Of a stretch of DNA of 64,000 bases, positions 1-64,000 are shown one piece after another. This DNA is from Neobacillus nitrireducens (GTDB lineage Bacteria; Bacillota; Bacilli; Bacillales; Cytobacillaceae). The position numbers were made by a program, and so were the translations under genes. Position 1 is the first letter of the stretch. The number at the start of each line of letters is the position of its first letter. The DNA lies in NCBI RefSeq assembly GCF_030915405.1, contig NZ_CP133262.1, positions 434,001-498,000 of the forward strand, read 5' to 3'. The notes under the pieces were generated by a model. That model did no database searches. It had not been told where the DNA came from and saw only the letters and a list, made by a program, of their open reading frames with translations.

Positions 1-1
1 A

Positions 2-628
2 TCACAAATGAATCCCCACTTTTTATATAATTCTCTTGAAACGATTAGGGGAATGGCATTGGAACAAAATCAGGAAAATATTGCATCCATGTCATACGCG
101 CTTGGAAAACTACTCCGATATAATCTTAATAACCATTCATCGACTGTGAGTTTTAGAGAAGAAATAAATTTTTGTGAAATGTATTTGCAGATTCAAAAAT
201 TTCGCTTTGAGGACCGTTTTGAGTACAAGTTTGATATTCCGCAATGGGTCATGGCACTGAAGGTGGTTAAGTTTTCGTTGCAGCCATTAGTAGAGAATTG
301 TTTTGTTCACGGTTATGGTCCTGATACGAGAAAACTAAAAATTATGATCTCTGCTTACCGTCAATCTGAGTCTTCCTTTGTCATTCGGATTTTCGATTCC
401 GGTAAAGGAATAGATGATGATATTTTAGAAGAGATCAAGAAAAGAATAAACTTAAAAAAGGCAGCTAGTGATGGGGAAAATATCGGAATAGTCAATGTTC
501 ATCAAAGAATTCACTATTTGTTTGGTGCTGAATATGGAATCACCATACAAAGTGAACAGGGTTCTGGAACGGAGATCTTGATTCGGTTACCAATTCTAGA
601 TTATCACGTGGAAGGGGAGACAGCATGA
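2..628 (+). CDS. LytS/YesM-type sensor histidine kinase, C-terminal part
   Basis: This is the C-terminal catalytic part of a membrane sensor kinase; the sensor and HAMP parts lie before the window. The frame is open from base 2 and begins Q-M-N-P-H-F-L-Y-N-S-L-E, the His_kinase (HisKA_7TM/LytS) phosphoacceptor box. The ATPase domain follows, with an N box (VENCFVHGY), a G1 box (FDSGKGIDDD) and a G2-like stretch (GENIGIVNVHQRI). The stop overlaps the start of the response regulator by ATGA, so the pair is translationally coupled. YesM-type kinases often sense cell-envelope or sugar signals, and the GH3 glycosidase downstream fits a carbohydrate role, but that is inference. Confidence 0.9.
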   Translation, partial: SQMNPHFLYNSLETIRGMALEQNQENIASMSYALGKLLRYNLNNHSSTVSFREEINFCEMYLQIQKFRFEDRFEYKFDIPQWVMALKVVKFSLQPLVENCFVHGYGPDTRKLKIMISAYRQSESSFVIRIFDSGKGIDDDILEEIKKRINLKKAASDGENIGIVNVHQRIHYLFGAEYGITIQSEQGSGTEILIRLPILDYHVEGETA

Positions 629-1368
629 AGAAGAATATCTTGTTGGTTGATGATGAGAGATGGGTTCGGACAGCTCTTAAGTGGACGATAAACAAGTTAC
701 AGCTTCCTTTACAGGTTATCCACGAATGTGAAAATGGTTTAGAAGCACTCGACTGGATTAAGCAAAATGAGGTTGATTTAGTATTAACCGATATTCGAAT
801 GCCGATTATGGACGGTTTATCTTTAGTAAAGGAATTAAGCCAGTTGAAGAAGAAACAGGATATCATCGTGATTAGTGTTCATGATGAATTTCAATTTGTT
901 CAGCAAGCGATACGAACTGGAGTAACCGATTACCTGTTAAAACCAGTAGAGGAAACCGAGTTAAAAGAGTGTCTTGAAAAATGGTTAAACATGAAATCAA
1001 AAGAAGAAATAAACAGGAATACTGAAAAAAATGAGGATGAAACTCTTCCTTTCTCAACGATTGAGAAGGTTCTGCAGTATTTAGAAAAAACACCACTAGA
1101 TCAAATTACACTAAAAGATGCAGCTGATTGTGTCCATATGAATCCTAGTTATCTCAGTCAATTGTTTAAACAACAGTTGAATAAAAAGTTTGTTGATTAT
1201 ATTACGGAGCTGCGTATTCAGGAAAGCAAGCGATTGTTAATAAATACAAGCCTACGAATGTCCGAGATTGCTGAGAGAGTAGGATACTCGGATTTAGCCT
1301 ATTTTAGTAATAATTTTAAGAGGATTACTGGCCTTTCACCATCCGAGTTTCGAAAATCATCCATTTGA
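625..1368 (+). CDS. AraC-family two-component response regulator (YesN type)
   Basis: Cytoplasmic DNA-binding response regulator of 247 residues. The receiver domain (about residues 1-120) has the acidic pair DD at 9-10, phosphoacceptor Asp56 in VLTDIRMP, and Lys in LLKPVEE. A linker follows, then a C-terminal AraC double HTH (about 145-245) with the family signature IAERVGYSDLAYFSNNFKR. It overlaps the kinase gene by four bases. The likely target is the adjacent secreted glycosidase, since YesM/YesN pairs usually control neighbouring carbohydrate genes; no binding site was identified. Confidence 0.92.
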   Translation: MKKNILLVDDERWVRTALKWTINKLQLPLQVIHECENGLEALDWIKQNEVDLVLTDIRMPIMDGLSLVKELSQLKKKQDIIVISVHDEFQFVQQAIRTGVTDYLLKPVEETELKECLEKWLNMKSKEEINRNTEKNEDETLPFSTIEKVLQYLEKTPLDQITLKDAADCVHMNPSYLSQLFKQQLNKKFVDYITELRIQESKRLLINTSLRMSEIAERVGYSDLAYFSNNFKRITGLSPSEFRKSSI

Positions 1369-1650
1369 AGGGCTTCTTTTTTTCGCCTGACTTTTATTAA
1401 ATTTTAGGTTCATTAGAGATAGAAAGGATTTTAGCACCAGGTATATATAGCTGAATATTTAGAATCTTAAAAAAACACAAATTACTCTAAAAATACTCCC
1501 TATTAAAGTTTCCTTACTAAATTATACAATTATCTTGATTAAAAGCGGTTTCTTCTGAAGGAGGGGTTTGAATGTCGTGATTCAGTTATGAATTACTAGT
1601 TTTACTCATTTTGTAAGTAATTTAAAAGGAAAACGGGGGAGAAAAAAGAT

Positions 1651-3672
1651 ATGAAACTATTTTCAAAAAAAGCATCCACAATAACGATCGCTGCATTGAT
1701 GTTATCATCACTGGCTATTCCATACGCAAGCGCGGAACCGGGAAAATCGAATGGCAATAAGCAAAATGCACCTTCGGTTGAAGCGAGGTCCAAACAGATC
1801 CTTACACAGGGGGAGAAGAAATTTAAAGATCTAAATAATAACGGAAGACTTGATCCTTATGAAAACTGGCAGGTCCCAATTGACGTACGCGTTAAGGATC
1901 TTATTAAAAAGATGACGCTTGAGGAAAAAGCCGGAATGATGCTTATCACTGAATTTCCACAATTTAAAGATAACAAGCTAGTTTTACCGAATAAATTAAT
2001 AAACCAAAATACTCGCTACTATATTTTCCGTAAAATTCCAACAACAGATGTGATAGCAGACTATAATAATCAATTGCAGGAAGTGGCTGAGGGATCTAGA
2101 TTAGGAATCCCTATTGTAATTACATCCAACCCGCGTAATCATGCGTCAACTGATTATACGAATAATAGTGAAGGGGCAGGTCTGCATTCGTTTTGGCCGG
2201 GTCCTTTAGGTCTAGCAGCAACGCGTGATACTAGACTTGTAAAGGACTTTGCTGAAACTGCCGCAAAGGAATGGCGTGCCTCAGGTATTCGTAAAGTTTA
2301 CGGGTATACGGCTGATATCGCTACTGACCCGCTCTGGGCAAGAATTGAAGATACCTTTGGGGAACAGCCAGAACTTGCTTCTGACATGATTTATAATGTC
2401 ATCAAAGGTTTTCAAGGGGAAGAACTTGGTAAAGACAGTGTGTCCATTACCGTGAAGCATTTCCCTGGCGGCGGTGCACGTGATAATGGTTTGGATCCCC
2501 ATTTTGTGGAGGGGAAATTCAATCCATATCCAACTGAAGGGAGCTTGCTTAAATATCATATCCCAACCTTTAAAGCAGCTATTGCTGCAGGTGTATCGTC
2601 TGTGATGCCATACTATGCATTTCCAAGTAATACGAGTGCTGACCAAGGTTTGCCATGGTTTAACGAAACCCAGCAATTTGAAGAAGTTGGTTTTGCTTTA
2701 AATAAAGCAATTATCACGGATCTATTGCGTGGACAGCTTGGTTTCAAGGGCTATGTAAACTCAGATACTGGGGCGGTTGGTAATAATGCTTGGGGTGCAG
2801 AAGGGTTAACACCGGAACAAAAATTTGCGAAAGCAATCGATGCCGGGACAAATATCATTTCTGGTGCATCCGATCCGACGCCGATTATTAATGCCGTTAA
2901 GAACGGATTGCTTGCAGAAGAAAAAGTAGATGAATCGGTCACTTTCCTACTAAACGAGATGATGAAATTAGGCCTTTTCGAAAACCCTTATGTCGATCGT
3001 CAAAATGCGCTTAATGTAGTCAATAATCCAGAATCACAGAAAAAAGCGGATGAAGCACACCGGAAGTCATTGGTTCTATTACGGAATGACACAGTTAATG
3101 GTAAAAAAGTATTACCATTGGGTGATAGTGAAATAAAGGATGTAAAACTATACATTGAGATGTTCCCAGGTGGAAACGATGCAGCGGCCACCCAGAAATT
3201 AAAAGAAACCATCCAAAAATATGATCCATCTATCATAGTAACGGATAATCTTGCAGAAGCTACACATGCGTTTGTTTGGGTCAGACCAGTTCAATCCAAT
3301 TGGGATAATAATCCACGGATCACAGTTGGCCCTGAAACAGGAATCAATAATGTCGATAAAATTATTGAGATTCAGAAAAAAGTTCCGACGATTACTGCGA
3401 TAAACTTCACGAACCCATGGTTAATTGATCAAATTGAGCCCAATGCTGCAGCGGTAATTAGCACGTTTGGCGTAAAGGCTGAGGCGATTGTAGACGTTAT
3501 TCGTGGCAAATTCAAACCGACAGGGAAACTTCCTTTCACCATTCCTGCGAACAAAGAGGCAGTAGACAACGAGGTGGGGGATATTCCTGGCTATGTGGAG
3601 GATCCTTCTTATGTTTATAAAAATAAAAATGGGGATTCTTATGGATTTGACTTTGGATTAACCTATAAATAA
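1651..3672 (+). CDS. Secreted glycoside hydrolase family 3 protein
   Basis: Predicted exported beta-glycosidase of 673 residues (beta-glucosidase or related exo-hydrolase). Residues 1-28 form a signal peptide: KKASTITIAALM core and a cleavage-like ASA-EP site. The GH3 TIM-barrel domain carries KHFPGGG and a candidate nucleophile Asp in GYVNSDTGAV. The second alpha/beta domain starts near HRKSLVLLRND. No LPXTG anchor or SLH repeat is present, so release to the medium is likely. The start follows a GGGGGAG ribosome binding site. The 280 bases before it hold no other gene. Substrate cannot be read from sequence; N-acetylhexosaminidase activity is less likely because the usual NagZ-type motif is not evident. 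Confidence 0.85.
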   Translation: MKLFSKKASTITIAALMLSSLAIPYASAEPGKSNGNKQNAPSVEARSKQILTQGEKKFKDLNNNGRLDPYENWQVPIDVRVKDLIKKMTLEEKAGMMLITEFPQFKDNKLVLPNKLINQNTRYYIFRKIPTTDVIADYNNQLQEVAEGSRLGIPIVITSNPRNHASTDYTNNSEGAGLHSFWPGPLGLAATRDTRLVKDFAETAAKEWRASGIRKVYGYTADIATDPLWARIEDTFGEQPELASDMIYNVIKGFQGEELGKDSVSITVKHFPGGGARDNGLDPHFVEGKFNPYPTEGSLLKYHIPTFKAAIAAGVSSVMPYYAFPSNTSADQGLPWFNETQQFEEVGFALNKAIITDLLRGQLGFKGYVNSDTGAVGNNAWGAEGLTPEQKFAKAIDAGTNIISGASDPTPIINAVKNGLLAEEKVDESVTFLLNEMMKLGLFENPYVDRQNALNVVNNPESQKKADEAHRKSLVLLRNDTVNGKKVLPLGDSEIKDVKLYIEMFPGGNDAAATQKLKETIQKYDPSIIVTDNLAEATHAFVWVRPVQSNWDNNPRITVGPETGINNVDKIIEIQKKVPTITAINFTNPWLIDQIEPNAAAVISTFGVKAEAIVDVIRGKFKPTGKLPFTIPANKEAVDNEVGDIPGYVEDPSYVYKNKNGDSYGFDFGLTYK

Positions 3673-3777
3673 TTTTTGAAAGCACACGAAGCATTAAATT
3701 GTGACGGAAAGGTGTCAGCTTTAGATGGATTTTGTTTTTTTATATATCAAAATAATATCTTAATTCAGAAAATTTGT

Positions 3778-3806
3778 TTGACAAGACTCTTCCAATAGAC
3801 TAGGAT
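3778..3806 (+). promoter_or_regulatory. Sigma-A-type promoter of the cycA riboswitch transcript
   Basis: TTGACA at 3778-3783 and TAGGAT at 3801-3806 are separated by 17 bases. A transcript from here would start just before the glycine riboswitch. Confidence 0.65.
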
Positions 3807-3829
3807 TTAATTAGATTCATAATTGCGGA

Positions 3830-3990
3830 TGAGTATTGTGGGAGAGACTAAACGAATTGTTTAGCACCGAAGGAGCAAACCCCAAAAAATTGGGCTCAAT
3901 CTCTCAGGTAAAAGGACTACAATAGGACGCGTCTCTGGAGAGAGCCATGTGCCACCAAAGGAGTTATACTCTCAGGTAAAAGGACAGAGG
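3830..3990 (+). ncRNA. Tandem glycine riboswitch upstream of cycA
   Basis: Two consecutive glycine aptamers. The first runs through ACCGAAGGAGCAA and ATCTCTCAGGTAAAAGGAC to about 3922. The second runs through GCCACCAAAGGAG and CTCTCAGGTAAAAGGACAGAG. These are the conserved cores of RF00504-type glycine aptamers. An intrinsic terminator overlaps the end of aptamer 2, so glycine binding can switch transcription of the permease gene. For a transporter an OFF response would make sense; the direction cannot be read with certainty. Confidence 0.93.
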
Positions 3991-4027
3991 AGGAATAGGA
4001 ATTAACCTATTTTTCTTTGTCCTTTTT
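3978..4027 (+). terminator. Riboswitch terminator before cycA
   Basis: AAAAGGACAGAG pairs with CTTTGTCCTTTT at 4015-4026 and the inner AATAGG/CCTATT pair extends the stem; the right arm ends in a T run. It shares bases with the second aptamer. Confidence 0.85.
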
Positions 4028-4128
4028 GTGTGGAGAAAAATAGTAATAAATGATAAAGGAGGAGTTAGAACAGAAATAATCATCGGATGCACATCATGAT
4101 TGTCCTCTTGATTTTATACTTCAAAAAA

Positions 4129-4143
4129 ATGTAAGCGCTTTTT
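4129..4143 (+). promoter_or_regulatory. Candidate cre (CcpA) site in the cycA leader
   Basis: ATGTAAGCGCTTTTT matches the cre consensus WTGNAANCGNWNNCW at all but one position. It lies between the riboswitch terminator and the permease gene, consistent with roadblock control of glycine uptake by carbon catabolite repression. Confidence 0.5.
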
Positions 4144-4275
4144 CTGCCGAATTGACGAATAAAAAAAACTTTCACGCGAATCAATTTGCAAATACAGAAT
4201 TTACATACGACTTATTGATTAAGACCATCAAGCAATTGCAAGCATTCTCGGGGAAGTAGGGGAGAGGGAATTCAT

Positions 4276-5664
4276 ATGCAGGAACAAACATTGTCGAGGG
4301 GTCTAAAAAACAGGCATGTACAATTAATCGCGATTGGCGGGGCAATCGGAACGGGACTATTTCTTGGGGCAGGTAAATCAATCCATCTCGCCGGACCATC
4401 GATATTATTTGCTTATCTGATTACAGGGGTCATTTGCTTTTTAATCATGCGCGCGCTTGGAGAACTGCTTTTATCGAATTTGAAATATCATTCTTTTGTT
4501 GACTTTGTTAGAGACTATATGGGAAATATGGCAGCATTTATCACAGGCTGGACCTACTGGTTTTGCTGGATTTCAATCGCTATGGCCGATCTAACAGCAG
4601 TTGGTCTCTATACCCAGTTTTGGTTTCCGAGTGTACCGCAGTGGATGCCGGGACTAATTGCATTAGTCGTTTTACTCGTCATGAACCTTGCTACAGTCAA
4701 GCTTTTTGGCGAAATGGAATTCTGGTTTGCATTAATTAAAGTAATTGCGATTGTTGGACTAATTATTGTCGGGACTTTCATGATTATTAAAGGTTTTTCT
4801 ACAAATTCAGGCACATCTAGTTTTACGAATATATGGAGCCATGGAGGCATGTTCCCTAATGGCGTAAATGGTTTTATCCTCTCATTCCAAATGGTCGTGT
4901 TTGCGTTTGTTGGTATTGAACTTGTCGGACTTACTGCAGGGGAAACAGAAGACCCAGAAACAGTTATCCCAAAAGCTATCAATAATATTCCAATTCGAGT
5001 GTTAATTTTCTACATTGGCGCCCTTATTGTCATCATGAGTATTTATCCATGGAACGCGATCAATCCAGCGAAAAGCCCATTCGTTCAAGTATTCGTAGCT
5101 GTTGGTATCGCGGCAGCTGCTGGTATCGTTAATTTTGTCGTGCTAACGTCTGCAGCTTCAGCATGTAACAGTGCCGTTTTCAGTACTAGTCGGATGGTAT
5201 ACTCACTTGCCAAAGATAAAAATGCACCTGTACCATTTGCAAAACTGACTTCTCGTCAAGTACCTTCCAATGCATTGTTCTTTTCTACTGTTGTTATCTT
5301 GGTTGCCGTAATATTGAACTATGTTATGCCAGAAGGAGTATTTACACTGATTACAAGTATTTCTACTGTATGTTTCATCTTTATCTGGGGAATTACGGTT
5401 ATCAGCCATTTGAAGTACCGGAAAACCAGACCAGATCTAGCAAAAGTGAACAAGTTTAAATTACCGCTTTACCCATTTTCCAATTACCTAATCCTTGTCT
5501 TCTTGGCGTTCGTACTTGTCGTGCTTGCACTTGCGGAAGACACTCGTGTTGCCTTATTCGTCACACCTGTTTGGTTTATCATGCTGATTGCGATCTATAA
5601 GATGATGGGCAAGAAGGCTGATTTTGCTGATCAAGCAGATGATCGAAAAGTAGTGGGAGATTAA
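4276..5664 (+). CDS. cycA: CycA-type amino acid permease (glycine/alanine/serine)
   Basis: Cytoplasmic-membrane APC-superfamily proton symporter of 462 residues with about 12 membrane segments. The N-terminal stretch NRHVQLIAIGGAIGTGLFLG and the later GWTYWFCWI and LATVKLFGEMEFWFA are characteristic of the enterobacterial CycA (D-Ser/D-Ala/Gly) group, more so than other AAT-family permeases. The preceding glycine riboswitch independently supports glycine as a substrate. Start ATG follows GGGAGAGGGAAT. It is monocistronic: the next gene has its own promoter and riboswitch. D-cycloserine or D-alanine transport would be expected from the family but is not shown here. Confidence 0.9.
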   Translation: MQEQTLSRGLKNRHVQLIAIGGAIGTGLFLGAGKSIHLAGPSILFAYLITGVICFLIMRALGELLLSNLKYHSFVDFVRDYMGNMAAFITGWTYWFCWISIAMADLTAVGLYTQFWFPSVPQWMPGLIALVVLLVMNLATVKLFGEMEFWFALIKVIAIVGLIIVGTFMIIKGFSTNSGTSSFTNIWSHGGMFPNGVNGFILSFQMVVFAFVGIELVGLTAGETEDPETVIPKAINNIPIRVLIFYIGALIVIMSIYPWNAINPAKSPFVQVFVAVGIAAAAGIVNFVVLTSAASACNSAVFSTSRMVYSLAKDKNAPVPFAKLTSRQVPSNALFFSTVVILVAVILNYVMPEGVFTLITSISTVCFIFIWGITVISHLKYRKTRPDLAKVNKFKLPLYPFSNYLILVFLAFVLVVLALAEDTRVALFVTPVWFIMLIAIYKMMGKKADFADQADDRKVVGD

Positions 5665-5715
5665 GAGGCTGATCGATAGGTTTATACAAAAGATGTATCC
5701 GTTTTCAAAAAAAGC

Positions 5716-5744
5716 TTGACTTAGATGTCTCTAACTATTAATCT
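5716..5744 (+). promoter_or_regulatory. Sigma-A-type promoter of the glyA-gcv transcript
   Basis: TTGACT at 5716-5721 and TAATCT at 5739-5744 have a 17-base spacer and precede the second glycine riboswitch. Confidence 0.55.
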
Positions 5745-5774
5745 GAAAATAATAAAAAAATATGAGCGGATGAT

Positions 5775-5965
5775 GGTTGTGGGAGAGTGCAAGATTTCAC
5801 GCCACCGAAGGAGCAAGTTCCAAAAAGACCCTTGGAACAAATCTCTCAGGTAGATGGTACCACGATTGGACGCAACTCTGGAGAGCGCGTATAAAGTTTA
5901 CGCCACCAAAGGGGAAGGTTCCTATACGGAACTTAAACTCTCAGGTAAAAGGACAGAGAAGGGTA
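5775..5965 (+). ncRNA. Tandem glycine riboswitch upstream of glyA-gcv operon
   Basis: Second tandem glycine riboswitch, built like the first: aptamer 1 has CGCCACCGAAGGAGCAA and AATCTCTCAGGTAGATGGTACC; aptamer 2 has CGCCACCAAAGGGG and CTCTCAGGTAAAAGGACAGAG. A strong terminator follows. In B. subtilis the equivalent element turns the gcv operon ON with glycine; here it would also control glyA. Confidence 0.94.
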
Positions 5966-6003
5966 GATGAAAGCTTTAAGCTACCCTTCTATGTCCTTTT
6001 TTG
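5947..6003 (+). terminator. Riboswitch terminator before glyA
   Basis: AAAAGGACAGAGAAGGGTAG at 5947-5966 pairs with CTACCCTTCTATGTCCTTTT at 5981-6000, followed by T residues. The left arm overlaps the end of aptamer 2, giving the mutually exclusive fold expected of a riboswitch. Confidence 0.88.
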
Positions 6004-6119
6004 CGTGCAAAAAAAGGGTAGTGCTGTGTTTCAGGTTTTATCTTGGGAATTAGCAGATAAAATCTTCAATGTTTAACACCCTTAGTAATAGCCAAAACAA
6101 CCAACCAAGGAGGAACATG

Positions 6120-7370
6120 ATGAGTTTACAACAGAATGATTCAACAATTTTTGAAGCTATTAGAAATGAGCAGGATAGACAGTGTCAAACATTGGAATTG
6201 ATCGCATCTGAAAATTTCGTAAGCGAGGATGTTTTAGAAGCTATGGGAAGTGTGATGACGAACAAATATGCAGAAGGCTATCCGGGGAAGCGTTACTATG
6301 GAGGCTGTGAATTTGTCGATGTGGCAGAACGAGCAGCGATTGACCGCCTAACGCAGTTGTTTGGCGCTAAATATGCCAATGTACAGCCTCATTCAGGTGC
6401 ACAAGCTAATTTTGCTGTATTTTTCGCACTGCTTCAACCCGGTGATAAAGTGATGGGGATGAACCTTTCACATGGCGGGCATTTAACGCACGGAAGTCCT
6501 GTCAGTGTTTCAGGAAAATGGTTTGAGGTTGTCTCCTATGGTGTGAGAAAAGATACTCAATTGATTGATTATGATGAACTAGAAGAAATTGCAAAAAGGG
6601 AAAAGCCGAAATTGATCATTGCAGGTACAAGTGCTTACACTAGAACGATTGATTTTGCTCGCTTTAGACAAATTGCTGATCAAGTTGGCGCAAAATTCAT
6701 GGTAGATATGGCGCATATTGCGGGACTAGTTGCCACAGGACTTCATCCTTCACCAGTTCCATATGCAGATGTTGTAACGAGTACAACCCATAAAACCTTG
6801 AGAGGTCCTCGCGGGGGCATTATTTTAACAAATGATGAAGAGATGATCAAAGCTATTAATAAATCCGTATTCCCAGGAATTCAAGGTGGCCCGCAAATGC
6901 ATATTATTGCAGCGAAGGCAGTTGCCTTCAATGAAGCATTGCAGCCAAGCTTTAAAGAATATGCAAAACAAATCATTCTAAATGCCGCCACACTAGGCGA
7001 GACATTAAAAAATGAAGGTGCAGCTCTTGTTTCTGGTGGAACGGATAATCATATCGTCCTTTTAGATTTGCGTCCGTGGAATTTAACTGGGAAAGTGGCA
7101 GAAAAATTATTAGAAGAAGCGGGCATTACTGTTAATAAAAATACGATTCCCTTTGATCCGGAAAAGCCGTTCGTAACGAGTGGTATTCGGATGGGAACAG
7201 CGGCTTTAACAACACGGGGTATGAAACAGGATGAAATGGTGAAAATCGGGAAAGTAATTGCAGCTGTTTTAAAGAGCAATGGGGATAAAGACGTTCTTGA
7301 GAAAGCAAAAGAAACAACTAAAGCAATTTGTGAAGTTTATCCGTTATTTCAGCAGGCAATCACAGTATAA
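6120..7370 (+). CDS. glyA: Serine hydroxymethyltransferase
   Basis: Cytoplasmic PLP enzyme of 416 residues interconverting serine + THF and glycine + 5,10-methylene-THF. The fold-type I motifs are complete: [24 protein letters not shown], and the PLP lysine in [14 protein letters not shown]. An open frame extends upstream to 6069, but AAGGAGG at 6107-6113 lies 6 bases before ATG 6120, so that start is chosen over 6069 and 6117. Being first in the riboswitch-controlled operon is unusual, since B. subtilis keeps glyA elsewhere. Coupling with the cleavage system allows glycine to serine conversion: one glycine is split to methylene-THF, which GlyA adds to a second glycine. Whether this is the only glyA in the genome cannot be seen. 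Confidence 0.95.
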
Positions 7371-7385
7371 GAAAGGGGTATGAGG

Positions 7386-8498
7386 ATGGGGACAGCAACA
7401 GCATTAAAGCAAACACCGCTTTTTGAAACTTATGGAAAGTTTGGTGCAAAGGTCATTGATTTTGGAGGCTGGGCATTGCCAGTACAGTTTTCAGGCATTT
7501 TAGATGAGCATGAGGCAGTTCGAACGAAAGCAGGTCTTTTTGATGTCTCACATATGGGTGAAGTGCTTGTTGAAGGCAAAGATGCAGAGAGCTACATTAA
7601 CTACCTTGTCACGAACGATGTAACCAAGCTTAGTATCGATCAAGCACAGTATACAGCGATGTGCTATCCGGACGGCGGAACAGTCGATGATTTATTAGTA
7701 TACAAATTAGCGGATGAAAAATATTTACTTGTCATTAATGCTGCAAACATAGAGAAAGATTTTGACTGGATGAAGCAGCATGTAAAAGGAGATGTGACAC
7801 TCCAAAATATTTCGAACACAGTTGCTCAGCTTGCCATTCAAGGTCCAAAGGCTGAAGGTATTTTACAAAAGTTAACGGATACAGATCTTTCAAAAATTGG
7901 CTCCTTTAAATTTGCACAACAGGTCAACCTGAACGGAATCACAGATGTGCTCGTATCTCGGACAGGGTATACCGGAGAAGATGGCCTTGAGCTTTATTTA
8001 GATGCTTCACAAGTCGAAGCACTTTGGGTAAAGCTTTTAGATGCAGGAATTGATGAGGGCTTAAAACCATGTGGTCTGGGTGCACGTGACACGCTTCGCT
8101 TAGAAGCACGTCTTGCACTCTATGGTCAAGAACTATTAAGTGATATTAGTCCCCTTGAAGCTGGAATCGGCTTTGCCGTAAAAATTAAAAAAGAGAGTGA
8201 TTTTATCGGTAAATCCGCACTTTCAGCCCAAAAAGAAGCGGGGTTAAAACGAAAATTAGTAGGAATTGAGGTAACTGGCCGAGGGATTCCGCGCCACGGC
8301 TATCCAGTCGTTTCCGAAGATGGAGAGGCAATTGGTGTGGTTACATCAGGAACCCAATCACCATCTTTAAAGAAAAGCATTGGTCTTGCACTCCTATCAG
8401 CAGAGCATGCTGAAGTGGGGACACCATTAAAAGTGGTTATCCGTAATAAGCCGGTTGATGCAGTGGTAGTTAAAGCACCTTTCTATAAAAAGAATTAA
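7386..8498 (+). CDS. gcvT: Glycine cleavage system T protein (aminomethyltransferase)
   Basis: THF-dependent aminomethyltransferase of the glycine cleavage complex, 370 residues from the chosen start. It releases ammonia from the aminomethyl-lipoyl arm of H protein and passes the methylene to THF. Family stretches: [12 protein letters not shown] near the N terminus, [23 protein letters not shown] and the C-terminal [12 protein letters not shown] 7380 is only about one base from AAAGGGG, whereas ATG 7386 has a normal 7-base spacing, so the latter is used. It follows glyA by 15 bases. Confidence 0.95.
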
Positions 8499-8553
8499 TA
8501 GAGTGATAGAAACCTGAATATCAAACATTACTTTACATTGGGAAGGAAGAGAA

Positions 8554-8952
8554 ATGATGACAAAAGCAACTGCAAATTTACTATATAGCAAAGAACATGA
8601 GTGGGTATTACTATTAGACGGAAACCGAGTACGAATTGGAATATCTGATTTTGCGCAAAAGCAATTAGGCGATATCGTCTTTGTTGAAACTCCGGAAGTG
8701 GACACGGAAGTAACAGCAAACGATTCCATGGGAACCATCGAATCAGTAAAAGCAGTTTCTGAACTTTATTCTCCTGTATCAGGCACGGTTGTTACTGTAA
8801 ATGAGGAGTTAGCAGATGCCCCTGAGACGATTAACGAACATCCTTTTGAAGCAGGTTGGTTAGTCGAAGTGGAGATGTCCAATCCGGAAGAATTGGATGC
8901 ACTTTTAAATGAGGATGTGTACCAAGCATATATAAATGAAGGAGAGGAATAA
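8554..8952 (+). CDS. gcvH: Glycine cleavage system H protein
   Basis: Lipoyl carrier protein of 132 residues that shuttles the aminomethyl group between P, T and L proteins. The lipoyl-lysine is Lys66 in [18 protein letters not shown], the canonical attachment site. GGAAGG at 8541-8546 positions ATG 8554 (ATG 8557 is also possible). In B. subtilis gcvH stands apart from gcvT-gcvPA-gcvPB; here it lies between gcvT and gcvPA. GcvH is also the entry point for lipoate made by LipA in many Firmicutes, which fits the lipA gene four genes downstream. Confidence 0.96.
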
Positions 8953-8953
8953 A

Positions 8954-10306
8954 ATGACTTCTACTTATCGGTACCTCCCTGATACGAAACAAGATCAAGA
9001 GGAAATGCTCGCCTTTTTAAATATTTCTTCGATAGACGAGTTATTTGAAGATATTCCGGCTGAGATTCAATTAAAAGGGGAGTTAAATATCCCAGAGGCG
9101 GTTTCTGAACCACTTCTTTTGAAAAAAATGAATCAGCTTGCTTCTAAAAATAAAAATGCGAACCATTACCCAACCTTTCTTGGGGCGGGAACCTATGATC
9201 ACTACATACCAAGTGTGGTCGATCATATGATTTCACGGTCCGAATTTTACACTGCTTATACACCCTACCAACCGGAAATCAGCCAAGGTGAATTACAGGC
9301 GATTTTTGAGTTTCAAACCATGGTTTGTGAGCTGACAGGAATGGATGTCGCCAACTCTTCAATGTACGATGGCTTTACATCTCTAGCAGAAGCGGCGTCA
9401 CTTGCTGTTGCATCAACACGACGTTCGAAAGTACTTGTGTCAAAGGCAGTTCATCCTGAATCCCGTGCGATCTTAAATACGGTAGCAGAAGGCCAAGGAT
9501 ATATAGTTGAAGACGTCAATCTTACGGATGATGAGACAAGCTTGGTGAAGCTGCAAGGACAAATAGATAAAAACACTGCTGCGGTTATTGTTCAATACCC
9601 TAACTTTTTCGGATCCATTGAGGATCTGGCTGAAATCAAGAATATCGCGGATACAAAAGGAGCGCTGTTAATTGTAAGTGCCAATCCATTGTCACTTGCA
9701 CTCTTGCAGGCTCCAGGTAAACTTGGTGCAGACATTGTGGTCGGAGATATGCAGCCATTAGGAATCCCAATGTCCTTTGGCGGACCACACTGCGGTTATT
9801 TTGCCGTAAGTAAGAAATTCATGCGAAAAATCCCAGGACGAATTGTTGGGCAAACAACAGATGAAAAAGGACAGCGCGGATTTGTATTAACCCTGCAGGC
9901 TCGTGAACAACATATTCGCCGTGATAAAGCATCATCCAATATTTGTTCAAACCAGGCACTAAATGCGCTTGCTTCTGCGGTTTGTATGAGTGCACTTGGA
10001 AAACAAGGAATTCGTCAAATGGCCCAACTAAACATTGAAAAAGCCGATTACATGGCAAAGTCTCTCGATAAAAAAGGCTTTCCTATTATCAATAAAGCCC
10101 CGTTCTTTAATGAATTTGTTGTCGAACTTCCTCGTCCGGTAAAGGAAGTCAATACAAAACTTCTTGAGGCTGGTATCATCGGTGGCTTTGATTTAGGAAC
10201 GGATTACGACCTAGTAAATCAAATGCTACTCGCAGTGACAGAGCAGCGGACAAAAGAGGAGATTGACCAATTTATCGAGGTATTGGAGGCAGCTGTAAAT
10301 GGTTGA
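8954..10306 (+). CDS. gcvPA: Glycine dehydrogenase (decarboxylating) subunit 1
   Basis: N-terminal half of the split P protein, 450 residues. The PA subunit carries the first PLP-fold domain, without the PLP lysine, and pairs with GcvPB for glycine decarboxylation. Recognisable stretches are [44 protein letters not shown] and the [15 protein letters not shown] region. GGAGAGG just upstream and only one base between the gcvH stop and ATG 8954 fix the start; an in-frame ATG at 8936 would overlap gcvH and lacks a ribosome binding site. The end overlaps gcvPB by eight bases. Confidence 0.95.
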
Positions 10307-11783
10307 ATATAATGATCTAATTTTTGAAATCAGTCGTCAAGGACGTGTTGGTTCAAGCCTTCCAGAAAGTGATGTTGATCAGGTTAATATTAATGATAAA
10401 CTTCCCAAGCATTTGATTCGGGACCTGCCGGCAGAACTCCCGGAAGTATCAGAGTTACAGCTTGTTCGCCATTATACTGCTCTTTCGAATAAGAACCATG
10501 GAATCGATAATGGCTTCTATCCACTTGGTTCTTGTACGATGAAGTACAATCCGAAAATAAATGAAGATGTGGCGCGTTTGGAAGGGTTTAGCCGGATTCA
10601 TCCATACCAGCCTACTGAAACGGTCCAAGGTGCACTAGAAGTTTTATATGAATTACAGGAAGAGTTAGCTGTCATCACAGGAATGGATGCAGTAACTTTA
10701 CAGCCTTCAGCAGGAGCACAGGGTGAATGGACTGGGTTAATGATGGTCAAAGCCTACCATAAGCAAAAAGGAGAAGTGAGAACAAAGGTTCTTGTACCAG
10801 ACTCTGCACATGGAACAAACCCTGCGAGTGCATCAGTTGCCGGTTTTGAAACGATAACCATTCCATCCAATGAGCATGGATTAGTCGACATTGAAGAACT
10901 AAAGAAGCATGTAAATGATCAAACAGCCGCACTGATGTTAACCAATCCAAATACTCTCGGCTTGTTTGAAAAAGAAATCGTAGAAATCGCTGAAGTTGTT
11001 CATGAAGCTGGCGGCTTATTGTACTATGATGGAGCGAATGCTAATGCCATCTTAGGGAAATCAACTCCAGGGCAAATGGGCTTTGACATCGTGCACTTAA
11101 ATCTTCATAAAACATTTACTACACCTCATGGCGGCGGCGGCCCAGGTGCAGGTCCAGTCGGTGTGAAAGAGAAACTGATTCCGTTTTTACCTGTACCGCG
11201 AGTGGAGAAAGTAAATGACGTATATGTGCTAGACTCTAACCAACCGCTATCTATCGGTCGGGTGAAGGGATATTATGGAAACTTCGGTATTCTATTACGT
11301 GCGTACACCTATATTCGCACAATGGGACCTGTTGGGTTACGTCAAGTGTCAGAAGGTGCGGTACTTCATGCGAATTATCTGCGCAAAAAACTCGAGCCGT
11401 ATTTTGAGGCACCATATACACAAATTTGTAAGCATGAATTTGTGTTATCAGGATCCAGACAGAAAAAGCTTGGTGTAAGAACACTTGATATGGCCAAACG
11501 TCTGCTTGATTTTGGCTACCATCCACCTACCATCTACTTCCCGCTCAATGTAGAGGAATGTTTGATGATTGAACCGACAGAAACAGAGTCAAAAGAAACA
11601 CTAGATGCTTTTGCAGATGTCATGATTCAAATTGCAAAGGAAGTCGAAGAAAATCCAGGTGTTGTATTGGACGCACCACATACGACGGTTATTGGCCGAT
11701 TGGATGAAGTACAGGCAGCTAGACAACCAATTTTGCGTTATACAAAAGAAGAAGCGGTAAAAAGAGAACCTGTAATGTCTTAA
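10299..11783 (+). CDS. gcvPB: Glycine dehydrogenase (decarboxylating) subunit 2
   Basis: C-terminal half of the split P protein, 494 residues, carrying the PLP-binding lysine in [19 protein letters not shown]. Other family marks are [12 protein letters not shown] near residue 80 and [14 protein letters not shown]. With GcvPA it decarboxylates glycine and transfers aminomethyl to lipoyl-GcvH. The eight-base overlap with gcvPA implies coupled translation and equal stoichiometry. Split P protein is usual in Firmicutes. Confidence 0.95.
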
Positions 11784-11800
11784 ATGAATGTTTATCCATG

Positions 11801-11861
11801 AACCACCGGGAATGAAGATTAAGAGAAAAGGAATTTTCTTATGATGTCATTCTTGGTGGTT
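11801..11861 (+). other. Long hairpin between gcvPB and lipA
   Basis: AACCACCGGGAATGA at 11801-11815 pairs with TCATTCTTGGTGGTT at 11847-11861 (15 pairs, two G-U), with a smaller GAAAA/TTTTC helix inside. The right arm ends in only two T and then AATATAAATAA, so it is a poor intrinsic terminator. It may be an RNA-processing or stability element that sets lipA-lpd expression apart from gcv. Confidence 0.6.
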
Positions 11862-11910
11862 TAATATAAATAAATTAAAAACTTCATGACTGTTCATAGG
11901 AGTGAAACAG

Positions 11911-12789
11911 ATGTCTACTGATTATGTCCGCAAACCAGAATGGCTAAAAATTAAATTAAATACGAACGAACAATATACTAACATAAAAAAAATGATGCGT
12001 GAAAAAAAACTACATACAGTCTGTGAGGAAGCGAAATGCCCAAACATTCATGAATGCTGGGCTGAACGTAAAACGGCAACCTTTATGATCTTAGGAAGTG
12101 TGTGCACGCGTGCCTGCCGATTTTGCGCAGTTCAAACAGGTCTTCCGACCGAGCTTGATTGGGAAGAGCCAGAACGTGTGGCCGTATCCGTGGAGCAAAT
12201 GGGCCTAAAGCATGTCGTAATTACCGCGGTTGCTCGTGATGATTTAAAAGATGGTGGAGCCGGAGTGTTTGCAGAAACCATACGGGCAGTAAGACGCCGC
12301 AATCCATTATGCAGCATTGAAGTCCTTCCCTCCGATATGAACGGAGAATATGAAAACCTAAAAGCATTACTAGATGCGAAGCCTGATATATTAAATCATA
12401 ATATTGAGACAGTGAAACGGTTAACACCAAGAATCCGCGCCCGTGCAACGTATGAAAGGTCTCTTGAGTTTTTGAGACGAGCAAAAGAATTGAATGCTGC
12501 TATTCCTACAAAATCCAGCATTATGGTTGGTCTAGGTGAAACAAAAGAAGAAATTATTGAAACGATGGACGATCTTCGTGCAAACAATGTAAATATATTA
12601 ACAATCGGTCAATATTTGCAGCCAACCAAACATCATATAAAAGTCCAAAAGTATTGGAGTTTACAAGAATTTGAAGAACTTAAGCTGATTGCCATGTCAA
12701 AAGGCTTTAGTCACTGTGAATCGGGTCCTCTTGTTCGCTCTTCTTATCATGCGGATGAACAGGTCCATGCAGCAAAAGCAAATGCATAA
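11911..12789 (+). CDS. lipA: Lipoyl synthase
   Basis: Radical-SAM enzyme of 292 residues that inserts two sulfurs into protein-bound octanoate. Both cluster motifs are complete: the auxiliary cluster CX4CX5C (Cys38, 43, 49) in [12 protein letters not shown] and the radical SAM CX3CX2C (Cys65, 69, 72) in CTRACRFC. The RSSYHADE near the C terminus is the usual LipA serine-ligand region. GTG 11902 lies inside the AGGAG ribosome binding site, so ATG 11911 is the start. Placement between the P protein and Lpd genes suggests it serves GcvH lipoylation when the system is induced. A second housekeeping lipA elsewhere is likely but unseen. Confidence 0.95.
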
Positions 12790-12826
12790 TCAAATATAAA
12801 TGGCGATATTTGGGGAGGGCGGTCCA

Positions 12827-13132
12827 ATGTTGATAAAAATGACAGAAGAAGCTAGGTATAAGCTGAAGGAAATGATAGTCAATAGAGCGCAAACTCCTCG
12901 GATTGACGCCGATGTCACCGGCGGATGCGGGATGACTGTTAAGTTTTCGATTGTTTTCGATGAACCGCGTCGAAACGATTTAATCTTTGAAACGGATGGG
13001 ATTGAGATTCGATTGGATCGTTTTACAAAACGCTATTTAAATGAAGAAACACATATCGAATATAGTGACGAACACGGTTTTCTAGTGGGAGAAAGCTTTG
13101 CCTCTAGTGCCTGTGCAATTGAAATAGATTAA
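12827..13132 (+). CDS. HesB/IscA-type Fe-S biogenesis family protein
   Basis: Small cytoplasmic protein (101 residues) of the A-type carrier family (Fe-S_biosyn domain, YqkB/HesB-like). GGCGMTVKFSI holds the single conserved mid-protein cysteine; the C-terminal ASSACAI holds one more cysteine instead of the usual CGC, as in the degenerate Bacillus members. GGGGAGG at 12812 selects ATG 12827 over the in-frame ATG 12800. Sitting directly between lipA and lpd, it may help supply or rebuild the auxiliary cluster that LipA sacrifices for sulfur; this role is inferred from context and from known needs of LipA for Fe-S carriers. Confidence 0.8.
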   Translation: MLIKMTEEARYKLKEMIVNRAQTPRIDADVTGGCGMTVKFSIVFDEPRRNDLIFETDGIEIRLDRFTKRYLNEETHIEYSDEHGFLVGESFASSACAIEID

Positions 13133-13192
13133 GAGAATATCGAAACTTCAAATTTCCCATACATTTTATAGTTTCTCAAAGGAGACACGACG

Positions 13193-14593
13193 ATGACAAA
13201 AGAATATGATGTGGTTATTATCGGCGGTGGAACAGGCGGGTATGTTGCTGCCATTCGCGCTTCCCAATTAGGCTTAAAAGCGGCGGTTATCGAAAAAGGA
13301 AAAATCGGTGGAACCTGCCTTCATGCCGGTTGTATCCCGAGTAAAGCCCTACTTAGAAGCGCAGAAGTATACGCACAAACAAAACATGCTGATAAGTATG
13401 GTGTTGTTGCCCCAGAAGTTGGACTTGATTTCTCAAAAGTACAAGCGCGGAAAGAAGAAATTACCGATCGTCTCTTTAAAGGTGTCCAACATTTAATGAA
13501 AAAAGGAAAGATCGATGTTTATGATGGGAAAGGCAGTATCTTGCAGTCAAAAGATGTATTAGTGGAATTGAACACTAGTGAAGAGGAAATCATTTTAAGC
13601 CCACGGAATATTGTCATTGCTACCGGCTCTCGCCCAAGAACACTGCCTGGCTTAGAAGTAGATGAAAAGTATGTAATGACATCGGACGAAGCGCTTAAAA
13701 TGGAAAAGCTTCCTGATTCGATTATCATTGTTGGCGGCGGAGTTATCGGAATGGAATGGGCATCGATGCTCGTGGACTTCGGAATACAAGTAACCGTACT
13801 TGAATATGCTGATCGTATTTTACCAACCGAAGATCAAGATGTCTCTAAGGAAATCCAACGGTTAATGAAGAAAAAAGGTGTAAAAATCGTTACTAGTGCT
13901 AAGGTGCTGCCTGAAACACTTGAAAAAGGTGAGGGTGTAACGATTAAGGCGGAACATAAAGGAAAAGAAACGCCATTTTCTGCTGATAAACTATTAGTAT
14001 CTGTAGGGCGGTTACCAAATACTGAAGGCCTGGGCATTGAAAAGCTGGCGATTGAGCTGGATCGTGGATTTATTAAAACAAATCAGTCTTATCAAACAAA
14101 TGAAGCAAATATTTATGCTATAGGTGATGTGATCGGCGGTCTGCAGCTTGCCCATGTTGCCTCACATGAAGGCATCATCGCAATTGAACATATGGCAGGA
14201 GAAAACCCTGCTCCACTTGATTCAACTTTGGTTTCCAAATGTGTATACAGCAGCCCGGAAGTAGCAAGTGTTGGGCTTACAGAAGAGGAAGCAAAGTCGG
14301 AAGGATATCAAGTGAAGACTGGTAAATTTTCATTCCGGGCGATTGGAAAGGCTTTGGTTTTTGGTGAATCAGATGGTTTTGTAAAACTTGTTGTTGAAGA
14401 AGGAACGAATAAGCTGTTAGGAGCCCATATGGTTGGTCCACATGTAACAGATATGATTACAGAAGTAGGTCTTGCCCGTGTATTAAATGCAACCGCGATG
14501 GATATTGCTCATACAATCCATCCCCACCCGTCACTGGCTGAAGCAATAGGTGAAGCAGCACTTGCCGTTAATGAAATGGCTATCCACGGATAA
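13193..14593 (+). CDS. lpdA: Dihydrolipoyl dehydrogenase (glycine cleavage L protein)
   Basis: FAD-dependent disulfide oxidoreductase of 466 residues that reoxidises dihydrolipoyl-H protein with NAD+. Features in order: FAD-binding GGGTGGYVAAIRA, redox cysteines in GGTCLHAGCIPSKALL, NAD-binding GGGVIGMEWAS, and C-terminal His-Pro active site in HTIHPHPSLAEA. The redox motif LHAGC rather than LNVGC marks a branch distinct from the pyruvate-dehydrogenase PdhD. It is the last gene of the run, followed by a terminator. It could also serve other lipoyl complexes. Confidence 0.93.
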   Translation: MTKEYDVVIIGGGTGGYVAAIRASQLGLKAAVIEKGKIGGTCLHAGCIPSKALLRSAEVYAQTKHADKYGVVAPEVGLDFSKVQARKEEITDRLFKGVQHLMKKGKIDVYDGKGSILQSKDVLVELNTSEEEIILSPRNIVIATGSRPRTLPGLEVDEKYVMTSDEALKMEKLPDSIIIVGGGVIGMEWASMLVDFGIQVTVLEYADRILPTEDQDVSKEIQRLMKKKGVKIVTSAKVLPETLEKGEGVTIKAEHKGKETPFSADKLLVSVGRLPNTEGLGIEKLAIELDRGFIKTNQSYQTNEANIYAIGDVIGGLQLAHVASHEGIIAIEHMAGENPAPLDSTLVSKCVYSSPEVASVGLTEEEAKSEGYQVKTGKFSFRAIGKALVFGESDGFVKLVVEEGTNKLLGAHMVGPHVTDMITEVGLARVLNATAMDIAHTIHPHPSLAEAIGEAALAVNEMAIHG

Positions 14594-14604
14594 AATTATC
14601 AAAA

Positions 14605-14640
14605 AAGACAGCTTCTAATTAGAGGCTGTCTTCGTGTTTT
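14605..14640. terminator. Bidirectional terminator after lpdA
   Basis: AAGACAGC with GCTGTCTT and inner TTCT/AGAG form a hairpin at 14605-14632; T-rich on the right and A-rich on the left, so it can also end the opposing small gene. Confidence 0.75.
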
Positions 14641-14689
14641 GTTTTCTTGCAGAAGATAAATAATTCCACTGGATTAATCCTCACCGCTA

Positions 14690-14923
14690 TCATTTACAGT
14701 GATGCCATGCTTTCTTGAATACACATAATCCGAAGATAAGGAATGCAAGGAAGCCAATTAAAGCAATAAGGAAGTTTAGAACAGTAACAAGTAAACCACT
14801 TAGGCCAATTACACCAAGCAAGATTGTCACCCAGCCCAGTACTACAAACAATAACCAAATTGCACCTGTTAAAAATCCAAGAAAAATCCCAAAAATACCG
14901 CAGGAAGAATGGTTATGACTCAC
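14690..14923 (-). CDS. Small hydrophobic membrane protein
   Basis: Seventy-seven residues with two or three membrane segments after a short polar N terminus MSHNHSSCGIF, ending in a His/Lys-rich tail KKAWHHCK. I do not recognise a family. The start is GTG, preceded at normal distance by an AAGGGGGTGAG ribosome binding site on the minus strand. It converges with lpdA on a shared terminator. The high Gly/Leu/Ile composition fits a genuine integral membrane protein; function unknown. Confidence 0.6.
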   Translation of the reverse strand: MSHNHSSCGIFGIFLGFLTGAIWLLFVVLGWVTILLGVIGLSGLLVTVLNFLIALIGFLAFLIFGLCVFKKAWHHCK

Positions 14924-15191
14924 GGAAACTCACCCCCTTTCTTTCTAAGGTTGTTCAATAATAATGTATGCGGTACCAAATGAACTCGTTTAAGAAAACA
15001 CAAAAATAGGGCTCAAAACAGGCATTTGTCCTATGCATATTAAGTTGGATATTTTCTATAAAGCTTACATCGAAGTACTTTCCACAATGTAACAAATATT
15101 CAATCTTCGTATTCCTACCAATGTACTGAAGAATATAGTAAAATAAGTGAGGAAAAATTAAATAGAAATCGAAATAGTGTGGAGGATTAAA

Positions 15192-16142
15192 GTGACATAC
15201 CATCAAAACAAAAGGTTTAAACTTTTTTCATTAAATTCAAATCAAAGGCTAGCAGCCGAGATGGCTGAACTCTTGGGCTGTAAGCTAGGAAAAAGTTCTG
15301 TATCTCATTTCAGTGATGGAGAAATTCAAATTCATATTGAAGAAAGTGTTCGTGGCAGTGAGGTCTATGTTGTTCAATCCACATCGTACCCTGTCAATGA
15401 TAATATTTTGGAACTCCTCATCATGATTGATGCTTTAAAAAGAGCTTCTGCAGGAATAATCAATATTGTTATTCCATATTATGGGTATGGGCGCCAAGAT
15501 CGAAAGGCACGTTCGCGGGAACCAATTACAGCAAAACTGGTCGCAAACCTTTTAGAAAAAACAGGAGCAGACCGTATCCTTACAATGGACCTCCATACTT
15601 CACAGATTCAAGGATTTTTTGATATACCTGTTGAACATTTATATGGTGTACCAATCCTTGGGCAGTATTTCCAGGAAAAGGAATTAGAAGATATTGTTAT
15701 TGTTGCGCCGCATAATGGCAGCATCGGCCGAGCTAGAAAAGTGGCCAACCTCTTACATGCTCCAATTGCTCTAATCGATAAAAGAAGATTTGAAGAAAAT
15801 GCTTTTGAAACTACGAGTGTAGTTGGAAATGTTGAAGGAAAAAATGCGATTATTATTGATGATTTAATTGATACAGGTGATACCATTGTATTAGCAGCTA
15901 AGACACTAGCAGAAAATGGGGCAAAAGCCATCTATGCCGGTTGTACACATCCTGTCTTTACGGACAAAGCGATTGAGAAAATTGAAGCCTCTCCGATTAA
16001 AGAATTAGTGGTAACCAATACGATTGAATTACCAAGCGAGAAAGAAATCAGTAAAATAAAGACGATCTCAGTTGCCCCATTACTTGTTGAGGCAATCGAC
16101 CGGATTCATAATGAAAAAGCGGTAAGTCCTTTATTTGAATAA
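15192..16142 (+). CDS. Divergent ribose-phosphate pyrophosphokinase paralogue
   Basis: PRPP synthetase family, 316 residues, full length. It keeps the flexible-loop neighbourhood [34 protein letters not shown] and KRR. It departs from canonical bacterial Prs at several active-site loops: [12 protein letters not shown] replaces [22 protein letters not shown] replaces DDIIDTAGTI, and FEEN replaces PRPN after KRR. GGAGG at 15181-15185 fixes GTG 15192; an upstream GTG 15177 lacks a site. It sits alone between terminators, not with glmU/gcaD as the housekeeping gene does. It may be a second PRPP synthetase with altered regulation or specificity. Confidence 0.85.
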
Positions 16143-16153
16143 ACCCAAGCGAG

Positions 16154-16185
16154 GCCAACTATTTTTAATAGTTGGCTTTAGTTTT
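16154..16185 (+). terminator. Terminator after the prs paralogue
   Basis: GCCAACTAT at 16154-16162 pairs perfectly with ATAGTTGGC at 16168-16176, followed by TTTAGTTTT. Confidence 0.75.
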
Positions 16186-16383
16186 CTGTAGGAGTAGTAC
16201 CAGATAATAAGGCTTGCTATTAAATGTTTTTTAAAGACTAAATAATTTACATAATTTTTTAAAGTGCTATTATTGTAAGAGTTAAGGTTATTTAGTATCT
16301 TATGTTATAATCAGGTACTAACTAACAAACTCTGCTAAACGGGAAACTCAACATATAATTACTAAGAATGGAGATTGACAATT

Positions 16384-17946
16384 GTGGATTTGAAATCATT
16401 GATCGCACCAGAGCACTTTAATTTAGCAAGTGAAATATCTAAGCATAACTCCAATAAAATCGCTTTGCGATTGGAAAATGAACTCGGGGAAACGAGAACG
16501 ATCTCTTATGCTCAGTTAATCACGAAGTCGAATAAACTTGCCAATGGGTTAACCAAGTTAGGATTAGAGAAAGGTGACCGGGTTGTCGTCATGACCACTC
16601 GACTCATTGAGTCTTATGTTATCTATTTAGCCTGTTTAAAAGCAGGATTAGTTATTAGTCCAACTTCAGAGCTTTTACGGGCAAAGGATTTAGTGTATCG
16701 CTTAAATCATTCAGAGGCGAAAGCAGTTATTTCCTATTCCGAATTAATTAATGAATTCGAAAATATAAGTGAGGAAACACCATTTTTACAGTTTAAGATT
16801 GCCTTTGGTCAGGAGGTACCCAACTGGATTTCATTGGAAGCGCTAGTGGAAGATGAATCAGACACCTTTAGCGATGTGGATACGCTGAGTGAAGATTATG
16901 CCTTTTTAGCCTATACTTCAGGGACAACCGGTCAGCCAAAAGGGGTTGTCCATAGTCACGGCTGGGGCTATGCACATTTAAGAATTGCTGCTTCAAAATG
17001 GCTGAATATTAGTGAAGAGGACCTAGTTTGGGCCACCGCTTCCCCAGGTTGGCAAAAGTGGGTTTGGAGTCCATTCTTATCGATTCTAGGTTCAGGAGCA
17101 ACAGGATATATCTATCATGGTAGGTTCAATCCCCACAAATATTTACGGCTTCTTCAAGAGAACAAGGTAAATGTATTATGCTGTACACCGACAGAATACC
17201 GAATGATGGCAAAATTAGATGATTTATCAAGCTTCGATCTCTCGCAATTACACACTGCTGTTTCGGCAGGTGAGGCACTAAACCGTGAAGTCATTGATGT
17301 GTTTAAAAATCAATTTAATATCTTGATTCGCGATGGATATGGTCAAACAGAAAGCACTTTATTGATTGCTAACTTAAATACCAATGAGAACAAATTGGGA
17401 TCAATGGGGCAGCCGCTTTTACAAGAATTTATTGAAGTGGTTGATGAAAATGGTCAACCTGCTCCCATAAATGAAGTCGGGACGATTGCGATTAGAAGTG
17501 ATTTTCCTGCCTTATTTAAACAGTATTATAAAAATCCCGTGACCACAGCTTCTTCCTATCAAGGTCAATATTTTTTATCGGGTGACCGTGCGATGAAGGA
17601 CGAGGATAATTATTATTGGTTCCAGGGTCGGAAAGACGATGTGATCATCAGCTCTGGGTATACAATTGGACCGTTTGAAGTGGAAGATGCCTTAATGAAA
17701 CATAAAGCGGTTAAAGAGTGTGCCGTCGTTGCATTACCGGATCCAATCAGAGGAAATGTTGTCAAAGCATTTGTTGTGTTGAAGGAAGGAACTCTCGGTA
17801 CAGTGGAGTTAACCAAGGAATTACAGGGATTTGTTAAAAATTTAACGGCGCCTTATAAATATCCGCGGGTGATCGAATATATCGACGCACTTCCTAAAAC
17901 AGATTCAGGGAAAATTCGTCGGATCGAACTTCGTATTCAGCGATAA
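16384..17946 (+). CDS. AMP-forming acyl-CoA synthetase
   Basis: ANL-superfamily ligase of 520 residues, activating a carboxylic acid with ATP and CoA. Motifs in order: P-loop-like AYTSGTTGQPKGVVHSH, A5 GYGQTES, A7 SGDRAMKDEDNYYWFQGR, and the A10 lysine in PKTDSGKIRR. It resembles medium-chain or YtcI-type synthetases more than AcsA, being about 50 residues shorter than acetyl-CoA synthetase. A TTG at 16375 is the longest start, but GTG 16384 has the better distance to TGGAG at 16369-16373. It stands next to an acetate-type transporter (opposite strand), so a short-chain acid substrate is plausible. Confidence 0.85.
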   Translation: MDLKSLIAPEHFNLASEISKHNSNKIALRLENELGETRTISYAQLITKSNKLANGLTKLGLEKGDRVVVMTTRLIESYVIYLACLKAGLVISPTSELLRAKDLVYRLNHSEAKAVISYSELINEFENISEETPFLQFKIAFGQEVPNWISLEALVEDESDTFSDVDTLSEDYAFLAYTSGTTGQPKGVVHSHGWGYAHLRIAASKWLNISEEDLVWATASPGWQKWVWSPFLSILGSGATGYIYHGRFNPHKYLRLLQENKVNVLCCTPTEYRMMAKLDDLSSFDLSQLHTAVSAGEALNREVIDVFKNQFNILIRDGYGQTESTLLIANLNTNENKLGSMGQPLLQEFIEVVDENGQPAPINEVGTIAIRSDFPALFKQYYKNPVTTASSYQGQYFLSGDRAMKDEDNYYWFQGRKDDVIISSGYTIGPFEVEDALMKHKAVKECAVVALPDPIRGNVVKAFVVLKEGTLGTVELTKELQGFVKNLTAPYKYPRVIEYIDALPKTDSGKIRRIELRIQR

Positions 17947-17952
17947 CAGAAT

Positions 17953-18159
17953 GAACAAAAGGCGCAAGCGCCCGTTCAGCGGCGTATGGCCTGGAGCGCT
18001 CCAACTGAGATAAAGGAAACACGAAGAGCGTTAGCGCATTCGTGCTTGACTTATCGTAGGGCGGAGAGCGAAGGGCACTAGCCGTTGGGCGCTGGAGCTG
18101 GATTCAAAGAGACTAAATCAATTTTTCCACAATTAAATATTTTATAATTTCCTATACAA
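17953..18159. repeat. 207-bp dispersed repeat, copy 1
   Basis: This block recurs at 49912-50118 in reverse orientation with only three differences over 207 bases. It begins GAACAAAAGGCGCAAGCGCC and ends TTTCCTATACAA. Its first 150 bases are clearly GC-richer than the surroundings and full of short palindromes (GGCGCAAGCGCC, GAGCGCTC, AACGCTCTTCG class). No ORF or transposase lies inside. It looks like a non-autonomous mobile or REP/MITE-like element. Confidence 0.9.
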
Positions 18160-18166
18160 CCAGAAA

Positions 18167-18197
18167 AACCTCCTCAAATTTTTAATTTGAGGAGGTT
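18167..18197. terminator. Bidirectional terminator between acyl-CoA synthetase and satP
   Basis: AACCTCCTCAAATT at 18167-18180 pairs with AATTTGAGGAGGTT at 18184-18197; A-rich left flank and T residues on the right serve both converging genes. Confidence 0.8.
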
Positions 18198-18262
18198 CTT
18201 CATAATCAGATCCATATCATTCTCTTCTAGGCGGGGGACTAACCCCGATTAGCTTGAATATA

Positions 18263-18880
18263 TTATTTAAAAATGCCAAAAGGCTTGCCAACTGGGAGAG
18301 TAACTTTCCCAAAGTGCGTGTTTAGGACGCTTGCTGCAGAGCCGTAGAAGCTACAAATAGAGATTAATAACTCCGAAACAGCGGCTAATTTATGCATTGA
18401 CTCTGGTAAAATCCCTAATGTTGAAAACGATAAGCCAATAAATAAGAAATCAATTAATACGAAAATAATAAATAAAACTTTGTGTGTCTCCATTGCACCA
18501 ACAGTCATAAATATGCTGAAGATTAAGTAGCCTACAAAGGCAACCCCTAATTGTTTTGGATCTGCAGCAGCTGCAGCAGCCTTACCAAATAAACCAAGTT
18601 GTATTAACCACGAGGTTCCAACTCCTAGCCAGAATAGACCAAATGCTCCAAAGGCTGTTGCACCAAACGTGTTGTTATGCTTAGAATCTTGTAGACTAGC
18701 AATTAGCTGAGCAATACCTCCTAGAAAAATAGCCCAAGGTAATACAAGAGAAACTCCGTCTGTCCAACCTAGCTTTGCTGAGGATGCCACAAGTGTTACC
18801 ATTGCTAAACCAAATAGGCCTAGAGCGGAAGGGTCAGCTGTTAAAATTTGAACTTGTTGTGTAGTTTGCGACTGATTCAT
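18263..18880 (-). CDS. GPR1/FUN34/YaaH (SatP-type) acetate transporter
   Basis: Integral membrane protein of 205 residues with six membrane segments, of the AceTr family that moves acetate or succinate with protons. The N-terminal signature NPAPLGL is altered to DPSALGLFGLAM. AGGAGG lies in the right place on the minus strand before ATG 18880. Convergent with the acyl-CoA synthetase, so uptake followed by CoA activation of a short-chain acid is a reasonable pairing, though the two genes are not in one operon. Confidence 0.85.
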   Translation of the reverse strand: MNQSQTTQQVQILTADPSALGLFGLAMVTLVASSAKLGWTDGVSLVLPWAIFLGGIAQLIASLQDSKHNNTFGATAFGAFGLFWLGVGTSWLIQLGLFGKAAAAAADPKQLGVAFVGYLIFSIFMTVGAMETHKVLFIIFVLIDFLFIGLSFSTLGILPESMHKLAAVSELLISICSFYGSAASVLNTHFGKVTLPVGKPFGIFK

Positions 18881-19048
18881 GATGATACCTCCTATTAAAC
18901 ATACTTGATAAATTTACATAATTAAATTGCATTTTGCAACAAAAAAATTGTGTATATTTTATGTAGAAACAGAGGTTTATTATTTTGATTAGGAGAGTTA
19001 AGATTACGTTACAGCTATCTTTAACTAACCATCAGTGTCCCAAACAGG

Positions 19049-19152
19049 GGTTATTGACGACCGAAATTGTGAAAAAAGTAAAAGACCGGTAGCCAATAGA
19101 GGTTATTGGCGACCGAACTCGTGAAAAAAGAAAAGGAGCGGTCGTCAATAGT
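19049..19152. repeat. Two tandem copies of a 52-bp unit
   Basis: Units 19049-19100 and 19101-19152 share GGTTATTGRCGACCGAA, then GTGAAAAAAG and CGGT-CAATAG. Within each unit TATTGGCGACCG and CGGTCGCCAATA-type arms are inverted, so each copy can form a hairpin. They occupy the otherwise gene-free 380-base gap between satP and purU. Confidence 0.85.
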
Positions 19153-19263
19153 GTAAACTCATGCTGAATTTTTACATAGTTAGCAATTATCGAAAAAAAC
19201 AATTAACTATTAAGTCCATCTAATGTATAATGTGTTCAACATAGACAGAGAGGTTTTGTAAAC

Positions 19264-20163
19264 ATGAATGCATTTATAAAAGATCAAATTGAATTATTTC
19301 AAGAAAAGAATAAAAACAGGGGATGCTTGCTAGTTAGTTGCCCCGATCAACCAGGAATTGTTGCGGCGATTTCCAAATTTTTGTTTTCTTATAATGCAAA
19401 TATTATCGAATCGAGTCAATATTCCACCAATCCCGAAGGCGGGACCTTTTTTATCCGAATTGAATTTGAATGCCCCAACTTAAAGGATAAAGCAAAAGAA
19501 ATGGAGAATGAGTTTGCGGAAATCGTTGAACAGTTTTCGATGGAGTGGAATTTTACGCATGTTTATCATGTGAAAAAAGCGGCAATCTTTGTTTCAAAAG
19601 AGCTCCATTGTTTGCTCGAACTTTTATGGGAATGGCAAAGTGGTGATCTAATGGCGGATATTGCTCTTGTGATTAGTAACCATGAAACCGCAAGAGAGGT
19701 TGTTGAGGGGCTGAATATACCGTTTTATTACGTTCCAGCCAATAAAGATATTCGTGGACAAGCCGAAGCTGCCCAACTTAAGCTATTAAAAGAGTATGAG
19801 ATTGATTTTGTCGTTTTGGCCCGTTATATGCAAATCCTGTCACCAAAATTCGTCGTAGAAAATCCAAATAAGATTATTAATATCCACCATTCCTTTTTAC
19901 CGGCCTTTGTTGGTGCAAGGCCCTATGAACGCGCTTTTGACCGCGGGGTTAAATTAATCGGTGCCACTTCTCATTATGTAACCAATGATCTTGATGAGGG
20001 ACCGATCATCGAACAGGATATCAGCCGTGTCGACCACCATGATGATGTGGATAGTCTAAAAAAAATCGGTCGTCGAATTGAAAGAAGCGTTCTAGCTCGA
20101 GCCGTTAAATGGCATATTGAGGACAGGATTATTGTTCACCAAAATAAAACGATTGTTTTTTAA
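19264..20163 (+). CDS. purU: Formyltetrahydrofolate deformylase
   Basis: Cytoplasmic hydrolase (299 residues) converting 10-formyl-THF to formate and THF, balancing one-carbon pools. An N-terminal ACT domain (CLLVSCPDQPGIVAAISKFL, about 20-100) precedes a formyltransferase-type catalytic domain with NIHHSFLPAFVGARPYERAF (His in the active site) and the catalytic Asp near SHYVTNDLDEGPIIEQD. ACT domains in this family respond to glycine and methionine. That fits the glycine-oriented genes around it. A strong terminator follows. Confidence 0.94.
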   Translation: MNAFIKDQIELFQEKNKNRGCLLVSCPDQPGIVAAISKFLFSYNANIIESSQYSTNPEGGTFFIRIEFECPNLKDKAKEMENEFAEIVEQFSMEWNFTHVYHVKKAAIFVSKELHCLLELLWEWQSGDLMADIALVISNHETAREVVEGLNIPFYYVPANKDIRGQAEAAQLKLLKEYEIDFVVLARYMQILSPKFVVENPNKIINIHHSFLPAFVGARPYERAFDRGVKLIGATSHYVTNDLDEGPIIEQDISRVDHHDDVDSLKKIGRRIERSVLARAVKWHIEDRIIVHQNKTIVF

Positions 20164-20189
20164 AAAATCCCTTTTATAGGGATTTTTTT
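20163..20189 (+). terminator. Terminator after purU
   Basis: AAATCCC / GGGATTT stem with a TTTTATA loop and a T7 tail, overlapping the purU stop codon. Confidence 0.85.
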
Positions 20190-20283
20190 GTTGAAAAAAA
20201 TTTTTCAACTTTTTCAAGAAATATCTTGAACTATTCGAAGGGGAGGTGAATATACATCTTAGAAAAAGCAGGAGGGGGAGAGA

Positions 20284-20988
20284 TTGAGTTTTCAAGCTGA
20301 AAATTTATCGGAACCAAAAAGAAGGATTGTTCGTGTTATTAAAACTAGTGGTGCTTTATCAATGAGCGAACTTGCCTCATTGTTGGATTTATCCGGCGAG
20401 GCAGTCCGGCAGCATCTCCTCCTATTAGAAAAGGACGGCTGGATTGTCAGGATTTCAGAAAAGCACTCTGGAATTGGCAGGCCTCATATTCGATATCAAT
20501 TAACCACCGCTGGGGAACATCTCTTTGAAAAAAACTATGATCACTTAACGATTGAAGTTCTTGACACCTTGGTCAGTCATCTCGGTGAAAATGCACTTAA
20601 AGATGTGCTTACCGCGATGATTGAAGATAGAGTTCGTGAATGGAAGCCGAAATTGCAAGGTCTTGGCATCGCTGAAAGATTAACGGTGCTTAAGGATTTT
20701 TATGCAAAAGATGACTCATATATGGAAGTAGTCAAAAAAGGTAATGATAATTACCTAATTGAGCGGAATTGTCCTTTTCATAATGTTGCACTTAAGCGTC
20801 CTATCTTGTGCAGTGTGACTGTTTCCGTTCTGACTCAATTGCTTGGTTGTAAGGTGCAAAGAGAACAACGCTTTCAGAATCGTGATGGGTGCTGTGCATT
20901 TCGAATTCAACAAAATGAGCAAGTAGATGATAACACGCCTTGTTTAATCATCGAGGATCAACCCTCCAATATCATGCCAAAGGAATGA
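20284..20988 (+). CDS. SufR-like Fe-S-sensing HTH regulator
   Basis: DNA-binding protein of 234 residues. The N-terminal winged HTH (about 12-75: SMSELASLLDLSGEAVRQHL) is of the DeoR/ArsR-like SufR group. The C-terminal half carries Cys163, 176, 189 and 203/204, spaced C-x12-C-x12-C-x13-CC, very close to the C-x12-C-x13-C-x14-C cluster ligand pattern of cyanobacterial SufR. It likely binds a 4Fe-4S cluster and reports on Fe-S status. TTG 20284 is the start, seven or so bases after GGAGGGGG. folE and a CDGSH gene follow closely, probably in one operon and under its control. Confidence 0.78.
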   Translation: MSFQAENLSEPKRRIVRVIKTSGALSMSELASLLDLSGEAVRQHLLLLEKDGWIVRISEKHSGIGRPHIRYQLTTAGEHLFEKNYDHLTIEVLDTLVSHLGENALKDVLTAMIEDRVREWKPKLQGLGIAERLTVLKDFYAKDDSYMEVVKKGNDNYLIERNCPFHNVALKRPILCSVTVSVLTQLLGCKVQREQRFQNRDGCCAFRIQQNEQVDDNTPCLIIEDQPSNIMPKE

Positions 20989-20994
20989 TGTGCA

Positions 20995-21633
20995 ATGACA
21001 AGTGATCAATATCTTTTATTATCTAAGAAGTTTCCAAGCTTGTTTAAACCCCATGCAGAGGAGAACCATCGGAATTTAATGGATGTTAATTTTTTCTCCA
21101 CGGCGATTAGACAATTAATTAAGCTTTGTGGAGATGACCCTGATCGAGATGGACTGCAAGACACTCCGTTTAGGGTACTTAAAGCATTCCTCGAATATAC
21201 CGAAGGCTATCATGAGGACCCCAAACTTCACCTCGAAAAGACGTTTGATATTCAGCATAAGGGTCTGATTTTAGTTAAGGAGATTGAGTTCTTTTCAATG
21301 TGTGAACATCATTTCGCTCCGTTTTTTGGCGTTGCTCACGTAGGTTACATCCCTAATGATAAAATCACAGGCTTATCGAAAATTGGTCGAATGGTTGACG
21401 GGTTTGCGAAAAGATTTCAGGTGCAAGAGAGACTTACATCGCAGATTGCAGTGGCTATGGAAGAGGTTTTGAAACCGGAAGGAACCATGGTAGTAGTTGA
21501 AGCAAAGCATATGTGTATGTGCAGCAGAGGAACGAAAAAATCAACCACATTTACCACTACCACCAGCATTCATGGGGCATTTGAAACAAATCCTAGTTTA
21601 CGTTCTGAATTTTTTTCATTAATAAAAAATTAA
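20995..21633 (+). CDS. folE: GTP cyclohydrolase I
   Basis: Enzyme of 212 residues, longer at the N terminus than the usual 180-190, making dihydroneopterin triphosphate for folate. The zinc ligands are present: Cys103 and His106 in CEHHFAPF and Cys174 in KHMCMCSRG, with the family spacing of 71. RFQVQERLT and [15 protein letters not shown] complete the site. The C-terminal RGTKKS replaces the common RGVKK. It starts six bases after the SufR-like gene and ends two bases before the CDGSH ribosome binding site. A regulator-linked folE may be a conditionally expressed second copy; the rest of the genome would tell. Confidence 0.92.
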
Positions 21634-21649
21634 AGGAGATATGATAAAT

Positions 21650-21850
21650 ATGGATAATCATATTAAAATTAACGATAATGGTCCATTGCAGATAAGTGGT
21701 GATTTTCAGATCTTCGATGCAGATGGAAAGGAGTATCCGAAGAAGGCAAAAGTGTATCTATGCCGTTGCGGACTTTCTAACAAAAAGCCGTTCTGTGATG
21801 GTTCCCATAAAAAGGGCGGCTTTGAAAGCAGTCCAAGAGCCACTGAATAA
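21650..21850 (+). CDS. CDGSH-type iron-sulfur protein
   Basis: Small 2Fe-2S protein of 66 residues. The cluster-binding motif CRCGLSNKKPFCDGSH gives the 3Cys-1His ligands of the mitoNEET-like CDGSH family. AAGGAG at 21633-21638 is only two bases from ATG 21641 but eleven from ATG 21650, which is preferred. Last gene of the SufR-like/folE unit. Function unknown; family members act in electron transfer or cluster transfer. Confidence 0.88.
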   Translation: MDNHIKINDNGPLQISGDFQIFDADGKEYPKKAKVYLCRCGLSNKKPFCDGSHKKGGFESSPRATE

Positions 21851-21882
21851 ACAAGGATTAAAACGGTGTCAGGCACCACTAT

Positions 21883-21914
21883 AAAGCCAGGATGAAAAAC
21901 GTCATCCTGGCTTT
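21883..21914 (+). terminator. Terminator after the CDGSH gene
   Basis: AAAGCCAGGATGA pairs with TCATCCTGGCTTT around a short loop. A GGTGTCAGGCACC element (21865-21877) lies directly in front of it. Confidence 0.7.
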
Positions 21915-22052
21915 AACATTGTTCCCTTATCCATGATGGTTTATTGCGTCTGCAGTGAAGAGTTGATAAGATATTATTAGGTATGTTACAGCATGAATGA
22001 AAAATACTATCTACGTATTAAACTAAGTGAATGTTGAGAGGCGGTAAATAAA

Positions 22053-22475
22053 ATGAACACAGGTAATAATGTAAAAGTAACGGTAAAAGCGACAGTTAAT
22101 GCTCCAGTAGAAAAAGTCTGGGAATATTGGACAGAGCCTAAACATATCACCAAATGGAATAATGCTTCAGATGATTGGCACACTCCCATTGCCGAAAATG
22201 ATTTAACGGTTGGCGGAAAATTCCTTACCAGAATGGAAGCAAAGGATGGCAGTTTTGGCTTTGATTTTGGCGGGATTTATGATGAAGTGAAATTAAATGA
22301 GGTAATTTCTTATACCATGGGGGATGGAAGAAAAGTTACGATTACTTTTAAAGCTCATGGAAACGAAACAGAGGTAATCGAAACTTTCGATGCGGAAACC
22401 TCTAATCCAGTTGAGATGCAACAAGCTGGCTGGCAGGCGATTTTAGATAACTTTAAAAAATATGTAGAGCAATAA
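22053..22475 (+). CDS. SRPBCC (AHSA1-like) domain protein
   Basis: Cytoplasmic protein of 140 residues with the START/Bet v1-like fold of the activator-of-Hsp90-ATPase group. Recognisable features are APVEKVWEYWTEPKHITKWN at the start and the C-terminal GWQAILDNFKKYVEQ helix. Such proteins bind hydrophobic ligands; substrate unknown. Single gene, ended by a strong bidirectional terminator. Confidence 0.85.
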   Translation: MNTGNNVKVTVKATVNAPVEKVWEYWTEPKHITKWNNASDDWHTPIAENDLTVGGKFLTRMEAKDGSFGFDFGGIYDEVKLNEVISYTMGDGRKVTITFKAHGNETEVIETFDAETSNPVEMQQAGWQAILDNFKKYVEQ

Positions 22476-22508
22476 ATTGAAAAGATTTTTATAAAAATTT
22501 TTTCTTCA

Positions 22509-22550
22509 AAAAAGAGAGAGAATCAGTATAAAGCTGATTCTCTCTCTTTT
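22509..22550. terminator. Bidirectional terminator
   Basis: AAAAGAGAGAGAATCAG and CTGATTCTCTCTCTTTT form a 17-base perfect stem between the SRPBCC gene and the opposing guanine deaminase gene. Confidence 0.85.
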
Positions 22551-22608
22551 GGTTATTGGGATGTTTAATTGGCTGCTTCCTAATGAGTTTTGCCTATAGA
22601 CAGTGTTA

Positions 22609-23973
22609 TTAACGAGAATGAACCTTTACTCCTTGTACCCAAACTTCACGAATGTTTTCTGGTCGGGCTAGATATATAATCTTTTGGAAGATATCAAGTA
22701 AATCTTCATTTGCATGATAAAGAGGGAGTTTTGCGAATGGGACGGACGTATCAATGATTTGTACATCCCAGGCATAGTTTTCCTCCAAGCGGCCGATCGG
22801 CAAATTTAAACTCTCTCCGCCGCCAGCTGTTGCGAAATAGAAAGCTTCATTTATGGTGATGCGTGAATTAGCTACACCGCGTTCCTCTGCAGGAAGAGTA
22901 CTGTTCACACCATCCTCTAACATTCTAGAGACAATCACTGCTTGTCTAACATTATCAAAAAGGCTGGGTGAAAAACCGCCAGAAATGTCGGTACCTAAAC
23001 CAATTTCAACTCCTTTGGAATGCAAATGTGCGATAGGTATGACACTATTGGCAAAGTAAGAATTAGAGATGGGACAATGGCACACAGCAGTACCTGTGGC
23101 AGCAAATAAATCGGCGTCTGCATCATCTAAGAAATTACAATGCGCCATAACCGACTTTTCGCCTAATAAACCAAATTCTTGTAAAGCAAACGCATCATTC
23201 TTACCGAGGCGATTCTTAACATATCCATGCTCCCAATCACTTTCACTACAGTGTGATTGAACATACGTATCGTATTTTTCAGCTAATTCTCCCAACCCTT
23301 TTAACGCATCATCCGTACAACTAGGAATAAAACGTGGGGTTACGACAGGATATACCCCCTGTTTCGCACTCTTCGCTAATTTATTTACAGCTAAAATAAA
23401 TTCCTCTGTGTCAGCTAAGGCTGTTTTTGTATCTGCATCACGATAATAATCTGGATTTTGTTCAGGATTATCCATCACAACCTTTCCGACTAGACCGCGC
23501 TGCCCTTTTTCAGCGCAAATTTCTGCTAGTAATAAACTTGCTTCTTTATGTACAGTGGCGAAATAAAGTGCCGTAGTTGTTCCATTTGAGAGTAAGGTTC
23601 TTACGACATCTTCGTAGACATCTTTCGCGAAATCTAAATCCGAAAATTTTGACTCAAGAGGGAAGGTATATGTATTTAACCAATCATAGAGTGGAATATC
23701 TAATGCCGTCCCAGTCTGAGCCCATTGCGGAGCATGTACATGTAAATCGACAAAACCAGGTAAGAAATATTGACCTTCAGCTAAGTGATGAAAGTTCTCT
23801 TCCTTTTGATATGCATCTAATATAGGCTGGTATTCAACCTCTTCTGGGGAAACCACTTTTTCAATCATTCCGTTCTCATTAATGCAGAAAAGATGATCTT
23901 TTAATAGTTGGATTTCTTTTGGCGACTTGCTGGAAAAAGCAGTCCCCTGGAATATTTGTGTATAATTTTTCAT
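22609..23973 (-). CDS. guaD: Guanine deaminase, amidohydrolase family
   Basis: Metal-dependent hydrolase of 454 residues converting guanine to xanthine. Motifs: metal-binding HVHAPQWAQ (the PGFVDLHVHAPQ of eukaryotic-type guanine deaminases), SHCSES, MAHCNFL and the GTDISGGFSPS aspartate. This is the large amidohydrolase form, not the small cytidine-deaminase-like GuaD of B. subtilis. On the minus strand AAAGGTG lies six bases before ATG 23973; an in-frame GTG at 23982 is less suitable. It separates from the next gene by about 150 bases with no clear terminator, so may be co-transcribed with the Dph6-like gene. Confidence 0.9.
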   Translation of the reverse strand: MKNYTQIFQGTAFSSKSPKEIQLLKDHLFCINENGMIEKVVSPEEVEYQPILDAYQKEENFHHLAEGQYFLPGFVDLHVHAPQWAQTGTALDIPLYDWLNTYTFPLESKFSDLDFAKDVYEDVVRTLLSNGTTTALYFATVHKEASLLLAEICAEKGQRGLVGKVVMDNPEQNPDYYRDADTKTALADTEEFILAVNKLAKSAKQGVYPVVTPRFIPSCTDDALKGLGELAEKYDTYVQSHCSESDWEHGYVKNRLGKNDAFALQEFGLLGEKSVMAHCNFLDDADADLFAATGTAVCHCPISNSYFANSVIPIAHLHSKGVEIGLGTDISGGFSPSLFDNVRQAVIVSRMLEDGVNSTLPAEERGVANSRITINEAFYFATAGGGESLNLPIGRLEENYAWDVQIIDTSVPFAKLPLYHANEDLLDIFQKIIYLARPENIREVWVQGVKVHSR

Positions 23974-24120
23974 GAATGGCACCTTTATGTTCGTATTTTT
24001 AAATTAAATCGAGGATCTCCTATTAGTATTAGGAGTTAACTTCCTATTTATCAAATCAAAGTACACCAGTAAATTAAAAATTTTTAGGTTACTAAAGGGG
24101 CCTTAATCATACTTTTAACC

Positions 24121-24807
24121 CTAATAGTGGTCTTTTTTAATGAGACGATAACTAGTAAATTCTAGTTTCTTTGTCGTTTCCAGCTGGATTAATTCTCCAT
24201 GCTTCAAATGGATTTTTTTTGAAAATAATGGTCCATCATAGACAAAAGTATGATATTCACCCGCTTCTCCCATCGGACAAATAGTAGTCTTTTGGACATC
24301 TTGAAGGAACGTTTCATCGATGATTCTTCCCAGCCAGGTTTCATCTAGTAGATCTTCCCTGACTCGAATTACGATTGCTTCATAACTGGATTGGACAAAC
24401 TTACCTAGAGATTGTAGTGCTTCTTCTTTTTTCATCCATAATGGATACAAGGCCTCGACATCTGCAGCGGCTGCTACTTTTTCTCCCCATTCCCGATGCT
24501 CGTCTAAATATAGATCCCCGTACGCAATTCCCCTTACATTCAATTGATTTTTCAAGTATTCTGCTGCTTTGATAAATTGACTTGTATAGTTTTCGTATGA
24601 ACATTCGATAAAATGAACAGGGATGTTTAGAGCCTCGCCTTGTAGTTTAATCATTTCCATTCGCTCACCATGTCCAAACGTGCGTCCAAGCTCTTTGGGA
24701 ACAGTTGTAACCAAGCAAACTACTTCAAATCCCTGTGATACTAGGGTATCAAGGGCCATACAACAATCCTTCCCACCACTCCAAGATAAAGCAATTCTAT
24801 TATTCAA
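24121..24807 (-). CDS. Dph6/DUF71-type ATP-binding amide ligase-like protein
   Basis: PP-loop ATPase of 228 residues, family PF01902. SWSGGKDCCMAL is the PP-loop that activates substrates by adenylation, and ICPMGEAGEYHTFVYDGP corresponds to the conserved GE-GE-HT motif of diphthine-ammonia ligase. Bacteria lack diphthamide, so the substrate must differ; other bacterial members have been linked to B12 salvage or remain unassigned. The start is TTG after GGGGATGA on the minus strand. A structured leader with a terminator-like hairpin precedes it. Confidence 0.8.
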   Translation of the reverse strand: MNNRIALSWSGGKDCCMALDTLVSQGFEVVCLVTTVPKELGRTFGHGERMEMIKLQGEALNIPVHFIECSYENYTSQFIKAAEYLKNQLNVRGIAYGDLYLDEHREWGEKVAAAADVEALYPLWMKKEEALQSLGKFVQSSYEAIVIRVREDLLDETWLGRIIDETFLQDVQKTTICPMGEAGEYHTFVYDGPLFSKKIHLKHGELIQLETTKKLEFTSYRLIKKDHY

Positions 24808-24849
24808 AATTCATCATCCCCAATTTATATAATATTGCTAGTTTAACAT

Positions 24850-24941
24850 AAAAAAAGGCGACTGAGCCCAAACGGTCTAATCCAAAAAGGCAAAGAGAGG
24901 GTATGATGCCATTTTCAGTCGCCAATCCCTCCGATTGGTGA
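24850..24941 (-). promoter_or_regulatory. Candidate attenuator/riboswitch-like leader of the Dph6-like gene
   Basis: Read on the minus strand: TCACCAATC-loop-GATTGGCGA hairpin (24941-24919), then GGCGACTGA (24923-24915) pairing with TCAGTCGCC (24865-24857), closed around about 49 bases and followed by seven T. The two stems share GGCGA and cannot both form, which is the layout of a terminator/antiterminator switch. I could not match the internal part to a known riboswitch class. On the plus strand the same DNA also gives a CCAATC/GATTGG hairpin with a T7 tail. Confidence 0.45.
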
Positions 24942-25003
24942 TTTTTTTAGGTCTGTATCCATCGGTTGTTATGAAGCATAACCCTGGTTCCTACGCGGAT
25001 TAG

Positions 25004-25012
25004 TGATATAAT
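25004..25012 (+). promoter_or_regulatory. Extended -10 promoter of the MATE gene
   Basis: TGATATAATA contains TATAAT at 25007-25012 with an extended TGN; the -35 is weak (CTGGTT). It lies downstream of the leader hairpins. Confidence 0.5.
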
Positions 25013-25078
25013 AAACGATATTAATTTTATATTCCTGTTAAATTTAGACAAACAAATAATTTTGAAGAAGTGTTGTGT

Positions 25079-26473
25079 ATGAATATTAAATCCCTCAAAT
25101 TAAGTCGTAAAACTAATTCTTTGTTAGATAAATATTTTACCGGGGAATCTATAGATTACAAGCAAATGTTTGCTATTATTCTGCCAATATTTGTAGACCA
25201 GGCGTTTTTAATAGTGATGAGTTTATTAAATACGGCAATGATAAGTTCTGCTGGAGTTGCTGCTGTCAGTGCGGTTAGTATGGTAGATTCATTGAATATT
25301 TTCCTGGTCAATGTATTTATTGCTGTAGCCACAGGCGGCACTGTAATGGTAGCGCAATATAAAGGCAGCGGGAATTTAGGGATGGTTTCCAAAACTGCCA
25401 CGCAAGCCATTTCTGCGGTTACCATTTTTTCTGTCTTGATAAGTGTGCTCGTCATTATTTTTCATACGTCAATCCTTAACCTTTTATTCGGTCAAGCAGA
25501 AGCGGCTGTTTTTGAAAATGCAAAAATCTATCTCATTGGCAGTTGTATTTCTTATCCATTGATTGCGATCTTTCAAGCCGTGAGTGGTGCTTTAAGAGGA
25601 GTAGGAGAAACCAAACCAGTCTTGAATTTATCCTTATTAATGAATTTAACCAATACGGGACTGAATGTTCTGCTAATTATCGTCTTTGATATGGGTGTAA
25701 AAGGACTTGTCATCGCTACTATTATAGCGAGAATTTTGGGGATGGCAGCTTCGTTAATCTATATCTTGAGGTACAATGAGACCATCCGTTTCCAAATCAA
25801 AAAAGCCTTGCACATCGATTTTTCTATTTTAAAAAAGGTGATGTATATCGGTCTGCCTTTCGCGGCAGAACAGATCTTTTTTAATGGTGGAAAACTGCTA
25901 ACACAAACCTTTATTGTCCAATTAGGAACCTTAGCGCTGACCGTCTATGCTATTTGTAATTCGATCATGATGGTATTTCAAATAGGGCCTAATGCTCTAG
26001 GGATTGCCAGTGTAACCATTGTGGGCCAGAGTATCGGTCAACGAAACATTGGGGATGCAAGGAAATTTACTAAATCCTTGATTGGACTTTCCTCGATTTA
26101 TTTTGTTATTACAACCGGCTTATTAATACCGATTTTTCCATTACTGATTAAGATGTTTAACCCGCCGGCTGAAATTGTGCCCACTATTTTTACTCTAATT
26201 ATAATAGGGGCGATTGCGCAGCCGTTCTTATGGTCCCCAAGCTTTATTATGCCAGCAGCATTAAGAGCAGCAGGAGATTCGAACTTTACTTCGATTGCCT
26301 CGCTGTTATCGATGTGGTTGTTACGAGTAATCCTTGGATATTTTTTAGGAATTACCTTAGGGTTTGGGATTATTGGTGTTTGGGTAGCAATGATTATAGA
26401 ATGGGGCTGTCGAGGACTGATCTTTTACATGCGCTTTAAAGGGAAAAAGTGGTACGCACATAAGTTGGTATAG
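25079..26473 (+). CDS. MATE-family efflux transporter
   Basis: Twelve-segment membrane antiporter of 464 residues, DinF/NorM-like. Marks: the two internally repeated halves, SGALRGVGETKPVL in the middle, GQSIGQRNIGDARKF and PAALRAAGDSNFTS at the end of the second half. ATG 25079 is preferred over GTG 25070 because AGAAGTG precedes it at normal distance. Substrate (drug or metabolite) cannot be told. It is divergent from the Dph6-like gene. Confidence 0.88.
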   Translation: MNIKSLKLSRKTNSLLDKYFTGESIDYKQMFAIILPIFVDQAFLIVMSLLNTAMISSAGVAAVSAVSMVDSLNIFLVNVFIAVATGGTVMVAQYKGSGNLGMVSKTATQAISAVTIFSVLISVLVIIFHTSILNLLFGQAEAAVFENAKIYLIGSCISYPLIAIFQAVSGALRGVGETKPVLNLSLLMNLTNTGLNVLLIIVFDMGVKGLVIATIIARILGMAASLIYILRYNETIRFQIKKALHIDFSILKKVMYIGLPFAAEQIFFNGGKLLTQTFIVQLGTLALTVYAICNSIMMVFQIGPNALGIASVTIVGQSIGQRNIGDARKFTKSLIGLSSIYFVITTGLLIPIFPLLIKMFNPPAEIVPTIFTLIIIGAIAQPFLWSPSFIMPAALRAAGDSNFTSIASLLSMWLLRVILGYFLGITLGFGIIGVWVAMIIEWGCRGLIFYMRFKGKKWYAHKLV

Positions 26474-26576
26474 GGATAATAAGATCAAAATAGACATATC
26501 CATCTGGATGTTGTAGGTTTTAAGTGAGTAATACATCCTATCGATTTTGTAGAAAGCTATTATGAGGGGTAGTCAA

Positions 26577-27137
26577 GTGGACAGTAAAAGTAAATGGAAT
26601 ACAAAATATAAAGAACGCATGAATGATCTGAAGGAACCTGTACCAAACCCCCGATTAAAAAACCAGTCTGCTTATCTTAAAGGTGGAACCGCTCTTGATC
26701 TAGCGTGTGGACTCGGGGGGAACAGTTTGTTCCTAGCGCGAATGAACTATCAAGTTCATGCTGTTGATATTTCGGATGTGGCAATTTCCTATGTTAGAGA
26801 TCAGGCCGACCAGGACCATCTTAAGATTCAAGCCCAGGTATGTGACCTAACAGAATTGAATAATCCATTCTGGGTCAATCAAAATTTCGATTTAGTGGTT
26901 ATTTCCTATTACCTCGACCGTTCACTTTTTTCAATGGTGAAGAGCCTAATTAAAGAGGGAGGATATTTTTTTATGGAAACCTTCTATCAATCACCGAATA
27001 CGGGGAATCAGGGCGTATCTAATCAATATAAACTTAATCCTAAAGAGTTGTTGGATGAATTTAATAATTGGGATGTTCTCTTTTTTGATGAAAATGAACA
27101 GGAAAGTATACAAACAATATTTTGTCAGAAGCGATAG
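26577..27137 (+). CDS. Class I SAM-dependent methyltransferase
   Basis: Rossmann-fold methyltransferase of 186 residues. SAM-binding motif I is GGTALDLACGLGGNSLFLA, followed by VHAVDISDVAISY (acidic ribose ligand) and DLVVISYYLDRS. It resembles tellurite-resistance TehB-type and TPMT-like small methyltransferases. GTG 26577 has AGGGGT six bases upstream. Substrate unknown. Confidence 0.82.
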   Translation: MDSKSKWNTKYKERMNDLKEPVPNPRLKNQSAYLKGGTALDLACGLGGNSLFLARMNYQVHAVDISDVAISYVRDQADQDHLKIQAQVCDLTELNNPFWVNQNFDLVVISYYLDRSLFSMVKSLIKEGGYFFMETFYQSPNTGNQGVSNQYKLNPKELLDEFNNWDVLFFDENEQESIQTIFCQKR

Positions 27138-27196
27138 GTGGATATTGAAATAAGTTTAATATAAAAATGTTATGTAAACTATTATAGTAATATGGA

Positions 27197-27799
27197 GTGG
27201 AGAATTTGAGTCGTTTATTTGCCAATTGGTACGATTTTTTTATGAATCCGTTGGAAAAAAAGAAGTTTAAGAGGATTCGGGAAGAACTTCTTTCTAAGGC
27301 AACCGGTAATGTCCTAGAATTAGGATCGGGCACGGGAATAAATTTTCCTTTATATGAGGAAGCAGTAAAAGTAACTGCGATAGAGCCAAGTAAGCACATG
27401 ATAGAGCAATCTTTATTAAAACAAAAGCAAGCATGTGTCCCAATTGACATAGTTCAGGCAAGTGCAGAAGAGCTGCCTTTTGCTGCGGATACTTTCGATA
27501 CCGTTATAGCAACACTTGTATTTTGTACGATTCCAAATCCCGAAAAAGCAATCTTAGAAATGAAACGAGTATGTAAATCGAATGGGAAAATTCTTCTTTT
27601 TGAGCATGTTCAAATGCAAAATAGATTTCTATCTTCGCTACAGGACTGGCTTACTCCAGCCTGGAAAAAAATCTGTGATGGTTGCTGTTTAAATAGGAAT
27701 ACCATCGATTTACTTAGGGGTCATAATATCTCGATCATTCAGGTCCAAAACTATTATCGTGATTTATTTGTTTGTGCAGAAGGTGTAAATAAAAAATAG
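27197..27799 (+). CDS. Class I SAM-dependent methyltransferase (phospholipid MT-like)
   Basis: Methyltransferase of about 200 residues with motif I GNVLELGSGTGINFPLY, AIEPSKHMIEQ, and FDTVIATLVFCTIPNPEKAI. The early YDFFMNPLEKKKFKRIRE resembles UbiE/PmtA-like enzymes, including those acting on phosphatidylethanolamine or small thiols. The start is uncertain: GTG 27197, or TTG 27206 with GGAG eight bases upstream. It follows another methyltransferase by 59 bases but need not share a pathway with it. Confidence 0.82.
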   Translation: MENLSRLFANWYDFFMNPLEKKKFKRIREELLSKATGNVLELGSGTGINFPLYEEAVKVTAIEPSKHMIEQSLLKQKQACVPIDIVQASAEELPFAADTFDTVIATLVFCTIPNPEKAILEMKRVCKSNGKILLFEHVQMQNRFLSSLQDWLTPAWKKICDGCCLNRNTIDLLRGHNISIIQVQNYYRDLFVCAEGVNKK

Positions 27800-27807
27800 G
27801 TGACTTA

Positions 27808-27856
27808 AAGGCTGATTCTAAAGGTTGTTAAAGGAACAACATAGAAGCAGCCTTTT
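27808..27856 (+). terminator. Terminator after methyltransferase gene
   Basis: AAAGGCTG pairs with CAGCCTTTT, with an inner GTTGTT/AACAAC helix. Confidence 0.6.
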
Positions 27857-27911
27857 GTTTGCCAAACTTTTTGATTAAACGCTCCAGGGGCCAGACTCGA
27901 ACGAATTCGTA

Positions 27912-28205
27912 TTAGTCCTTGATTTCAACCTTTCCATTTTCATCAATCTCGATCGTAGTATAGCTTTTAAAGACTTCCATGTTGGTGATTTCATGCGTAA
28001 CTACGCTGGCAAAGCTCTCCATGTAGGGCTTGTACACCTCAGGATCCTTTACGAGATGATAGAAATTTACTCGTCTTCCATCTTTCATATCTGTCATTCT
28101 CAATAAAAAGCGATCACCAAATTGCCCCTTAAACCATTCTCTTGCTTCTTCATGACTATTGAATTTAGGCAACTGGTTCGGATCAATTGTATTATCTTGA
28201 TTCAA
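27912..28205 (-). CDS. Hypothetical protein
   Basis: Acidic cytoplasmic protein of 97 residues (101 if GTG 28217 is used). GAGGTG lies seven bases before TTG 28205, which favours the shorter form. It contains EEAREWFKGQFGDRFLLRM and a C-terminal IEIDENGKVEIKD. I do not recognise the family. No membrane segment or metal motif. Confidence 0.6.
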   Translation of the reverse strand: MNQDNTIDPNQLPKFNSHEEAREWFKGQFGDRFLLRMTDMKDGRRVNFYHLVKDPEVYKPYMESFASVVTHEITNMEVFKSYTTIEIDENGKVEIKD

Positions 28206-28399
28206 TGTCTCGTCCACCTCTTTTCGTTATTTAGCCTCTTCTAATATTCCCTATAGTCATAAAAATTATTGACGAGTAAAAGTTTAATGAAAAATACAAC
28301 TGTCTCTCCATTTCTATGGTAAATTTAAAGAGTGAAGATCAATAGGAACTTATTAATAAAGGCATTTTATAATTGAACCAAGTGTATGGAGGAAAGGTT

Positions 28400-28903
28400 A
28401 TGGCAGTTGTAAAATCAGTCACAATCGATGGTGAGAGTATCCATGTGTTTAGAAACGCGGTCTACATTTTTGAATCGAGTTTGGGCTTTACCTTAGAATT
28501 GGATCTGATTGTCAGTGAGGTTGTAGTAAAAAAATATAAGACGGTGGACAACTTAATCGTCGAGATAGAATTAGAAGATGGTAGAATCATCCATTCGATT
28601 ATGCATGCAAAAATTCTCTCGGGCGGATTGCCACAACTTAATTTATTCTGTGACCTCGATGATATCCAAGAATTCGCTGATTTCGATCGGGTTAGCGAAA
28701 ATGATTCCTGGTTTCCGAATATCGAAGATGGCATTACAATAGAAGAAATAAGAAAAGTCGAAATGCCTCATGAGGATGTAAGTATCAAACTAAATCTGCC
28801 AATTAATCAGATAGAATGGATAAAAAAACAAAAAAAGAAAAGTTTGAATGAAATTTTTCAAGAAATGATTAATGAATATTGGGAAAAACAGAACATTAAG
28901 TAA
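28400..28903 (+). CDS. Hypothetical protein
   Basis: Soluble protein of 167 residues, acidic in its middle (CDLDDIQEFADFDRVSEND) and with a lysine-rich helix near the end (WIKKQKKKSLNEIFQEMINEYW). GGAGG at 28388-28392 gives ATG 28400; the longer TTG-started frame at 28373 has no ribosome binding site. I do not recognise it. It precedes a nuclease-fold gene by 93 bases. Confidence 0.65.
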   Translation: MAVVKSVTIDGESIHVFRNAVYIFESSLGFTLELDLIVSEVVVKKYKTVDNLIVEIELEDGRIIHSIMHAKILSGGLPQLNLFCDLDDIQEFADFDRVSENDSWFPNIEDGITIEEIRKVEMPHEDVSIKLNLPINQIEWIKKQKKKSLNEIFQEMINEYWEKQNIK

Positions 28904-28996
28904 TTTGGGGTGATTGTTGCACTCCCGTCTGAAAATTCCATCTAGATGGTGGGTTGGTTCGATTCTATAGGGTTTGCATTGGGATGGTGATAACGC

Positions 28997-29719
28997 ATGA
29001 AGGAAACAAAAAAGCTCCTAGAGATAGATTTATATAAACCCATTCAGACCCATTTTGTCCGAGAAGGATATAAGGTTTACGGTGAAGTGAAAGACTGTGA
29101 TATTGTTGCACTGAGGGATGAGGAGTTAGTTGTTATCGAATTAAAGCTTAACTTAACTGTTGATTTATTGATGCAAGCGGCCAAACGGCAGCGGATTACG
29201 GATAAGGTGTATGTGGCGATTCCGAAACCGAAGCATCGTTTAAATTCGAAACAATGGTCGGATAAAATCCATTTAATCCGCAGGCTGGAGCTTGGTTTAA
29301 TCGTTGTTTCAAGCCCAGGGAAAAGTGGAAGAGCTGAAATTATTTTTGAGCCCACTCCATTTCAGCGCAGGAAAAACAAGCGTAAGCGCGATTCTATTCT
29401 GAAGGAAATTAATGGTCGCAGTGCGGATTATAATATTGGCGGGAGTAATCGGACGAAGATTATGACGGCATATAAAGAGAATTGTATCCAAATTGCCTGT
29501 TATCTTGAAAATTTAGGCCCTTTAGCCCCAAGGATGTTAATTCAATTAGGATCAGGAAAAAATACTTCATCGATTCTTACAAAAAACTATTATGGGTGGT
29601 TTGAAAGAATCAAACGAGGTACCTATGTGATAACAGAAAAGGGGAAAGAAGAAATGAAGGAATATTCGGAGTTAGTAACTTATTATTTATCTAGCTTAGG
29701 TGACGAGAACGATACATAA
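28997..29719 (+). CDS. DUF2161-type PD-(D/E)XK fold protein
   Basis: Putative nuclease/phosphodiesterase of 240 residues. YGEVKDCDIVAL-x5-ELVVIELKLN has the Asp and Glu-x-Lys of the PD-(D/E)XK core at about residues 33-52. A basic linker (FQRRKNKRKR) and a C-terminal winged-helix-like part (YYGWFERIKRGTYVITEKGK) follow. This matches the family called DUF2161. Such folds occur in restriction, repair and defence proteins, but no partner gene of a defence system is next to it. Confidence 0.75.
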   Translation: MKETKKLLEIDLYKPIQTHFVREGYKVYGEVKDCDIVALRDEELVVIELKLNLTVDLLMQAAKRQRITDKVYVAIPKPKHRLNSKQWSDKIHLIRRLELGLIVVSSPGKSGRAEIIFEPTPFQRRKNKRKRDSILKEINGRSADYNIGGSNRTKIMTAYKENCIQIACYLENLGPLAPRMLIQLGSGKNTSSILTKNYYGWFERIKRGTYVITEKGKEEMKEYSELVTYYLSSLGDENDT

Positions 29720-29730
29720 ACATACAAAGG

Positions 29731-29763
29731 CTGTCCCAAGAATTTACTTGGGACAGTTTTTTA
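29731..29763 (+). terminator. Terminator after DUF2161 gene
   Basis: CTGTCCCAAG at 29731-29740 and CTTGGGACAG at 29747-29756, then T7. Confidence 0.85.
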
Positions 29764-30003
29764 TTTACTAAGTTCCTTAATAACCACAATTGTTCGCGGC
29801 CGCGTGCCTCTGTACCATTGATAACAATGAATGCTGATCAAAATTAGGACAGTTGCGTCACCGCTATAATACATAAGCAATCCGCCTGTTTTGGCTTGGA
29901 CACAGGGAACTCCGATTGGCGGGTGTGCATAAATATATTTTGAAAGGATGCCAAGGCATGCCAAGGCGATGAGTAATACACACGAACGGTGGTTAGATTC
30001 ATT
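29761..30003 (-). pseudogene. Remnant of a CtaG-like cytochrome oxidase assembly protein
   Basis: The minus-strand frame is open for about 80 codons after an in-frame TAG at 30004-30006, without an ATG or ribosome binding site. It reads two hydrophobic stretches around HPPIGVP and GGLLMYYSGDA, ending CYQWYRGTRPR. This resembles the last two membrane segments of CtaG-family proteins (GGxxMYYSGD). The rest of the protein is missing, so it looks like a 5'-deleted remnant. Confidence 0.4.
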
Positions 30004-30114
30004 CTAATGAAGTTGATAGCTAAATTTGTTGATAAAAATCTTATTTTTAATTTCTCTGCAATTTGTCAAGACTGATAAAGAGAGGGCGATTAAGATAAGG
30101 AAGGAGACTTATTT

Positions 30115-30288
30115 ATGAATAACCCGTTTGAATACCCAGAAATTTACTATAACGAAGTCATCTATTTTTTAGAAACGAAATGGAAGCGTCGACTAAGTGA
30201 ACATGAGCGTCATGTACTTATTGAAGGCTATAAATTTGGAAGGATGGTTGAGGCGGAAAATGAAATCAGAATTCTTTCGGCGGAGTAA
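30115..30288 (+). CDS. Small hypothetical protein, 57 residues
   Basis: Short soluble protein starting MNNPFEYPEIYYNEVIYF and ending EAENEIRILSAE. GGAAGGAG in front of ATG 30115 is strong. The composition (Tyr, Glu, Arg rich helix) is that of a real small protein. Family not recognised; no partner gene apparent. Confidence 0.65.
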   Translation: MNNPFEYPEIYYNEVIYFLETKWKRRLSEHERHVLIEGYKFGRMVEAENEIRILSAE

Positions 30289-30396
30289 TTTTTTTTGATG
30301 GGATGAATTCTATTGGCAGCGGTTGCTGCCTGTAATTTTATCAGATTTTAAATGTAACTTTGCAAACTGCAAGGTTTTTTCTCGTGTTAAGTATTG

Positions 30397-30418
30397 TATA
30401 ATAAAGGAAGCGCTTCAT
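30397..30418 (+). promoter_or_regulatory. Promoter -10 with adjacent AAGCGCTT palindrome
   Basis: TATAAT at 30397-30402 (in TTGTATAATA) is followed by GGAAGCGCTTCA, which has the cre core AAGCGCTT but lacks the outer TG and CA. Plausible for malate synthase control by CcpA, but the match is poor. Confidence 0.35.
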
Positions 30419-30536
30419 ATTTTTAAAAAAATGGTGTCATTGACCAACCAATTACGAGAGGCAGGTGTAAGAGGTTCGGAGATTAGTAGGTTTTCGTAGG
30501 TGTAAAAGTTTAAGCTACATAAGGGGGAATTAACGG

Positions 30537-32720
30537 ATGTCAAACTATGTAAAAATGGGTAATCTTCAAGTAGCGGATGTACTTTATCATTTTATTAACG
30601 AAGATGCACTGCCTGGGACTGGCTTAGACCGTGAGAAGTTTTGGGCTGATTTTGAGACACTTTTTGATGACTTAACACCGAAAAATAATAAGCTGCTAGC
30701 TCGTAGGGATGATATTCAACAACAAATCAATGCCTGGCACAGGATAAATAAAACCTTTGACTTTGAAAATTATCAATCTTTTTTAAAGGAAATTGGTTAT
30801 TTAGAGCGGGAATCTGCTGATTTTCAAATAAGTACGGAAAATGTTGATGAAGAAGTAGCCTTAAAAGCAGGACCACAGCTCGTCGTTCCAGTCGATAATG
30901 CCCGTTATGCTCTAAATGCAGCAAATGCCCGTTGGGGAAGCCTTTATGATGCGTTATATGGCACGGATGCAATCAGTGAAGACAATGGGGCAAAGCGAAT
31001 CGGAGCCTATAATCCAAAACGAGGGGAACTAGTCATTGCCTATGGAAGGGAATTTCTTGATCAAGCTGTACCTCTAAAACAATCTTCCCATCAGGATGCT
31101 TGCAAATACCAAATTGTTAATGGGAAATTAGTAGTTTTGCTTCGTAACGGCGCAACGGGAGAACTTAAGGATGGATCCAAATTAATTGGATATCAAGGGA
31201 ATCCGGAAGAGCCTTCCGCCATTTTGATGAAAAATAACGGGAATTATTTTGAAATCCAAATTGACCGCAGCCATCCGATTGGTAAAACAGATTTGGCGGG
31301 CGTTAAAGATATTTTCTTAGAGTCGGCCTTAACTACGATTATGGACTGTGAGGATTCCGTTGCCGCTGTGGATGCCGAGGACAAGGTGCTTGTTTATTCC
31401 AATTGGCTTGGTTTGATGAAGGGGGACCTGACGGCTGCTTTTACAAAGAACGGAAAGACGATCACGCGAGCTCTCCAGCCTGACAGAAAATATGCTGCCC
31501 CTTCAGGTGGTGAAATTACCTTAAAAGGACGATCTCTCATGTTTATCCGAATTGTCGGACATCTAATGAAGAGTCATGCAATTCTTGATAAGGATGGAAA
31601 CGAGGTCCCTGAAGGGTTAATGGATACAGTTCTAACTAGTTTGATAGCTAAACATTCTCTTCTGGCGAATGGCCAATATCAGAATTCTTCAAAGGGCTCT
31701 ATTTATATAGTTAAGCCAAAAATGCATGGGTCTGAGGAAGCAGCGTTTGCTAACGAAACGTTTAATCGTGTCGAAGATATGCTGGGACTTGAGCGGAATA
31801 CGCTAAAGATTGGTGTTATGGATGAAGAACGCCGGACGTCGTTGAATCTGAAGAATTGCATAGGTGAAGTGAAGGAACGTATCGTATTCATTAATACGGG
31901 CTTCTTGGACCGAACGGGGGATGAAATCCATACGTCAATGGAAATCGGTGCGGTGATTCGTAAAAATGAAATGAAGTTTTCAACCTGGCTGCAAAGCTAT
32001 GAAAAATCAAATGTGTTTGTTGGACTATCCACTGGTCTAAAAGGCCGTGCCCAGATTGGTAAAGGGATGTGGGCAATGCCGGATCTAATGGCAGAAATGC
32101 TTAAGCAAAAGATCGGTCACTTGCAAGCTGGCGGTACAACGGCATGGGTTCCTTCACCAACGGCTGCTACCCTGCACGCGCTTCATTATCATCAATTAGA
32201 TGTTTCAAAGGTGCAGGAGGAGTTAGCTAAGGATATCCAGGATTTAAGGGAGCAAATTTTAACCATCCCTGTGGCCGAAAATGCTGACTGGTCGGCAGAA
32301 GAAATTCAGCAAGAGCTGGATAACAATGCCCAGGGCATCCTTGGATATGTGGTTCGTTGGGTGGAAATGGGTGTTGGCTGTTCAAAAGTACCGGATATTA
32401 ATCACGTAGGCTTAATGGAGGACCGTGCGACGCTAAGGATTTCGAGTCAGCATATCGCCAATTGGCTTCACCATGGAATATGTACTCGGGAACAAGTATT
32501 GGAAACCTTAAAGAGAATGGCGAAAGTGGTCGACCGTCAAAATGAAGGAGACTCGTCTTATCGCCCAATGGCTATCGATTATGATCAATCTGTTGCCTTC
32601 CAAGCGGCGTGCGACTTAGTCTTTAAAGGCTATGATCAGCCAAACGGATACACCGAGCCAATTTTGCATCGCCGCCGAATTGAAGCAAAAGCCAAATTGG
32701 GTGTCAGGCACCACAACTGA
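30537..32720 (+). CDS. glcB: Malate synthase G
   Basis: Cytoplasmic enzyme of 727 residues condensing glyoxylate with acetyl-CoA to malate. The length and the motifs [28 protein letters not shown] and [10 protein letters not shown] identify the monomeric G form rather than the A form. The last codons (LGVRHHN) are encoded by a GTGTCAGGCACCAC repeat element, so the native C terminus may have been replaced. No isocitrate lyase gene is adjacent, which points to use of glyoxylate from glycine, glycolate or purine breakdown. Start ATG follows AAGGGGGA. Confidence 0.95.
32701..32714. repeat. GTGTCAGGCACC element inside the end of glcB
   Basis: GTGTCAGGCACCAC sits at the very end of the malate synthase frame; the same 12-mer occurs at 21866-21877 and, as both arms of a hairpin, at 42583-42632. 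Confidence 0.7.
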
Positions 32721-32737
32721 TGTAACATATTCACAAG

Positions 32738-32768
32738 CAACTACATCACCCCTGATGTAGTTGTTTTT
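32738..32768 (+). terminator. Terminator after glcB
   Basis: CAACTACATCA at 32738-32748 pairs with TGATGTAGTTG at 32753-32763, followed by T5. Confidence 0.85.
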
Positions 32769-32833
32769 ATGAATGAATCTGTAAACTTATGGGAAAATAC
32801 ATTTGATACATATCTTAAGAGGGAGTGAATTAT

Positions 32834-33553
32834 ATGAGAAACATTGAACAGAAAGAAACACCACATATTAAGCCAAATGGGGTAGAAATTGCCGAAACGA
32901 TTTTATTACCGGGAGATCCGTTACGGGCAAAGTTTATTGCTGAGACTTATTTAGACAACCCGGTCCAATTTAATTCAGTTCGAAATATGTTTGGATACAC
33001 AGGATCTTATAAAGGAAAGAAAGTATCGGTAATGGGTACAGGCATGGGAATGCCAAGCATGAGCCTCTATTCCTGGGAGCTGATTCATGTTTTTGGAGTA
33101 AAAAATTTGATTCGAATCGGCACTTGCGGTGCAATCCAAGACCAGATGAATTTGTATGATATTGTTCTAGCAATGGGGGCATCGACGGACTCCCGCTATG
33201 TTCATCAATACAACCTCCCTGGAGAGTATTCCAATATTGCCTCGTTTTCATTGTTGGAAAAAGCGAAAAAAGGGGTAGATGAAAAAGGTTTTCCTGTCCA
33301 TGTTGGAAATGTTCTTTCGAGTGATATTTTTTATAATGCTGACCCTAGTGCGATTGAAAAGTGGCGTAAAATGGGGATTCTTTGTGTAGAAATGGAGACC
33401 GCGGGACTTTATATGAATGCAGCATATGCTGGGGTTAATGCATTGACCATTTTAACGGTAAGTGATCATATTTTAAGAAATGAACAAACGTCACCTGAAG
33501 AAAGGCAAAATGCTTTCACTCAGATGATGGAAATCGCCTTAGAGCTTGCCTGA
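32834..33553 (+). CDS. deoD: Purine-nucleoside phosphorylase, DeoD type
   Basis: Hexameric phosphorylase of 239 residues acting on purine (deoxy)ribonucleosides. Motifs: phosphate-binding LLPGDPLRAKFIAE, RIGTCGAIQ, EMETAGLY and the catalytic Asp in TVSDHIL. GGGAGTG gives ATG 32834; GTG 32825 is part of that site. With guanine deaminase and PRPP synthetase in the same window it forms part of a loose purine-salvage set, but it is transcribed alone. Confidence 0.94.
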   Translation: MRNIEQKETPHIKPNGVEIAETILLPGDPLRAKFIAETYLDNPVQFNSVRNMFGYTGSYKGKKVSVMGTGMGMPSMSLYSWELIHVFGVKNLIRIGTCGAIQDQMNLYDIVLAMGASTDSRYVHQYNLPGEYSNIASFSLLEKAKKGVDEKGFPVHVGNVLSSDIFYNADPSAIEKWRKMGILCVEMETAGLYMNAAYAGVNALTILTVSDHILRNEQTSPEERQNAFTQMMEIALELA

Positions 33554-33694
33554 CTAGTTATTACCGTTACAGAGATTCTTAGAAAAATAAGATTTTTGCT
33601 TATCATTTGTAAATATCAATAACGCATCAGTTCCATCACTTATACCTGGCAAATATATTGTATTGTAGAAAATGCGAGGATCGAGGTGGAACCG

Positions 33695-34258
33695 ATGTAT
33701 TTATTCAAGCAAATTTCAGAGGATGTTAAACCCATACATTTAGATTTCAAGAAAAATTCAAAAACTAAACGGCTAGTATTATGCGCATTATTTGCGTGCA
33801 TTGCAGCAGTTCTTCAAGCTGCAGGTGGTTTTTTACCGGTTTTAGGTTATTTTATTAGCCCCTTTGCGACAGCACCGATTCTTTTTTGTTCCATGCTCTC
33901 CCTTCCGCTAGGCGTGATGGCCTATTTCCTTACCAATCTATTGCTGCTAATTCTTCAGCCAAGTGAATTAATTGTCTTCCCCTTTACCACTGGTTTGTTA
34001 GGGCTGGGTACTGGTGTCGCTTTCTATTTTTTTAAGAAGAGAATAAGCATCATCGTTACCGGGGCCGCATTTTTAACCGTCGGAATAATAATCCTATTAA
34101 ATATTTTTAAATTCCCACTCTTGGGACCAACTATTTCGTCCTCTTTCTCTTTGTTAACAACAAGTAGTATTTTTTTATTTTCGTGCATTTATAGCTGGAT
34201 TTGGATTGATATTGTCTTAATTATTTTTAAAAGGTTAAAAAAGGCTTTAACCCGGTAG
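33695..34258 (+). CDS. Hypothetical membrane protein, ECF S-component-like
   Basis: Integral membrane protein of 187 residues with five or six membrane segments after a polar N terminus. KTKRLVLCALFACIAAVLQ followed by PVLGYFISPFATAPI resembles the small substrate-binding (S) components of ECF vitamin transporters, but no T or A component is next to it. GAGGTG lies six bases before ATG 33695. Function not assigned. Confidence 0.6.
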   Translation: MYLFKQISEDVKPIHLDFKKNSKTKRLVLCALFACIAAVLQAAGGFLPVLGYFISPFATAPILFCSMLSLPLGVMAYFLTNLLLLILQPSELIVFPFTTGLLGLGTGVAFYFFKKRISIIVTGAAFLTVGIIILLNIFKFPLLGPTISSSFSLLTTSSIFLFSCIYSWIWIDIVLIIFKRLKKALTR

Positions 34259-34298
34259 GGGCAGATCCTATTTTCTTATTCTTGTGGAGATCTTTCGG

Positions 34299-35894
34299 TC
34301 AATTTTGCATGGCTACGTCAATTAAGACGATTTCCTCCACAGACTTCAACGCTTCTTTAAGGATGTTTTCGAATTCAAAAAGATTACTCGCTCGCTCTCC
34401 TCTAATTCCAAAACTAGCCGCTAATTGTACAAAATCCGGGTTCTTAAAGGTGACGCCGTAGTTGTTTCCAAACTTTTTGTTCATTTGCTGTACCTCAAGT
34501 TTTAACATGGAGTCATTTAAAACAATAACGATAAAAGAAAGCCCTAGTCGTTTGGCGGTCTCAATTTCGGAAAAATTCATAAGGGCGCCACCATCCCCGG
34601 TAATACAAATAACAGGGTCATAAGGGCTGGCCAATTTTGCACCAATAGCCCCTGGAATAGCTATTCCCATTGAAGCGAGACCGTTAGAGATGATTAACCG
34701 GTCTGGCATTTTCGGCTGATAGGTTCGCGCGATTGAAACTTTATGGGACCCGACATCAGATATAACAATCGTATTTTCAGGTGTTAGAGTTTCAATACAA
34801 TGTAAAATATTCTCAATCGTAAAGGGTTGAGAGTGGGTGTTCACTTGATCCTGATCGATTTGATAAGCGGTCTTTATATGCTCCTTAAGTTTGTCGGAAG
34901 GTACCCAGGATTTCTTTGGCAGCTCCAATTGATTAAGCATTTGGAGTGTCATCTTAATGTTCCCGATCAGTTCAACTCCGATTGGATAATATTCATTGAT
35001 TTCGGCAGGTAAGGTATCAATATGTAATACCGGAAGTTTCTTTTGATTCCAGTCTTTCGGCAGTTTCTCGACAAAGTCAAAGCCGATGACAATCAGTAAA
35101 TCTGCTTCTGCCATGCCTGGTAAAACTTCATCGTTTTCATTAAATCCAAACGTAAAGAAATTCAGCGGATGTTCCTTCGGAAGCACACCTTTCGCCATAA
35201 AACTGTGGGCAACCGGAGATTGAATGGTATCGATAAATGTCAGCACCTCTGGAACTGCATCCTGCCTAATGATACCGTTTCCGATGATAATAAATGGTTT
35301 CAAGTATTTTTTTATAAGCGTGAGTGCTGCTTCGAGTGCCTCATTAACTGGGACACTTTCAGGTATAGATGTTACCGGCAAAGGCTTTCCAGGAATCATT
35401 TGAGCTGAAAAGTTCTCGGGTAACGAAATAGCTACCGCACCAGGTTTCTCTATTTTTGCTACTCTGAATGCTTTCCGAATAATAGCAGGGACAGTCTCGG
35501 ATTCTTTGATTTGAGTGCTCCACTTTGTGGCTGGCTCAAACATTTTTGCAATATCTATATATTGATGGGATTCGGGATGATGACGTTCCACACCTGCTTG
35601 ACCAATTAATGCCACTACTGGTGAATGATCGAGCTGGGCACTGGCAATTCCAGTTAACAAATTGGTAGCTCCAGGACCCAGCGTTGATAAACAAACGCCA
35701 ACCTTCTTTGACAATCTACCATAAACATCGGCCATAAAAGCAGCCCCTTGCTCGTGCCTGACATTCACATATTGAATTTGTGATGATTTGGATAGCGAAT
35801 CAGCCAGATCAAGTGTCTCCTTGCCGACAATTCCAAACACGTATTCCACACCTTCGTTTTCTAAGCAATGAACAAGTACATCGGTTACCTTCAT
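34299..35894 (-). CDS. TPP-dependent acetolactate-synthase-family enzyme
   Basis: Enzyme of 531 residues with the three-domain fold of acetolactate synthase large subunits. The catalytic Glu is in VRHEQGAAFMADVYGR, and the TPP motif GDGGALMNFSEIETAKR ends at VLNDSM. It is 30-40 residues shorter than AlsS and differs widely from it; no regulatory subunit or alsD is adjacent. Substrate could be pyruvate or another 2-keto acid (for example oxalyl- or sulfo-type relatives), so only the family is certain. AAGGAGA precedes ATG 35894. Confidence 0.8.
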   Translation of the reverse strand: MKVTDVLVHCLENEGVEYVFGIVGKETLDLADSLSKSSQIQYVNVRHEQGAAFMADVYGRLSKKVGVCLSTLGPGATNLLTGIASAQLDHSPVVALIGQAGVERHHPESHQYIDIAKMFEPATKWSTQIKESETVPAIIRKAFRVAKIEKPGAVAISLPENFSAQMIPGKPLPVTSIPESVPVNEALEAALTLIKKYLKPFIIIGNGIIRQDAVPEVLTFIDTIQSPVAHSFMAKGVLPKEHPLNFFTFGFNENDEVLPGMAEADLLIVIGFDFVEKLPKDWNQKKLPVLHIDTLPAEINEYYPIGVELIGNIKMTLQMLNQLELPKKSWVPSDKLKEHIKTAYQIDQDQVNTHSQPFTIENILHCIETLTPENTIVISDVGSHKVSIARTYQPKMPDRLIISNGLASMGIAIPGAIGAKLASPYDPVICITGDGGALMNFSEIETAKRLGLSFIVIVLNDSMLKLEVQQMNKKFGNNYGVTFKNPDFVQLAASFGIRGERASNLFEFENILKEALKSVEEIVLIDVAMQN

Positions 35895-36061
35895 CTTTTG
35901 TCTCCTTTACCACCTTCGTTATTTTTCTATGGTTACCGCTGATGGGATTTTTCAACCGTCCACAATATGGAGATGACTGGAAAAGTGTTAAGACGTTTAA
36001 TCCAAGGAGTGATACAATTAGAAGAAAATAATGGAAAGGTTGAGAAAAAGGGTGAAAATCT

Positions 36062-36694
36062 ATGAATGAAAACCACCAATATGTTTGGTATGCAAGTTAT
36101 GGTTCCAATATTAATCCTGAGCGATTCTTATGTTATATAAAAGGGGGTCAACCTGAGGGGTCCTCCCAAGTTGAGATAGGCTGTAAGGATACTTCTCTTC
36201 CTGTGGATGAGTCAACTTTTACAATAGACCGGCCACTTTACTTTGCTAAAAAAGCAGCTAGATGGGAAGCTCAAGGAGCAGCCTTTATCGGTTTGCACGA
36301 AGACAAAGAAAACAGGACATACAGCAAAAAATATCTAATTACGGTCGAGCAGTTTTTAGATGTTGTTAAACAAGAGAATAACGGGATTGATTTTAAAATT
36401 GATTTACATGAGGTCCAACGGAAAGGTTCAAAAGTATTCCAACGCCATTCTTGGTATGGGAATATATTATTTTTAGGAGAAGAAGGAGGCTTTCCAATTT
36501 ACACATTTACAGCCCCATGGGATATCAATGATGTGGAATGGAATAAGCCTTCCCATGCTTATTTAAAAACAATTATAAAGGGATTAAGTAAAGACTACAT
36601 AGATGATGAAATCTTCACTTATTTTCAAAACAAACCGGGGATTAAAGATCGGTACACTGATTCTGAATTGGCTCTACTGATTAAAGAAAAGTAG
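36062..36694 (+). CDS. Gamma-glutamylcyclotransferase-like fold protein
   Basis: Soluble protein of 210 residues starting with VWYASYGSNINPERF, the YGSN loop of the GGCT/AIG2 (BtrG-like) fold. The usual catalytic glutamate region could not be placed with confidence. Larger than a typical GGCT (about 120-150), with an extra C-terminal part. It may act on gamma-glutamylamine-like substrates; this is weak inference. Start follows AAGGGTGA at normal spacing. Confidence 0.65.
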   Translation: MNENHQYVWYASYGSNINPERFLCYIKGGQPEGSSQVEIGCKDTSLPVDESTFTIDRPLYFAKKAARWEAQGAAFIGLHEDKENRTYSKKYLITVEQFLDVVKQENNGIDFKIDLHEVQRKGSKVFQRHSWYGNILFLGEEGGFPIYTFTAPWDINDVEWNKPSHAYLKTIIKGLSKDYIDDEIFTYFQNKPGIKDRYTDSELALLIKEK

Positions 36695-36743
36695 AGCATT
36701 TAGGAAAAAACTATAAATTGATCAATTTGCTCAATAATATTTG

Positions 36744-36777
36744 GCCGTGAAGGGTATTCTTCTTACCTTTTCACGGC
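36744..36777 (+). terminator. Terminator after GGCT-like gene
   Basis: GCCGTGAAGGGTA pairs with TACCTTTTCACGGC, then TTATTTTTATT. The rest of the 300-base gap holds only the Fur-like hexamers noted separately. Confidence 0.75.
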
Positions 36778-36913
36778 TTATTTTTATTAAATAAGGAATA
36801 ATAAGAATCATTCATCTTGTTAAAAGAAGTGAGAGGAAAATTTATCCTTGGTAAATTGTGAATTCGCTTACAATTCACAATTAAAACCGTAATTATTCTG
36901 TTTTTAGTGTTAT

Positions 36914-36931
36914 GATAATGATAATGGTAAT
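36914..36931 (+). promoter_or_regulatory. Candidate Fur-type hexamer array
   Basis: GATAATGATAATGGTAAT is three successive GATAAT-like hexamers, as in the hexamer model of Fur boxes. It lies 67 bases before the DUF2062 gene, within its likely promoter region. Confidence 0.4.
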
Positions 36932-36997
36932 ATTGAACTGAAATCTCGTTTTATTTGAAATCAGTTGATGAAAATCTGTTGAAAAGGGAGTACTCCT

Positions 36998-37573
36998 ATG
37001 AGCATAAAACAACACAAAAAACATAATATTCTTCAACGAATTGGACGAGCTTTTAAGTTGAACTTTATCAAACTGTTGCGTTCTCCAGGTGGGGCAAAAA
37101 AAGTATCGTTGGGGTTCGCAATTGGCTTTGGTTTAGAGATGGTCGTACTTTCGACGGCATCCCTTATTTATATTATGTTTTTACCAATGGTACGAATGTC
37201 TAAAGGTTCCTTACCTGCAGCTATCATCGGAAATGTCATTGGTAAATTTTCCTTTTTGCCGGTACTCCTTCTTCCTTTTGCAAAAACAATCGGTAAACTC
37301 ATCTATCCATTTAACGGACAAATCGGGCATAAGACCCCATTTTCGGTTGAGGGACTATTGCATGGTGATTTTCATGGCCTTGTCAGCCTCCTCCATGGGG
37401 GAGTCCATGTGTTAATTGGAATGACTATATTCGGAATTATCCTTGGTTTTCTTTCCTACTTCCTTGTTCATTATTTCTACGAAAAAGAAAAGCAGAAAAG
37501 ACTTACAAGAATTCGTGATAAACAAGCTTCTCGAAAAAATACGCTTGTTATCATTGATGCCGGTAATAATTAA
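36998..37573 (+). CDS. DUF2062 membrane protein
   Basis: Membrane protein of 191 residues. KLLRSPGGAKKVSLGFAIGFGLEM is the conserved DUF2062 start, followed by three or four membrane segments and a basic tail. Function unknown across the family. A Fur-like site upstream hints at iron-responsive control. The end overlaps the convergent SDR gene by four bases. Confidence 0.85.
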   Translation: MSIKQHKKHNILQRIGRAFKLNFIKLLRSPGGAKKVSLGFAIGFGLEMVVLSTASLIYIMFLPMVRMSKGSLPAAIIGNVIGKFSFLPVLLLPFAKTIGKLIYPFNGQIGHKTPFSVEGLLHGDFHGLVSLLHGGVHVLIGMTIFGIILGFLSYFLVHYFYEKEKQKRLTRIRDKQASRKNTLVIIDAGNN

Positions 37574-38406
37574 GGTTTTAGCTTTTTTATGATGATGGAT
37601 TCTAAAAACCTCCAGGGAAGAAAACTTTTAAGTGTCAGCATACTCTTTACACCAGCCCCGATTGGATACCTAAGTTCGGGTGTTTTTGGTTGCGAAGCAA
37701 TTTGCGCAGCCAGTTTGGCAACTTCAATTGGATTGCCATGTCTGGCTTTGCCGCCTTCAATTTCTTTTAGAATGTTTTCCATATAGGCTGAGTATGGAGA
37801 TTCACCCTTGACTTCCATTCCATCTACGCTGGCCCAAATATTGGTTTGATAGGATCCTGGTTCAATTAAGGAAACATCAATCCCAAAGGGTTTTAGCTCT
37901 AATCGTAAACTTTCGCTATAACCCTCCAGAGCGTATTTGGATGCAACATAGGCAGATAAACCCGGGAATCCAAATCTCCCGCTAATACTGCTCATATTGA
38001 TAATCCTGCCTTGTTTCTTTGCCCGCATGGATGGTAAGACTGATTGGGTGACAGCAATTAACCCGAAAAAGTTAGTTTCAAATTGACTTCGATAAGCCTC
38101 TACTGGTAGCTCTTCGCTAAAACCTCCCAATGCAAAGCCTGCATTGTTTACCAACACATCTATAGCGGGATATTCCGCCAACAAGGTTTGAAAATGACGA
38201 ATGGAATCCTGTGACGTCACATCAAGCGGTAGGACATGGATGAAATCTTCTACCTGTTTCTCTTTTGCAAGGTCCAATAACGGCTTTCCTTTGTTTACCT
38301 CTCTCATCGTTGCAATGACCGTAAATCCTTTCAATGCCAATTCAATCGCAGTTAACAGACCAAATCCGCTCGAAGATCCTGTAACAATTGCTGTTTTTGA
38401 CTTCAT
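37570..38406 (-). CDS. Short-chain dehydrogenase/reductase
   Basis: Classical SDR of 278 residues. NAD(P)-binding TGSSSGFGLLTAIELA, NNAG, and catalytic Ser (MSSISGRFG) and YVASK. TGSSSGxG with a following Arg (MREVN) suggests NADP. Oxidises or reduces an alcohol/ketone that cannot be named. AAGGAGG places the start at ATG 38406; GTG 38421 is within that site. Confidence 0.88.
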   Translation of the reverse strand: MKSKTAIVTGSSSGFGLLTAIELALKGFTVIATMREVNKGKPLLDLAKEKQVEDFIHVLPLDVTSQDSIRHFQTLLAEYPAIDVLVNNAGFALGGFSEELPVEAYRSQFETNFFGLIAVTQSVLPSMRAKKQGRIINMSSISGRFGFPGLSAYVASKYALEGYSESLRLELKPFGIDVSLIEPGSYQTNIWASVDGMEVKGESPYSAYMENILKEIEGGKARHGNPIEVAKLAAQIASQPKTPELRYPIGAGVKSMLTLKSFLPWRFLESIIIKKLKP

Positions 38407-38479
38407 GAGTGCCTCCTTCACTGCCCTTTTCTCTATTTAAACTTAAATTAAAGGTGTTTGTATACCTTAAAGAGAAAAA

Positions 38480-38507
38480 GGCTGTCCCAAAATACTTTGG
38501 GACAGCC
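38480..38507 (-). terminator. Terminator after the SASP gene
   Basis: GGCTGTCCCAAA and TTTGGGACAGCC form the stem; the A run to the left is the T run on the minus strand. Confidence 0.8.
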
Positions 38508-38525
38508 TCTGGCTGGAATCACCTG

Positions 38526-38720
38526 TTATTGATTTTGCTGATTCCTGAGGGTTTGTTCAGCATAAGCAACCAGACGTTTGGTCATTTCGCCTCCGACTGA
38601 ACCATTTGCTCGTGCGGTCGTATCAGCACCAAGTTGAACTCCAAACTCGTTGGCAATCTCTTCTTTCATTTGATCTAAAGCATTATCTGCTCCAGGAACC
38701 AATAGTTTGTTTCTAGCCAT
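38526..38720 (-). CDS. Alpha/beta-type small acid-soluble spore protein
   Basis: DNA-binding spore protein of 64 residues. [21 protein letters not shown] includes the GPR protease site region (E-F-G-V) and the second DNA-contact motif [13 protein letters not shown]. Expected to be made in the forespore under sigma G and to coat spore DNA. Direct evidence that the organism forms endospores. Confidence 0.95.
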
Positions 38721-38865
38721 GATACATCACTCCCGACGAAGTTTTTTGAGCAATAAAAAATTGCTCATTGATAATTTACCCGTTTTTGGTTCATTTCATT
38801 ATCATCGGGGATATTATTCTTAATGGTTGGTTAAACATTATATAGAAAAGTGAGTGATATTGATT

Positions 38866-39006
38866 ATGATCGAATTCCCAAAAAATCTATATTGTGATAA
38901 GTGTGGCAAAGAAACAGAACACATAGTAAGTGAAGATGCTTTAGAGATAGAATATATTTGTACCGTTTGCAAGAATGAACAAGAAATTATCAAATCCTTT
39001 TTTTAA
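38866..39006 (+). CDS. Small zinc-ribbon protein, 46 residues
   Basis: Two CxxC knuckles, CDKCG near residue 11 and CTVCK near residue 34, flank an acidic middle, the layout of a minimal zinc ribbon. The ribosome binding site is weak (GTGAG). It ends 21 bases before the FAD oxidase gene and may be co-expressed with it. Function unknown. Confidence 0.55.
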   Translation: MIEFPKNLYCDKCGKETEHIVSEDALEIEYICTVCKNEQEIIKSFF

Positions 39007-39027
39007 AATTTATGAAATAGGTGTTCA

Positions 39028-40152
39028 ATGCAAAAAATAATCGTGATCGGAGCAGGAATTCTAGGTGCTTCAACCGCTTATCACCTTGCCAAGTTTGGAG
39101 CTGAGGTAACATTAGTTGATCGTATGGATCCCGGACAGGCTACGGATGCTGCGGCAGGGATTGTTTGCCCCTGGCTCTCACAGCGGCGCAACAATGCTTG
39201 GTATCAGTTAGCCAAAGGCGGTGCTCGTTACTACCCGGAATTAATTGCTCAATTAGAAGCTGATGGCGAAAGAGATACGGGCTATCAACGGGTTGGGGCG
39301 ATCAGTCTTCATACAGAACAGAATAAACTCGAACAAATGGCGGAAAGAGCGAGAAAACGACGCGAGGATGCCCCGGAAATAGGTGAGATTGCTATTCTTT
39401 CACCGTCTGAAACCAAACAGCTTTTTCCTCCGTTATCTGAAGTATATGGATCTGTTTATGTTAGTGGAGGAGCACGTGTAAATGGAAGGGCATTGCGAGA
39501 ATCACTAATTCGCACCTCCATTAAGCATGGTGTTACATTCATGGAAGGGGGTGCGTCCCTCGTCATGGAGGGAAACAAAGTAATTGGCTTGAACCTCGAT
39601 GATTCAATCATTATGGGTGATCAGGTAATTGTGACAGGAGGGGCATGGTCTAAAGAGCTTTTACAGCCATTAGGTGTTGAGTTTTTAGTGAAACCTCAAA
39701 AGGCACAAATCATTCACCTGGAATTGCTTGAGACGGATACAAGCCAATGGCCCGTGGTCATACCTCCACAAAATCATTACATCCTAACCTTTGAAAATGG
39801 CCGCGTCGTTGTGGGTTCGACACATGAAAATGACCCCAGATTTGATACTCGAGTAACCGCAGGGGGGATCCTGGAGATTTTAAGCAAAGCGCTAGAAGTG
39901 GCACCAGGTTTATCCGCAGGCACATATCTTGAAACAAGAGTCGGCTTCCGGCCGTATACTCCAGGTTTTTTACCAGTGATTGGGGCGTTGCCGCAATTTG
40001 AAGGAATCTATGTAGCCAATGGTTTAGGGGCATCAGGGTTAACGAGTGGACCTTATCTTGGTATGGAACTGGCAAAACATGTAATAGGATGGCAAACAGA
40101 AATAGATCTGAGCAGCTATAATGTGGCCGGTGCACTTGCATCACAGGAATAA
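39028..40152 (+). CDS. DadA/ThiO-like FAD-dependent amine oxidoreductase
   Basis: FAD enzyme of 374 residues of the D-amino-acid oxidase/glycine oxidase family. IIVIGAGILGASTAYHLAK binds the ADP part of FAD; VGFRPYTPGFLPVIG and GLGASGLTSGPYLG form the C-terminal FAD motif. It probably deaminates glycine, sarcosine or D-amino acids to a keto acid such as glyoxylate. It is not next to thi genes, so a thiamine role is unlikely. No good ribosome binding site is visible before ATG 39028, suggesting coupling to the preceding small gene. Confidence 0.82.
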   Translation: MQKIIVIGAGILGASTAYHLAKFGAEVTLVDRMDPGQATDAAAGIVCPWLSQRRNNAWYQLAKGGARYYPELIAQLEADGERDTGYQRVGAISLHTEQNKLEQMAERARKRREDAPEIGEIAILSPSETKQLFPPLSEVYGSVYVSGGARVNGRALRESLIRTSIKHGVTFMEGGASLVMEGNKVIGLNLDDSIIMGDQVIVTGGAWSKELLQPLGVEFLVKPQKAQIIHLELLETDTSQWPVVIPPQNHYILTFENGRVVVGSTHENDPRFDTRVTAGGILEILSKALEVAPGLSAGTYLETRVGFRPYTPGFLPVIGALPQFEGIYVANGLGASGLTSGPYLGMELAKHVIGWQTEIDLSSYNVAGALASQE

Positions 40153-40164
40153 TTATACATAGGT

Positions 40165-40192
40165 AAAAAAGAGTCTTCGGACTCTTTTTTTG
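40165..40192. terminator. Terminator with UUCG tetraloop
   Basis: GAGTC-TTCG-GACTC extended by A6/T7 on either side. Confidence 0.88.
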
Positions 40193-40408
40193 TCTAAAAA
40201 TAAGCTGAGGCGAATTTATGTATTATCTGATTAAAACTTTTTAGAAAATTCAAAGACATTTGAAATAATGGATTGATTAATCGAATCTGGAAATGTATAA
40301 TTAACAACATACTAAATTAATCCTACCTGAATAGTATGGATTATGAGCTGATAGATTGGATGCGTGTTTACCAGCTTAATAGAGAAGTTACATAAGGAGA
40401 GGTTATAC

Positions 40409-41491
40409 ATGGTTTGGACGTCTATTGCTTATATCATCGCTTTCTTCTTCGCCATGAATATTGGAGCAAGTGGGACGGCAGCATCGATGGGATCGGCCTA
40501 TGGTGCAGACGCAATTAAGAGTAAACGCTTGGCAATGGTGTTAGTGGCCTTTGCAGCCTTCCTTGGGGCTGTACTTGGTGGTGGAGAAGTTGTAAAAACA
40601 ATTGGAGAGGGAATTATCCCTTCCAATCTCCTTAGTATAAAACTAGTCGTCCTGATCCTTGCAGGAGCAACATTAACCCTATTTATAGCAAATATACTAG
40701 GAATTCCCTTGTCAACCAGTGAGGTTACTGTTGGATCGATTGTAGGAGCAGGGATTGCGTTTAAAAGTTTGTACATAAATAACTTAATGGTAATTGTTTT
40801 ATTTTGGGTGTTAGTTCCAATTATCTCTTTTCTCATTACGTTTTTGCTTGGAAAAATCATTTCCATGGCTGAGAAACGATGGGTTGCTTTGACGAAGAAT
40901 GGGAAATGGAAAAAGTGGCTGGCTGTATTACTTGTCATAGGGGGCTGTTTAGAAGCTTTTTCGGCCGGGATGAATAATGTTGCAAACGCCGTTGGACCGC
41001 TAGTTGGTGCCGGGATGATTTCCACAACAAAAGGAATCTGGATTGGCGGTATATTCGTTTCAATCGGTGCCATTTTATTAGGGGGCAGGGTACTTGAAAC
41101 GAATGGAAAGAAAATTACCAGGTTGTCTTTGCTGGAAGGAAGTGCAGTTTCCTTTACGGGAGGAACCCTCGTAATTGTGGCATCCCTGTTTGGTTTGCCA
41201 ATTCCGCTGACCCAAGTTACAACCTGTGGAATTTTAGGTGTAGGTGCCTCACAAAAAGGGTTTGGTATTTGGCAAAAATCAGTAATTCAAAGGATTCTAA
41301 AAGTTTGGCTTATTTCTCCGTTAGCCTCACTTGTTATTTCTTATATTCTAATCAATCTCTTAGTTAAAATTAATATTTATAATATTATCATCATAGTTAG
41401 TACATTGATTGCAACTGTAGGAGCGCTAAGCCTCTCAGCAACCATCCGCAAGGAAAACAGTACCATTCATGATGATGGTGGTGGGATATAA
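40409..41491 (+). CDS. PiT-family phosphate/sulfate permease
   Basis: Membrane transporter of 360 residues with about ten segments and the twofold PiT repeat: FAMNIGASGTAASMGSAYG in the first half and SAGMNNVANAVGPLVGAG in the second. GIPLSTSEVTVGSIVG is the matching conserved loop. The asymmetry (GASGTAA instead of GANDVAN) is typical of the Bacillus CysP/YlnA group, which carries sulfate, so phosphate is not certain. AAGGAGAGG selects ATG 40409. Confidence 0.85.
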   Translation: MVWTSIAYIIAFFFAMNIGASGTAASMGSAYGADAIKSKRLAMVLVAFAAFLGAVLGGGEVVKTIGEGIIPSNLLSIKLVVLILAGATLTLFIANILGIPLSTSEVTVGSIVGAGIAFKSLYINNLMVIVLFWVLVPIISFLITFLLGKIISMAEKRWVALTKNGKWKKWLAVLLVIGGCLEAFSAGMNNVANAVGPLVGAGMISTTKGIWIGGIFVSIGAILLGGRVLETNGKKITRLSLLEGSAVSFTGGTLVIVASLFGLPIPLTQVTTCGILGVGASQKGFGIWQKSVIQRILKVWLISPLASLVISYILINLLVKINIYNIIIIVSTLIATVGALSLSATIRKENSTIHDDGGGI

Positions 41492-41516
41492 TTTCTCGAT
41501 TTTTAGGCTTGTTTGG

Positions 41517-41548
41517 AACTCTGTTGAAAAACTATCAACAGAGTTTTT
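41517..41548 (+). terminator. Terminator after PiT permease
   Basis: AACTCTGTTGA pairs with TCAACAGAGTT, followed by TTTTATATTTT. Confidence 0.85.
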
Positions 41549-41654
41549 ATATTTTAATATGAATTCACAAGTAGTAAAATTATTTTGAGCAGGATACATA
41601 GTAGAAATTAAAAAAGGCAGAAAGTTTGCCTCTTCAAAAGAAAGGATAGATTTT

Positions 41655-42578
41655 ATGAGAGAGATAAAAAAGGTAACTATTATTGGTTTAGGGGCATTAG
41701 GTATTCTTTATGGACATCATTTTTCAAAGAAAATGCCAAAAGCAGATTTACGTATCATTGCGGACCGAGAACGAATTAATAAATATGAAAAAGAACATGT
41801 CTATTGTAACGGGGAACATTGCAATTTCAATTATCTGTCACCTGATGAACCAAGTGAGCCAGCTGATTTACTCATTTTTACGGTCAAATATAATGGATTA
41901 AAGGACGCCATTCAAGCTGTAAAGAACCATGTTGGTGAACAGACGATTATTTTATCCGCTTTAAATGGGATTTCTAGCGAGAGGATCATTGGACAGGTTT
42001 ATGGTGACAAGAAAATTTTATATTGTGTTGCCCAAGGAATGGATGCCGTTAAAGAGGGAAATCAACTCATATATGACCATATGGGAATCTTATGTTTTGG
42101 AGAACAAGAACCGGGCTTGATTTCTGATAAGGTAAAGAGTGTGGCGGAATTTTTTGATCAAGTCGAACTTCCCTATGAGATTGATACAAAAATGGTGAAA
42201 CGACAATGGGGGAAGTTTATGTTAAATGTAGGGGTCAATCAAACCGTAGCTGTTTTTGATAGTAATTATGGAGAGGTACAGCAGGAAGGGAAAGCTAGAG
42301 AGATGATGATTGGAGCGATGAGAGAGGTCATCGCGCTATCTGAAAAAGCAGGGGTCCATCTTACAGAAGCAGATCTAGACTATTGGTTGAGTGTATTGGC
42401 TACCTTAAGTCCAGACGGAAAACCCTCGATGGCTCAAGATGTCGAGGCCAGACGCCCCAGTGAAGTGGAATTGTTTGCCGGAACAGTCTTACACTTAGCT
42501 AAACAATACGGCATAGCAACACCCATAAATCAGGATCTTTATCACAGGATTCAATTGATAGAAAGTCAATATAAATAA
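41655..42578 (+). CDS. Ketopantoate reductase family (PanE/ApbA) protein
   Basis: NAD(P)H-dependent reductase of 307 residues. VTIIGLGALGILYGHHF is the nucleotide-binding start; KRQWGKFMLNVGVNQ holds the catalytic lysine; EVELFAGTVLHLAKQYGI is the typical C-terminal helix. Many Bacillus genomes have several such paralogues, not all acting in pantothenate synthesis, and no panB/panC lies here. A hairpin built from the TGCCTGACACC repeat forms its terminator. Confidence 0.8.
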   Translation: MREIKKVTIIGLGALGILYGHHFSKKMPKADLRIIADRERINKYEKEHVYCNGEHCNFNYLSPDEPSEPADLLIFTVKYNGLKDAIQAVKNHVGEQTIILSALNGISSERIIGQVYGDKKILYCVAQGMDAVKEGNQLIYDHMGILCFGEQEPGLISDKVKSVAEFFDQVELPYEIDTKMVKRQWGKFMLNVGVNQTVAVFDSNYGEVQQEGKAREMMIGAMREVIALSEKAGVHLTEADLDYWLSVLATLSPDGKPSMAQDVEARRPSEVELFAGTVLHLAKQYGIATPINQDLYHRIQLIESQYK

Positions 42579-42637
42579 AAATAGTGCCTGACACCCAATT
42601 CGTCCAAAGTTAAAATTGTGGTGTCAGGCACTATTTT
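42577..42637. repeat. GTGTCAGGCACC inverted repeat acting as terminator
   Basis: AAAATAGTGCCTGACACC at 42577-42594 is the exact reverse complement of 42620-42637. The 25-base interior adds a few more pairs (CAATT/AATTG). It begins two bases inside the PanE-like stop codon, so the element has become the gene's terminator. Confidence 0.85.
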
Positions 42638-42825
42638 GTTACGAAAATGTGAACTCAGTAGTACCTATCTGTGATTTTTATAAGCAGGTATATGGAAGGT
42701 TTTATCATTGTTATCATAAAATAGATGTATATGTAATTATTATTCTCGAGAGAAATGTAGGGATCATGACGGTGCGCAAATGGACAGAAATAGGGAACTA
42801 CAACTTGAGAAGAGGGTTGATGTTA

Positions 42826-43446
42826 ATGTGGCCTTTTGATAGCAGAAAAAAGACGAATAATATGGCAGGAAGGTCATGCTACTTTTCTGTGAAAGAGACT
42901 ACAGAGGGAACCGAGTTTAATGATTTCGTCCATAACCTGAAAGAAGTCCTTAGCAATACTACAAAGGAAATCGTCTTTTTATGTGTGGGTACCGATCGTT
43001 CAACAGGAGACTCCCTGGGTCCCATCGTGGGGACAATGCTAATAAAAAATAACGTTCCATACCCTGTATATGGAACGTTAGAAAAACCAGTGCACGCGTT
43101 AAATATCAAGAAGATTCTGAAGGAAATTAATCAAACACACAATGATCCGTTTATTTTGGGGATTGATGCTTGTTTGGGTGATGAGAGGCAAATTGGGTTT
43201 ATCTTTTTCAAAGAAGGTTCATTGATACCGGGCATCGCTGTCAATAAAAAGCTTCCTCATGTTGGTGAATACCATATGAAGGCAGTGGTTAATTACCTTG
43301 ATGCGCTGTCACCGGCCCAATCCTTAAATAATACCAGGTTATTTACTGTCATGACGATCGCAGAAGTTATGACAAAGATGATTACGTCAGCTGTAGAAAG
43401 AGAAGCACCATCTTCCAAAAGACCAGTTGAAAACTTCCGTAGATAA
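42826..43446 (+). CDS. yyaC: YyaC-type sporulation protein (GPR-like fold)
   Basis: Protein of 206 residues of the YyaC (DUF1256) family, a catalytically unproven relative of the spore protease GPR. IVFLCVGTDRSTGDSLGPIVG and DACLGDERQIGF are the family motifs. The frame is open from 42616, but the first 70 codons read through the repeat region and look non-coding; AGAGGG at 42811 lies nine bases before ATG 42826. Expected in sporulation. Confidence 0.88.
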   Translation: MWPFDSRKKTNNMAGRSCYFSVKETTEGTEFNDFVHNLKEVLSNTTKEIVFLCVGTDRSTGDSLGPIVGTMLIKNNVPYPVYGTLEKPVHALNIKKILKEINQTHNDPFILGIDACLGDERQIGFIFFKEGSLIPGIAVNKKLPHVGEYHMKAVVNYLDALSPAQSLNNTRLFTVMTIAEVMTKMITSAVEREAPSSKRPVENFRR

Positions 43447-43531
43447 GAAAGATTACTTTCTCCTATTTTTCTATTGGAAATTCTGACCAAAGAATTTGAA
43501 GTTTTTTAATAGTGTGAGTTATAATTGGTAC

Positions 43532-43542
43532 AATGTATACCT
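43532..43542 (+). promoter_or_regulatory. GntR-type operator box, autoregulatory position
   Basis: AATGTATACCT, with TTGGTAC just upstream, lies 18 bases before the GTG start of the first GntR gene. It is the first of the GTATAC boxes of this region. Confidence 0.5.
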
Positions 43543-43559
43543 GGAAAGAAGGAGAAATT

Positions 43560-44237
43560 GTGGGGAATAATTGGGCCGAGGAAGATCTAATATCTTTACG
43601 TGAGAGGGTCTTTATCCATATTAAAGACCTTATTTTAGAAGGTGAATTTAAAACCGGGGATCGTCTAGTGGAACGGGAACTTGCCGAACGATTAAATATT
43701 AGCAGAACGCCTATTCGTGAAGCATTATTTAGATTAGAATCGCAAGGGTTTGTAAAAACCGTTCCAAGAAAAGGTGTTATTGTCGCAGATATATCTGAGA
43801 AGGAAATCATTGAAGTATTTACAATTCTTTCTTCACTTGAGGTTTTGGCAGCCAAATTAGCTGTTCAGAAGCTGGACAATGAAACCAAAAGTAAATTTGT
43901 TGAGTACAGTAAAAAGGTGGAAGATTGTTTAAAGAATCAGAAGGATACTGATTTTACTCCTTTGCATAGTGAATTAAATCACCTTTTATATAGCTCGGCG
44001 AAGAATACAAAACTGTATGACATGCTGAGCGGTTTATCGGACTATATTCGCGCCTTTGCCAAGACAGGGTATAAAAACCCGGGCAGGGCTGTCCAATCGA
44101 TGGAAGAACACTTACGAATTATGGAAGCTATTATCAATCAAGAAATTGAAATGGCCGAGTATTTGACGAAAATTCATATTGAAAATTCTCGAAAAGCGTA
44201 TATTGAGGCAGTCAAACTAGGAAAAAAAGAGAAGTAA
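43560..44237 (+). CDS. GntR/FCD transcriptional regulator 1
   Basis: DNA-binding protein of 225 residues. The winged HTH (about 15-75) contains LVERELAERLNISRTPIREALFRLE; the all-helical FCD effector domain (90-215) follows, ending in HIENSRKAYIEA. A longer frame starting at ATG 43533 would run through the operator box; AAGGAG five bases before GTG 43560 makes that the start. It is closely related to the regulator at 56277, and together they bracket the gene set carrying GTATAC boxes. FCD proteins bind organic acids or amino acids, often with a metal. Confidence 0.9.
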   Translation: MGNNWAEEDLISLRERVFIHIKDLILEGEFKTGDRLVERELAERLNISRTPIREALFRLESQGFVKTVPRKGVIVADISEKEIIEVFTILSSLEVLAAKLAVQKLDNETKSKFVEYSKKVEDCLKNQKDTDFTPLHSELNHLLYSSAKNTKLYDMLSGLSDYIRAFAKTGYKNPGRAVQSMEEHLRIMEAIINQEIEMAEYLTKIHIENSRKAYIEAVKLGKKEK

Positions 44238-44238
44238 G

Positions 44239-44278
44239 AAAAAGAGAAACTCCATCCCAAGGTAGAGTTTCTCTTTTT
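44239..44278. terminator. Bidirectional terminator
   Basis: AAAAAGAGAAACTC with GAGTTTCTCTTTTT; separates the regulator from the convergent aspartate-dehydrogenase-like gene. Confidence 0.85.
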
Positions 44279-44292
44279 CTGTTAACTAATCA

Positions 44293-45099
44293 TTAAACGC
44301 CAATCACAACAGATGAAGTTAGGTTTTGCAATACTTTCGCTACACTCATGGCGACAATCGGGCTAGATTTAGGATTTTCCTTAAAAGGATTGTTTTGAAT
44401 GGTGGTTTCCATTTGCCCGAAATAACCCTTCGCTACAATGGTATGGGTATTCATTTGAATGGTTGGGTCTACATAAACTTGAACCTTTGTTTCCTCAAAG
44501 CCGATTCCAGCGAGGCTTAACGCTGCCGATACATTCACATTTTGAGGGAATAAATTTGCAGCACTTCTAGCATTTCCCTCAAAGATACAAACAGGATCTT
44601 TAATCGTTCCTAAATCAACCTTTTCCTCAGCAATTGTCCCATACCAACTTTTTGGCGGTTTTCGCGTAATCAGTGTGATTTCATCTATATCACCTAACAC
44701 CCCTGCGGCGATACGATCTAATCCTGCGATGGCTCCTGATGGGATTATCATTTGTTTTTTGCATTTCGCCGCAGCCGCCTGTAATTTCTCATAAAAGTCT
44801 AAATCCGCTAAAGCACCGACGGACAGGATGATTAAATGAAGTCCAGAGGTGAGGGCTTTTTCCCCGTATAATTGAAGGGCATGATGACCGGCCGCCTCAA
44901 TGATGATATCTAAATTTTGGGTAAAAAAAACATCTTCATTTGTAGTAACTGTACATTGAGCGGGTGAATAATCCAACGGACCAAGAGGGGTCCTTACCAA
45001 AATGGATTGAAGGACGACATCTCCGGCTTGTCCTGACTCAATTAATTTGCTAATACTCTTTCCCAGCGTTCCATAGCCAATGATACCAGCTCTAAGCAT
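44293..45099 (-). CDS. L-aspartate dehydrogenase-like (NadX family) enzyme
   Basis: NAD(P)-dependent enzyme of 268 residues. RAGIIGYGTLGKSISKLI binds the cofactor; IIPSGAIAGLDRI, LFPQNVNVSAALSLAGIGFE and NPFKENPKSSPIVAMSVAK match the aspartate dehydrogenase family and include its conserved active-site region. Canonical NadX makes iminoaspartate for NAD synthesis, but nadA and nadC are absent here, so a catabolic role on an amino or imino acid is more likely. ATG 45099 is nine bases from GAGG; ATG 45105 is the alternative. Paired GTATAC boxes lie 75-90 bases upstream. Confidence 0.82.
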   Translation of the reverse strand: MLRAGIIGYGTLGKSISKLIESGQAGDVVLQSILVRTPLGPLDYSPAQCTVTTNEDVFFTQNLDIIIEAAGHHALQLYGEKALTSGLHLIILSVGALADLDFYEKLQAAAAKCKKQMIIPSGAIAGLDRIAAGVLGDIDEITLITRKPPKSWYGTIAEEKVDLGTIKDPVCIFEGNARSAANLFPQNVNVSAALSLAGIGFEETKVQVYVDPTIQMNTHTIVAKGYFGQMETTIQNNPFKENPKSSPIVAMSVAKVLQNLTSSVVIGV

Positions 45100-45105
45100 C
45101 TTCAT

Positions 45106-45762
45106 TCTCCTCTTGATTAAATTTTACAGATCCGATTAACTAGAAAGCTATCATTCTATGTATATAAAATATTCTGTATACGGTATACCATTAATTTTCT
45201 ACATTTTAGCCGATTCGTCTAACAAAAGCAATAGTAATAACTTGAATATCAAAAGACTTCAAAATTTTCAAAATAGTTTGCAATGATAAAAGAATCATGG
45301 TATATTATTTTCAACCTTAAGGTAAACAAGGTGTACATAGTGGAAAGAAGGGGTGATTTTAATATTCCTAAAATTCAAACTACATAAAACTCAGAAAAGA
45401 AATCTGAAAGCGCATTCAACAGTAATTTTGTAGATGGAGAGCTTTAGGAAAGTAGAAAAATAGCTGGTAATGGAGGTTTCACTAAATTTAGTATTCAGTT
45501 GTATTCAATAATTCCGCAATATTTTTTACTACCATGGTATACAATCTACAGTATGCAAAATATAATCTTCATCATTTTATAAAGAATATTGGCATTGTTT
45601 ATCAATTTAGGAATTAAGAAAAGAACATCTGAAGTAGAGGATTTACACCATGAAAAAGATCATTTTCTAATGATTATTCCTCTCCCACGATCTTTTCCCA
45701 TATGTAAAGGAAATCTTTCGCTACAATCGTTTTAAACTATTTTAAAACAACGGAGGGGAAAT
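45106..45762. other. Gene-free 657-base divergent control region
   Basis: No credible coding frame. It separates the leftward dehydrogenase-like gene from the rightward permease gene. It holds CTGTATACGGTATACCA at 45175-45190 and ATGGTATACAAT at 45534-45545, plus a partial box ATGGTATATT near 45297. One operator group lies near each divergent gene, so both are likely controlled by the GntR proteins. Confidence 0.6.
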
Positions 45763-47202
45763 ATGGAATTAACAGCAGCTCATTGGGTATATCTAGTTGT
45801 CACTATAGCCGTTATAATTATCATGTTATTTAGAAAAGGTGTCGTATTACCACTTATTGTGGGAACCTTTATTGTGGCAGCTGTTTATAAAGGGAGCGTA
45901 ATTGGAGGTTTCCAAGCCGTCTTTAATGCAAACCTCGTGGCTGCCAAGGAACTTTTTAGTATTTTCCTAATCATTTCCATTATGATTGGTCTTCTTAATT
46001 CCTTAAAGGATCTTGGCGCCGATAAAAGGATGGTCGTGCCAATCCAAAAAATAATGGTAAACGGCCACGTTTCTTACTTAGTGTTAATGGTCACGACATT
46101 TGTGATTTCGCTCTTCTTCTGGCCAACCCCAGCTGTTCCATTAATTTGTGCATTATTAGTACCTGCGGCAGTAAGTGCCGGATTGCCGGTCATGACCTCA
46201 GCAATGGTTATTGTTATTGCAGGACAAGGTATGGCCCTTTCATCAGACTATATTATGCAAGTTGCCCCAATGTTAAGTGCAAAAGCCGCTGGAATTGATA
46301 AATCCTTAGTTTCAGATAAAGCCTTCATTCTCTCTCTTATTACGGGAATAACTTCACTTGCGATTGTGTATGCCACACATCGAAAAGCAATTACGAAAAG
46401 ATCTGTTAATGAGATGAACAATGAAAAAGTATTCTTCCAGGTTAGCGAAGAACTTGCTGCTACGGTAGAAGAAACTGCCGAAGTTATCAAGGTAAAAGAA
46501 AAATGGGGGAAAATCTTTGCGCTTATCGTACCCTTAGCGATGCTAGGTGTAATGATCTTTATGATTCAATCCAAATTTGGCGGTGGATCTGGATTTGAGG
46601 GTGGCGACGGCGCAGCTTTTATTGGTGGAGTTGCTACGATTCTCTTAGTTTTGGCGACAATTGCTTTTAACCGAATTCATGCGCTCGATAAAATCAGTGA
46701 GCATATTACGGAAGGATTTGTATTCGCTTTTAGAGCTATGGCTCCCGTCATCCCGATTGCTGGTTACTTCTTTATGGGAAGTGGTGACTTTTCAGCTTCC
46801 ATCCTCTCGTTAGGTGAAGATGCAGCGAAGCCGGGATTCCTATTTGATTTAATCCAAGCAGGTCAAAATTATATTCCACACAGCCCATTTATTGCAGCAT
46901 TTAGTATCTTAATCGTTGGTATCATTACCGGGTTAGATGGCTCTGGATTTGCAGGACTTCCGTTAACGGGTGCTTTGTCAGGAGCAATTGGACCTGGAAG
47001 TCACATCGATCCTTCTGTCCTTGCAGCTATTGGGCAAATGGGTGCAGTTTGGAGCGGTGGAGGTACGCTGATTGCCTGGTCATCTCTTGTTGCCGTTGCA
47101 GGCTTCCTACAAATATCACCGTTAGATCTGGCCCGAAAGAATTTCTTCCCAGTTATAACAGGACTTTTCATTGCAACTCTCTTGGCCGTTTTCATATGGT
47201 AA
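45763..47202 (+). CDS. Putative organic-acid permease, multi-pass
   Basis: Integral membrane protein of 479 residues with 11-12 membrane segments and a charged central loop (about 205-245). Gly-rich hairpin stretches in each half (FFWPTPAVPLICALLVPAAV and GIITGLDGSGFAGLPLTGAL) resemble ion-transporter-superfamily carriers of citrate/dicarboxylate or gluconate type. No close family is claimed. GGAGGGG precedes the ATG. Probably imports the substrate of the neighbouring enzymes. Confidence 0.7.
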   Translation: MELTAAHWVYLVVTIAVIIIMLFRKGVVLPLIVGTFIVAAVYKGSVIGGFQAVFNANLVAAKELFSIFLIISIMIGLLNSLKDLGADKRMVVPIQKIMVNGHVSYLVLMVTTFVISLFFWPTPAVPLICALLVPAAVSAGLPVMTSAMVIVIAGQGMALSSDYIMQVAPMLSAKAAGIDKSLVSDKAFILSLITGITSLAIVYATHRKAITKRSVNEMNNEKVFFQVSEELAATVEETAEVIKVKEKWGKIFALIVPLAMLGVMIFMIQSKFGGGSGFEGGDGAAFIGGVATILLVLATIAFNRIHALDKISEHITEGFVFAFRAMAPVIPIAGYFFMGSGDFSASILSLGEDAAKPGFLFDLIQAGQNYIPHSPFIAAFSILIVGIITGLDGSGFAGLPLTGALSGAIGPGSHIDPSVLAAIGQMGAVWSGGGTLIAWSSLVAVAGFLQISPLDLARKNFFPVITGLFIATLLAVFIW

Positions 47203-47270
47203 AGTAATAGTTAATTTTTAATTTAACTATTAAGTATACTAGATAGAAAAATTAGGGGTCGCTATTATAT

Positions 47271-47315
47271 AGGCTATTCCAAAAGTCAGCAGTGAACTGA
47301 TTTTTGGGATAGCCT
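47271..47315 (+). terminator. Terminator after the permease
   Basis: AGGCTATTCCAAAA and TTTTGGGATAGCCT with an inner GTCAG/CTGAT helix. A GTATAC box (AAGTATACTA) lies at 47232-47241. Confidence 0.7.
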
Positions 47316-47399
47316 TATTATTTGTAGTTTAAAACTGAAAACATGGGTTCAATTGTTTAGGAAGAAGTCATAATCTGAAATGAAGAGAGGGGATACAAG

Positions 47400-48104
47400 A
47401 TGAACAAAAGGATCGCTTTAGCAGGGATAGGTAAATTAGGGACGGCTTTGATGACTCATTGGGCTAAAAAGGGAATCGCAATCGGGGTTTACCATCCAGT
47501 CAAAACAAAAGCCGAGCATTTTCTGGAATCCTTCCCAAATGGCTTACTGTTAACAGAAAAAGAATTAAGAAATTTCGATGTATTTATTTTAGCACTGCCG
47601 GCAATGGAGGTTGTACCATTTATCTCAACATTCATCCTCCAAAATCAAACGCACCATTTACCGACTATCATTAATATGGCAACAAACATTCCCACTGAAG
47701 ATCTAAAGCGTAAGTTTCCAAAAATTAATATTCACGGTGTGAAGTATATGGGGCATTGGAAAGATTTATTGGAACATGGAAATGGTTTATTTATTTCTGA
47801 ATCCGCCTTACCTTCAAATATTAACGAGCTTTTTGCAGTGCTGGGCAATGTAAAGATAGATAGTGAAAGTTATTTAACCGAAGTAAATAAATTAGCAACC
47901 TATTTTGCTTTAAAAACAGCAATAGCCATAGAGACTGAATTTGTGACAAGAGGTTTATCACCAGAATACTTAAAAAGAGCGCTAACCTCGCTAGCGCCTG
48001 AAGTAATCCGTTCGTATAGTGAGGGGAGCCTTGGGCATTTTGCTAAGGAAATTGTCAAAGAGATCCAGGTAGAGAATCCTAGCGACGATCTTACAAGCTA
48101 TTAA
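47400..48104 (+). CDS. P5CR-like NAD(P)-binding oxidoreductase
   Basis: Soluble protein of 234 residues. RIALAGIGKLGTALMTHWAKKG is the Rossmann nucleotide site; the layout then follows pyrroline-5-carboxylate reductase/NADP oxidoreductase (F420-dependent-like) proteins, with a helical C-terminal part (TAIAIETEFVTRGLSPEYL). Suggests reduction of an imine or keto group. It follows the permease gene and lies within the GTATAC-box region. The ribosome binding site GAGAGGGGAT is strong. Confidence 0.7.
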   Translation: MNKRIALAGIGKLGTALMTHWAKKGIAIGVYHPVKTKAEHFLESFPNGLLLTEKELRNFDVFILALPAMEVVPFISTFILQNQTHHLPTIINMATNIPTEDLKRKFPKINIHGVKYMGHWKDLLEHGNGLFISESALPSNINELFAVLGNVKIDSESYLTEVNKLATYFALKTAIAIETEFVTRGLSPEYLKRALTSLAPEVIRSYSEGSLGHFAKEIVKEIQVENPSDDLTSY

Positions 48105-48108
48105 ATGA

Positions 48109-48140
48109 CAAAGGTGCCAATCCAATGATTGACACCTTTG
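48109..48140 (+). terminator. Hairpin after the P5CR-like gene
   Basis: CAAAGGTGCCAATC and GATTGACACCTTTG pair with one mismatch round a four-base loop. There is no T run, so termination is uncertain. It resembles the GGTGTCA repeats. Confidence 0.5.
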
Positions 48141-48221
48141 GCTATTAATATAAGCTTATGTCTTTTACTTAGATAACTGTCTAGCTCCAGCGCCGCTAAA
48201 TAGGCGCTACCGCATTTCTTA

Positions 48222-49607
48222 TTAAGATAAAAACAATTGCAAAATAAATAGATAGACCATGACAAAGCCGATATAAATACTGGCGAATGGAAGATTCCAG
48301 TTCGATACTTTATAGGAACTTTCCTTGACGATGTTTGACATCAGTCCTAACGTTGCATTATATGGGCCTACCATGAAGGCTGAAACCGCTCCGGCTAACA
48401 TCGCTACTGTTAGAATATGTGGTGATATCCCAACAATCTCCGGATTCAACCCTTCTGTCATTAAAGCTAATGATACGGCAGGATGCAGTCCTAAAAAGGC
48501 AAAAACCAACGGAATCAATGGCATTAATATTAAAAAAATCTCTATACCAGCGAAACTAATAAACTTATTAACCCAGGCATCCAGCCACACATTCGTATGG
48601 GAAACGTTAATCGTTGAGATGAAGAAACCTGTCGATAAAAAAATGAAGAATTGATCCTTCATACTTACAGAGAATGTTTGAAAATGCTTGATCAAGTGGG
48701 CACCGAACTCTTTACCCTGTTTTAATAACAATGACCATGAAAACGAAAATGGAATAACCAACAAAGATACTAAAATTAAAAACGGATAAGGAAACTTTGT
48801 TTCTACTAAAGAAATAATCACATTAAATATGATGATTGCCAGGAAAATTTGGAAGATTCTACTGGAACGATTTATCTGACCGGTTAATTCGATTGTGGCA
48901 GCCGTTTCGTGGGCATGTAGATTCTTTTTGTTATGGATCATGACATTTGCCTTTCGAGGACCAATATACCAATCCACCCCTATACCCACGATACTTAAAG
49001 GAATCACATAGGGTAGAATCGAAACCCAGCTTACCCCCGTCATCGTGATGACAATCCCGACAATCGGTGTAACAGGTGCCCAAAGAAGGGGCATGGCAAA
49101 ACCACGCGTAATCGCTCTGCTCATAAACCGTTCTTTATTTTCAACGGGAATGACATCTAAAGCAGGTCTAATGGAGTAGTAGGTCATTGGTAATGTGGCC
49201 AGATTCATAAAAATACTAAAAAAATACGAAATGCCAGATGTGATCATATAAAGTTGACCAGAGGTTTTTACCCTTTTTTGAATGAGGGCTTGTATCCCCC
49301 CGCTATAATTCCCTAATTTGATTGGAATCCCTAAAATTGGAATCAATGTAAACATGGTAAGCAAGTCCAGCATGGGTCCGAAAGAAAGGATGTATTGATG
49401 CCAGGAGGCCCCGCTTGTCCAAAGTAATAATACTCCAAGCAGCAAAAAGGTACCCCCTAAAACTTGAACGAATCGCTTCGCTTGAAATATGGTAAAAAGG
49501 ACAATGGCAAGACTTAAACAGGAGATGATGACCCCTAGATGAAGGACGGGAAAAAGCACATTTACTAAATACAATAATATCACGAAGAAAAACATATATC
49601 TTAGCAT
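48222..49607 (-). CDS. Second multi-pass permease
   Basis: Integral membrane protein of 461 residues with about 12 segments. FSIFMNLATLPMTYYSIRPAL and TRGFAMPLLWAPVTPIVGI in the first half and FLGLHPAVSLALMTEGLNPE in the second are distinctive; the general type is an ion-transporter/dicarboxylate carrier. No family assigned. Start ATG 49607 follows GGGTGG on the minus strand. A TTGTATACCAAA box lies 24 bases upstream, so it belongs to the same regulon. Confidence 0.7.
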   Translation of the reverse strand: MLRYMFFFVILLYLVNVLFPVLHLGVIISCLSLAIVLFTIFQAKRFVQVLGGTFLLLGVLLLWTSGASWHQYILSFGPMLDLLTMFTLIPILGIPIKLGNYSGGIQALIQKRVKTSGQLYMITSGISYFFSIFMNLATLPMTYYSIRPALDVIPVENKERFMSRAITRGFAMPLLWAPVTPIVGIVITMTGVSWVSILPYVIPLSIVGIGVDWYIGPRKANVMIHNKKNLHAHETAATIELTGQINRSSRIFQIFLAIIIFNVIISLVETKFPYPFLILVSLLVIPFSFSWSLLLKQGKEFGAHLIKHFQTFSVSMKDQFFIFLSTGFFISTINVSHTNVWLDAWVNKFISFAGIEIFLILMPLIPLVFAFLGLHPAVSLALMTEGLNPEIVGISPHILTVAMLAGAVSAFMVGPYNATLGLMSNIVKESSYKVSNWNLPFASIYIGFVMVYLFILQLFLS

Positions 49608-49630
49608 ATCCACCACCCTAACATATTAAG

Positions 49631-49643
49631 TTGTATACCAAAA
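49631..49643 (-). promoter_or_regulatory. GntR-type operator before second permease
   Basis: TTGTATACCAAAA, 24 bases before the permease start. Confidence 0.6.
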
Positions 49644-49700
49644 CAATAATTAATGCTCTAAATGGACACAAATCAGCCATAACTAACTACTTTTTTGGTA

Positions 49701-49713
49701 TTTGGTATACGAA
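49701..49713 (+). promoter_or_regulatory. GntR-type operator before the microprotein gene
   Basis: TTTGGTATACGAA, with an extra TTTGGTATTTGG half-site adjacent. It lies just upstream of a TTGTTT...TATACA promoter-like pair (about 49719-49745). Confidence 0.6.
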
Positions 49714-49784
49714 AAACTTGTTTTATTGTTAATCCCATTATACAATTACAGTATCAAATAACTCATTAAATAGGGGGAACTTAC

Positions 49785-49871
49785 ATGTTTAACTTTCTAT
49801 TTGGATCTAAAAGTGCTAAAGAAAAAGCTGAGAGAAAATTAGCATCACTAAGAAAAACACTGAAGTTTTAG
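49785..49871 (+). CDS. 28-residue basic microprotein
   Basis: Sequence starts MFNFLFGSKSAKEKAERK and ends with LRKTLKF. It is amphipathic, lysine-rich and without cysteines. Support for reality is structural: a TAGGGGGAAC ribosome binding site at correct spacing, its own promoter and operator upstream, and a perfect intrinsic terminator 11 bases after the stop. The whole 210-base unit contains nothing else. Possible roles: membrane-associated peptide or small regulator of a neighbouring permease. A short aromatic head (FNFLF) could insert in the membrane. Confidence 0.6.
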   Translation: MFNFLFGSKSAKEKAERKLASLRKTLKF

Positions 49872-49882
49872 TTTTCTATTAC

Positions 49883-49910
49883 AACCACCACTACCAAGTG
49901 GTGGTTTTTT
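49883..49910 (+). terminator. Terminator of the microprotein gene
   Basis: AACCACCACT-ACCA-AGTGGTGGTT followed by T residues. Confidence 0.9.
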
Positions 49911-49911
49911 A

Positions 49912-50118
49912 TTGTATAGGAAATTATAAAATATTTAATTGTGGAAAAATTGATTTAGTATCTTTGAATCCAGCTCCAGCGCCCAACGGCTAGTGTCCTT
50001 CGCACTCCGCCCTACGATAAGTCAAGCACGAATGCGCTAACGCTCTTCGTGTTTCCTTTATCTCAGTTGGAGCGCTCCAGGCCATACGCCGCTGAACGGG
50101 CGCTTGCGCCTTTTGTTC
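49912..50118. repeat. 207-bp dispersed repeat, copy 2 (inverted)
   Basis: Reverse complement of 17953-18159 with three mismatches, same length. Its ends abut the microprotein terminator on one side and the orphan gene's terminator region on the other. A 12-base piece AGCTCCAGCGCC also occurs at 48183-48194 next to the P5CR-like gene. Confidence 0.9.
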
Positions 50119-50201
50119 TTATTATAAAGAATAAAATCCGGAGAGAAAGCGGTATCTCTCCGGATTTTTGCTGTTTGGAAGCAATCATTTGGTGCGCTGC
50201 T

Positions 50202-50537
50202 CTAAACTGCTTGTTCAGCTGATTTAACTAGTTTGGAGTTAACGGAATCTTCACTGTTACCAGACGCCTTGACAATTTCAGCTAATTCATCGCGGGCAGC
50301 GTCGATCGTATCAAACTTTTCAAAAAACTTGACTGCAATTTGATTAACATACTCTTTTCCTTCATAGTTTTCGAATAATTGAATTTTAATTGTTTCATCA
50401 AGAACTTCGGCAATGGTGTACTTTGCTTTTAAACTATCAAAGAAATAGAAATGGTAGGTTTCAATCGGTTTTAAACCATCATTTTCAAGAATCGTTTGGA
50501 AAGTATCTTTATTCGTTAAGACAATATATTTCCCCAT
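50202..50537 (-). CDS. Orphan protein of the GntR regulon, 111 residues
   Basis: Soluble, mixed-charge protein beginning MGKYIVLTNKDTFQTILEND and rich in aromatic residues (TYHFYFFD). No cysteine, no membrane segment, no motif that I recognise. AGGAGTG lies before ATG 50537, and a TTGTATACCAAA box 22 bases beyond. Presence of an operator and position between the permease and ferredoxin genes imply a role in the pathway, perhaps as an accessory subunit of the oxidase; this is a guess from context. Confidence 0.65.
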   Translation of the reverse strand: MGKYIVLTNKDTFQTILENDGLKPIETYHFYFFDSLKAKYTIAEVLDETIKIQLFENYEGKEYVNQIAVKFFEKFDTIDAARDELAEIVKASGNSEDSVNSKLVKSAEQAV

Positions 50538-50558
50538 GTAGAACACTCCTTTAGAATA

Positions 50559-50570
50559 TTGTATACCAAA
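50559..50570 (-). promoter_or_regulatory. GntR-type operator before the orphan gene
   Basis: TTGTATACCAAA. A second, weaker box GATTGTATACTTC at 50721-50733 lies before the ferredoxin gene on the other side of this divergent gap. Confidence 0.6.
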
Positions 50571-50779
50571 CTACTTAAGTGTATTTTATCTCATGAGGTA
50601 AGAATGTTCAAGGATATATTCTAAATATTTAAATTATTGCTGCAACTGTTGGTAGTTTAGTTGATTTACATGAAAAATTTCAATCCAACTAAAAATTCTA
50701 GTTTGCTTCTCTAACAAAAAGATTGTATACTTCAGAAAAGTATCAAAATTTTTAGAATAAACAGAAAGGGGAAATCAAT

Positions 50780-51109
50780 ATGCCAAAAGTAATCCTTCAT
50801 GTTGATGGAACGACAATTGAACAAGAGGTAAAAGATAATGCCAATTTAGTAGTATTAGCAGGTACCCGTCAACTACCAAAATTAAAATATGGGTGTGGCA
50901 TGGGACGATGTACAAAATGTACATGTATCGTTGTAAATGGCGCTGAGTCATTATCGCCACCGAATTGGAAAGAAGAAAAAATGCTTGGAGATAAAGTTAA
51001 TGAGGGATACCGCTTAACATGCCAACTAACGATAAAAGAGGATATTGAAATTTCTCAAGAAAATATTTCAATCCAAGCCCCGAAGAAACAATCAGCTATT
51101 CAATCCTAA
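50780..51109 (+). CDS. 2Fe-2S ferredoxin 1 (plant/adrenodoxin-like fold)
   Basis: Electron carrier of 109 residues. Cluster ligands Cys39, Cys44, Cys47 and Cys81 fit CX4CX2C...C (CGMGRCTKC and LTCQL). AAGGGG precedes the ATG. It stands two genes before the diiron oxidase and is the natural electron donor candidate. No ferredoxin reductase gene is present in the window, so a general reductase would have to supply electrons. Confidence 0.88.
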   Translation: MPKVILHVDGTTIEQEVKDNANLVVLAGTRQLPKLKYGCGMGRCTKCTCIVVNGAESLSPPNWKEEKMLGDKVNEGYRLTCQLTIKEDIEISQENISIQAPKKQSAIQS

Positions 51110-51132
51110 AAGAAGATTCTGTTTAATGATTA

Positions 51133-51145
51133 ATGGTATACAAAA
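51133..51145 (+). promoter_or_regulatory. GntR-type operator before creatininase gene
   Basis: ATGGTATACAAAA in the 63-base gap between ferredoxin 1 and the amidohydrolase gene. Confidence 0.6.
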
Positions 51146-51172
51146 TACAAGATAAATAAGAGGTGAGATAGA

Positions 51173-51949
51173 ATGGAATGTTATGATTTAACCGCTATGA
51201 CCTGGAAAGAAGTAGAAGAGTCACTCAAAACTGTTCAACTTGCGATTATTCCGATTGGAGCTCATGAACAACATGGTCCCCATATGGTGGAAAGCTGTGA
51301 TGCGGTCTTAGCTGAAAAAATGGCTCTAAAGTTAGGGCAACGGATGTTTCCATATGCAATGGTAGCACCAACTATTAATATGGGTGTTTCACAACACCAT
51401 CTGAATTTTCCGGGGACAATTTCTTTGCAGCCCACAACGTTAATTTCCATATTAAAGGATGTCATTTCATCCCTGAAACATCATGGAATTGGAAAATTTT
51501 TATTATTAAATTCACATGGTGGTAACCAATCGACACTAAATGTGGCCTCCATGATGTTAACTAACGAATTAGACGTAGAAATATACTATGCTAAAACAAC
51601 AGGCTCTGCCAAGACGGCGATAAAGGAAAATGTTACTTCACCATTATTTGGGCATAGCTGTGAACGGGAAGTTTCCGAAGCACTTTATTTAGCGCCTGAG
51701 ATTGTCAGACTTGAAAACCTTGAAATAGGTGATATTCAAGAAGAGGGAAGATGGAAGCAGCTTCGTCCCGGTAAAGCAATCCAAGGATTTTACTATTATG
51801 AAGAAATGACAAAAAACGGCAATATCGGGGATGCAACCAAAGCTAGCTGGGAAATAGGCCAGCAGATCGTTGAGGAAGCATTGGATAATCTATCGAATGA
51901 ACTCTCTAAATTATTAGATTTAAAAGTAGATGCGCATCAAAAAATGTAG
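51173..51949 (+). CDS. Creatininase-family amidohydrolase
   Basis: Metal-dependent hydrolase of 258 residues. Metal ligands are seen in PIGAHEQHGPHM (Glu32, His34) with Asp43, then HHLNFPGT, LLNSHGGN and GHSCEREVSEAL, the last replacing the family's HAGxxETS. The family opens cyclic or linear amides (creatinine, formamides, others). The altered last motif suggests a substrate other than creatinine. Ribosome binding site AAGAGGTGA. Between ferredoxin 1 and the diiron oxidase, each with its own operator box. Confidence 0.85.
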   Translation: MECYDLTAMTWKEVEESLKTVQLAIIPIGAHEQHGPHMVESCDAVLAEKMALKLGQRMFPYAMVAPTINMGVSQHHLNFPGTISLQPTTLISILKDVISSLKHHGIGKFLLLNSHGGNQSTLNVASMMLTNELDVEIYYAKTTGSAKTAIKENVTSPLFGHSCEREVSEALYLAPEIVRLENLEIGDIQEEGRWKQLRPGKAIQGFYYYEEMTKNGNIGDATKASWEIGQQIVEEALDNLSNELSKLLDLKVDAHQKM

Positions 51950-52032
51950 CAGTTAAAAGGAAACGATTATAATCTTTAAAAAATTCTAAAAATTCTATTT
52001 ACAAATAAACAATATATTGGTAGTATAAACGT

Positions 52033-52046
52033 AAGGTATACCAAAT
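52033..52046 (+). promoter_or_regulatory. GntR-type operator, distal, before HDO gene
   Basis: AAGGTATACCAAAT, one of two boxes 80 bases apart ahead of the diiron oxidase. Confidence 0.6.
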
Positions 52047-52115
52047 CGATAAATTCACCAAATAAAAGAGGGTTGGAATGAGAAGTTGACCATCATCTTT
52101 TTATTTTTAATCTAA

Positions 52116-52130
52116 TTTGGTATACAAAAT
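52116..52130 (+). promoter_or_regulatory. GntR-type operator, proximal, before HDO gene
   Basis: TTTGGTATACAAAAT, 56 bases before the TTG start. An open frame running back through it (to 52117) is therefore leader, not protein. Confidence 0.65.
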
Positions 52131-52185
52131 ATCAAATACCAATTTAGGATTGGGTACCTACATAAAATTAGAGGAGGAATTTCAG

Positions 52186-52917
52186 TTGACAGAATTATTA
52201 TCTAAAGATGAGTTTCGCAAACAATTAGAAGAAGCAATTAAAGGTAACCATAGCCAGAAGGCTCCATTTACAGTAGCATGGGCTGAAGGGAAACTTGGAA
52301 GAAAGCACTTTTCTAGATGGGCTGAAAATCACTACCATTATGTAGGACCATTCGCAGATTACCTAGCGTATATTTACCACAACACTCCATCAGATCCAAA
52401 GTTTGCATCTGCAAAAGATTTCACTCTTCAAAATATGTATGAAGAAGAAATCGCTGCAGATCGTCACACTGATTTATTAATTCGCTTTGCAGAAGCATGT
52501 GGTACAACTGCAGAAAGAATTATCGACCCTAACAATATGGCTCCTACGACTTTAGGTCTTCAAAGCTGGTGTTTCGCAGTAGCTGCGCGTGAGAATTTCG
52601 TCGTAGCAACTGCAGCTCTAGTTGTAGGCTTAGAATCACAAGTACCTGACATTTACCGTAAACAAACTCCTGCTCTTCGTGAACAGTATGGATTTACGGA
52701 TGAAGAAATTGAATTCTTCGACTTACACATCGTTTCAGATGAAATTCATGGTGAGCGCGGTTACAAAATCGTTCTAGACCACGCGGATACACCTGAGTTA
52801 CAACAACGTTGCTTAGAAGTTGTTCGTACAGGAGCAAAAATGCGCCGTATGTACATGGATGGTCTTTGGAGAGAATACTGTGAGCAAGATTTAGGTGCTT
52901 TAGTAGAAACGAAGTAA
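52186..52917 (+). CDS. Heme-oxygenase-like diiron oxidase (CADD/PqqC-like HDO)
   Basis: Helical oxidase of 243 residues. Candidate iron ligands are Glu87 and His94 (YEEEIAADRH), Glu150 (ALVVGLES) and the trio His181-x3-Asp185-x2-His188 (HIVSDEIH). The spacing Glu-x6-His ... Glu ... HxxxDxxH follows that recalled for CADD, and the last trio that of SznF. Automatic naming as PQQ synthase PqqC or thiaminase TenA would mislead: no pqq or thi gene is near, and the ligands point to a dinuclear iron site. GAGGAGG at 52171 selects TTG 52186. The gene has two operators and, downstream, a terminator. Confidence 0.8.
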   Translation: MTELLSKDEFRKQLEEAIKGNHSQKAPFTVAWAEGKLGRKHFSRWAENHYHYVGPFADYLAYIYHNTPSDPKFASAKDFTLQNMYEEEIAADRHTDLLIRFAEACGTTAERIIDPNNMAPTTLGLQSWCFAVAARENFVVATAALVVGLESQVPDIYRKQTPALREQYGFTDEEIEFFDLHIVSDEIHGERGYKIVLDHADTPELQQRCLEVVRTGAKMRRMYMDGLWREYCEQDLGALVETK

Positions 52918-52932
52918 TAAGAAAATTTTACC

Positions 52933-52985
52933 GGCCGTCCTATTAATCTTGTAATTTAAAGGTTTAAGTGACGGCCCTTTTTTTA
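52933..52985 (+). terminator. Terminator after HDO gene
   Basis: GGCCGTC at 52933-52939 with GACGGCC at 52970-52976, then T7; the loop is long (30 bases). Confidence 0.65.
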
Positions 52986-53026
52986 TAAAAAACAGGGAAC
53001 TTAATAAATGAAAAAAGGTGATAGTA

Positions 53027-54490
53027 GTGATTACTACGAAAGTAGAAACATTTAATAATTATATTAATGGAGAATGGCAGGAGTCGGTGAGTAAGAAGAC
53101 GTTTTTTAGTGTGAACCCTGCAAATACTGAAGATGTAGTGGGAGAATTTCAGGCTTCGAATGAACAAGATGTAAAAACTGCGATAGAAGCGGCCAAAAAT
53201 GCTTTTCCTAGTTGGTCGCAAACTGCCCCTTCTAGGCGTGCGGCCATCTTAAATCAAGCCGCTAATATATTAGAACAAAATGTGGCCGCCTTGGCCGAAG
53301 AGTTAACAAGGGAAGAAGGCAAGCATGTTGAGGATGCCAAGAATGAAGTGATCCGTTCAGCGCAAACGCTCCGCTATTATGCTGTAGAAGGACAAAGCTT
53401 TACGGGGGAAACCTTTCCAAATGATGATGCAAACATGAAAGTTTCAACGGAGAGAGAAGCGCTTGGAGTAGTAAGTGTCATCACTCCTTGGAACTTTCCA
53501 CTTTCGATTCCTGCCCGAAAAATAGCTCCTGCTTTAATTACGGGGAATACGGTTGTATTTAAACCATCCTCTGATACTCCACTGATTGCATTCCGCTTAG
53601 TCGAAGCACTAGCTAAGGCAGGAATTCCTAAAGGTGTGATTAACTTTGTAACGGGCAAAGCTTCAGATGTGGGTGATCTATTGGTAACCCATCCTGCAGT
53701 TAGGGCCGTCACATTTACAGGTTCAACCGCAGCCGGAGAAGATATTCATAGCAAGGCCTCTTTTACAACGCGCACTCAAATGGAGCTTGGCGGGAAAAAT
53801 CCGTTAATTGTTATGGAAGATGCGGATCTCGATCTAGCAGCCACTTTGACTGTAAATGGAGCCTATTCCTTAACAGGGCAAGCATGTACCGGAACAAGCC
53901 GGGTCATTGTTTTAAAAGAAGTGAAAGAGGAATTTACTCAAAAGCTAGTACAAAAAACTAGTGCGCTAAAGATCGGAAATGGCTTCGAAGCAGGAGTGAA
54001 AATTGGGCCGCTAGCTAACGAAAAACAACTGAAAAATGTCTTGAAGTATATTGAATTTGGTAAAGAAGATGGTGCAGATTTAGTATACGGCGGGGAGCAA
54101 ATCCTTACCGGAGAATTCGAAAAAGGATACTATATTGAGCCTGCAATTTTCACCAATGTAAAACCGAATTCGCGAATTGCGAAAGAAGAGATCTTTGGAC
54201 CGGTAGTGGCAGTGATTGAAGTAGATACATATGAAGAAGCCATTGCTGTTGCTAATGATGTTGAGTATGGTTTGTCTGCCTCAATTGTTACCAATAATCT
54301 CAAAATCGCTAACCAATTTACAAAGGATATCCAAGCCGGGACGGTTAAGGTTAACCGTACGACGACTGGAAACCTAATGAATGCGCCATTTGGCGGTCTG
54401 AAAAAATCAAGTACTTCCACTTTCCGTGAATCCGGAAGAGTGGGTCTAGAGTTCTTTACCCAATTAAAAACTGTCTATATGGGCTATTAA
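53027..54490 (+). CDS. Aldehyde dehydrogenase, ketoglutarate-semialdehyde type
   Basis: NAD(P)-dependent dehydrogenase of 487 residues. Oxyanion Asn in TPWNFPLSIP, cofactor loop FTGSTAAGEDIH, general base Glu253 (MELGGKNP) and catalytic Cys287 (TGQACTGTSR). Overall pattern and C terminus (PFGGLKKSS...FFTQLKTVYMGY) resemble B. subtilis GucD/YcbD, a 2,5-dioxovalerate dehydrogenase; a related semialdehyde is the likely substrate. AAAGGTG sets GTG 53027 as start over 53018. First gene after the HDO terminator, with no own operator box visible, so it may depend on read-through. Confidence 0.88.
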   Translation: MITTKVETFNNYINGEWQESVSKKTFFSVNPANTEDVVGEFQASNEQDVKTAIEAAKNAFPSWSQTAPSRRAAILNQAANILEQNVAALAEELTREEGKHVEDAKNEVIRSAQTLRYYAVEGQSFTGETFPNDDANMKVSTEREALGVVSVITPWNFPLSIPARKIAPALITGNTVVFKPSSDTPLIAFRLVEALAKAGIPKGVINFVTGKASDVGDLLVTHPAVRAVTFTGSTAAGEDIHSKASFTTRTQMELGGKNPLIVMEDADLDLAATLTVNGAYSLTGQACTGTSRVIVLKEVKEEFTQKLVQKTSALKIGNGFEAGVKIGPLANEKQLKNVLKYIEFGKEDGADLVYGGEQILTGEFEKGYYIEPAIFTNVKPNSRIAKEEIFGPVVAVIEVDTYEEAIAVANDVEYGLSASIVTNNLKIANQFTKDIQAGTVKVNRTTTGNLMNAPFGGLKKSSTSTFRESGRVGLEFFTQLKTVYMGY

Positions 54491-54519
54491 AATAATATAT
54501 TATCTAAAGGAGAACAAAA

Positions 54520-54999
54520 ATGAAATCTGTGTTGAAATTAGAACTAGAAGAAGCGAAGTTAATGATTGAAGCAGCAAAGAAAAAGTCGGAAGAGATCCAT
54601 GTTTTAGAAACCATCGCTATTGTCGATGATGGAGGCAACCTGCTAGCGCTTGAACGTATGAATGGCGCACGCATCACTGGACCGGATATATCGATTGCGA
54701 AAGCATACACAGCTGCAGGCCATAAACGCTCAACGCATTTATTTAACAAAGAGCCTAATGGACCTGCACTTCCTGGAAATGAAGCCTTTGGAATTCAACA
54801 AATGCTTCCAGGGAAATTCGCCATTTTTGTTGGAGGTTTTCCAATTGTTGTCGATGGTGAGGTTATTGGTGGAATTGGCGTGAGCGGTGGGAACGGCGAG
54901 CAAGACACGGCCGTAGGAACAGCAGCCTTGAAAGCATTGCAAAGCTATGTAGAAAGTGCCGGGCATGAAGTAATCACTGTAGCTGATATAAAAAAATAA
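54520..54999 (+). CDS. GlcG/HbpS-family protein
   Basis: Soluble protein of 159 residues, family PF03928. ETIAIVDDGGNLLALERMNGA and GGFPIVVDGEVIGGIGVSGG are its signature. Members bind haem or cobalamin-like ligands or act as unknown accessory proteins beside glycolate, propanediol and aromatic pathways. AAAGGAG precedes the ATG. No signal peptide, so intracellular. Thirty bases after the aldehyde dehydrogenase gene, hence in the same operon. Confidence 0.85.
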   Translation: MKSVLKLELEEAKLMIEAAKKKSEEIHVLETIAIVDDGGNLLALERMNGARITGPDISIAKAYTAAGHKRSTHLFNKEPNGPALPGNEAFGIQQMLPGKFAIFVGGFPIVVDGEVIGGIGVSGGNGEQDTAVGTAALKALQSYVESAGHEVITVADIKK

Positions 55000-55008
55000 T
55001 AAAAGCAG

Positions 55009-55044
55009 GACCTCATTCAACGCATTTTTTAGCAGAATGAGGTC
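55009..55044 (+). other. Hairpin after GlcG gene
   Basis: GACCTCATTC and GAATGAGGTC form ten pairs, loop 16 bases, without a T tail: perhaps a partial terminator. A degenerate box TTGGTATAAAA (55090-55100) follows. Confidence 0.45.
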
Positions 55045-55114
55045 TATCTTAATCTCAGGTTCTATAAAAAGTAGTGTTAGAATGTTATATTGGTATAAAA
55101 AGGGGGAGAGTCAA

Positions 55115-55705
55115 CTGAAAGCATATTTGGAGTTAGCTATTGGATTTGCTCGTACTGGAGTGACTGGCTATGGCGGTGGACCCTCGACAATACCGTTGAT
55201 TGAATTTGAAGCTGTCAAAAAATACAAATGGATGAATGAGGATGAATTTGTAGAAATACTGGCATTAGCTAATACCTTGCCAGGGCCGATTGCAACTAAA
55301 ATGGCGGCGTATATTGGTTATAAAGTGAAGGGGTATTTAGGGGCGACCGTAGCTATTCTAACTCACATTCTACCATCTATTATTGCGATGATCGCATTAT
55401 TGGGCGTGCTTTACAAATTTAAGGAATCACCGATTGTCAGTGGGATGGTTCAAGGGGTTACGCCTGTCATTGGTTTTATGCTTTTGGAGATGGCTTACCG
55501 TTTCTTCCAAAATGGCCGTAAAGGTTTGGGGTTACCAATCATGCTCTCATTGTCGGTCGTTTCATTAATATTTGTCCAGTTCCTAGGATTGCATCCCGGA
55601 ATCTTAATTGCGGTCTTTCTTATTACTGCCTTTTTTATAGCGGACCGAAAAGAAAAAGCTGCTGCAGCTGCGGCGCTTCTTCAGAGAAAGGAAAAAAGTT
55701 CATGA
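55115..55705 (+). CDS. CHR-type transporter, first half
   Basis: Membrane protein of about 196 residues, six segments. FARTGVTGYGGGPSTIPLIEFE and LANTLPGPIATKMAAYIGYKVKGY are the chromate-ion-transporter (CHR) signatures. The start is uncertain: an AGGGGGAG site sits six bases before CTG 55115, while the nearest ATG (55082) has no site. If right, this is a rare CTG start. Short CHR proteins act as pairs of inverted halves; the partner follows. Within this regulon the real substrate is probably an organic or inorganic oxyanion from the pathway, not chromate. Confidence 0.75.
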   Translation: MKAYLELAIGFARTGVTGYGGGPSTIPLIEFEAVKKYKWMNEDEFVEILALANTLPGPIATKMAAYIGYKVKGYLGATVAILTHILPSIIAMIALLGVLYKFKESPIVSGMVQGVTPVIGFMLLEMAYRFFQNGRKGLGLPIMLSLSVVSLIFVQFLGLHPGILIAVFLITAFFIADRKEKAAAAAALLQRKEKSS

Positions 55706-56232
55706 TCTATTTGCATATCTTTTGGGCATTTTTTATTGCTAATTTATTGGGTTATGGCGGCGGACCTGCAACCATTCCATTAATTCAAAATGAAGTGGTC
55801 AACAATTATCACTGGATGAGTTTATCCGAGTTTGGAGATGTATTGGCGATTGGTAATGCCTTACCCGGACCGATTGCTACTAAAATGGGAGGCTATATTG
55901 GATATGACGTCGGTGGGATTCTAGGTTCGATTATCGCACTTATAGCTACAATTCTTCCTTCCGCACTCGCAGTCATTATACTATTTAAATTTGTGAATCT
56001 ATTTAAAGGGTCACCCAAAGTATCGCTTATGACCAAGTCAGTACAGCCGATTATTGCTATTTTACTTGCTGTAATGGCGTATCAATTCTTTTTAACCGCT
56101 TATGAAAATAGTGGTATTTTTCACCTGCTGCTATTGGCAGTGGTCAGCTATTTTGCATTAAGTAAAATAAAAATGCATCCTTCTCTAGTCATTATTTGTG
56201 CATTAATTTATGGTGGTGTATTTCTCTCGTAA
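55702..56232 (+). CDS. CHR-type transporter, second half
   Basis: Membrane protein of 176 residues, homologous to the preceding one: LLGYGGGPATIPLIQNEV and IGNALPGPIATKMGGYIGYDVGG. It overlaps the first half by four bases (ATGA), so equal amounts are made. The pair makes one functional transporter. No chromate or superoxide resistance gene is near. Confidence 0.85.
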   Translation: MIYLHIFWAFFIANLLGYGGGPATIPLIQNEVVNNYHWMSLSEFGDVLAIGNALPGPIATKMGGYIGYDVGGILGSIIALIATILPSALAVIILFKFVNLFKGSPKVSLMTKSVQPIIAILLAVMAYQFFLTAYENSGIFHLLLLAVVSYFALSKIKMHPSLVIICALIYGGVFLS

Positions 56233-56276
56233 CCTGGGATTTTGGAAAAAACTTTAAAAATGAGCGGGTGGAGTTT

Positions 56277-56978
56277 ATGGATATAAGCTGGGAGGAAAAC
56301 AATCTTTTATCGATTCGAGAGCATGCCTATAAATACCTTAAGGAAATGATACTTGAGGGCGAACTAAAAGCAGGCGACCGGTTAATTGAAAGAGAGCTTG
56401 CAGGGAAATTGGGCATTAGTCGGACTCCGATTCGGGAGGCGTTGTTCCGGTTGGAATCTCAAGGCTTTGTTAAAACAGTTCCAAGAAAAGGTGTCGTCGT
56501 CAGTAATATTTCTGAAAATGAAGTCATCGAGGTATTTACAATTCTTGCCTCTTTAGAAGTTTTGGCTGTTAAATTAGCAGCAAGGCGAATGGATAGAGAA
56601 ACACAGCTAGAATTGGATCAAAAGATTGAAGAACTAATCGAGTTCAATGATCAGGCGGAAGAAAACTTTAATCTTGAACATATTGAAATGAATCGTTTGA
56701 TTAATAAAGCATCGAAAAGTCCTAAATTATTAGAGATTCTCTCTGGTCTGATTGACTATATACATATGTCAGCAAATATGGGCTATGAGACACCAGGAAG
56801 AAGAAAAGAATCCTTAAGGGAACATATTGATATTATGACAGCCTTGCGCGATAAGGAAGCGGAAATGGCGGAGTATTTAATGAGGATTCATATTGAAAAC
56901 TCGAAAAAGGCATATATCACTTATATTAAGAGTTTAAAAGAAAAGCTTAATAAAAAGGAAAAATTGATGTCCACTTGA
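56277..56978 (+). CDS. GntR/FCD transcriptional regulator 2
   Basis: Paralogue of the regulator at 43560, 233 residues. The HTH (LIERELAGKLGISRTPIREA) and the stretch FRLESQGFVKTVPRKGV are nearly the same in both; the FCD ligand domain differs more, so the two may read the same boxes with different effectors. Start ATG 56277 with GGGTGGAG rather close (three bases). The frame is open further upstream, into the CHR gene, but that part is not protein-like. Terminator follows at 57026. Confidence 0.9.
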   Translation: MDISWEENNLLSIREHAYKYLKEMILEGELKAGDRLIERELAGKLGISRTPIREALFRLESQGFVKTVPRKGVVVSNISENEVIEVFTILASLEVLAVKLAARRMDRETQLELDQKIEELIEFNDQAEENFNLEHIEMNRLINKASKSPKLLEILSGLIDYIHMSANMGYETPGRRKESLREHIDIMTALRDKEAEMAEYLMRIHIENSKKAYITYIKSLKEKLNKKEKLMST

Positions 56979-57025
56979 TCCGTTCCTATTTATGATCTTG
57001 GAGTGGAACGAACATCTATATTAAT

Positions 57026-57051
57026 GACCACACCGTCTCCTCGATGTGGTC
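57026..57051 (+). terminator. Terminator after GntR 2
   Basis: GACCACA and TGTGGTC around a 12-base loop, then TTATCTTT. Confidence 0.6.
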
Positions 57052-57117
57052 TTATCTTTACCCTTATCAGAAAAATATAAATATTTGAAATTTATTATTG
57101 TTTGAAAATTGTAAATA

Positions 57118-57134
57118 TGGTATATTGTATACCA
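57118..57134 (+). promoter_or_regulatory. GntR-type operator before ferredoxin 2
   Basis: TGGTATATTGTATACCA is a perfect inverted repeat of TGGTATA with a three-base spacer, 30 bases before the second ferredoxin gene. Confidence 0.65.
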
Positions 57135-57164
57135 AGAAGATAAATATAAGGGAGGACACGAGGC

Positions 57165-57515
57165 ATGCCAAAAATAAATTTCATTAACAGTAATAAACAA
57201 TTAGAGGTGCCAGAGGATGCAAATATTTTAAGGATGTCCCTCCGTTACGATGGAGAACTCCCAAACCGATGCGGCGGGGGAATTTGTGGCAGCTGCGTAT
57301 TTAAAGCGGAGGAAGGTGCTGAATTCCTCGATAAAGTCAAGGTGCAGGAAAGAAGAAAATTAGGTGAAGAATGGCTAAATAAAGGGTACCGCCTCGGCTG
57401 TCAAACATTTGTGACGAATGGAGATATCTCGATTTCTTGGGATGATGAAGTTACAGAAGTAGTCAAAAAAAGAAAGCCCGATAAACTTCAGAAAGAAGTC
57501 TCAACTATTAAATAA
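57165..57515 (+). CDS. 2Fe-2S ferredoxin 2
   Basis: Electron carrier of 116 residues with cluster ligands Cys36, 41, 44 (RCGGGICGSC) and Cys79 (RLGCQ). Its fold is that of ferredoxin 1 but the loop is GGGI instead of GMGR, and it ends in a lysine-rich tail. GGAGG sets the start. With its own operator box, it is the last clear member of the regulon. It may give electrons to the same oxidase or to an enzyme elsewhere. Confidence 0.88.
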   Translation: MPKINFINSNKQLEVPEDANILRMSLRYDGELPNRCGGGICGSCVFKAEEGAEFLDKVKVQERRKLGEEWLNKGYRLGCQTFVTNGDISISWDDEVTEVVKKRKPDKLQKEVSTIK

Positions 57516-57547
57516 GAAGTAAAAAAATATGAATTCGGGGTGAGATC

Positions 57548-57727
57548 ATGTGGGCCTGTGACAGACATATGAAAGAAATATTAACCTTCTTAGAAACTCC
57601 CCATATTAGTAAAGCTTCCTATCAGATTAAATGTTCACTATGCGATAACCATGCACTTGCAAAAATCTATTATACGCATAAACCCCTGCATTTGAAGGAG
57701 AACAAAAAACTTCGTTCACTGGCTTAG
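57548..57727 (+). CDS. Small CxxC protein, 59 residues
   Basis: Starts MWACDRHMKEILTFLE and has CSLCDNHALAKIYY in the middle: a CxxH and a CxxC pair that could bind zinc. GGGGTGAG precedes the ATG. It follows ferredoxin 2 by 32 bases and could be in its transcript. I recall similar short Bacillus proteins without a known role. Confidence 0.6.
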   Translation: MWACDRHMKEILTFLETPHISKASYQIKCSLCDNHALAKIYYTHKPLHLKENKKLRSLA

Positions 57728-57799
57728 CTTGTTAGGCAACCCACAACTAGATTTAATGTTAAAAAGTAGTAGGATCTGACACTGAAATAAACATGTACA

Positions 57800-57833
57800 A
57801 AAAAGCGATGAGATTTCTGCTCATCGCTTTTTT
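57800..57833. terminator. Bidirectional terminator closing the regulon
   Basis: AAAAAGCGATGAG with CTCATCGCTTTTTT; serves the rightward genes and the leftward CAP gene. Confidence 0.88.
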
Positions 57834-57855
57834 GTGTAATATATGCTTTTCAAGT

Positions 57856-59004
57856 TTACTCCTTCGCAAAAAAGTTTTCTGTATAGTAGGGCTGTGATTC
57901 ATTATTAAAAGCTACACCTACCCCTAAAAACTCGTAATCCTCTCGCAAAATATTTTCTCGATGTCCGAGGGAGTTCATTAATCCTTCATGGGCGAATATG
58001 CTGCTAAACTGACCATAGGCGAGGTTTTCACCGGCTAAGTAAAAGCTGATATCATCCTCTTTCATTCGGTCAAACGGTGATTCTCCCTTAAGATTTGTGT
58101 GATCAAAGTAATTATTGACCGCCATATCGGTGCTATGTTTTCGAGCTGTTCCTCGGACGTGTTCATCCCATGTTAGAATTGGAAGCTGATGCTGGACTCG
58201 AGCAGCATTAGTCAAATCGAATAATTGATATTCAAAACCTTCCTTTAAGGCGGAATTGGCCTTAGTATAAAAATCTGTTTTCTTTTCTTCAAAGTCTTTA
58301 CGAATTAATTGCATCGCTGTCACCGTATTATCCTCATGTTTGTCATAAAAGACGGTTACATATGTTCCTTTAAGTAAGTACATATCATAATCACTATTTT
58401 CCTGTAATTGATAAACGGTCAACCCTTTTTGAATTTTCGTTAAAGGTTCCCCTAGTTTTGAACGAACATCTTTCTTTGAACTACCCATTTTGATTCCATT
58501 CGTTGAAGCAATTAAATCTTGGTTTGTGTATAATCCTGCTGCCTTGTTAGTTTTATCATACATGATCATAAAAAAATCATGGTAATCTTCGTGATAGGTG
58601 TACCATTTTGTTCCATATTCATTTAGAGAAGACCGGTTTGCCTTGCCTATATTATGATCAATATCTTCTTTTAGATTCCCAAGTTCAATATTATTGATTG
58701 AAAAAACTTGTTCCGTCGGGGGAGTTAACTCTACTTTTTCGACTTCATTCGGCTTCTGTTGCGGCTCTTGTTTCGTGAAAGGATGATCATCCATCTGAAA
58801 ACCAAGCTGATCCGCTAATTGTTGAATTTTTTCATATAAACTAGTAAGCGTATCTGATAAGGCAGTGTTATCTATGCCACTTAATTCAGATTGAACCGAA
58901 TCAATCGTCTTTTTGATTTCTGTATTTTCCAACTGTTTATCAACAACAGGTAATGAAAATTTAAATAATAGTAAAAACGAGATGATCGCAAGTAATCGAA
59001 CCAT
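57856..59004 (-). CDS. CAP-domain (YkwD/YlbC-type) exported protein
   Basis: Exported protein of 382 residues. A hydrophobic N-terminal segment (LLAIISFLLLFKFSLPV) is a signal anchor. A CAP-associated domain (about 110-240) is followed by a C-terminal CAP/SCP domain (250-382) with FDLTNAARVQHQLPIL, HSTDMAVNNYFDHTN, AGENLAYG and SLGHRENIL. Bacterial CAP proteins of this type are abundant in spore formers; role unknown. GGAGG puts the start at ATG 59004. Confidence 0.88.
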   Translation of the reverse strand: MVRLLAIISFLLLFKFSLPVVDKQLENTEIKKTIDSVQSELSGIDNTALSDTLTSLYEKIQQLADQLGFQMDDHPFTKQEPQQKPNEVEKVELTPPTEQVFSINNIELGNLKEDIDHNIGKANRSSLNEYGTKWYTYHEDYHDFFMIMYDKTNKAAGLYTNQDLIASTNGIKMGSSKKDVRSKLGEPLTKIQKGLTVYQLQENSDYDMYLLKGTYVTVFYDKHEDNTVTAMQLIRKDFEEKKTDFYTKANSALKEGFEYQLFDLTNAARVQHQLPILTWDEHVRGTARKHSTDMAVNNYFDHTNLKGESPFDRMKEDDISFYLAGENLAYGQFSSIFAHEGLMNSLGHRENILREDYEFLGVGVAFNNESQPYYTENFFAKE

Positions 59005-59104
59005 GAACTTTCCTCCATTTCTTATTAGAATTCTAACCAAATTAAATAAAATGTATAAGTAATATGCTTATGGGACAAAATATGCTCGGCTTTCTTAACA
59101 AAAA

Positions 59105-59136
59105 AATCCCTACTATCTAGAAAGATAGAAGGGATT
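59105..59136 (-). terminator. Terminator after 2-hydroxyacid dehydrogenase
   Basis: AATCCCTACTATCT and AGATAGAAGGGATT with A/T runs on both sides. Confidence 0.8.
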
Positions 59137-59180
59137 TTTGAATTTAAATTCTCTGAATCTGTCTGTTTCTATTGATTAAA

Positions 59181-60155
59181 TCAATCCAAAACCTCAGGAT
59201 TAATCAGGTTTTTTGGACGTTTCCCCGTGAGTCCCGCTAATAGATTCTCTACCGCAAGCTGTGCCATTTTATATTCTGTTTCGTGAGTAGATGAGCCAAT
59301 ATGCGGGGTCGTCACCACATTTGGATACTGAACCAGCGGATGGTCCGCACTCACCGGCTCTCTCTGGAATACATCGATTGCGGCTCCGTGAATTTCGTTT
59401 GTTTTAATTGCCTCAATAAGTGCTTTTTCATCTACTGTTTTTCCACGCGAACCATTGACAAAAATAGCGGACTTTTTCATCAATTTAAATTCTCGTTCAC
59501 CGATTAAATTTTCGGTTTCCGGTGTGAGCGGGGTCATTAAACAAACAAAATCTGCTTCCTTAAGTAAGGTATCAAGCTCCGAGTAGACAGCATTATATTT
59601 TTTCTCCGCCTCTAGGTTTCGGGTCCGATTGTGGTATAGAATATTCATATCAAAACCTAAATGCCCGCGCTTAGCAATTAACGACCCGATTTTCCCCATC
59701 CCAATAATTCCTAAGGTTTTGTGATGGACATCAATAGCATACTCGTTTCGGGTTAAATGCTGCTTCCAATGTCCTGCCTTCACGAAGCGGTCCAGTTCAG
59801 GGATGCGTCGTGCTGCAGCCAGTAATATACCGAAGATCGCATCTGCCGTTGTATCTTCTAAGACACCTGGTGTGTTTGTTCCCATTACCCCCCGTTTAGT
59901 CATCTCACCAATAGCAAGGTTATTAAATCCAGTCGAGTTATTTGAGACTATTTTCAAATTCGGGGCACAATCTAGTAATTCTTTATCGACTGGAAGGGCT
60001 AGGCCGACAATTCCTTCGGCATACTTAAGAGCTTGTAAAAAGTCTGGGTCTATCTTGGGATTGATTTTTTCAAAAATATCCACATCAAAATCATCTCTCA
60101 AACGATCTAAGGTTTCTGAGAATTCAAAGTTATAAGCAAGTATTTTTCTTTTCAT
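59181..60155 (-). CDS. D-2-hydroxyacid dehydrogenase (glyoxylate/hydroxypyruvate reductase type)
   Basis: Cytoplasmic NAD(P)-dependent enzyme of 324 residues. GIIGMGKIGSLIAKRG binds the cofactor and the residue after (HNR) suggests NADP preference; catalytic Arg in NGSRGKTVD, Glu in DVFQREPV and His in PHIGSST. Likely reduces glyoxylate or hydroxypyruvate, which would fit the glycine/glyoxylate genes elsewhere in the window. AAAGGAGAAG before ATG 60155. Single gene with its own terminator. Confidence 0.88.
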   Translation of the reverse strand: MKRKILAYNFEFSETLDRLRDDFDVDIFEKINPKIDPDFLQALKYAEGIVGLALPVDKELLDCAPNLKIVSNNSTGFNNLAIGEMTKRGVMGTNTPGVLEDTTADAIFGILLAAARRIPELDRFVKAGHWKQHLTRNEYAIDVHHKTLGIIGMGKIGSLIAKRGHLGFDMNILYHNRTRNLEAEKKYNAVYSELDTLLKEADFVCLMTPLTPETENLIGEREFKLMKKSAIFVNGSRGKTVDEKALIEAIKTNEIHGAAIDVFQREPVSADHPLVQYPNVVTTPHIGSSTHETEYKMAQLAVENLLAGLTGKRPKNLINPEVLD

Positions 60156-60322
60156 ATGTTTATAGTCTCTTCTCCTTTAGGAATATATCTTTAAATTGAC
60201 ATAGAATTTTTAAACAGTCAATATTTAGAAAATGAAAAAAGCACAATGATTTTGAAGAAGTGGATGGAAGCATATAAAAAGTGTTAGGATACAAGTAATA
60301 AATAGTGGAAAGGTGGATTTAC

Positions 60323-61513
60323 ATGAAATATAACTTTGATGAAATTGTCAATCGAAGAGGAACCTATTCAATCAAATGGGATGGCGGGGAGTTACTTAAA
60401 CAGATTGGTCTGACTGATCGATATGATGAAGAGACGATTCCGTTGTTTACAGCCGATATGGATTTACCCGTCCCACAGCCGTTAATAGAGGCTTTACATA
60501 AGACTGTCGACCACCGGATTTTTGGTTATACCATCTTTCCAAAAGAGTATTTTGAAGCTATTCAGCATTGGTTTAAGAAGAGACATGATTGGGATATTCC
60601 ACAAGAGGATATCAGCTTTAGCCCTGGAACAGTACATGCTCTAAATGTAGCGGTGAAGGCATTAACTAACCCAGGAGATGGGATCATTATTCAACGGCCT
60701 GTTTATCCACCGTTTACTTCTGCGATTGAAGCAAACGGACGAAAAGTCATGAATAATGCACTTAAAGCAAATAGTGACGGCTATTTTCAAATTGATTTTG
60801 AGGATTTTGAAGAGAAGGCAAAAGACGAAACGACGAAAATGTTTATTTTATGTAACCCCCATAATCCAACGGGAAGGGTATTTACTAAGGAAGAACTTAA
60901 TAAATTAGCTGATATTTGTGCGAAACATGATGTTCTGATCGTTGCGGATGAAATTCACGGTGATTTAGTTCGCCGCAATCAAACCTTTATTCCAATTGCA
61001 AAAGCTACCGACCATGGTGAGCGTATTATTACTTTTACAGCCATCAATAAAACGTTCAATGTCGCTGGACTTCATTGCACAAATGTGATTATCTCAAATC
61101 CGGAACTAAGAAAAACCTACAATACCGTCATGGGAATGCATTTACCTTCTCCATTTACTGTTTCTGCACTGATTGCCGTCTACAATGAAGGAGAAGAATG
61201 GTTAGAGCAGTTGAAGGACTATATTGATGGGACAATGGAATGGGCTGTCCAATTTCTAGCAGAGAAAATGCCGAAAGTAAAGGTGAGAATTCCAGAGGGA
61301 ACCTATATCATGTGGATGGATTTTAGTGAATATGGCCTCTCACCAGATGAAATCCATGACCGAATCTATAATAAAGCAAATGTTCTTCTCGAAGATGGAA
61401 AGATGTTTGGCGAAGAAGGGTTACAGTGGCAAAGAATTTGTATCCCGTCGCCTCGCCCCTTAATTCAGGAAGCGTTTGAAAGGATTGCTAGAGAATTCAA
61501 GGACGTACGATAG
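60323..61513 (+). CDS. PatB/MalY-type PLP-dependent C-S lyase/aminotransferase
   Basis: Fold-type I PLP enzyme of 396 residues. FTADMDLPVPQPLIEAL at the start, CNPHNPTGRVFTKEEL, VADEIHGDLV and the PLP lysine in TAINKTFNVAGLH mark the MalY/PatB cystathionine beta-lyase group. GGAAAGGTGG precedes ATG 60323, 18 bases inside the longest frame. It is followed closely by the NAD(P)HX repair gene, and the two may be cotranscribed. Confidence 0.88.
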   Translation: MKYNFDEIVNRRGTYSIKWDGGELLKQIGLTDRYDEETIPLFTADMDLPVPQPLIEALHKTVDHRIFGYTIFPKEYFEAIQHWFKKRHDWDIPQEDISFSPGTVHALNVAVKALTNPGDGIIIQRPVYPPFTSAIEANGRKVMNNALKANSDGYFQIDFEDFEEKAKDETTKMFILCNPHNPTGRVFTKEELNKLADICAKHDVLIVADEIHGDLVRRNQTFIPIAKATDHGERIITFTAINKTFNVAGLHCTNVIISNPELRKTYNTVMGMHLPSPFTVSALIAVYNEGEEWLEQLKDYIDGTMEWAVQFLAEKMPKVKVRIPEGTYIMWMDFSEYGLSPDEIHDRIYNKANVLLEDGKMFGEEGLQWQRICIPSPRPLIQEAFERIAREFKDVR

Positions 61514-61547
61514 AAAGATAGGAAGGATGTTAAAGGAGGGGTGAAAT

Positions 61548-63095
61548 TTGTTTGCCGCGGGTCAAAAGGATATGCAGAAAATGGATCAGTTTACTATGGA
61601 GAAGCTAGGCTTACCTGGTGTGGTATTAATGGAAAATGCCGGAGCAAAGGTGGTTGAGGAAATACTTGCAAGTTCACCTTGTAAAAATCCTAGAGTGATT
61701 ATACTTGCAGGTGGTGGAAATAATGGCGGAGACGGTTTTGTCATCGCCCGCCGTTTGTCCGATATTGGTCTTAAGCCCTTGTTGTGTTTGTTAATTACCC
61801 CCGAACGAATCAAAGGAGATGCAAAAGTACATTTTGATGTGTATCTTAACCGACAATTACCGATTTTCCTACTACATGAACAGACGCTGGCTGCACTACA
61901 AAATGAATTAAATCAGGCAGACATTATCATTGATGCCATTTTAGGGACAGGGATGAACGGTGCTGTAAGAGAACCTTTGAGCCAAGTTATCGAGTTGGTA
62001 AATGAATATAATGGGGAAAAATTAGTCATTTCTGTCGATATACCTTCAGGTGTTAATAGCGAAAATGGAAAAGTGGACGGACTAGCAATAAAAGCAACAA
62101 AGACAATTACGTTTGTTTTTCCTAAAAAGGGCTTCTTTCTGAATGAAGGATCAAAGTTTATCGGGGAGTGGAAGGCGGTTGACATTTCCGTTCCCCCTTC
62201 GTGTGCTGCGGAACTGGGACTAGTCATGCCTAAACTGATTTCGGAGGATCTTGTTAAATCTTCTGTTCCACTTCGACCTAGGCATGGGCATAAGGGGACG
62301 TTCGGTCATGTCCTAATAGTAGGCGGGTCACGTAACTATGTCGGCGCGCCCATTTTCTCTGCAAAGGCAGCCCTGCATTCCGGAGCGGGATTAGTCACAT
62401 TAGCCGTTCCTGAAAATATTTATCCAATGGCTGCCATCCAAAACCCGGAATCCTTACTTTTACCACTACCTGAGGATAACGGACATATCGCTGAAAAATC
62501 AGTTGATGTCCTGGTACCTGTGCTTGAGCAATTTGATAGTATCGCAATAGGTCCTGGATTGGGTCGCTTCTCCGGTGGCGAGGTGTGGATTCAATCGATC
62601 CTAACTGCTCTTCAACTCCAACCTGTTGTTATCGATGCTGATGGTTTATATTTGTTTCGGAATAAATTGGATGTTGTCCGTAGCTATCAGGGACCAGTGA
62701 TTTTTACCCCGCATCCAGGGGAAATGGCTCGTCTCATCAATAAGACGGTAAAAGAAGTGGAAGCGGATCGCCTTGAAATCGCCGCCGCTTTTGCGAAGGA
62801 TTATCGAGTTTATTTGCTTTTAAAGGGGCATCGCTCCATAATCGCCACTCCTGATGGTGACCTATACATAAATCCGTACGGCCATGATGCGCTTGGAAAA
62901 GGTGGGAGCGGTGATATATTGACAGGGCTGATTACTTCCTTTCTTGCCCAGGGTGCTTCGCCCTTACAAGCTCTGATTTCAGCCAGTTACTTCCATGCGA
63001 GAGCTGGGGAGGAAAAGGCAAAAGTTCTTTCTCATTATGGGGTAGGACCGTTTGACCTTATTGATGGAGTTAGAGACCAATTACATCAGTTGTAG
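61548..63095 (+). CDS. nnr: Bifunctional NAD(P)HX epimerase/dehydratase
   Basis: Metabolite-repair enzyme of 515 residues that restores hydrated NAD(P)H. The N-terminal YjeF_N epimerase domain (1-215) has LPGVVLMENAGAKVV and GGGNNGGDGFVIAR; the C-terminal ribokinase-like dehydratase domain has HKGTFGHVLIVGGSRNYVGA, TPHPGEMARL and GHDALGKGGSGDILTG. Fused as in most bacteria. AAGGAGG eight bases before TTG 61548 fixes the start. Confidence 0.94.
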   Translation: MFAAGQKDMQKMDQFTMEKLGLPGVVLMENAGAKVVEEILASSPCKNPRVIILAGGGNNGGDGFVIARRLSDIGLKPLLCLLITPERIKGDAKVHFDVYLNRQLPIFLLHEQTLAALQNELNQADIIIDAILGTGMNGAVREPLSQVIELVNEYNGEKLVISVDIPSGVNSENGKVDGLAIKATKTITFVFPKKGFFLNEGSKFIGEWKAVDISVPPSCAAELGLVMPKLISEDLVKSSVPLRPRHGHKGTFGHVLIVGGSRNYVGAPIFSAKAALHSGAGLVTLAVPENIYPMAAIQNPESLLLPLPEDNGHIAEKSVDVLVPVLEQFDSIAIGPGLGRFSGGEVWIQSILTALQLQPVVIDADGLYLFRNKLDVVRSYQGPVIFTPHPGEMARLINKTVKEVEADRLEIAAAFAKDYRVYLLLKGHRSIIATPDGDLYINPYGHDALGKGGSGDILTGLITSFLAQGASPLQALISASYFHARAGEEKAKVLSHYGVGPFDLIDGVRDQLHQL

Positions 63096-63149
63096 AAAGG
63101 CTGCGAATAAGCTGCCTTTCTGAATGTTATTTTGATATAATGAAATAGC

Positions 63150-63164
63150 ATGTAAACGTTTTCA
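63150..63164 (+). promoter_or_regulatory. Perfect cre (CcpA) site
   Basis: ATGTAAACGTTTTCA fits WTGNAANCGNWNNCW at every position. It lies 180 bases before the small gene that precedes adhE. Confidence 0.7.
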
Positions 63165-63267
63165 GTTAAAAAATTTATCTCTAAATATAATACAATATTA
63201 TTATTTCAAAACATTGATATATAAGGACTTGGACCTAATTTAAGCAAAAGTAAACACATTTCACACT

Positions 63268-63285
63268 TTGTTCAATACTTCACAA
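63268..63285 (+). promoter_or_regulatory. Rex-type operator 1 (imperfect)
   Basis: TTGTTCAATACTTCACAA: the right half is perfect, the left half has changes. Confidence 0.5.
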
Positions 63286-63343
63286 ACTATTATCTAAAAT
63301 TCATGCTATGATAAATCCATAAACAAACAAGGAGTGATAAGAC

Positions 63344-63571
63344 ATGATGGTTTGTGAATGGAAAACCTTCTCTACCGATTCTGAAACTTATTCCCTAGAA
63401 ACATTTGAAAAAGCAGTTGGGGACGAATTTGAGGCAATGTATTTTAAAGAAAATGAAGAAATCCCCGCCTATATCTGGACCGTAAATTATGTGATCATGG
63501 TTAAAAAGTATTCGAAGATTCTTAATGACATTTTATTTGAAAAGATTCCACGCAATCCAGTCTGTGAATAG
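63344..63571 (+). CDS. Hypothetical protein, 75 residues
   Basis: Small soluble protein starting MMVCEWKTFSTDSETYSLE. AAGGAGTG precedes the ATG pair at 63344/63347. It is acidic with several aromatic residues. No family recognised. Located between cre/Rex sites and adhE, so redox-dependent expression is likely. Confidence 0.65.
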   Translation: MMVCEWKTFSTDSETYSLETFEKAVGDEFEAMYFKENEEIPAYIWTVNYVIMVKKYSKILNDILFEKIPRNPVCE

Positions 63572-63616
63572 TAATTTATTTGCACAATAGTTAGTTTAAT
63601 ATTTTTTTAACTAATA

Positions 63617-63634
63617 ATGTGAAACAATTCACAA
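63617..63634 (+). promoter_or_regulatory. Rex-type operator 2
   Basis: ATGTGAAACAATTCACAA matches the Rex consensus (TTGTGAANNNNTTCACAA) except the first base. Confidence 0.7.
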
Positions 63635-63689
63635 ACAAACATTCCAGGACACCCAGAGAGAATACCAGACAATATTTTTTTAAACAAAC

Positions 63690-63707
63690 TTGTGAAATAT
63701 TTCACAA
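63690..63707 (+). promoter_or_regulatory. Rex-type operator 3 (perfect)
   Basis: TTGTGAAATATTTCACAA is a perfect Rex palindrome 27 bases before adhE. Confidence 0.8.
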
Positions 63708-63733
63708 ACATTTAATCAAATGGAGGTATTACA

Positions 63734-64000
63734 ATGGCAATTGTTGAAAAGGCAGTTAAAGAAAAGCAAGATGTAACGAAGATGGTTAACGTTTTAGTGG
63801 AAAACGGACTAAAAGCATTGGCTGAGTTCCGCAGCTTTGATCAAGAGATGATTAATGAAATTGTGAAAGATATGGCCTTGGCCGGTCTTGACCAGCATAT
63901 GCCGCTAGCAAAGCTTGCTGTAGAAGAAACAGGCAGAGGCGTTTATGAAGATAAAATTATTAAGAATATGTTTGCGACAGAATATGTCTATCATAATATT
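63734..64000 (+). CDS. adhE: AdhE, bifunctional aldehyde-alcohol dehydrogenase, N-terminal part
   Basis: Beginning of a fermentative enzyme converting acetyl-CoA to ethanol. The 89 residues seen include LAGLDQHMPLAKLAVEETGRG and EDKIIKNMFATEYVYHN, typical of the aldehyde-dehydrogenase domain of AdhE. A strong GGAGG site precedes ATG 63734. The gene runs out of the window, so the alcohol-dehydrogenase half cannot be checked; a single-domain acetaldehyde dehydrogenase is the alternative. Two Rex operators upstream indicate NADH-responsive anaerobic expression. Confidence 0.85.
   Translation, partial: MAIVEKAVKEKQDVTKMVNVLVENGLKALAEFRSFDQEMINEIVKDMALAGLDQHMPLAKLAVEETGRGVYEDKIIKNMFATEYVYHNI

Follow-up and report, generated by a model that had tools for sequence, protein, structure and literature searches.

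Multicomponent soluble diiron monooxygenases and Rieske oxygenases with BenC-type reductases combine an oxygenase, a ferredoxin, a reductase and an aldehyde dehydrogenase in one catabolic operon, and the alpha-ketoglutaric semialdehyde pathways are those of glucarate and hydroxyproline. The CADD-type 4-aminobenzoate synthases (PDB 1rcw, 8va9, 9pj4) belong to a different family, the heme-oxygenase-like dimetal oxidases (HDOs). In the passages of a 2026 review that we drew on, the HDO superfamily comprises more than 10,000 proteins with about a dozen functionally validated, the majority ligand set is 3H/3C, the members described are biosynthetic builders of natural products, and no catabolic HDO is named (PMC13108848). 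An HDO with a dedicated redox partner is MboA of mangotoxin biosynthesis, which works with the flavin/Fe2S2 reductase MboB; the sections describing this biosynthetic pair give a tripeptide as substrate and name no ferredoxin pair, no permease and no protein like the U114 described below (PMC13185094).

We analysed a 64,000-nucleotide stretch of the Neobacillus nitrireducens genome (the window), in which an HDO gene lies in a cluster bounded by GntR genes. The encoded HDO shares family and ligand positions with the CADD-type synthases but sits among ferredoxin, permease and aldehyde dehydrogenase (ALDH) genes. The set would work like the multicomponent diiron and Rieske oxygenases, except that its oxygenase is a PF14518 protein, not a ferritin-like or Rieske one. 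As with MboAB, most of the proteobacterial loci studied here encode a reductase, of the Fer2-FAD-NAD type. The ALDH obtains its best NCBIfam score from the semialdehyde dehydrogenase of the alpha-ketoglutaric semialdehyde pathways, but the cluster gave no match to a sugar-acid dehydratase or hydroxyproline epimerase family. Our searches listed no described pathway with this set, in agreement with the preliminary description.

Gene content and conserved core

Matches to Pfam and NCBIfam profiles bore out the gene content first read from the sequence, including two paralogous FCD-GntR regulators (Table 1). The estimate of seventeen or so genes gave way to 15 protein genes (109–490 aa) plus a conserved 28-aa open reading frame (ORF). 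Of the two ferredoxins said to lie between the regulators, only Fdx1 does so, Fdx2 being outside the bracket; the CHR-type exporter is of that family but is split into two half-size genes; and the core member U114 had been missing from the list.

Table 1. Genes and GTATAC boxes of the cluster (positions in the window)
Feature	Position	Strand	Remarks
GntR1, FCD-family regulator	43533..44237	+	PF00392+PF07729; 17/20 same-family loci
GTATAC box	43535		overlaps GntR1 start
NadX-like, aspartate dehydrogenase family, add-on	44293..45105	-	NF009828 subfamily, 242.6 bits vs cut-off 177
Two adjoining GTATAC boxes	45176..45188		before NadX; boxed in 17/19 relatives
GTATAC box	45537..45542		before Perm1; 17/23 relatives, 70/72 proteobacterial copies
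Perm1, permease of ion-transporter (IT) superfamily fold, core member	45763..47202	+	
GTATAC box	47234..47239		before P5CR-like gene; not conserved, 1/18 relatives
P5CR/6PGDH-like NAD(P)-binding reductase, weak call	47400..48104	+	ProC E 1.3e-4; 17/20 same-family loci
Perm2, second permease, without Pfam family	48222..49616	-	20/20 same-family loci
GTATAC box	49633..49638		between Perm2 and 28-aa ORF
GTATAC box	49705..49710		between Perm2 and 28-aa ORF
28-aa ORF MFNFLFGSKSAKEKAERKLASLRKTLKF, conserved	49785..49871	+	ribosome site; terminator-like hairpin behind
U114, 111-aa core protein	50202..50537	-	20/20 same-family, 80/82 proteobacterial loci
GTATAC box	50561..50566		before U114; boxed in 23/24 relatives
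GTATAC box	50725..50730		before Fdx1; boxed in 21/24 relatives
Fdx1, [2Fe-2S] ferredoxin	50780..51109	+	PF00111; C-x4-C-x2-C...C at residue 39
GTATAC box	51136..51141		before creatininase; 24/24 relatives
Creatininase-superfamily amidohydrolase, add-on	51173..51949	+	PF02633, 205.5 bits
GTATAC box, first of two	52036..52041		before HDO; boxed in 24/24 relatives
GTATAC box, second of two	52120..52125		before HDO; boxed in 24/24 relatives
HDO, heme-oxygenase-like dimetal oxidase	52186..52917	+	PF14518, 118.9 bits
Aldehyde dehydrogenase (ALDH)	53018..54490	+	best NCBIfam match alpha-ketoglutaric semialdehyde dehydrogenase, 592.5 bits
GlcG/HbpS-like (DUF336) protein	54520..54999	+	PF03928, 126.3 bits
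ChrB-type half-size CHR exporter	55037..55705	+	PF02417; 18/20 same-family loci
ChrA-type half-size CHR exporter	55702..56232	+	PF02417; 18/20 same-family loci
GntR2, FCD-family regulator	56274..56978	+	56% identical to GntR1; 20/20 same-family loci
GTATAC box	57127..57132		before Fdx2; boxed in 19/24 relatives
Fdx2, [2Fe-2S] ferredoxin	57165..57515	+	PF00111; C-x4-C-x2-C...C at residue 36

For comparison, we used 20 loci of the same family (L120–L139) and 82 proteobacterial loci in 23 genus-level groups, all selected by HDO, together with four loci from other families of the same order (L170–L173) that were found by a U114 search. The proteobacterial counts are not independent, since 27 loci are from Achromobacter and 23 from Cupriavidus. 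GntR2, creatininase, Fdx1, Fdx2, U114, ALDH, GlcG and Perm2 were present in all 20 same-family loci and Perm1 in 19; NadX was found in 16, and NadX, P5CR and ChrBA have been lost from some loci. The four other-family loci all contain HDO and keep the order Fdx1-Creat-Perm1-HDO-ALDH-GlcG. The core recurs in Alpha- and Betaproteobacteria, where ferredoxin and U114 were each detected in 80/82 loci, GlcG and GntR in 79/82, Perm1 in 72/82 and ALDH in 70/82, although ALDH lies away from HDO in 9 of the 23 groups and Perm1 in 6. The window's HDO is about 68% identical to those of the proteobacterial loci, and the cross-phylum medians of identity are 62% for ALDH and 68% for GlcG.

The core shared across phyla thus consists of HDO, two [2Fe-2S] ferredoxins, U114, an IT-fold permease, GlcG, ALDH and GntR. 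NadX, P5CR, creatininase, Perm2 and ChrBA were found in none of the 82 proteobacterial loci, and the core chemistry therefore needs none of them; amidases, a reductase of the ornithine cyclodeaminase (OCD) family and a TauE-type exporter are found instead in part of the Proteobacteria. The preliminary description would have given way if conserved neighbourhoods had broken the genes into unrelated units: nine genes hold together in 20/20 same-family loci, chosen by HDO, while only the core persists across phyla.

Among the add-on genes, NadX passed two subfamily cut-offs (NF009828, Table 1; NF009829, 188 vs 184), fell below those of the equivalogs NF009830 (230 vs 267) and TIGR03855 (204.6 vs 206.55), and matched PDB 2dc1 at E 1e-38. 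The P5CR-like reductase is a weak call (ProC 21.7 bits vs 196.75). The amidohydrolase belongs to the creatininase superfamily but scores below the equivalog cut-offs for creatininase proper and MftE (TIGR04448, 101.5 vs 235; TIGR03964, 101.8 vs 172), and the ALDH is below the cut-off for alpha-ketoglutaric semialdehyde dehydrogenase proper (NF042993, 770). GlcG matched the solved structures 2a2l and 6bws, the latter being EfgA, and scored below the cut-off in each of its two NCBIfam matches. Small DUF336 proteins such as GlcG, EfgA and PduO-C have been noted in aldehyde pathways. EfgA is a formaldehyde sensor in the text consulted (PMC8153426). The predicted model of Perm1 has an IT/elevator fold along most of the chain, one common to carboxylate carriers, and resembles, among others, carriers of sulfate and isethionate. 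The 28-aa ORF was found in 17/20 of L120–L139 and 0/4 of L170–L173; its 16 copies of equal length differ by 107 synonymous and 69 non-synonymous codons, and the hairpin behind it spans 49883–49906.

Distribution of the GTATAC box

GTATAC occurred 25 times in the whole window, against 7.3 ± 2.7 in shuffled sequences. Within 43447–57855, 12 copies lie in 2962 intergenic bases and 2 within genes, where 0.34 (shuffles) or 0.66 (density of the remaining window) intergenic copies were expected (Poisson 4e-15 and 7e-12, respectively). The repeated box reported earlier is therefore confirmed, at 12 intergenic copies against 0.3–0.7.

In the 24 related loci, HDO is preceded by 48 boxes in total, and Perm2 is boxed in 24/24 loci with 47. 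That all genes share the box was true of HDO, creatininase and U114 in relatives, but not of the stretch from ALDH to GntR2: an own box stood before ALDH and GlcG in 0/24 related loci each, and before ChrB in 2/22, ChrA in 0/22 and GntR2 in 1/23. In the 82 proteobacterial loci, GTATAC preceded Perm1 in 70/72 cases and HDO in 75/84 (17 of the 23 groups), compared with 61/748 for other genes, and ALDH is boxed in 34/70 of these loci as opposed to none of the window's relatives. Amidase was boxed in all 20 proteobacterial loci that carry it, and TauE-family genes, present in 51/82, were boxed in 44/51, the boxed genes falling in 4 of 8 groups. A gamma-glutamyltransferase-type gene and an alpha/beta hydrolase (one member of each scanned) were found in four proteobacterial loci each, none with its own box. 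Conservation of the box before the same genes in relatives marks the set as a candidate FCD-GntR regulon.

The oxidase and its electron supply

HDO scored 118.9 bits for PF14518 (cut-off 28.9) and 40.7 for PF03070 (cut-off 22), which places it in the superfamily. Its predicted metal ligands, E87, H94, E150, H181, D185 and H188, make up a complete 3H/3C set (E-x6-H, E, H-x3-D-x2-H) that was invariant in 120/120 homologues among the matches listed, and they align with the residues of CADD (1rcw, 8va9) and 9pj4 that we take to be ligands. The closest solved structures were 4-aminobenzoate synthases (9pj4, E 8.5e-26). At the positions of CADD Tyr27 and Lys152, presumably the sacrificed tyrosine and the sacrificed lysine donor of pABA synthases, the 120 homologues among the matches listed have Ser (87), Thr (32) or Ala (1), and Gln (120), respectively. 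With both residues replaced and 94 bits against a cut-off of 200 (TIGR04305), HDO is very unlikely to be a self-sacrificing pABA synthase of the CADD family; it also scored below the cut-off for PqqC (TIGR02111, 44.1 vs 240).

Both ferredoxins carry PF00111 and the plant-type [2Fe-2S] motif. U114 forms a contiguous, same-strand trio with them, in the middle, in 77/82 proteobacterial loci, unlike in the window's lineage, where it and Fdx1 are oriented divergently and Fdx2 lies separately. U114 is fused to Fer2 in 3 of 120 homologues among the matches listed (P0135, P0154, P0210). Among 36 genomes of the same genus searched for both proteins, U114 was found in 14/14 with a strong HDO (E < 1e-100) and in 0/22 without. 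A Pfam scan of 59 U114 members gave no match better than E 0.015, though the homologue P0163 passed the Phage_Bbp19 cut-off over 27 residues (30.4 vs 25 bits), and the predicted model (pLDDT 75.6) had no detectable fold relative. The BenC-like Fer2-FAD-NAD reductase family, of which one member was scanned, was present in 64/82 proteobacterial loci; the Pfam and NCBIfam scan detected no dedicated reductase in the window's cluster.

Proposed pathway and alternatives

Building on the gene set, its conservation, the boxes, the ligand residues, the permease model and the Fer2 fusions, all set out above, we consider that the box-sharing set with its FCD-GntR genes probably encodes a multicomponent diiron oxygenase pathway that would convert a small imported organic anion via an aldehyde to a central metabolite. 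HDO is likely its catabolic, ferredoxin-driven diiron oxygenase, with a predicted activity giving a semialdehyde. Perm1 would take up the anionic substrate, and the ferredoxins would pass electrons to the diiron site, where U114 would serve as a small coupling or redox partner; most proteobacterial loci would draw these electrons from their BenC-like NAD(P)H reductase, and loci that encode none nearby, the window's among them, from a housekeeping reductase. Oxygenation of the carbon adjoining a leaving group would be followed by collapse to the semialdehyde, which GlcG may buffer or sense and ALDH would oxidise. Peripheral hydrolases (creatininase, amidase and others) may cut amides or esters to release the substrate. 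If the product is an amino or imino acid, it may be handled by NadX or the OCD-family reductase; export of an anionic by-product may fall to ChrBA or TauE, and GntR would control the boxed promoters, with relief by substrate or product. Several observations weigh against this scheme: ALDH or Perm1 is away from HDO in some proteobacterial groups, U114 and the ferredoxins are less tightly arranged in the window's lineage, no dedicated reductase was detected in the window's cluster, the box is unevenly distributed between groups and genes, U114 has no detectable fold relative, and the HDOs in the review passages are biosynthetic.

Conservation thus supports the earlier proposal of a single set of catabolic type that shares the box and includes HDO, ferredoxins, a permease and a semialdehyde-type ALDH; as a reading of the whole set, it holds for that core but not for NadX, P5CR, creatininase, Perm2 and CHR, which were found in none of the 82 proteobacterial loci. 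The N-containing substrate and its oxidative opening in that proposal are putative. The amide-hydrolysis idea is strengthened because unrelated amide hydrolases, creatininase (24/24 loci of the window's lineage) and amidase (20/20 proteobacterial loci that carry it), stand under the same box.

The leaving group might be sulfite. HDO would then be an oxygenolytic desulfonase that hydroxylates the sulfonate-bearing carbon, yielding sulfite and a semialdehyde for ALDH; TauE or ChrBA would carry the sulfite out of the cell, or SorAB would oxidise it. From an aminosulfonate, homocysteate for example, the route would run through aspartate semialdehyde and aspartate to NadX. This is unlikely. SorAB sulfite dehydrogenase genes (SorA 697 bits vs 600, SorB 98 vs 93) adjoin HDO divergently in 15/27 Achromobacter loci but were found in none of the 55 other proteobacterial and none of the 24 Bacillota-side loci. 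The boxed TauE genes and the CHR genes (18/20 same-family loci) would suit export, yet both are broad families and the former fall in 4 of 8 groups. Similarly, the resemblance of Perm1 to sulfate and isethionate carriers extends to carboxylate carriers, and while NadX is in the aspartate dehydrogenase family and the OCD protein has BhcD, an iminosuccinate reductase, among its matches, the OCD protein is far below the BhcD cut-off (113 vs 500) and scores higher for other families.

A cluster for natural-product biosynthesis or stress response, in which an amino acid is modified by HDO and the product leaves through Perm1, ChrBA or TauE, is quite improbable in our view: it accords with the biosynthetic HDOs in the passages of the review (PMC13108848) and with the CHR and TauE exporter families, but the core genes scanned gave no match to a ligase, ATP-grasp or synthetase family, and ALDH, GlcG, the IT-fold permease and the boxed amide hydrolases better fit uptake and breakdown. 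We give little credence to several independent units whose regulator is common by descent; the box before P5CR in 1/18 loci, the nearly box-free stretch from ALDH to GntR2 and the losses of NadX, P5CR and ChrBA point that way, against nine genes in 20/20 same-family loci and the recurrence of the same core and box in Proteobacteria. That HDO makes a cofactor, like CADD-type pABA synthases or PqqC, with the other genes as mere neighbours, is extremely improbable: its nearest structures and NCBIfam CADD match, and homologues called PQQ synthase in some sources, have to be set against the sub-threshold scores, the replaced residues and a conserved box-sharing set that includes a permease and ALDH.

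Returning to the catabolic oxygenase pathway, we tentatively put forward, at a little below even chances, its fullest form: the first catabolic HDO, a heme-oxygenase-fold multicomponent diiron oxygenase with two ferredoxins and U114, a new family of coupling or electron-transfer subunit, may oxygenolytically break a bond between carbon and a heteroatom in a widespread soil anion, perhaps an N-substituted amino acid or an aminosulfonate, to give a semialdehyde, in a system common to phyla with a GTATAC-reading regulator. The HDO subfamily has a fixed gene set and ready redox partners and is therefore a tractable target for function finding, and U114 and the 28-aa ORF, both clearly assigned genetically, represent protein families not yet described. 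A catabolic HDO would bring a further oxygenase fold into the multicomponent catabolic oxygenases and would direct attention to a compound in the environment for which no breakdown genes had been known.

Gene content and conservation of the cluster

The genes named in the preliminary description were present at positions 43533-57515 of the window, where the seventeen or so genes it had estimated were counted as 15 protein genes and one conserved 28-aa open reading frame (ORF). Two details had to be revised: one ferredoxin falls outside the bracket of FCD-family regulators (GntR1 and GntR2) said to enclose all genes, and the CHR-type exporter, listed as one item, consists of two half genes. No Rfam model matched at gathering score within window positions 43400-57900.

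The 28-aa ORF has a ribosome site, GTATAC boxes upstream and a terminator-like hairpin behind it. It was kept in 17/20 same-family loci, with synonymous codon differences (107) exceeding non-synonymous ones (69), and is perhaps an undescribed microprotein belonging to the regulon. The gap between the heme-oxygenase-like dimetal oxidase (HDO) gene and the aldehyde dehydrogenase (ALDH) gene holds a GC-rich inverted repeat of 7 bases with a run of T behind it, which looks like an attenuator or terminator within the enzyme block; its loop is longer than the hairpin scan permits, and it was seen in the sequence itself. Similar GC-rich stretches with AGCTCCAGCGCC in two cluster gaps may be copies of a repeat dispersed through this genome.

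Positions of features in the window and in loci from other genomes (L-numbers)
Feature	Sequence	Positions	Strand	Remark
28-aa ORF	window	49785-49871	+	
HDO-ALDH gap	window	52918-53017		inverted repeat, T run
AGCTCCAGCGCC stretches	window	~48180; ~49990		
SorAB	L038	7798-9355	-	divergent to HDO
Paired HDO copies	L110	9986-10723; 18892-19629		
Paired HDO copies	L068	5900-6631; 10001-10732		
60-74 aa protein	L038	9542-9766	-	
60-74 aa protein	L118	16850-17032	+	

Among 20 same-family loci of 14-20 kb, picked by HDO, all 20 contained GntR2, the creatininase-superfamily amidohydrolase, HDO, both [2Fe-2S] ferredoxins (Fdx1 and Fdx2), the 111-aa protein U114, ALDH, the DUF336 protein GlcG and the second permease (Perm2). 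The ion-transporter-fold permease (Perm1) followed with 19/20, ChrB and ChrA with 18/20, GntR1 and P5CR with 17/20 and NadX with 16/20; the flanking genes YyaC, CAP and GhrB reached 15/20, 4/20 and 3/20. A strong HDO match (E < 1e-100) was found in 50/193 family genomes from 7/25 genera, one with an in-frame stop; of 397 further genomes sampled across the phylum, none gave an HDO match at 1e-30. U114 was carried by 4/24 same-order genomes outside the family, with HDO adjoining in each, and the order Fdx1-creatininase-Perm1-HDO-ALDH-GlcG was kept in all four other-family loci picked by U114.

The cross-phylum search started from 19 aligned HDOs with an Achromobacter protein at their head, and its counts refer to the best 80 of at least 517 confirmed loci, ranked by likeness to that protein, with the remaining 437 relatives outside the counts. 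These 80 comprised 27 loci from Achromobacter and 22 from Cupriavidus, then Variovorax, Paraburkholderia, Bradyrhizobium, Azospirillum, Acetobacteraceae and others; two plasmid loci brought the proteobacterial set to 82. Genes in the high-GC loci were called with a simple caller of our own. HDO was present in 82 loci, Fdx and U114 in 80 each, GlcG in 79, GntR in 79 (a count in which unrelated GntR genes lying within 10 kb may be included), Perm1 in 72 and ALDH in 70, followed by a reductase family (64), TauE (51), the ornithine-cyclodeaminase (OCD) family (36) and an amidase (20). By genus-level group (23 in total), Fdx, U114 and GlcG were each found in 22, GntR in 21, Perm1 in 17, ALDH in 14, the reductase in 10, TauE and OCD in 8 each and the amidase in 3. 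Median identity to the window proteins was 68% for HDO and GlcG, 62% for ALDH, 54% for Fdx1, 48% for Perm1, 47% for Fdx2, 35% for U114 (58 loci aligned over 60%) and 32% for GntR. NadX, creatininase, P5CR, Perm2, ChrA and ChrB were detected in 0/82 of these loci (tblastn, 1e-5). The chemistry proposed earlier is plausible in outline, as an oxidation, hydrolysis of an amide and oxidation of a semialdehyde, but of these steps the core shared by the phyla comprises only the oxidation and the handling of an aldehyde.

Two HDO copies per cluster, both of this subfamily, occurred in Kaistia and one Cupriavidus. A protein of 60-74 aa with no Pfam match was found near HDO in 27/27 Achromobacter loci; a relative was present in 22/55 other proteobacterial loci and adjoins GntR in the inspected Cupriavidus loci.

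The HDO oxidase, U114 and described systems

The window HDO matches PF14518, and a PDB search with the 19-sequence profile matched 9pj4 and CADD (1rcw, 8va9), the self-sacrificing 4-aminobenzoate (pABA) synthase type. Residues E87, H94, E150, H181, D185 and H188 align on the E-x6-H, E and H-x3-D-x2-H positions, and all six ligand positions were invariant in 120/120 homologues (120 listed of 1218). At the positions of CADD Tyr27 and Lys152, which we take to be those consumed in self-sacrifice, the same 120/120 listed homologues carry Ser/Thr/Ala and Gln, which makes a self-sacrificing pABA synthase unlikely as judged from the residues. For ALDH, no PDB entry matched at 1e-100, and betaine aldehyde dehydrogenases topped the matches at 1e-75, which was of no further help.

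U114, an undescribed protein, sits between the two ferredoxins on the same strand in 77/82 proteobacterial loci and is divergent from Fdx1 in the window's lineage. Across 36 genomes of the window's own genus in which both were sought, it was present in 14/14 with a strong HDO and in 0/22 of the rest, and U114-Fer2 fusions accounted for 3 of 120 listed homologues (of 1445). A Pfam search with 59 members gave a best match of only E 0.015, and the fold search found no relative. Another homologue, P0163, exceeds the Phage_Bbp19 cut-off over 27 residues, which may reflect genuine kinship or a purely local similarity. We infer that U114 is a redox-coupling subunit.

Homarine degradation offers an analogue; by title and abstract start, the matches listed from its open-licence PMC literature (the top 8 of 348) did not describe the set. 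The same held for the gene set itself among the matches listed from CC0, CC BY and CC BY-SA papers in PMC (in one case the top 25 of 760), and a term search of two fitness papers (PMC9007349 and PMC12543098) gave no occurrence. A 2026 review (PMC13108848) places HDOs in biosynthesis, and in its term-searched text the word "ferredoxin" was absent and "catabol" occurred once, about heme. MboAB, the mangotoxin HDO and its reductase, is, according to its authors, perhaps the first HDO to come with a redox partner of its own (PMC13185094). The superfamily is known, and the titles and abstract starts among the open-licence matches listed held no described HDO member of this kind.

The GTATAC box in the two phyla

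The window contains 25 copies of GTATAC compared with 7.3 in shuffles, and 12 of them fall within the cluster's 2962 intergenic bases, for which 0.34 (shuffles) or 0.66 (rest-of-window density) would be expected. In the window's lineage (24 loci, ≤250 bases upstream), the box preceded HDO (48 boxes), Perm2 and creatininase in 24/24 loci each, U114 in 23/24, Fdx1 in 21/24, Fdx2 in 19/24, NadX in 17/19, Perm1 in 17/23 and GntR1 in 14/23. The box, earlier described as shared by the whole series, was absent before ALDH and GlcG (0/24 each) and nearly so before P5CR (1/18). Counts were also low for ChrB (2/22), ChrA (0/22) and GntR2 (1/23), and the flanking genes YyaC (0/10), CAP (0/4) and GhrB (0/3) had none.

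In Proteobacteria, GTATAC was found in 188/249 core-gene upstream regions, 12 times its density over the loci; a few rarer palindromes come close to this enrichment ratio or exceed it. Counted over the 82 loci at ≤300 bases upstream, where other genes gave 61/748, the box preceded Perm1 (70/72; 16/16 groups), HDO (75/84; 17/23 groups), TauE (44/51; 4/8 groups) and the amidase (20/20; 3/3 groups), then GntR (47/80), ALDH (34/70) and OCD (8/36). It was rare or absent before Fdx (11/157), GlcG (3/78), U114 (1/80), the reductase (0/65), GGT (0/4) and the alpha/beta hydrolase (0/4); low counts are expected for operon-internal genes. These counts indicate that the regulator type and the box were kept between the phyla, and that two unrelated amide hydrolases, creatininase and amidase, stand under it. 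When the whole genome was scanned with a palindrome of 12 bases, 329 sites matched, hardly more than the 316 of the reversed control, and the scan thus added no regulon members.

Accessory genes, possible sulfite release and the putative pathway

Niches of similar kind are filled by non-homologous genes in different loci: amide or ester hydrolysis by creatininase, amidase, GGT or an alpha/beta hydrolase; imine or amino-acid redox by NadX and P5CR-like proteins or the OCD family; and anion export by ChrBA or TauE. Genes for the sulfite dehydrogenase SorAB adjoin HDO divergently in 15/27 Achromobacter loci, some of the 27 ending short on that side. Together with the exporters ChrBA and TauE, this arrangement would fit sulfite as a by-product of the pathway, but no genus other than Achromobacter showed SorAB among the loci examined. 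Sulfite release is therefore kept as a possible rival, and SorAB, being confined to Achromobacter, was demoted as proof of it.

In its general form, the reading that we hold somewhat probable is a putative catabolic system in which a ferredoxin-driven diiron oxygenase would turn an anion, once taken up, into a semialdehyde. The patchy spread of the cluster is as would be expected of an optional catabolic trait.
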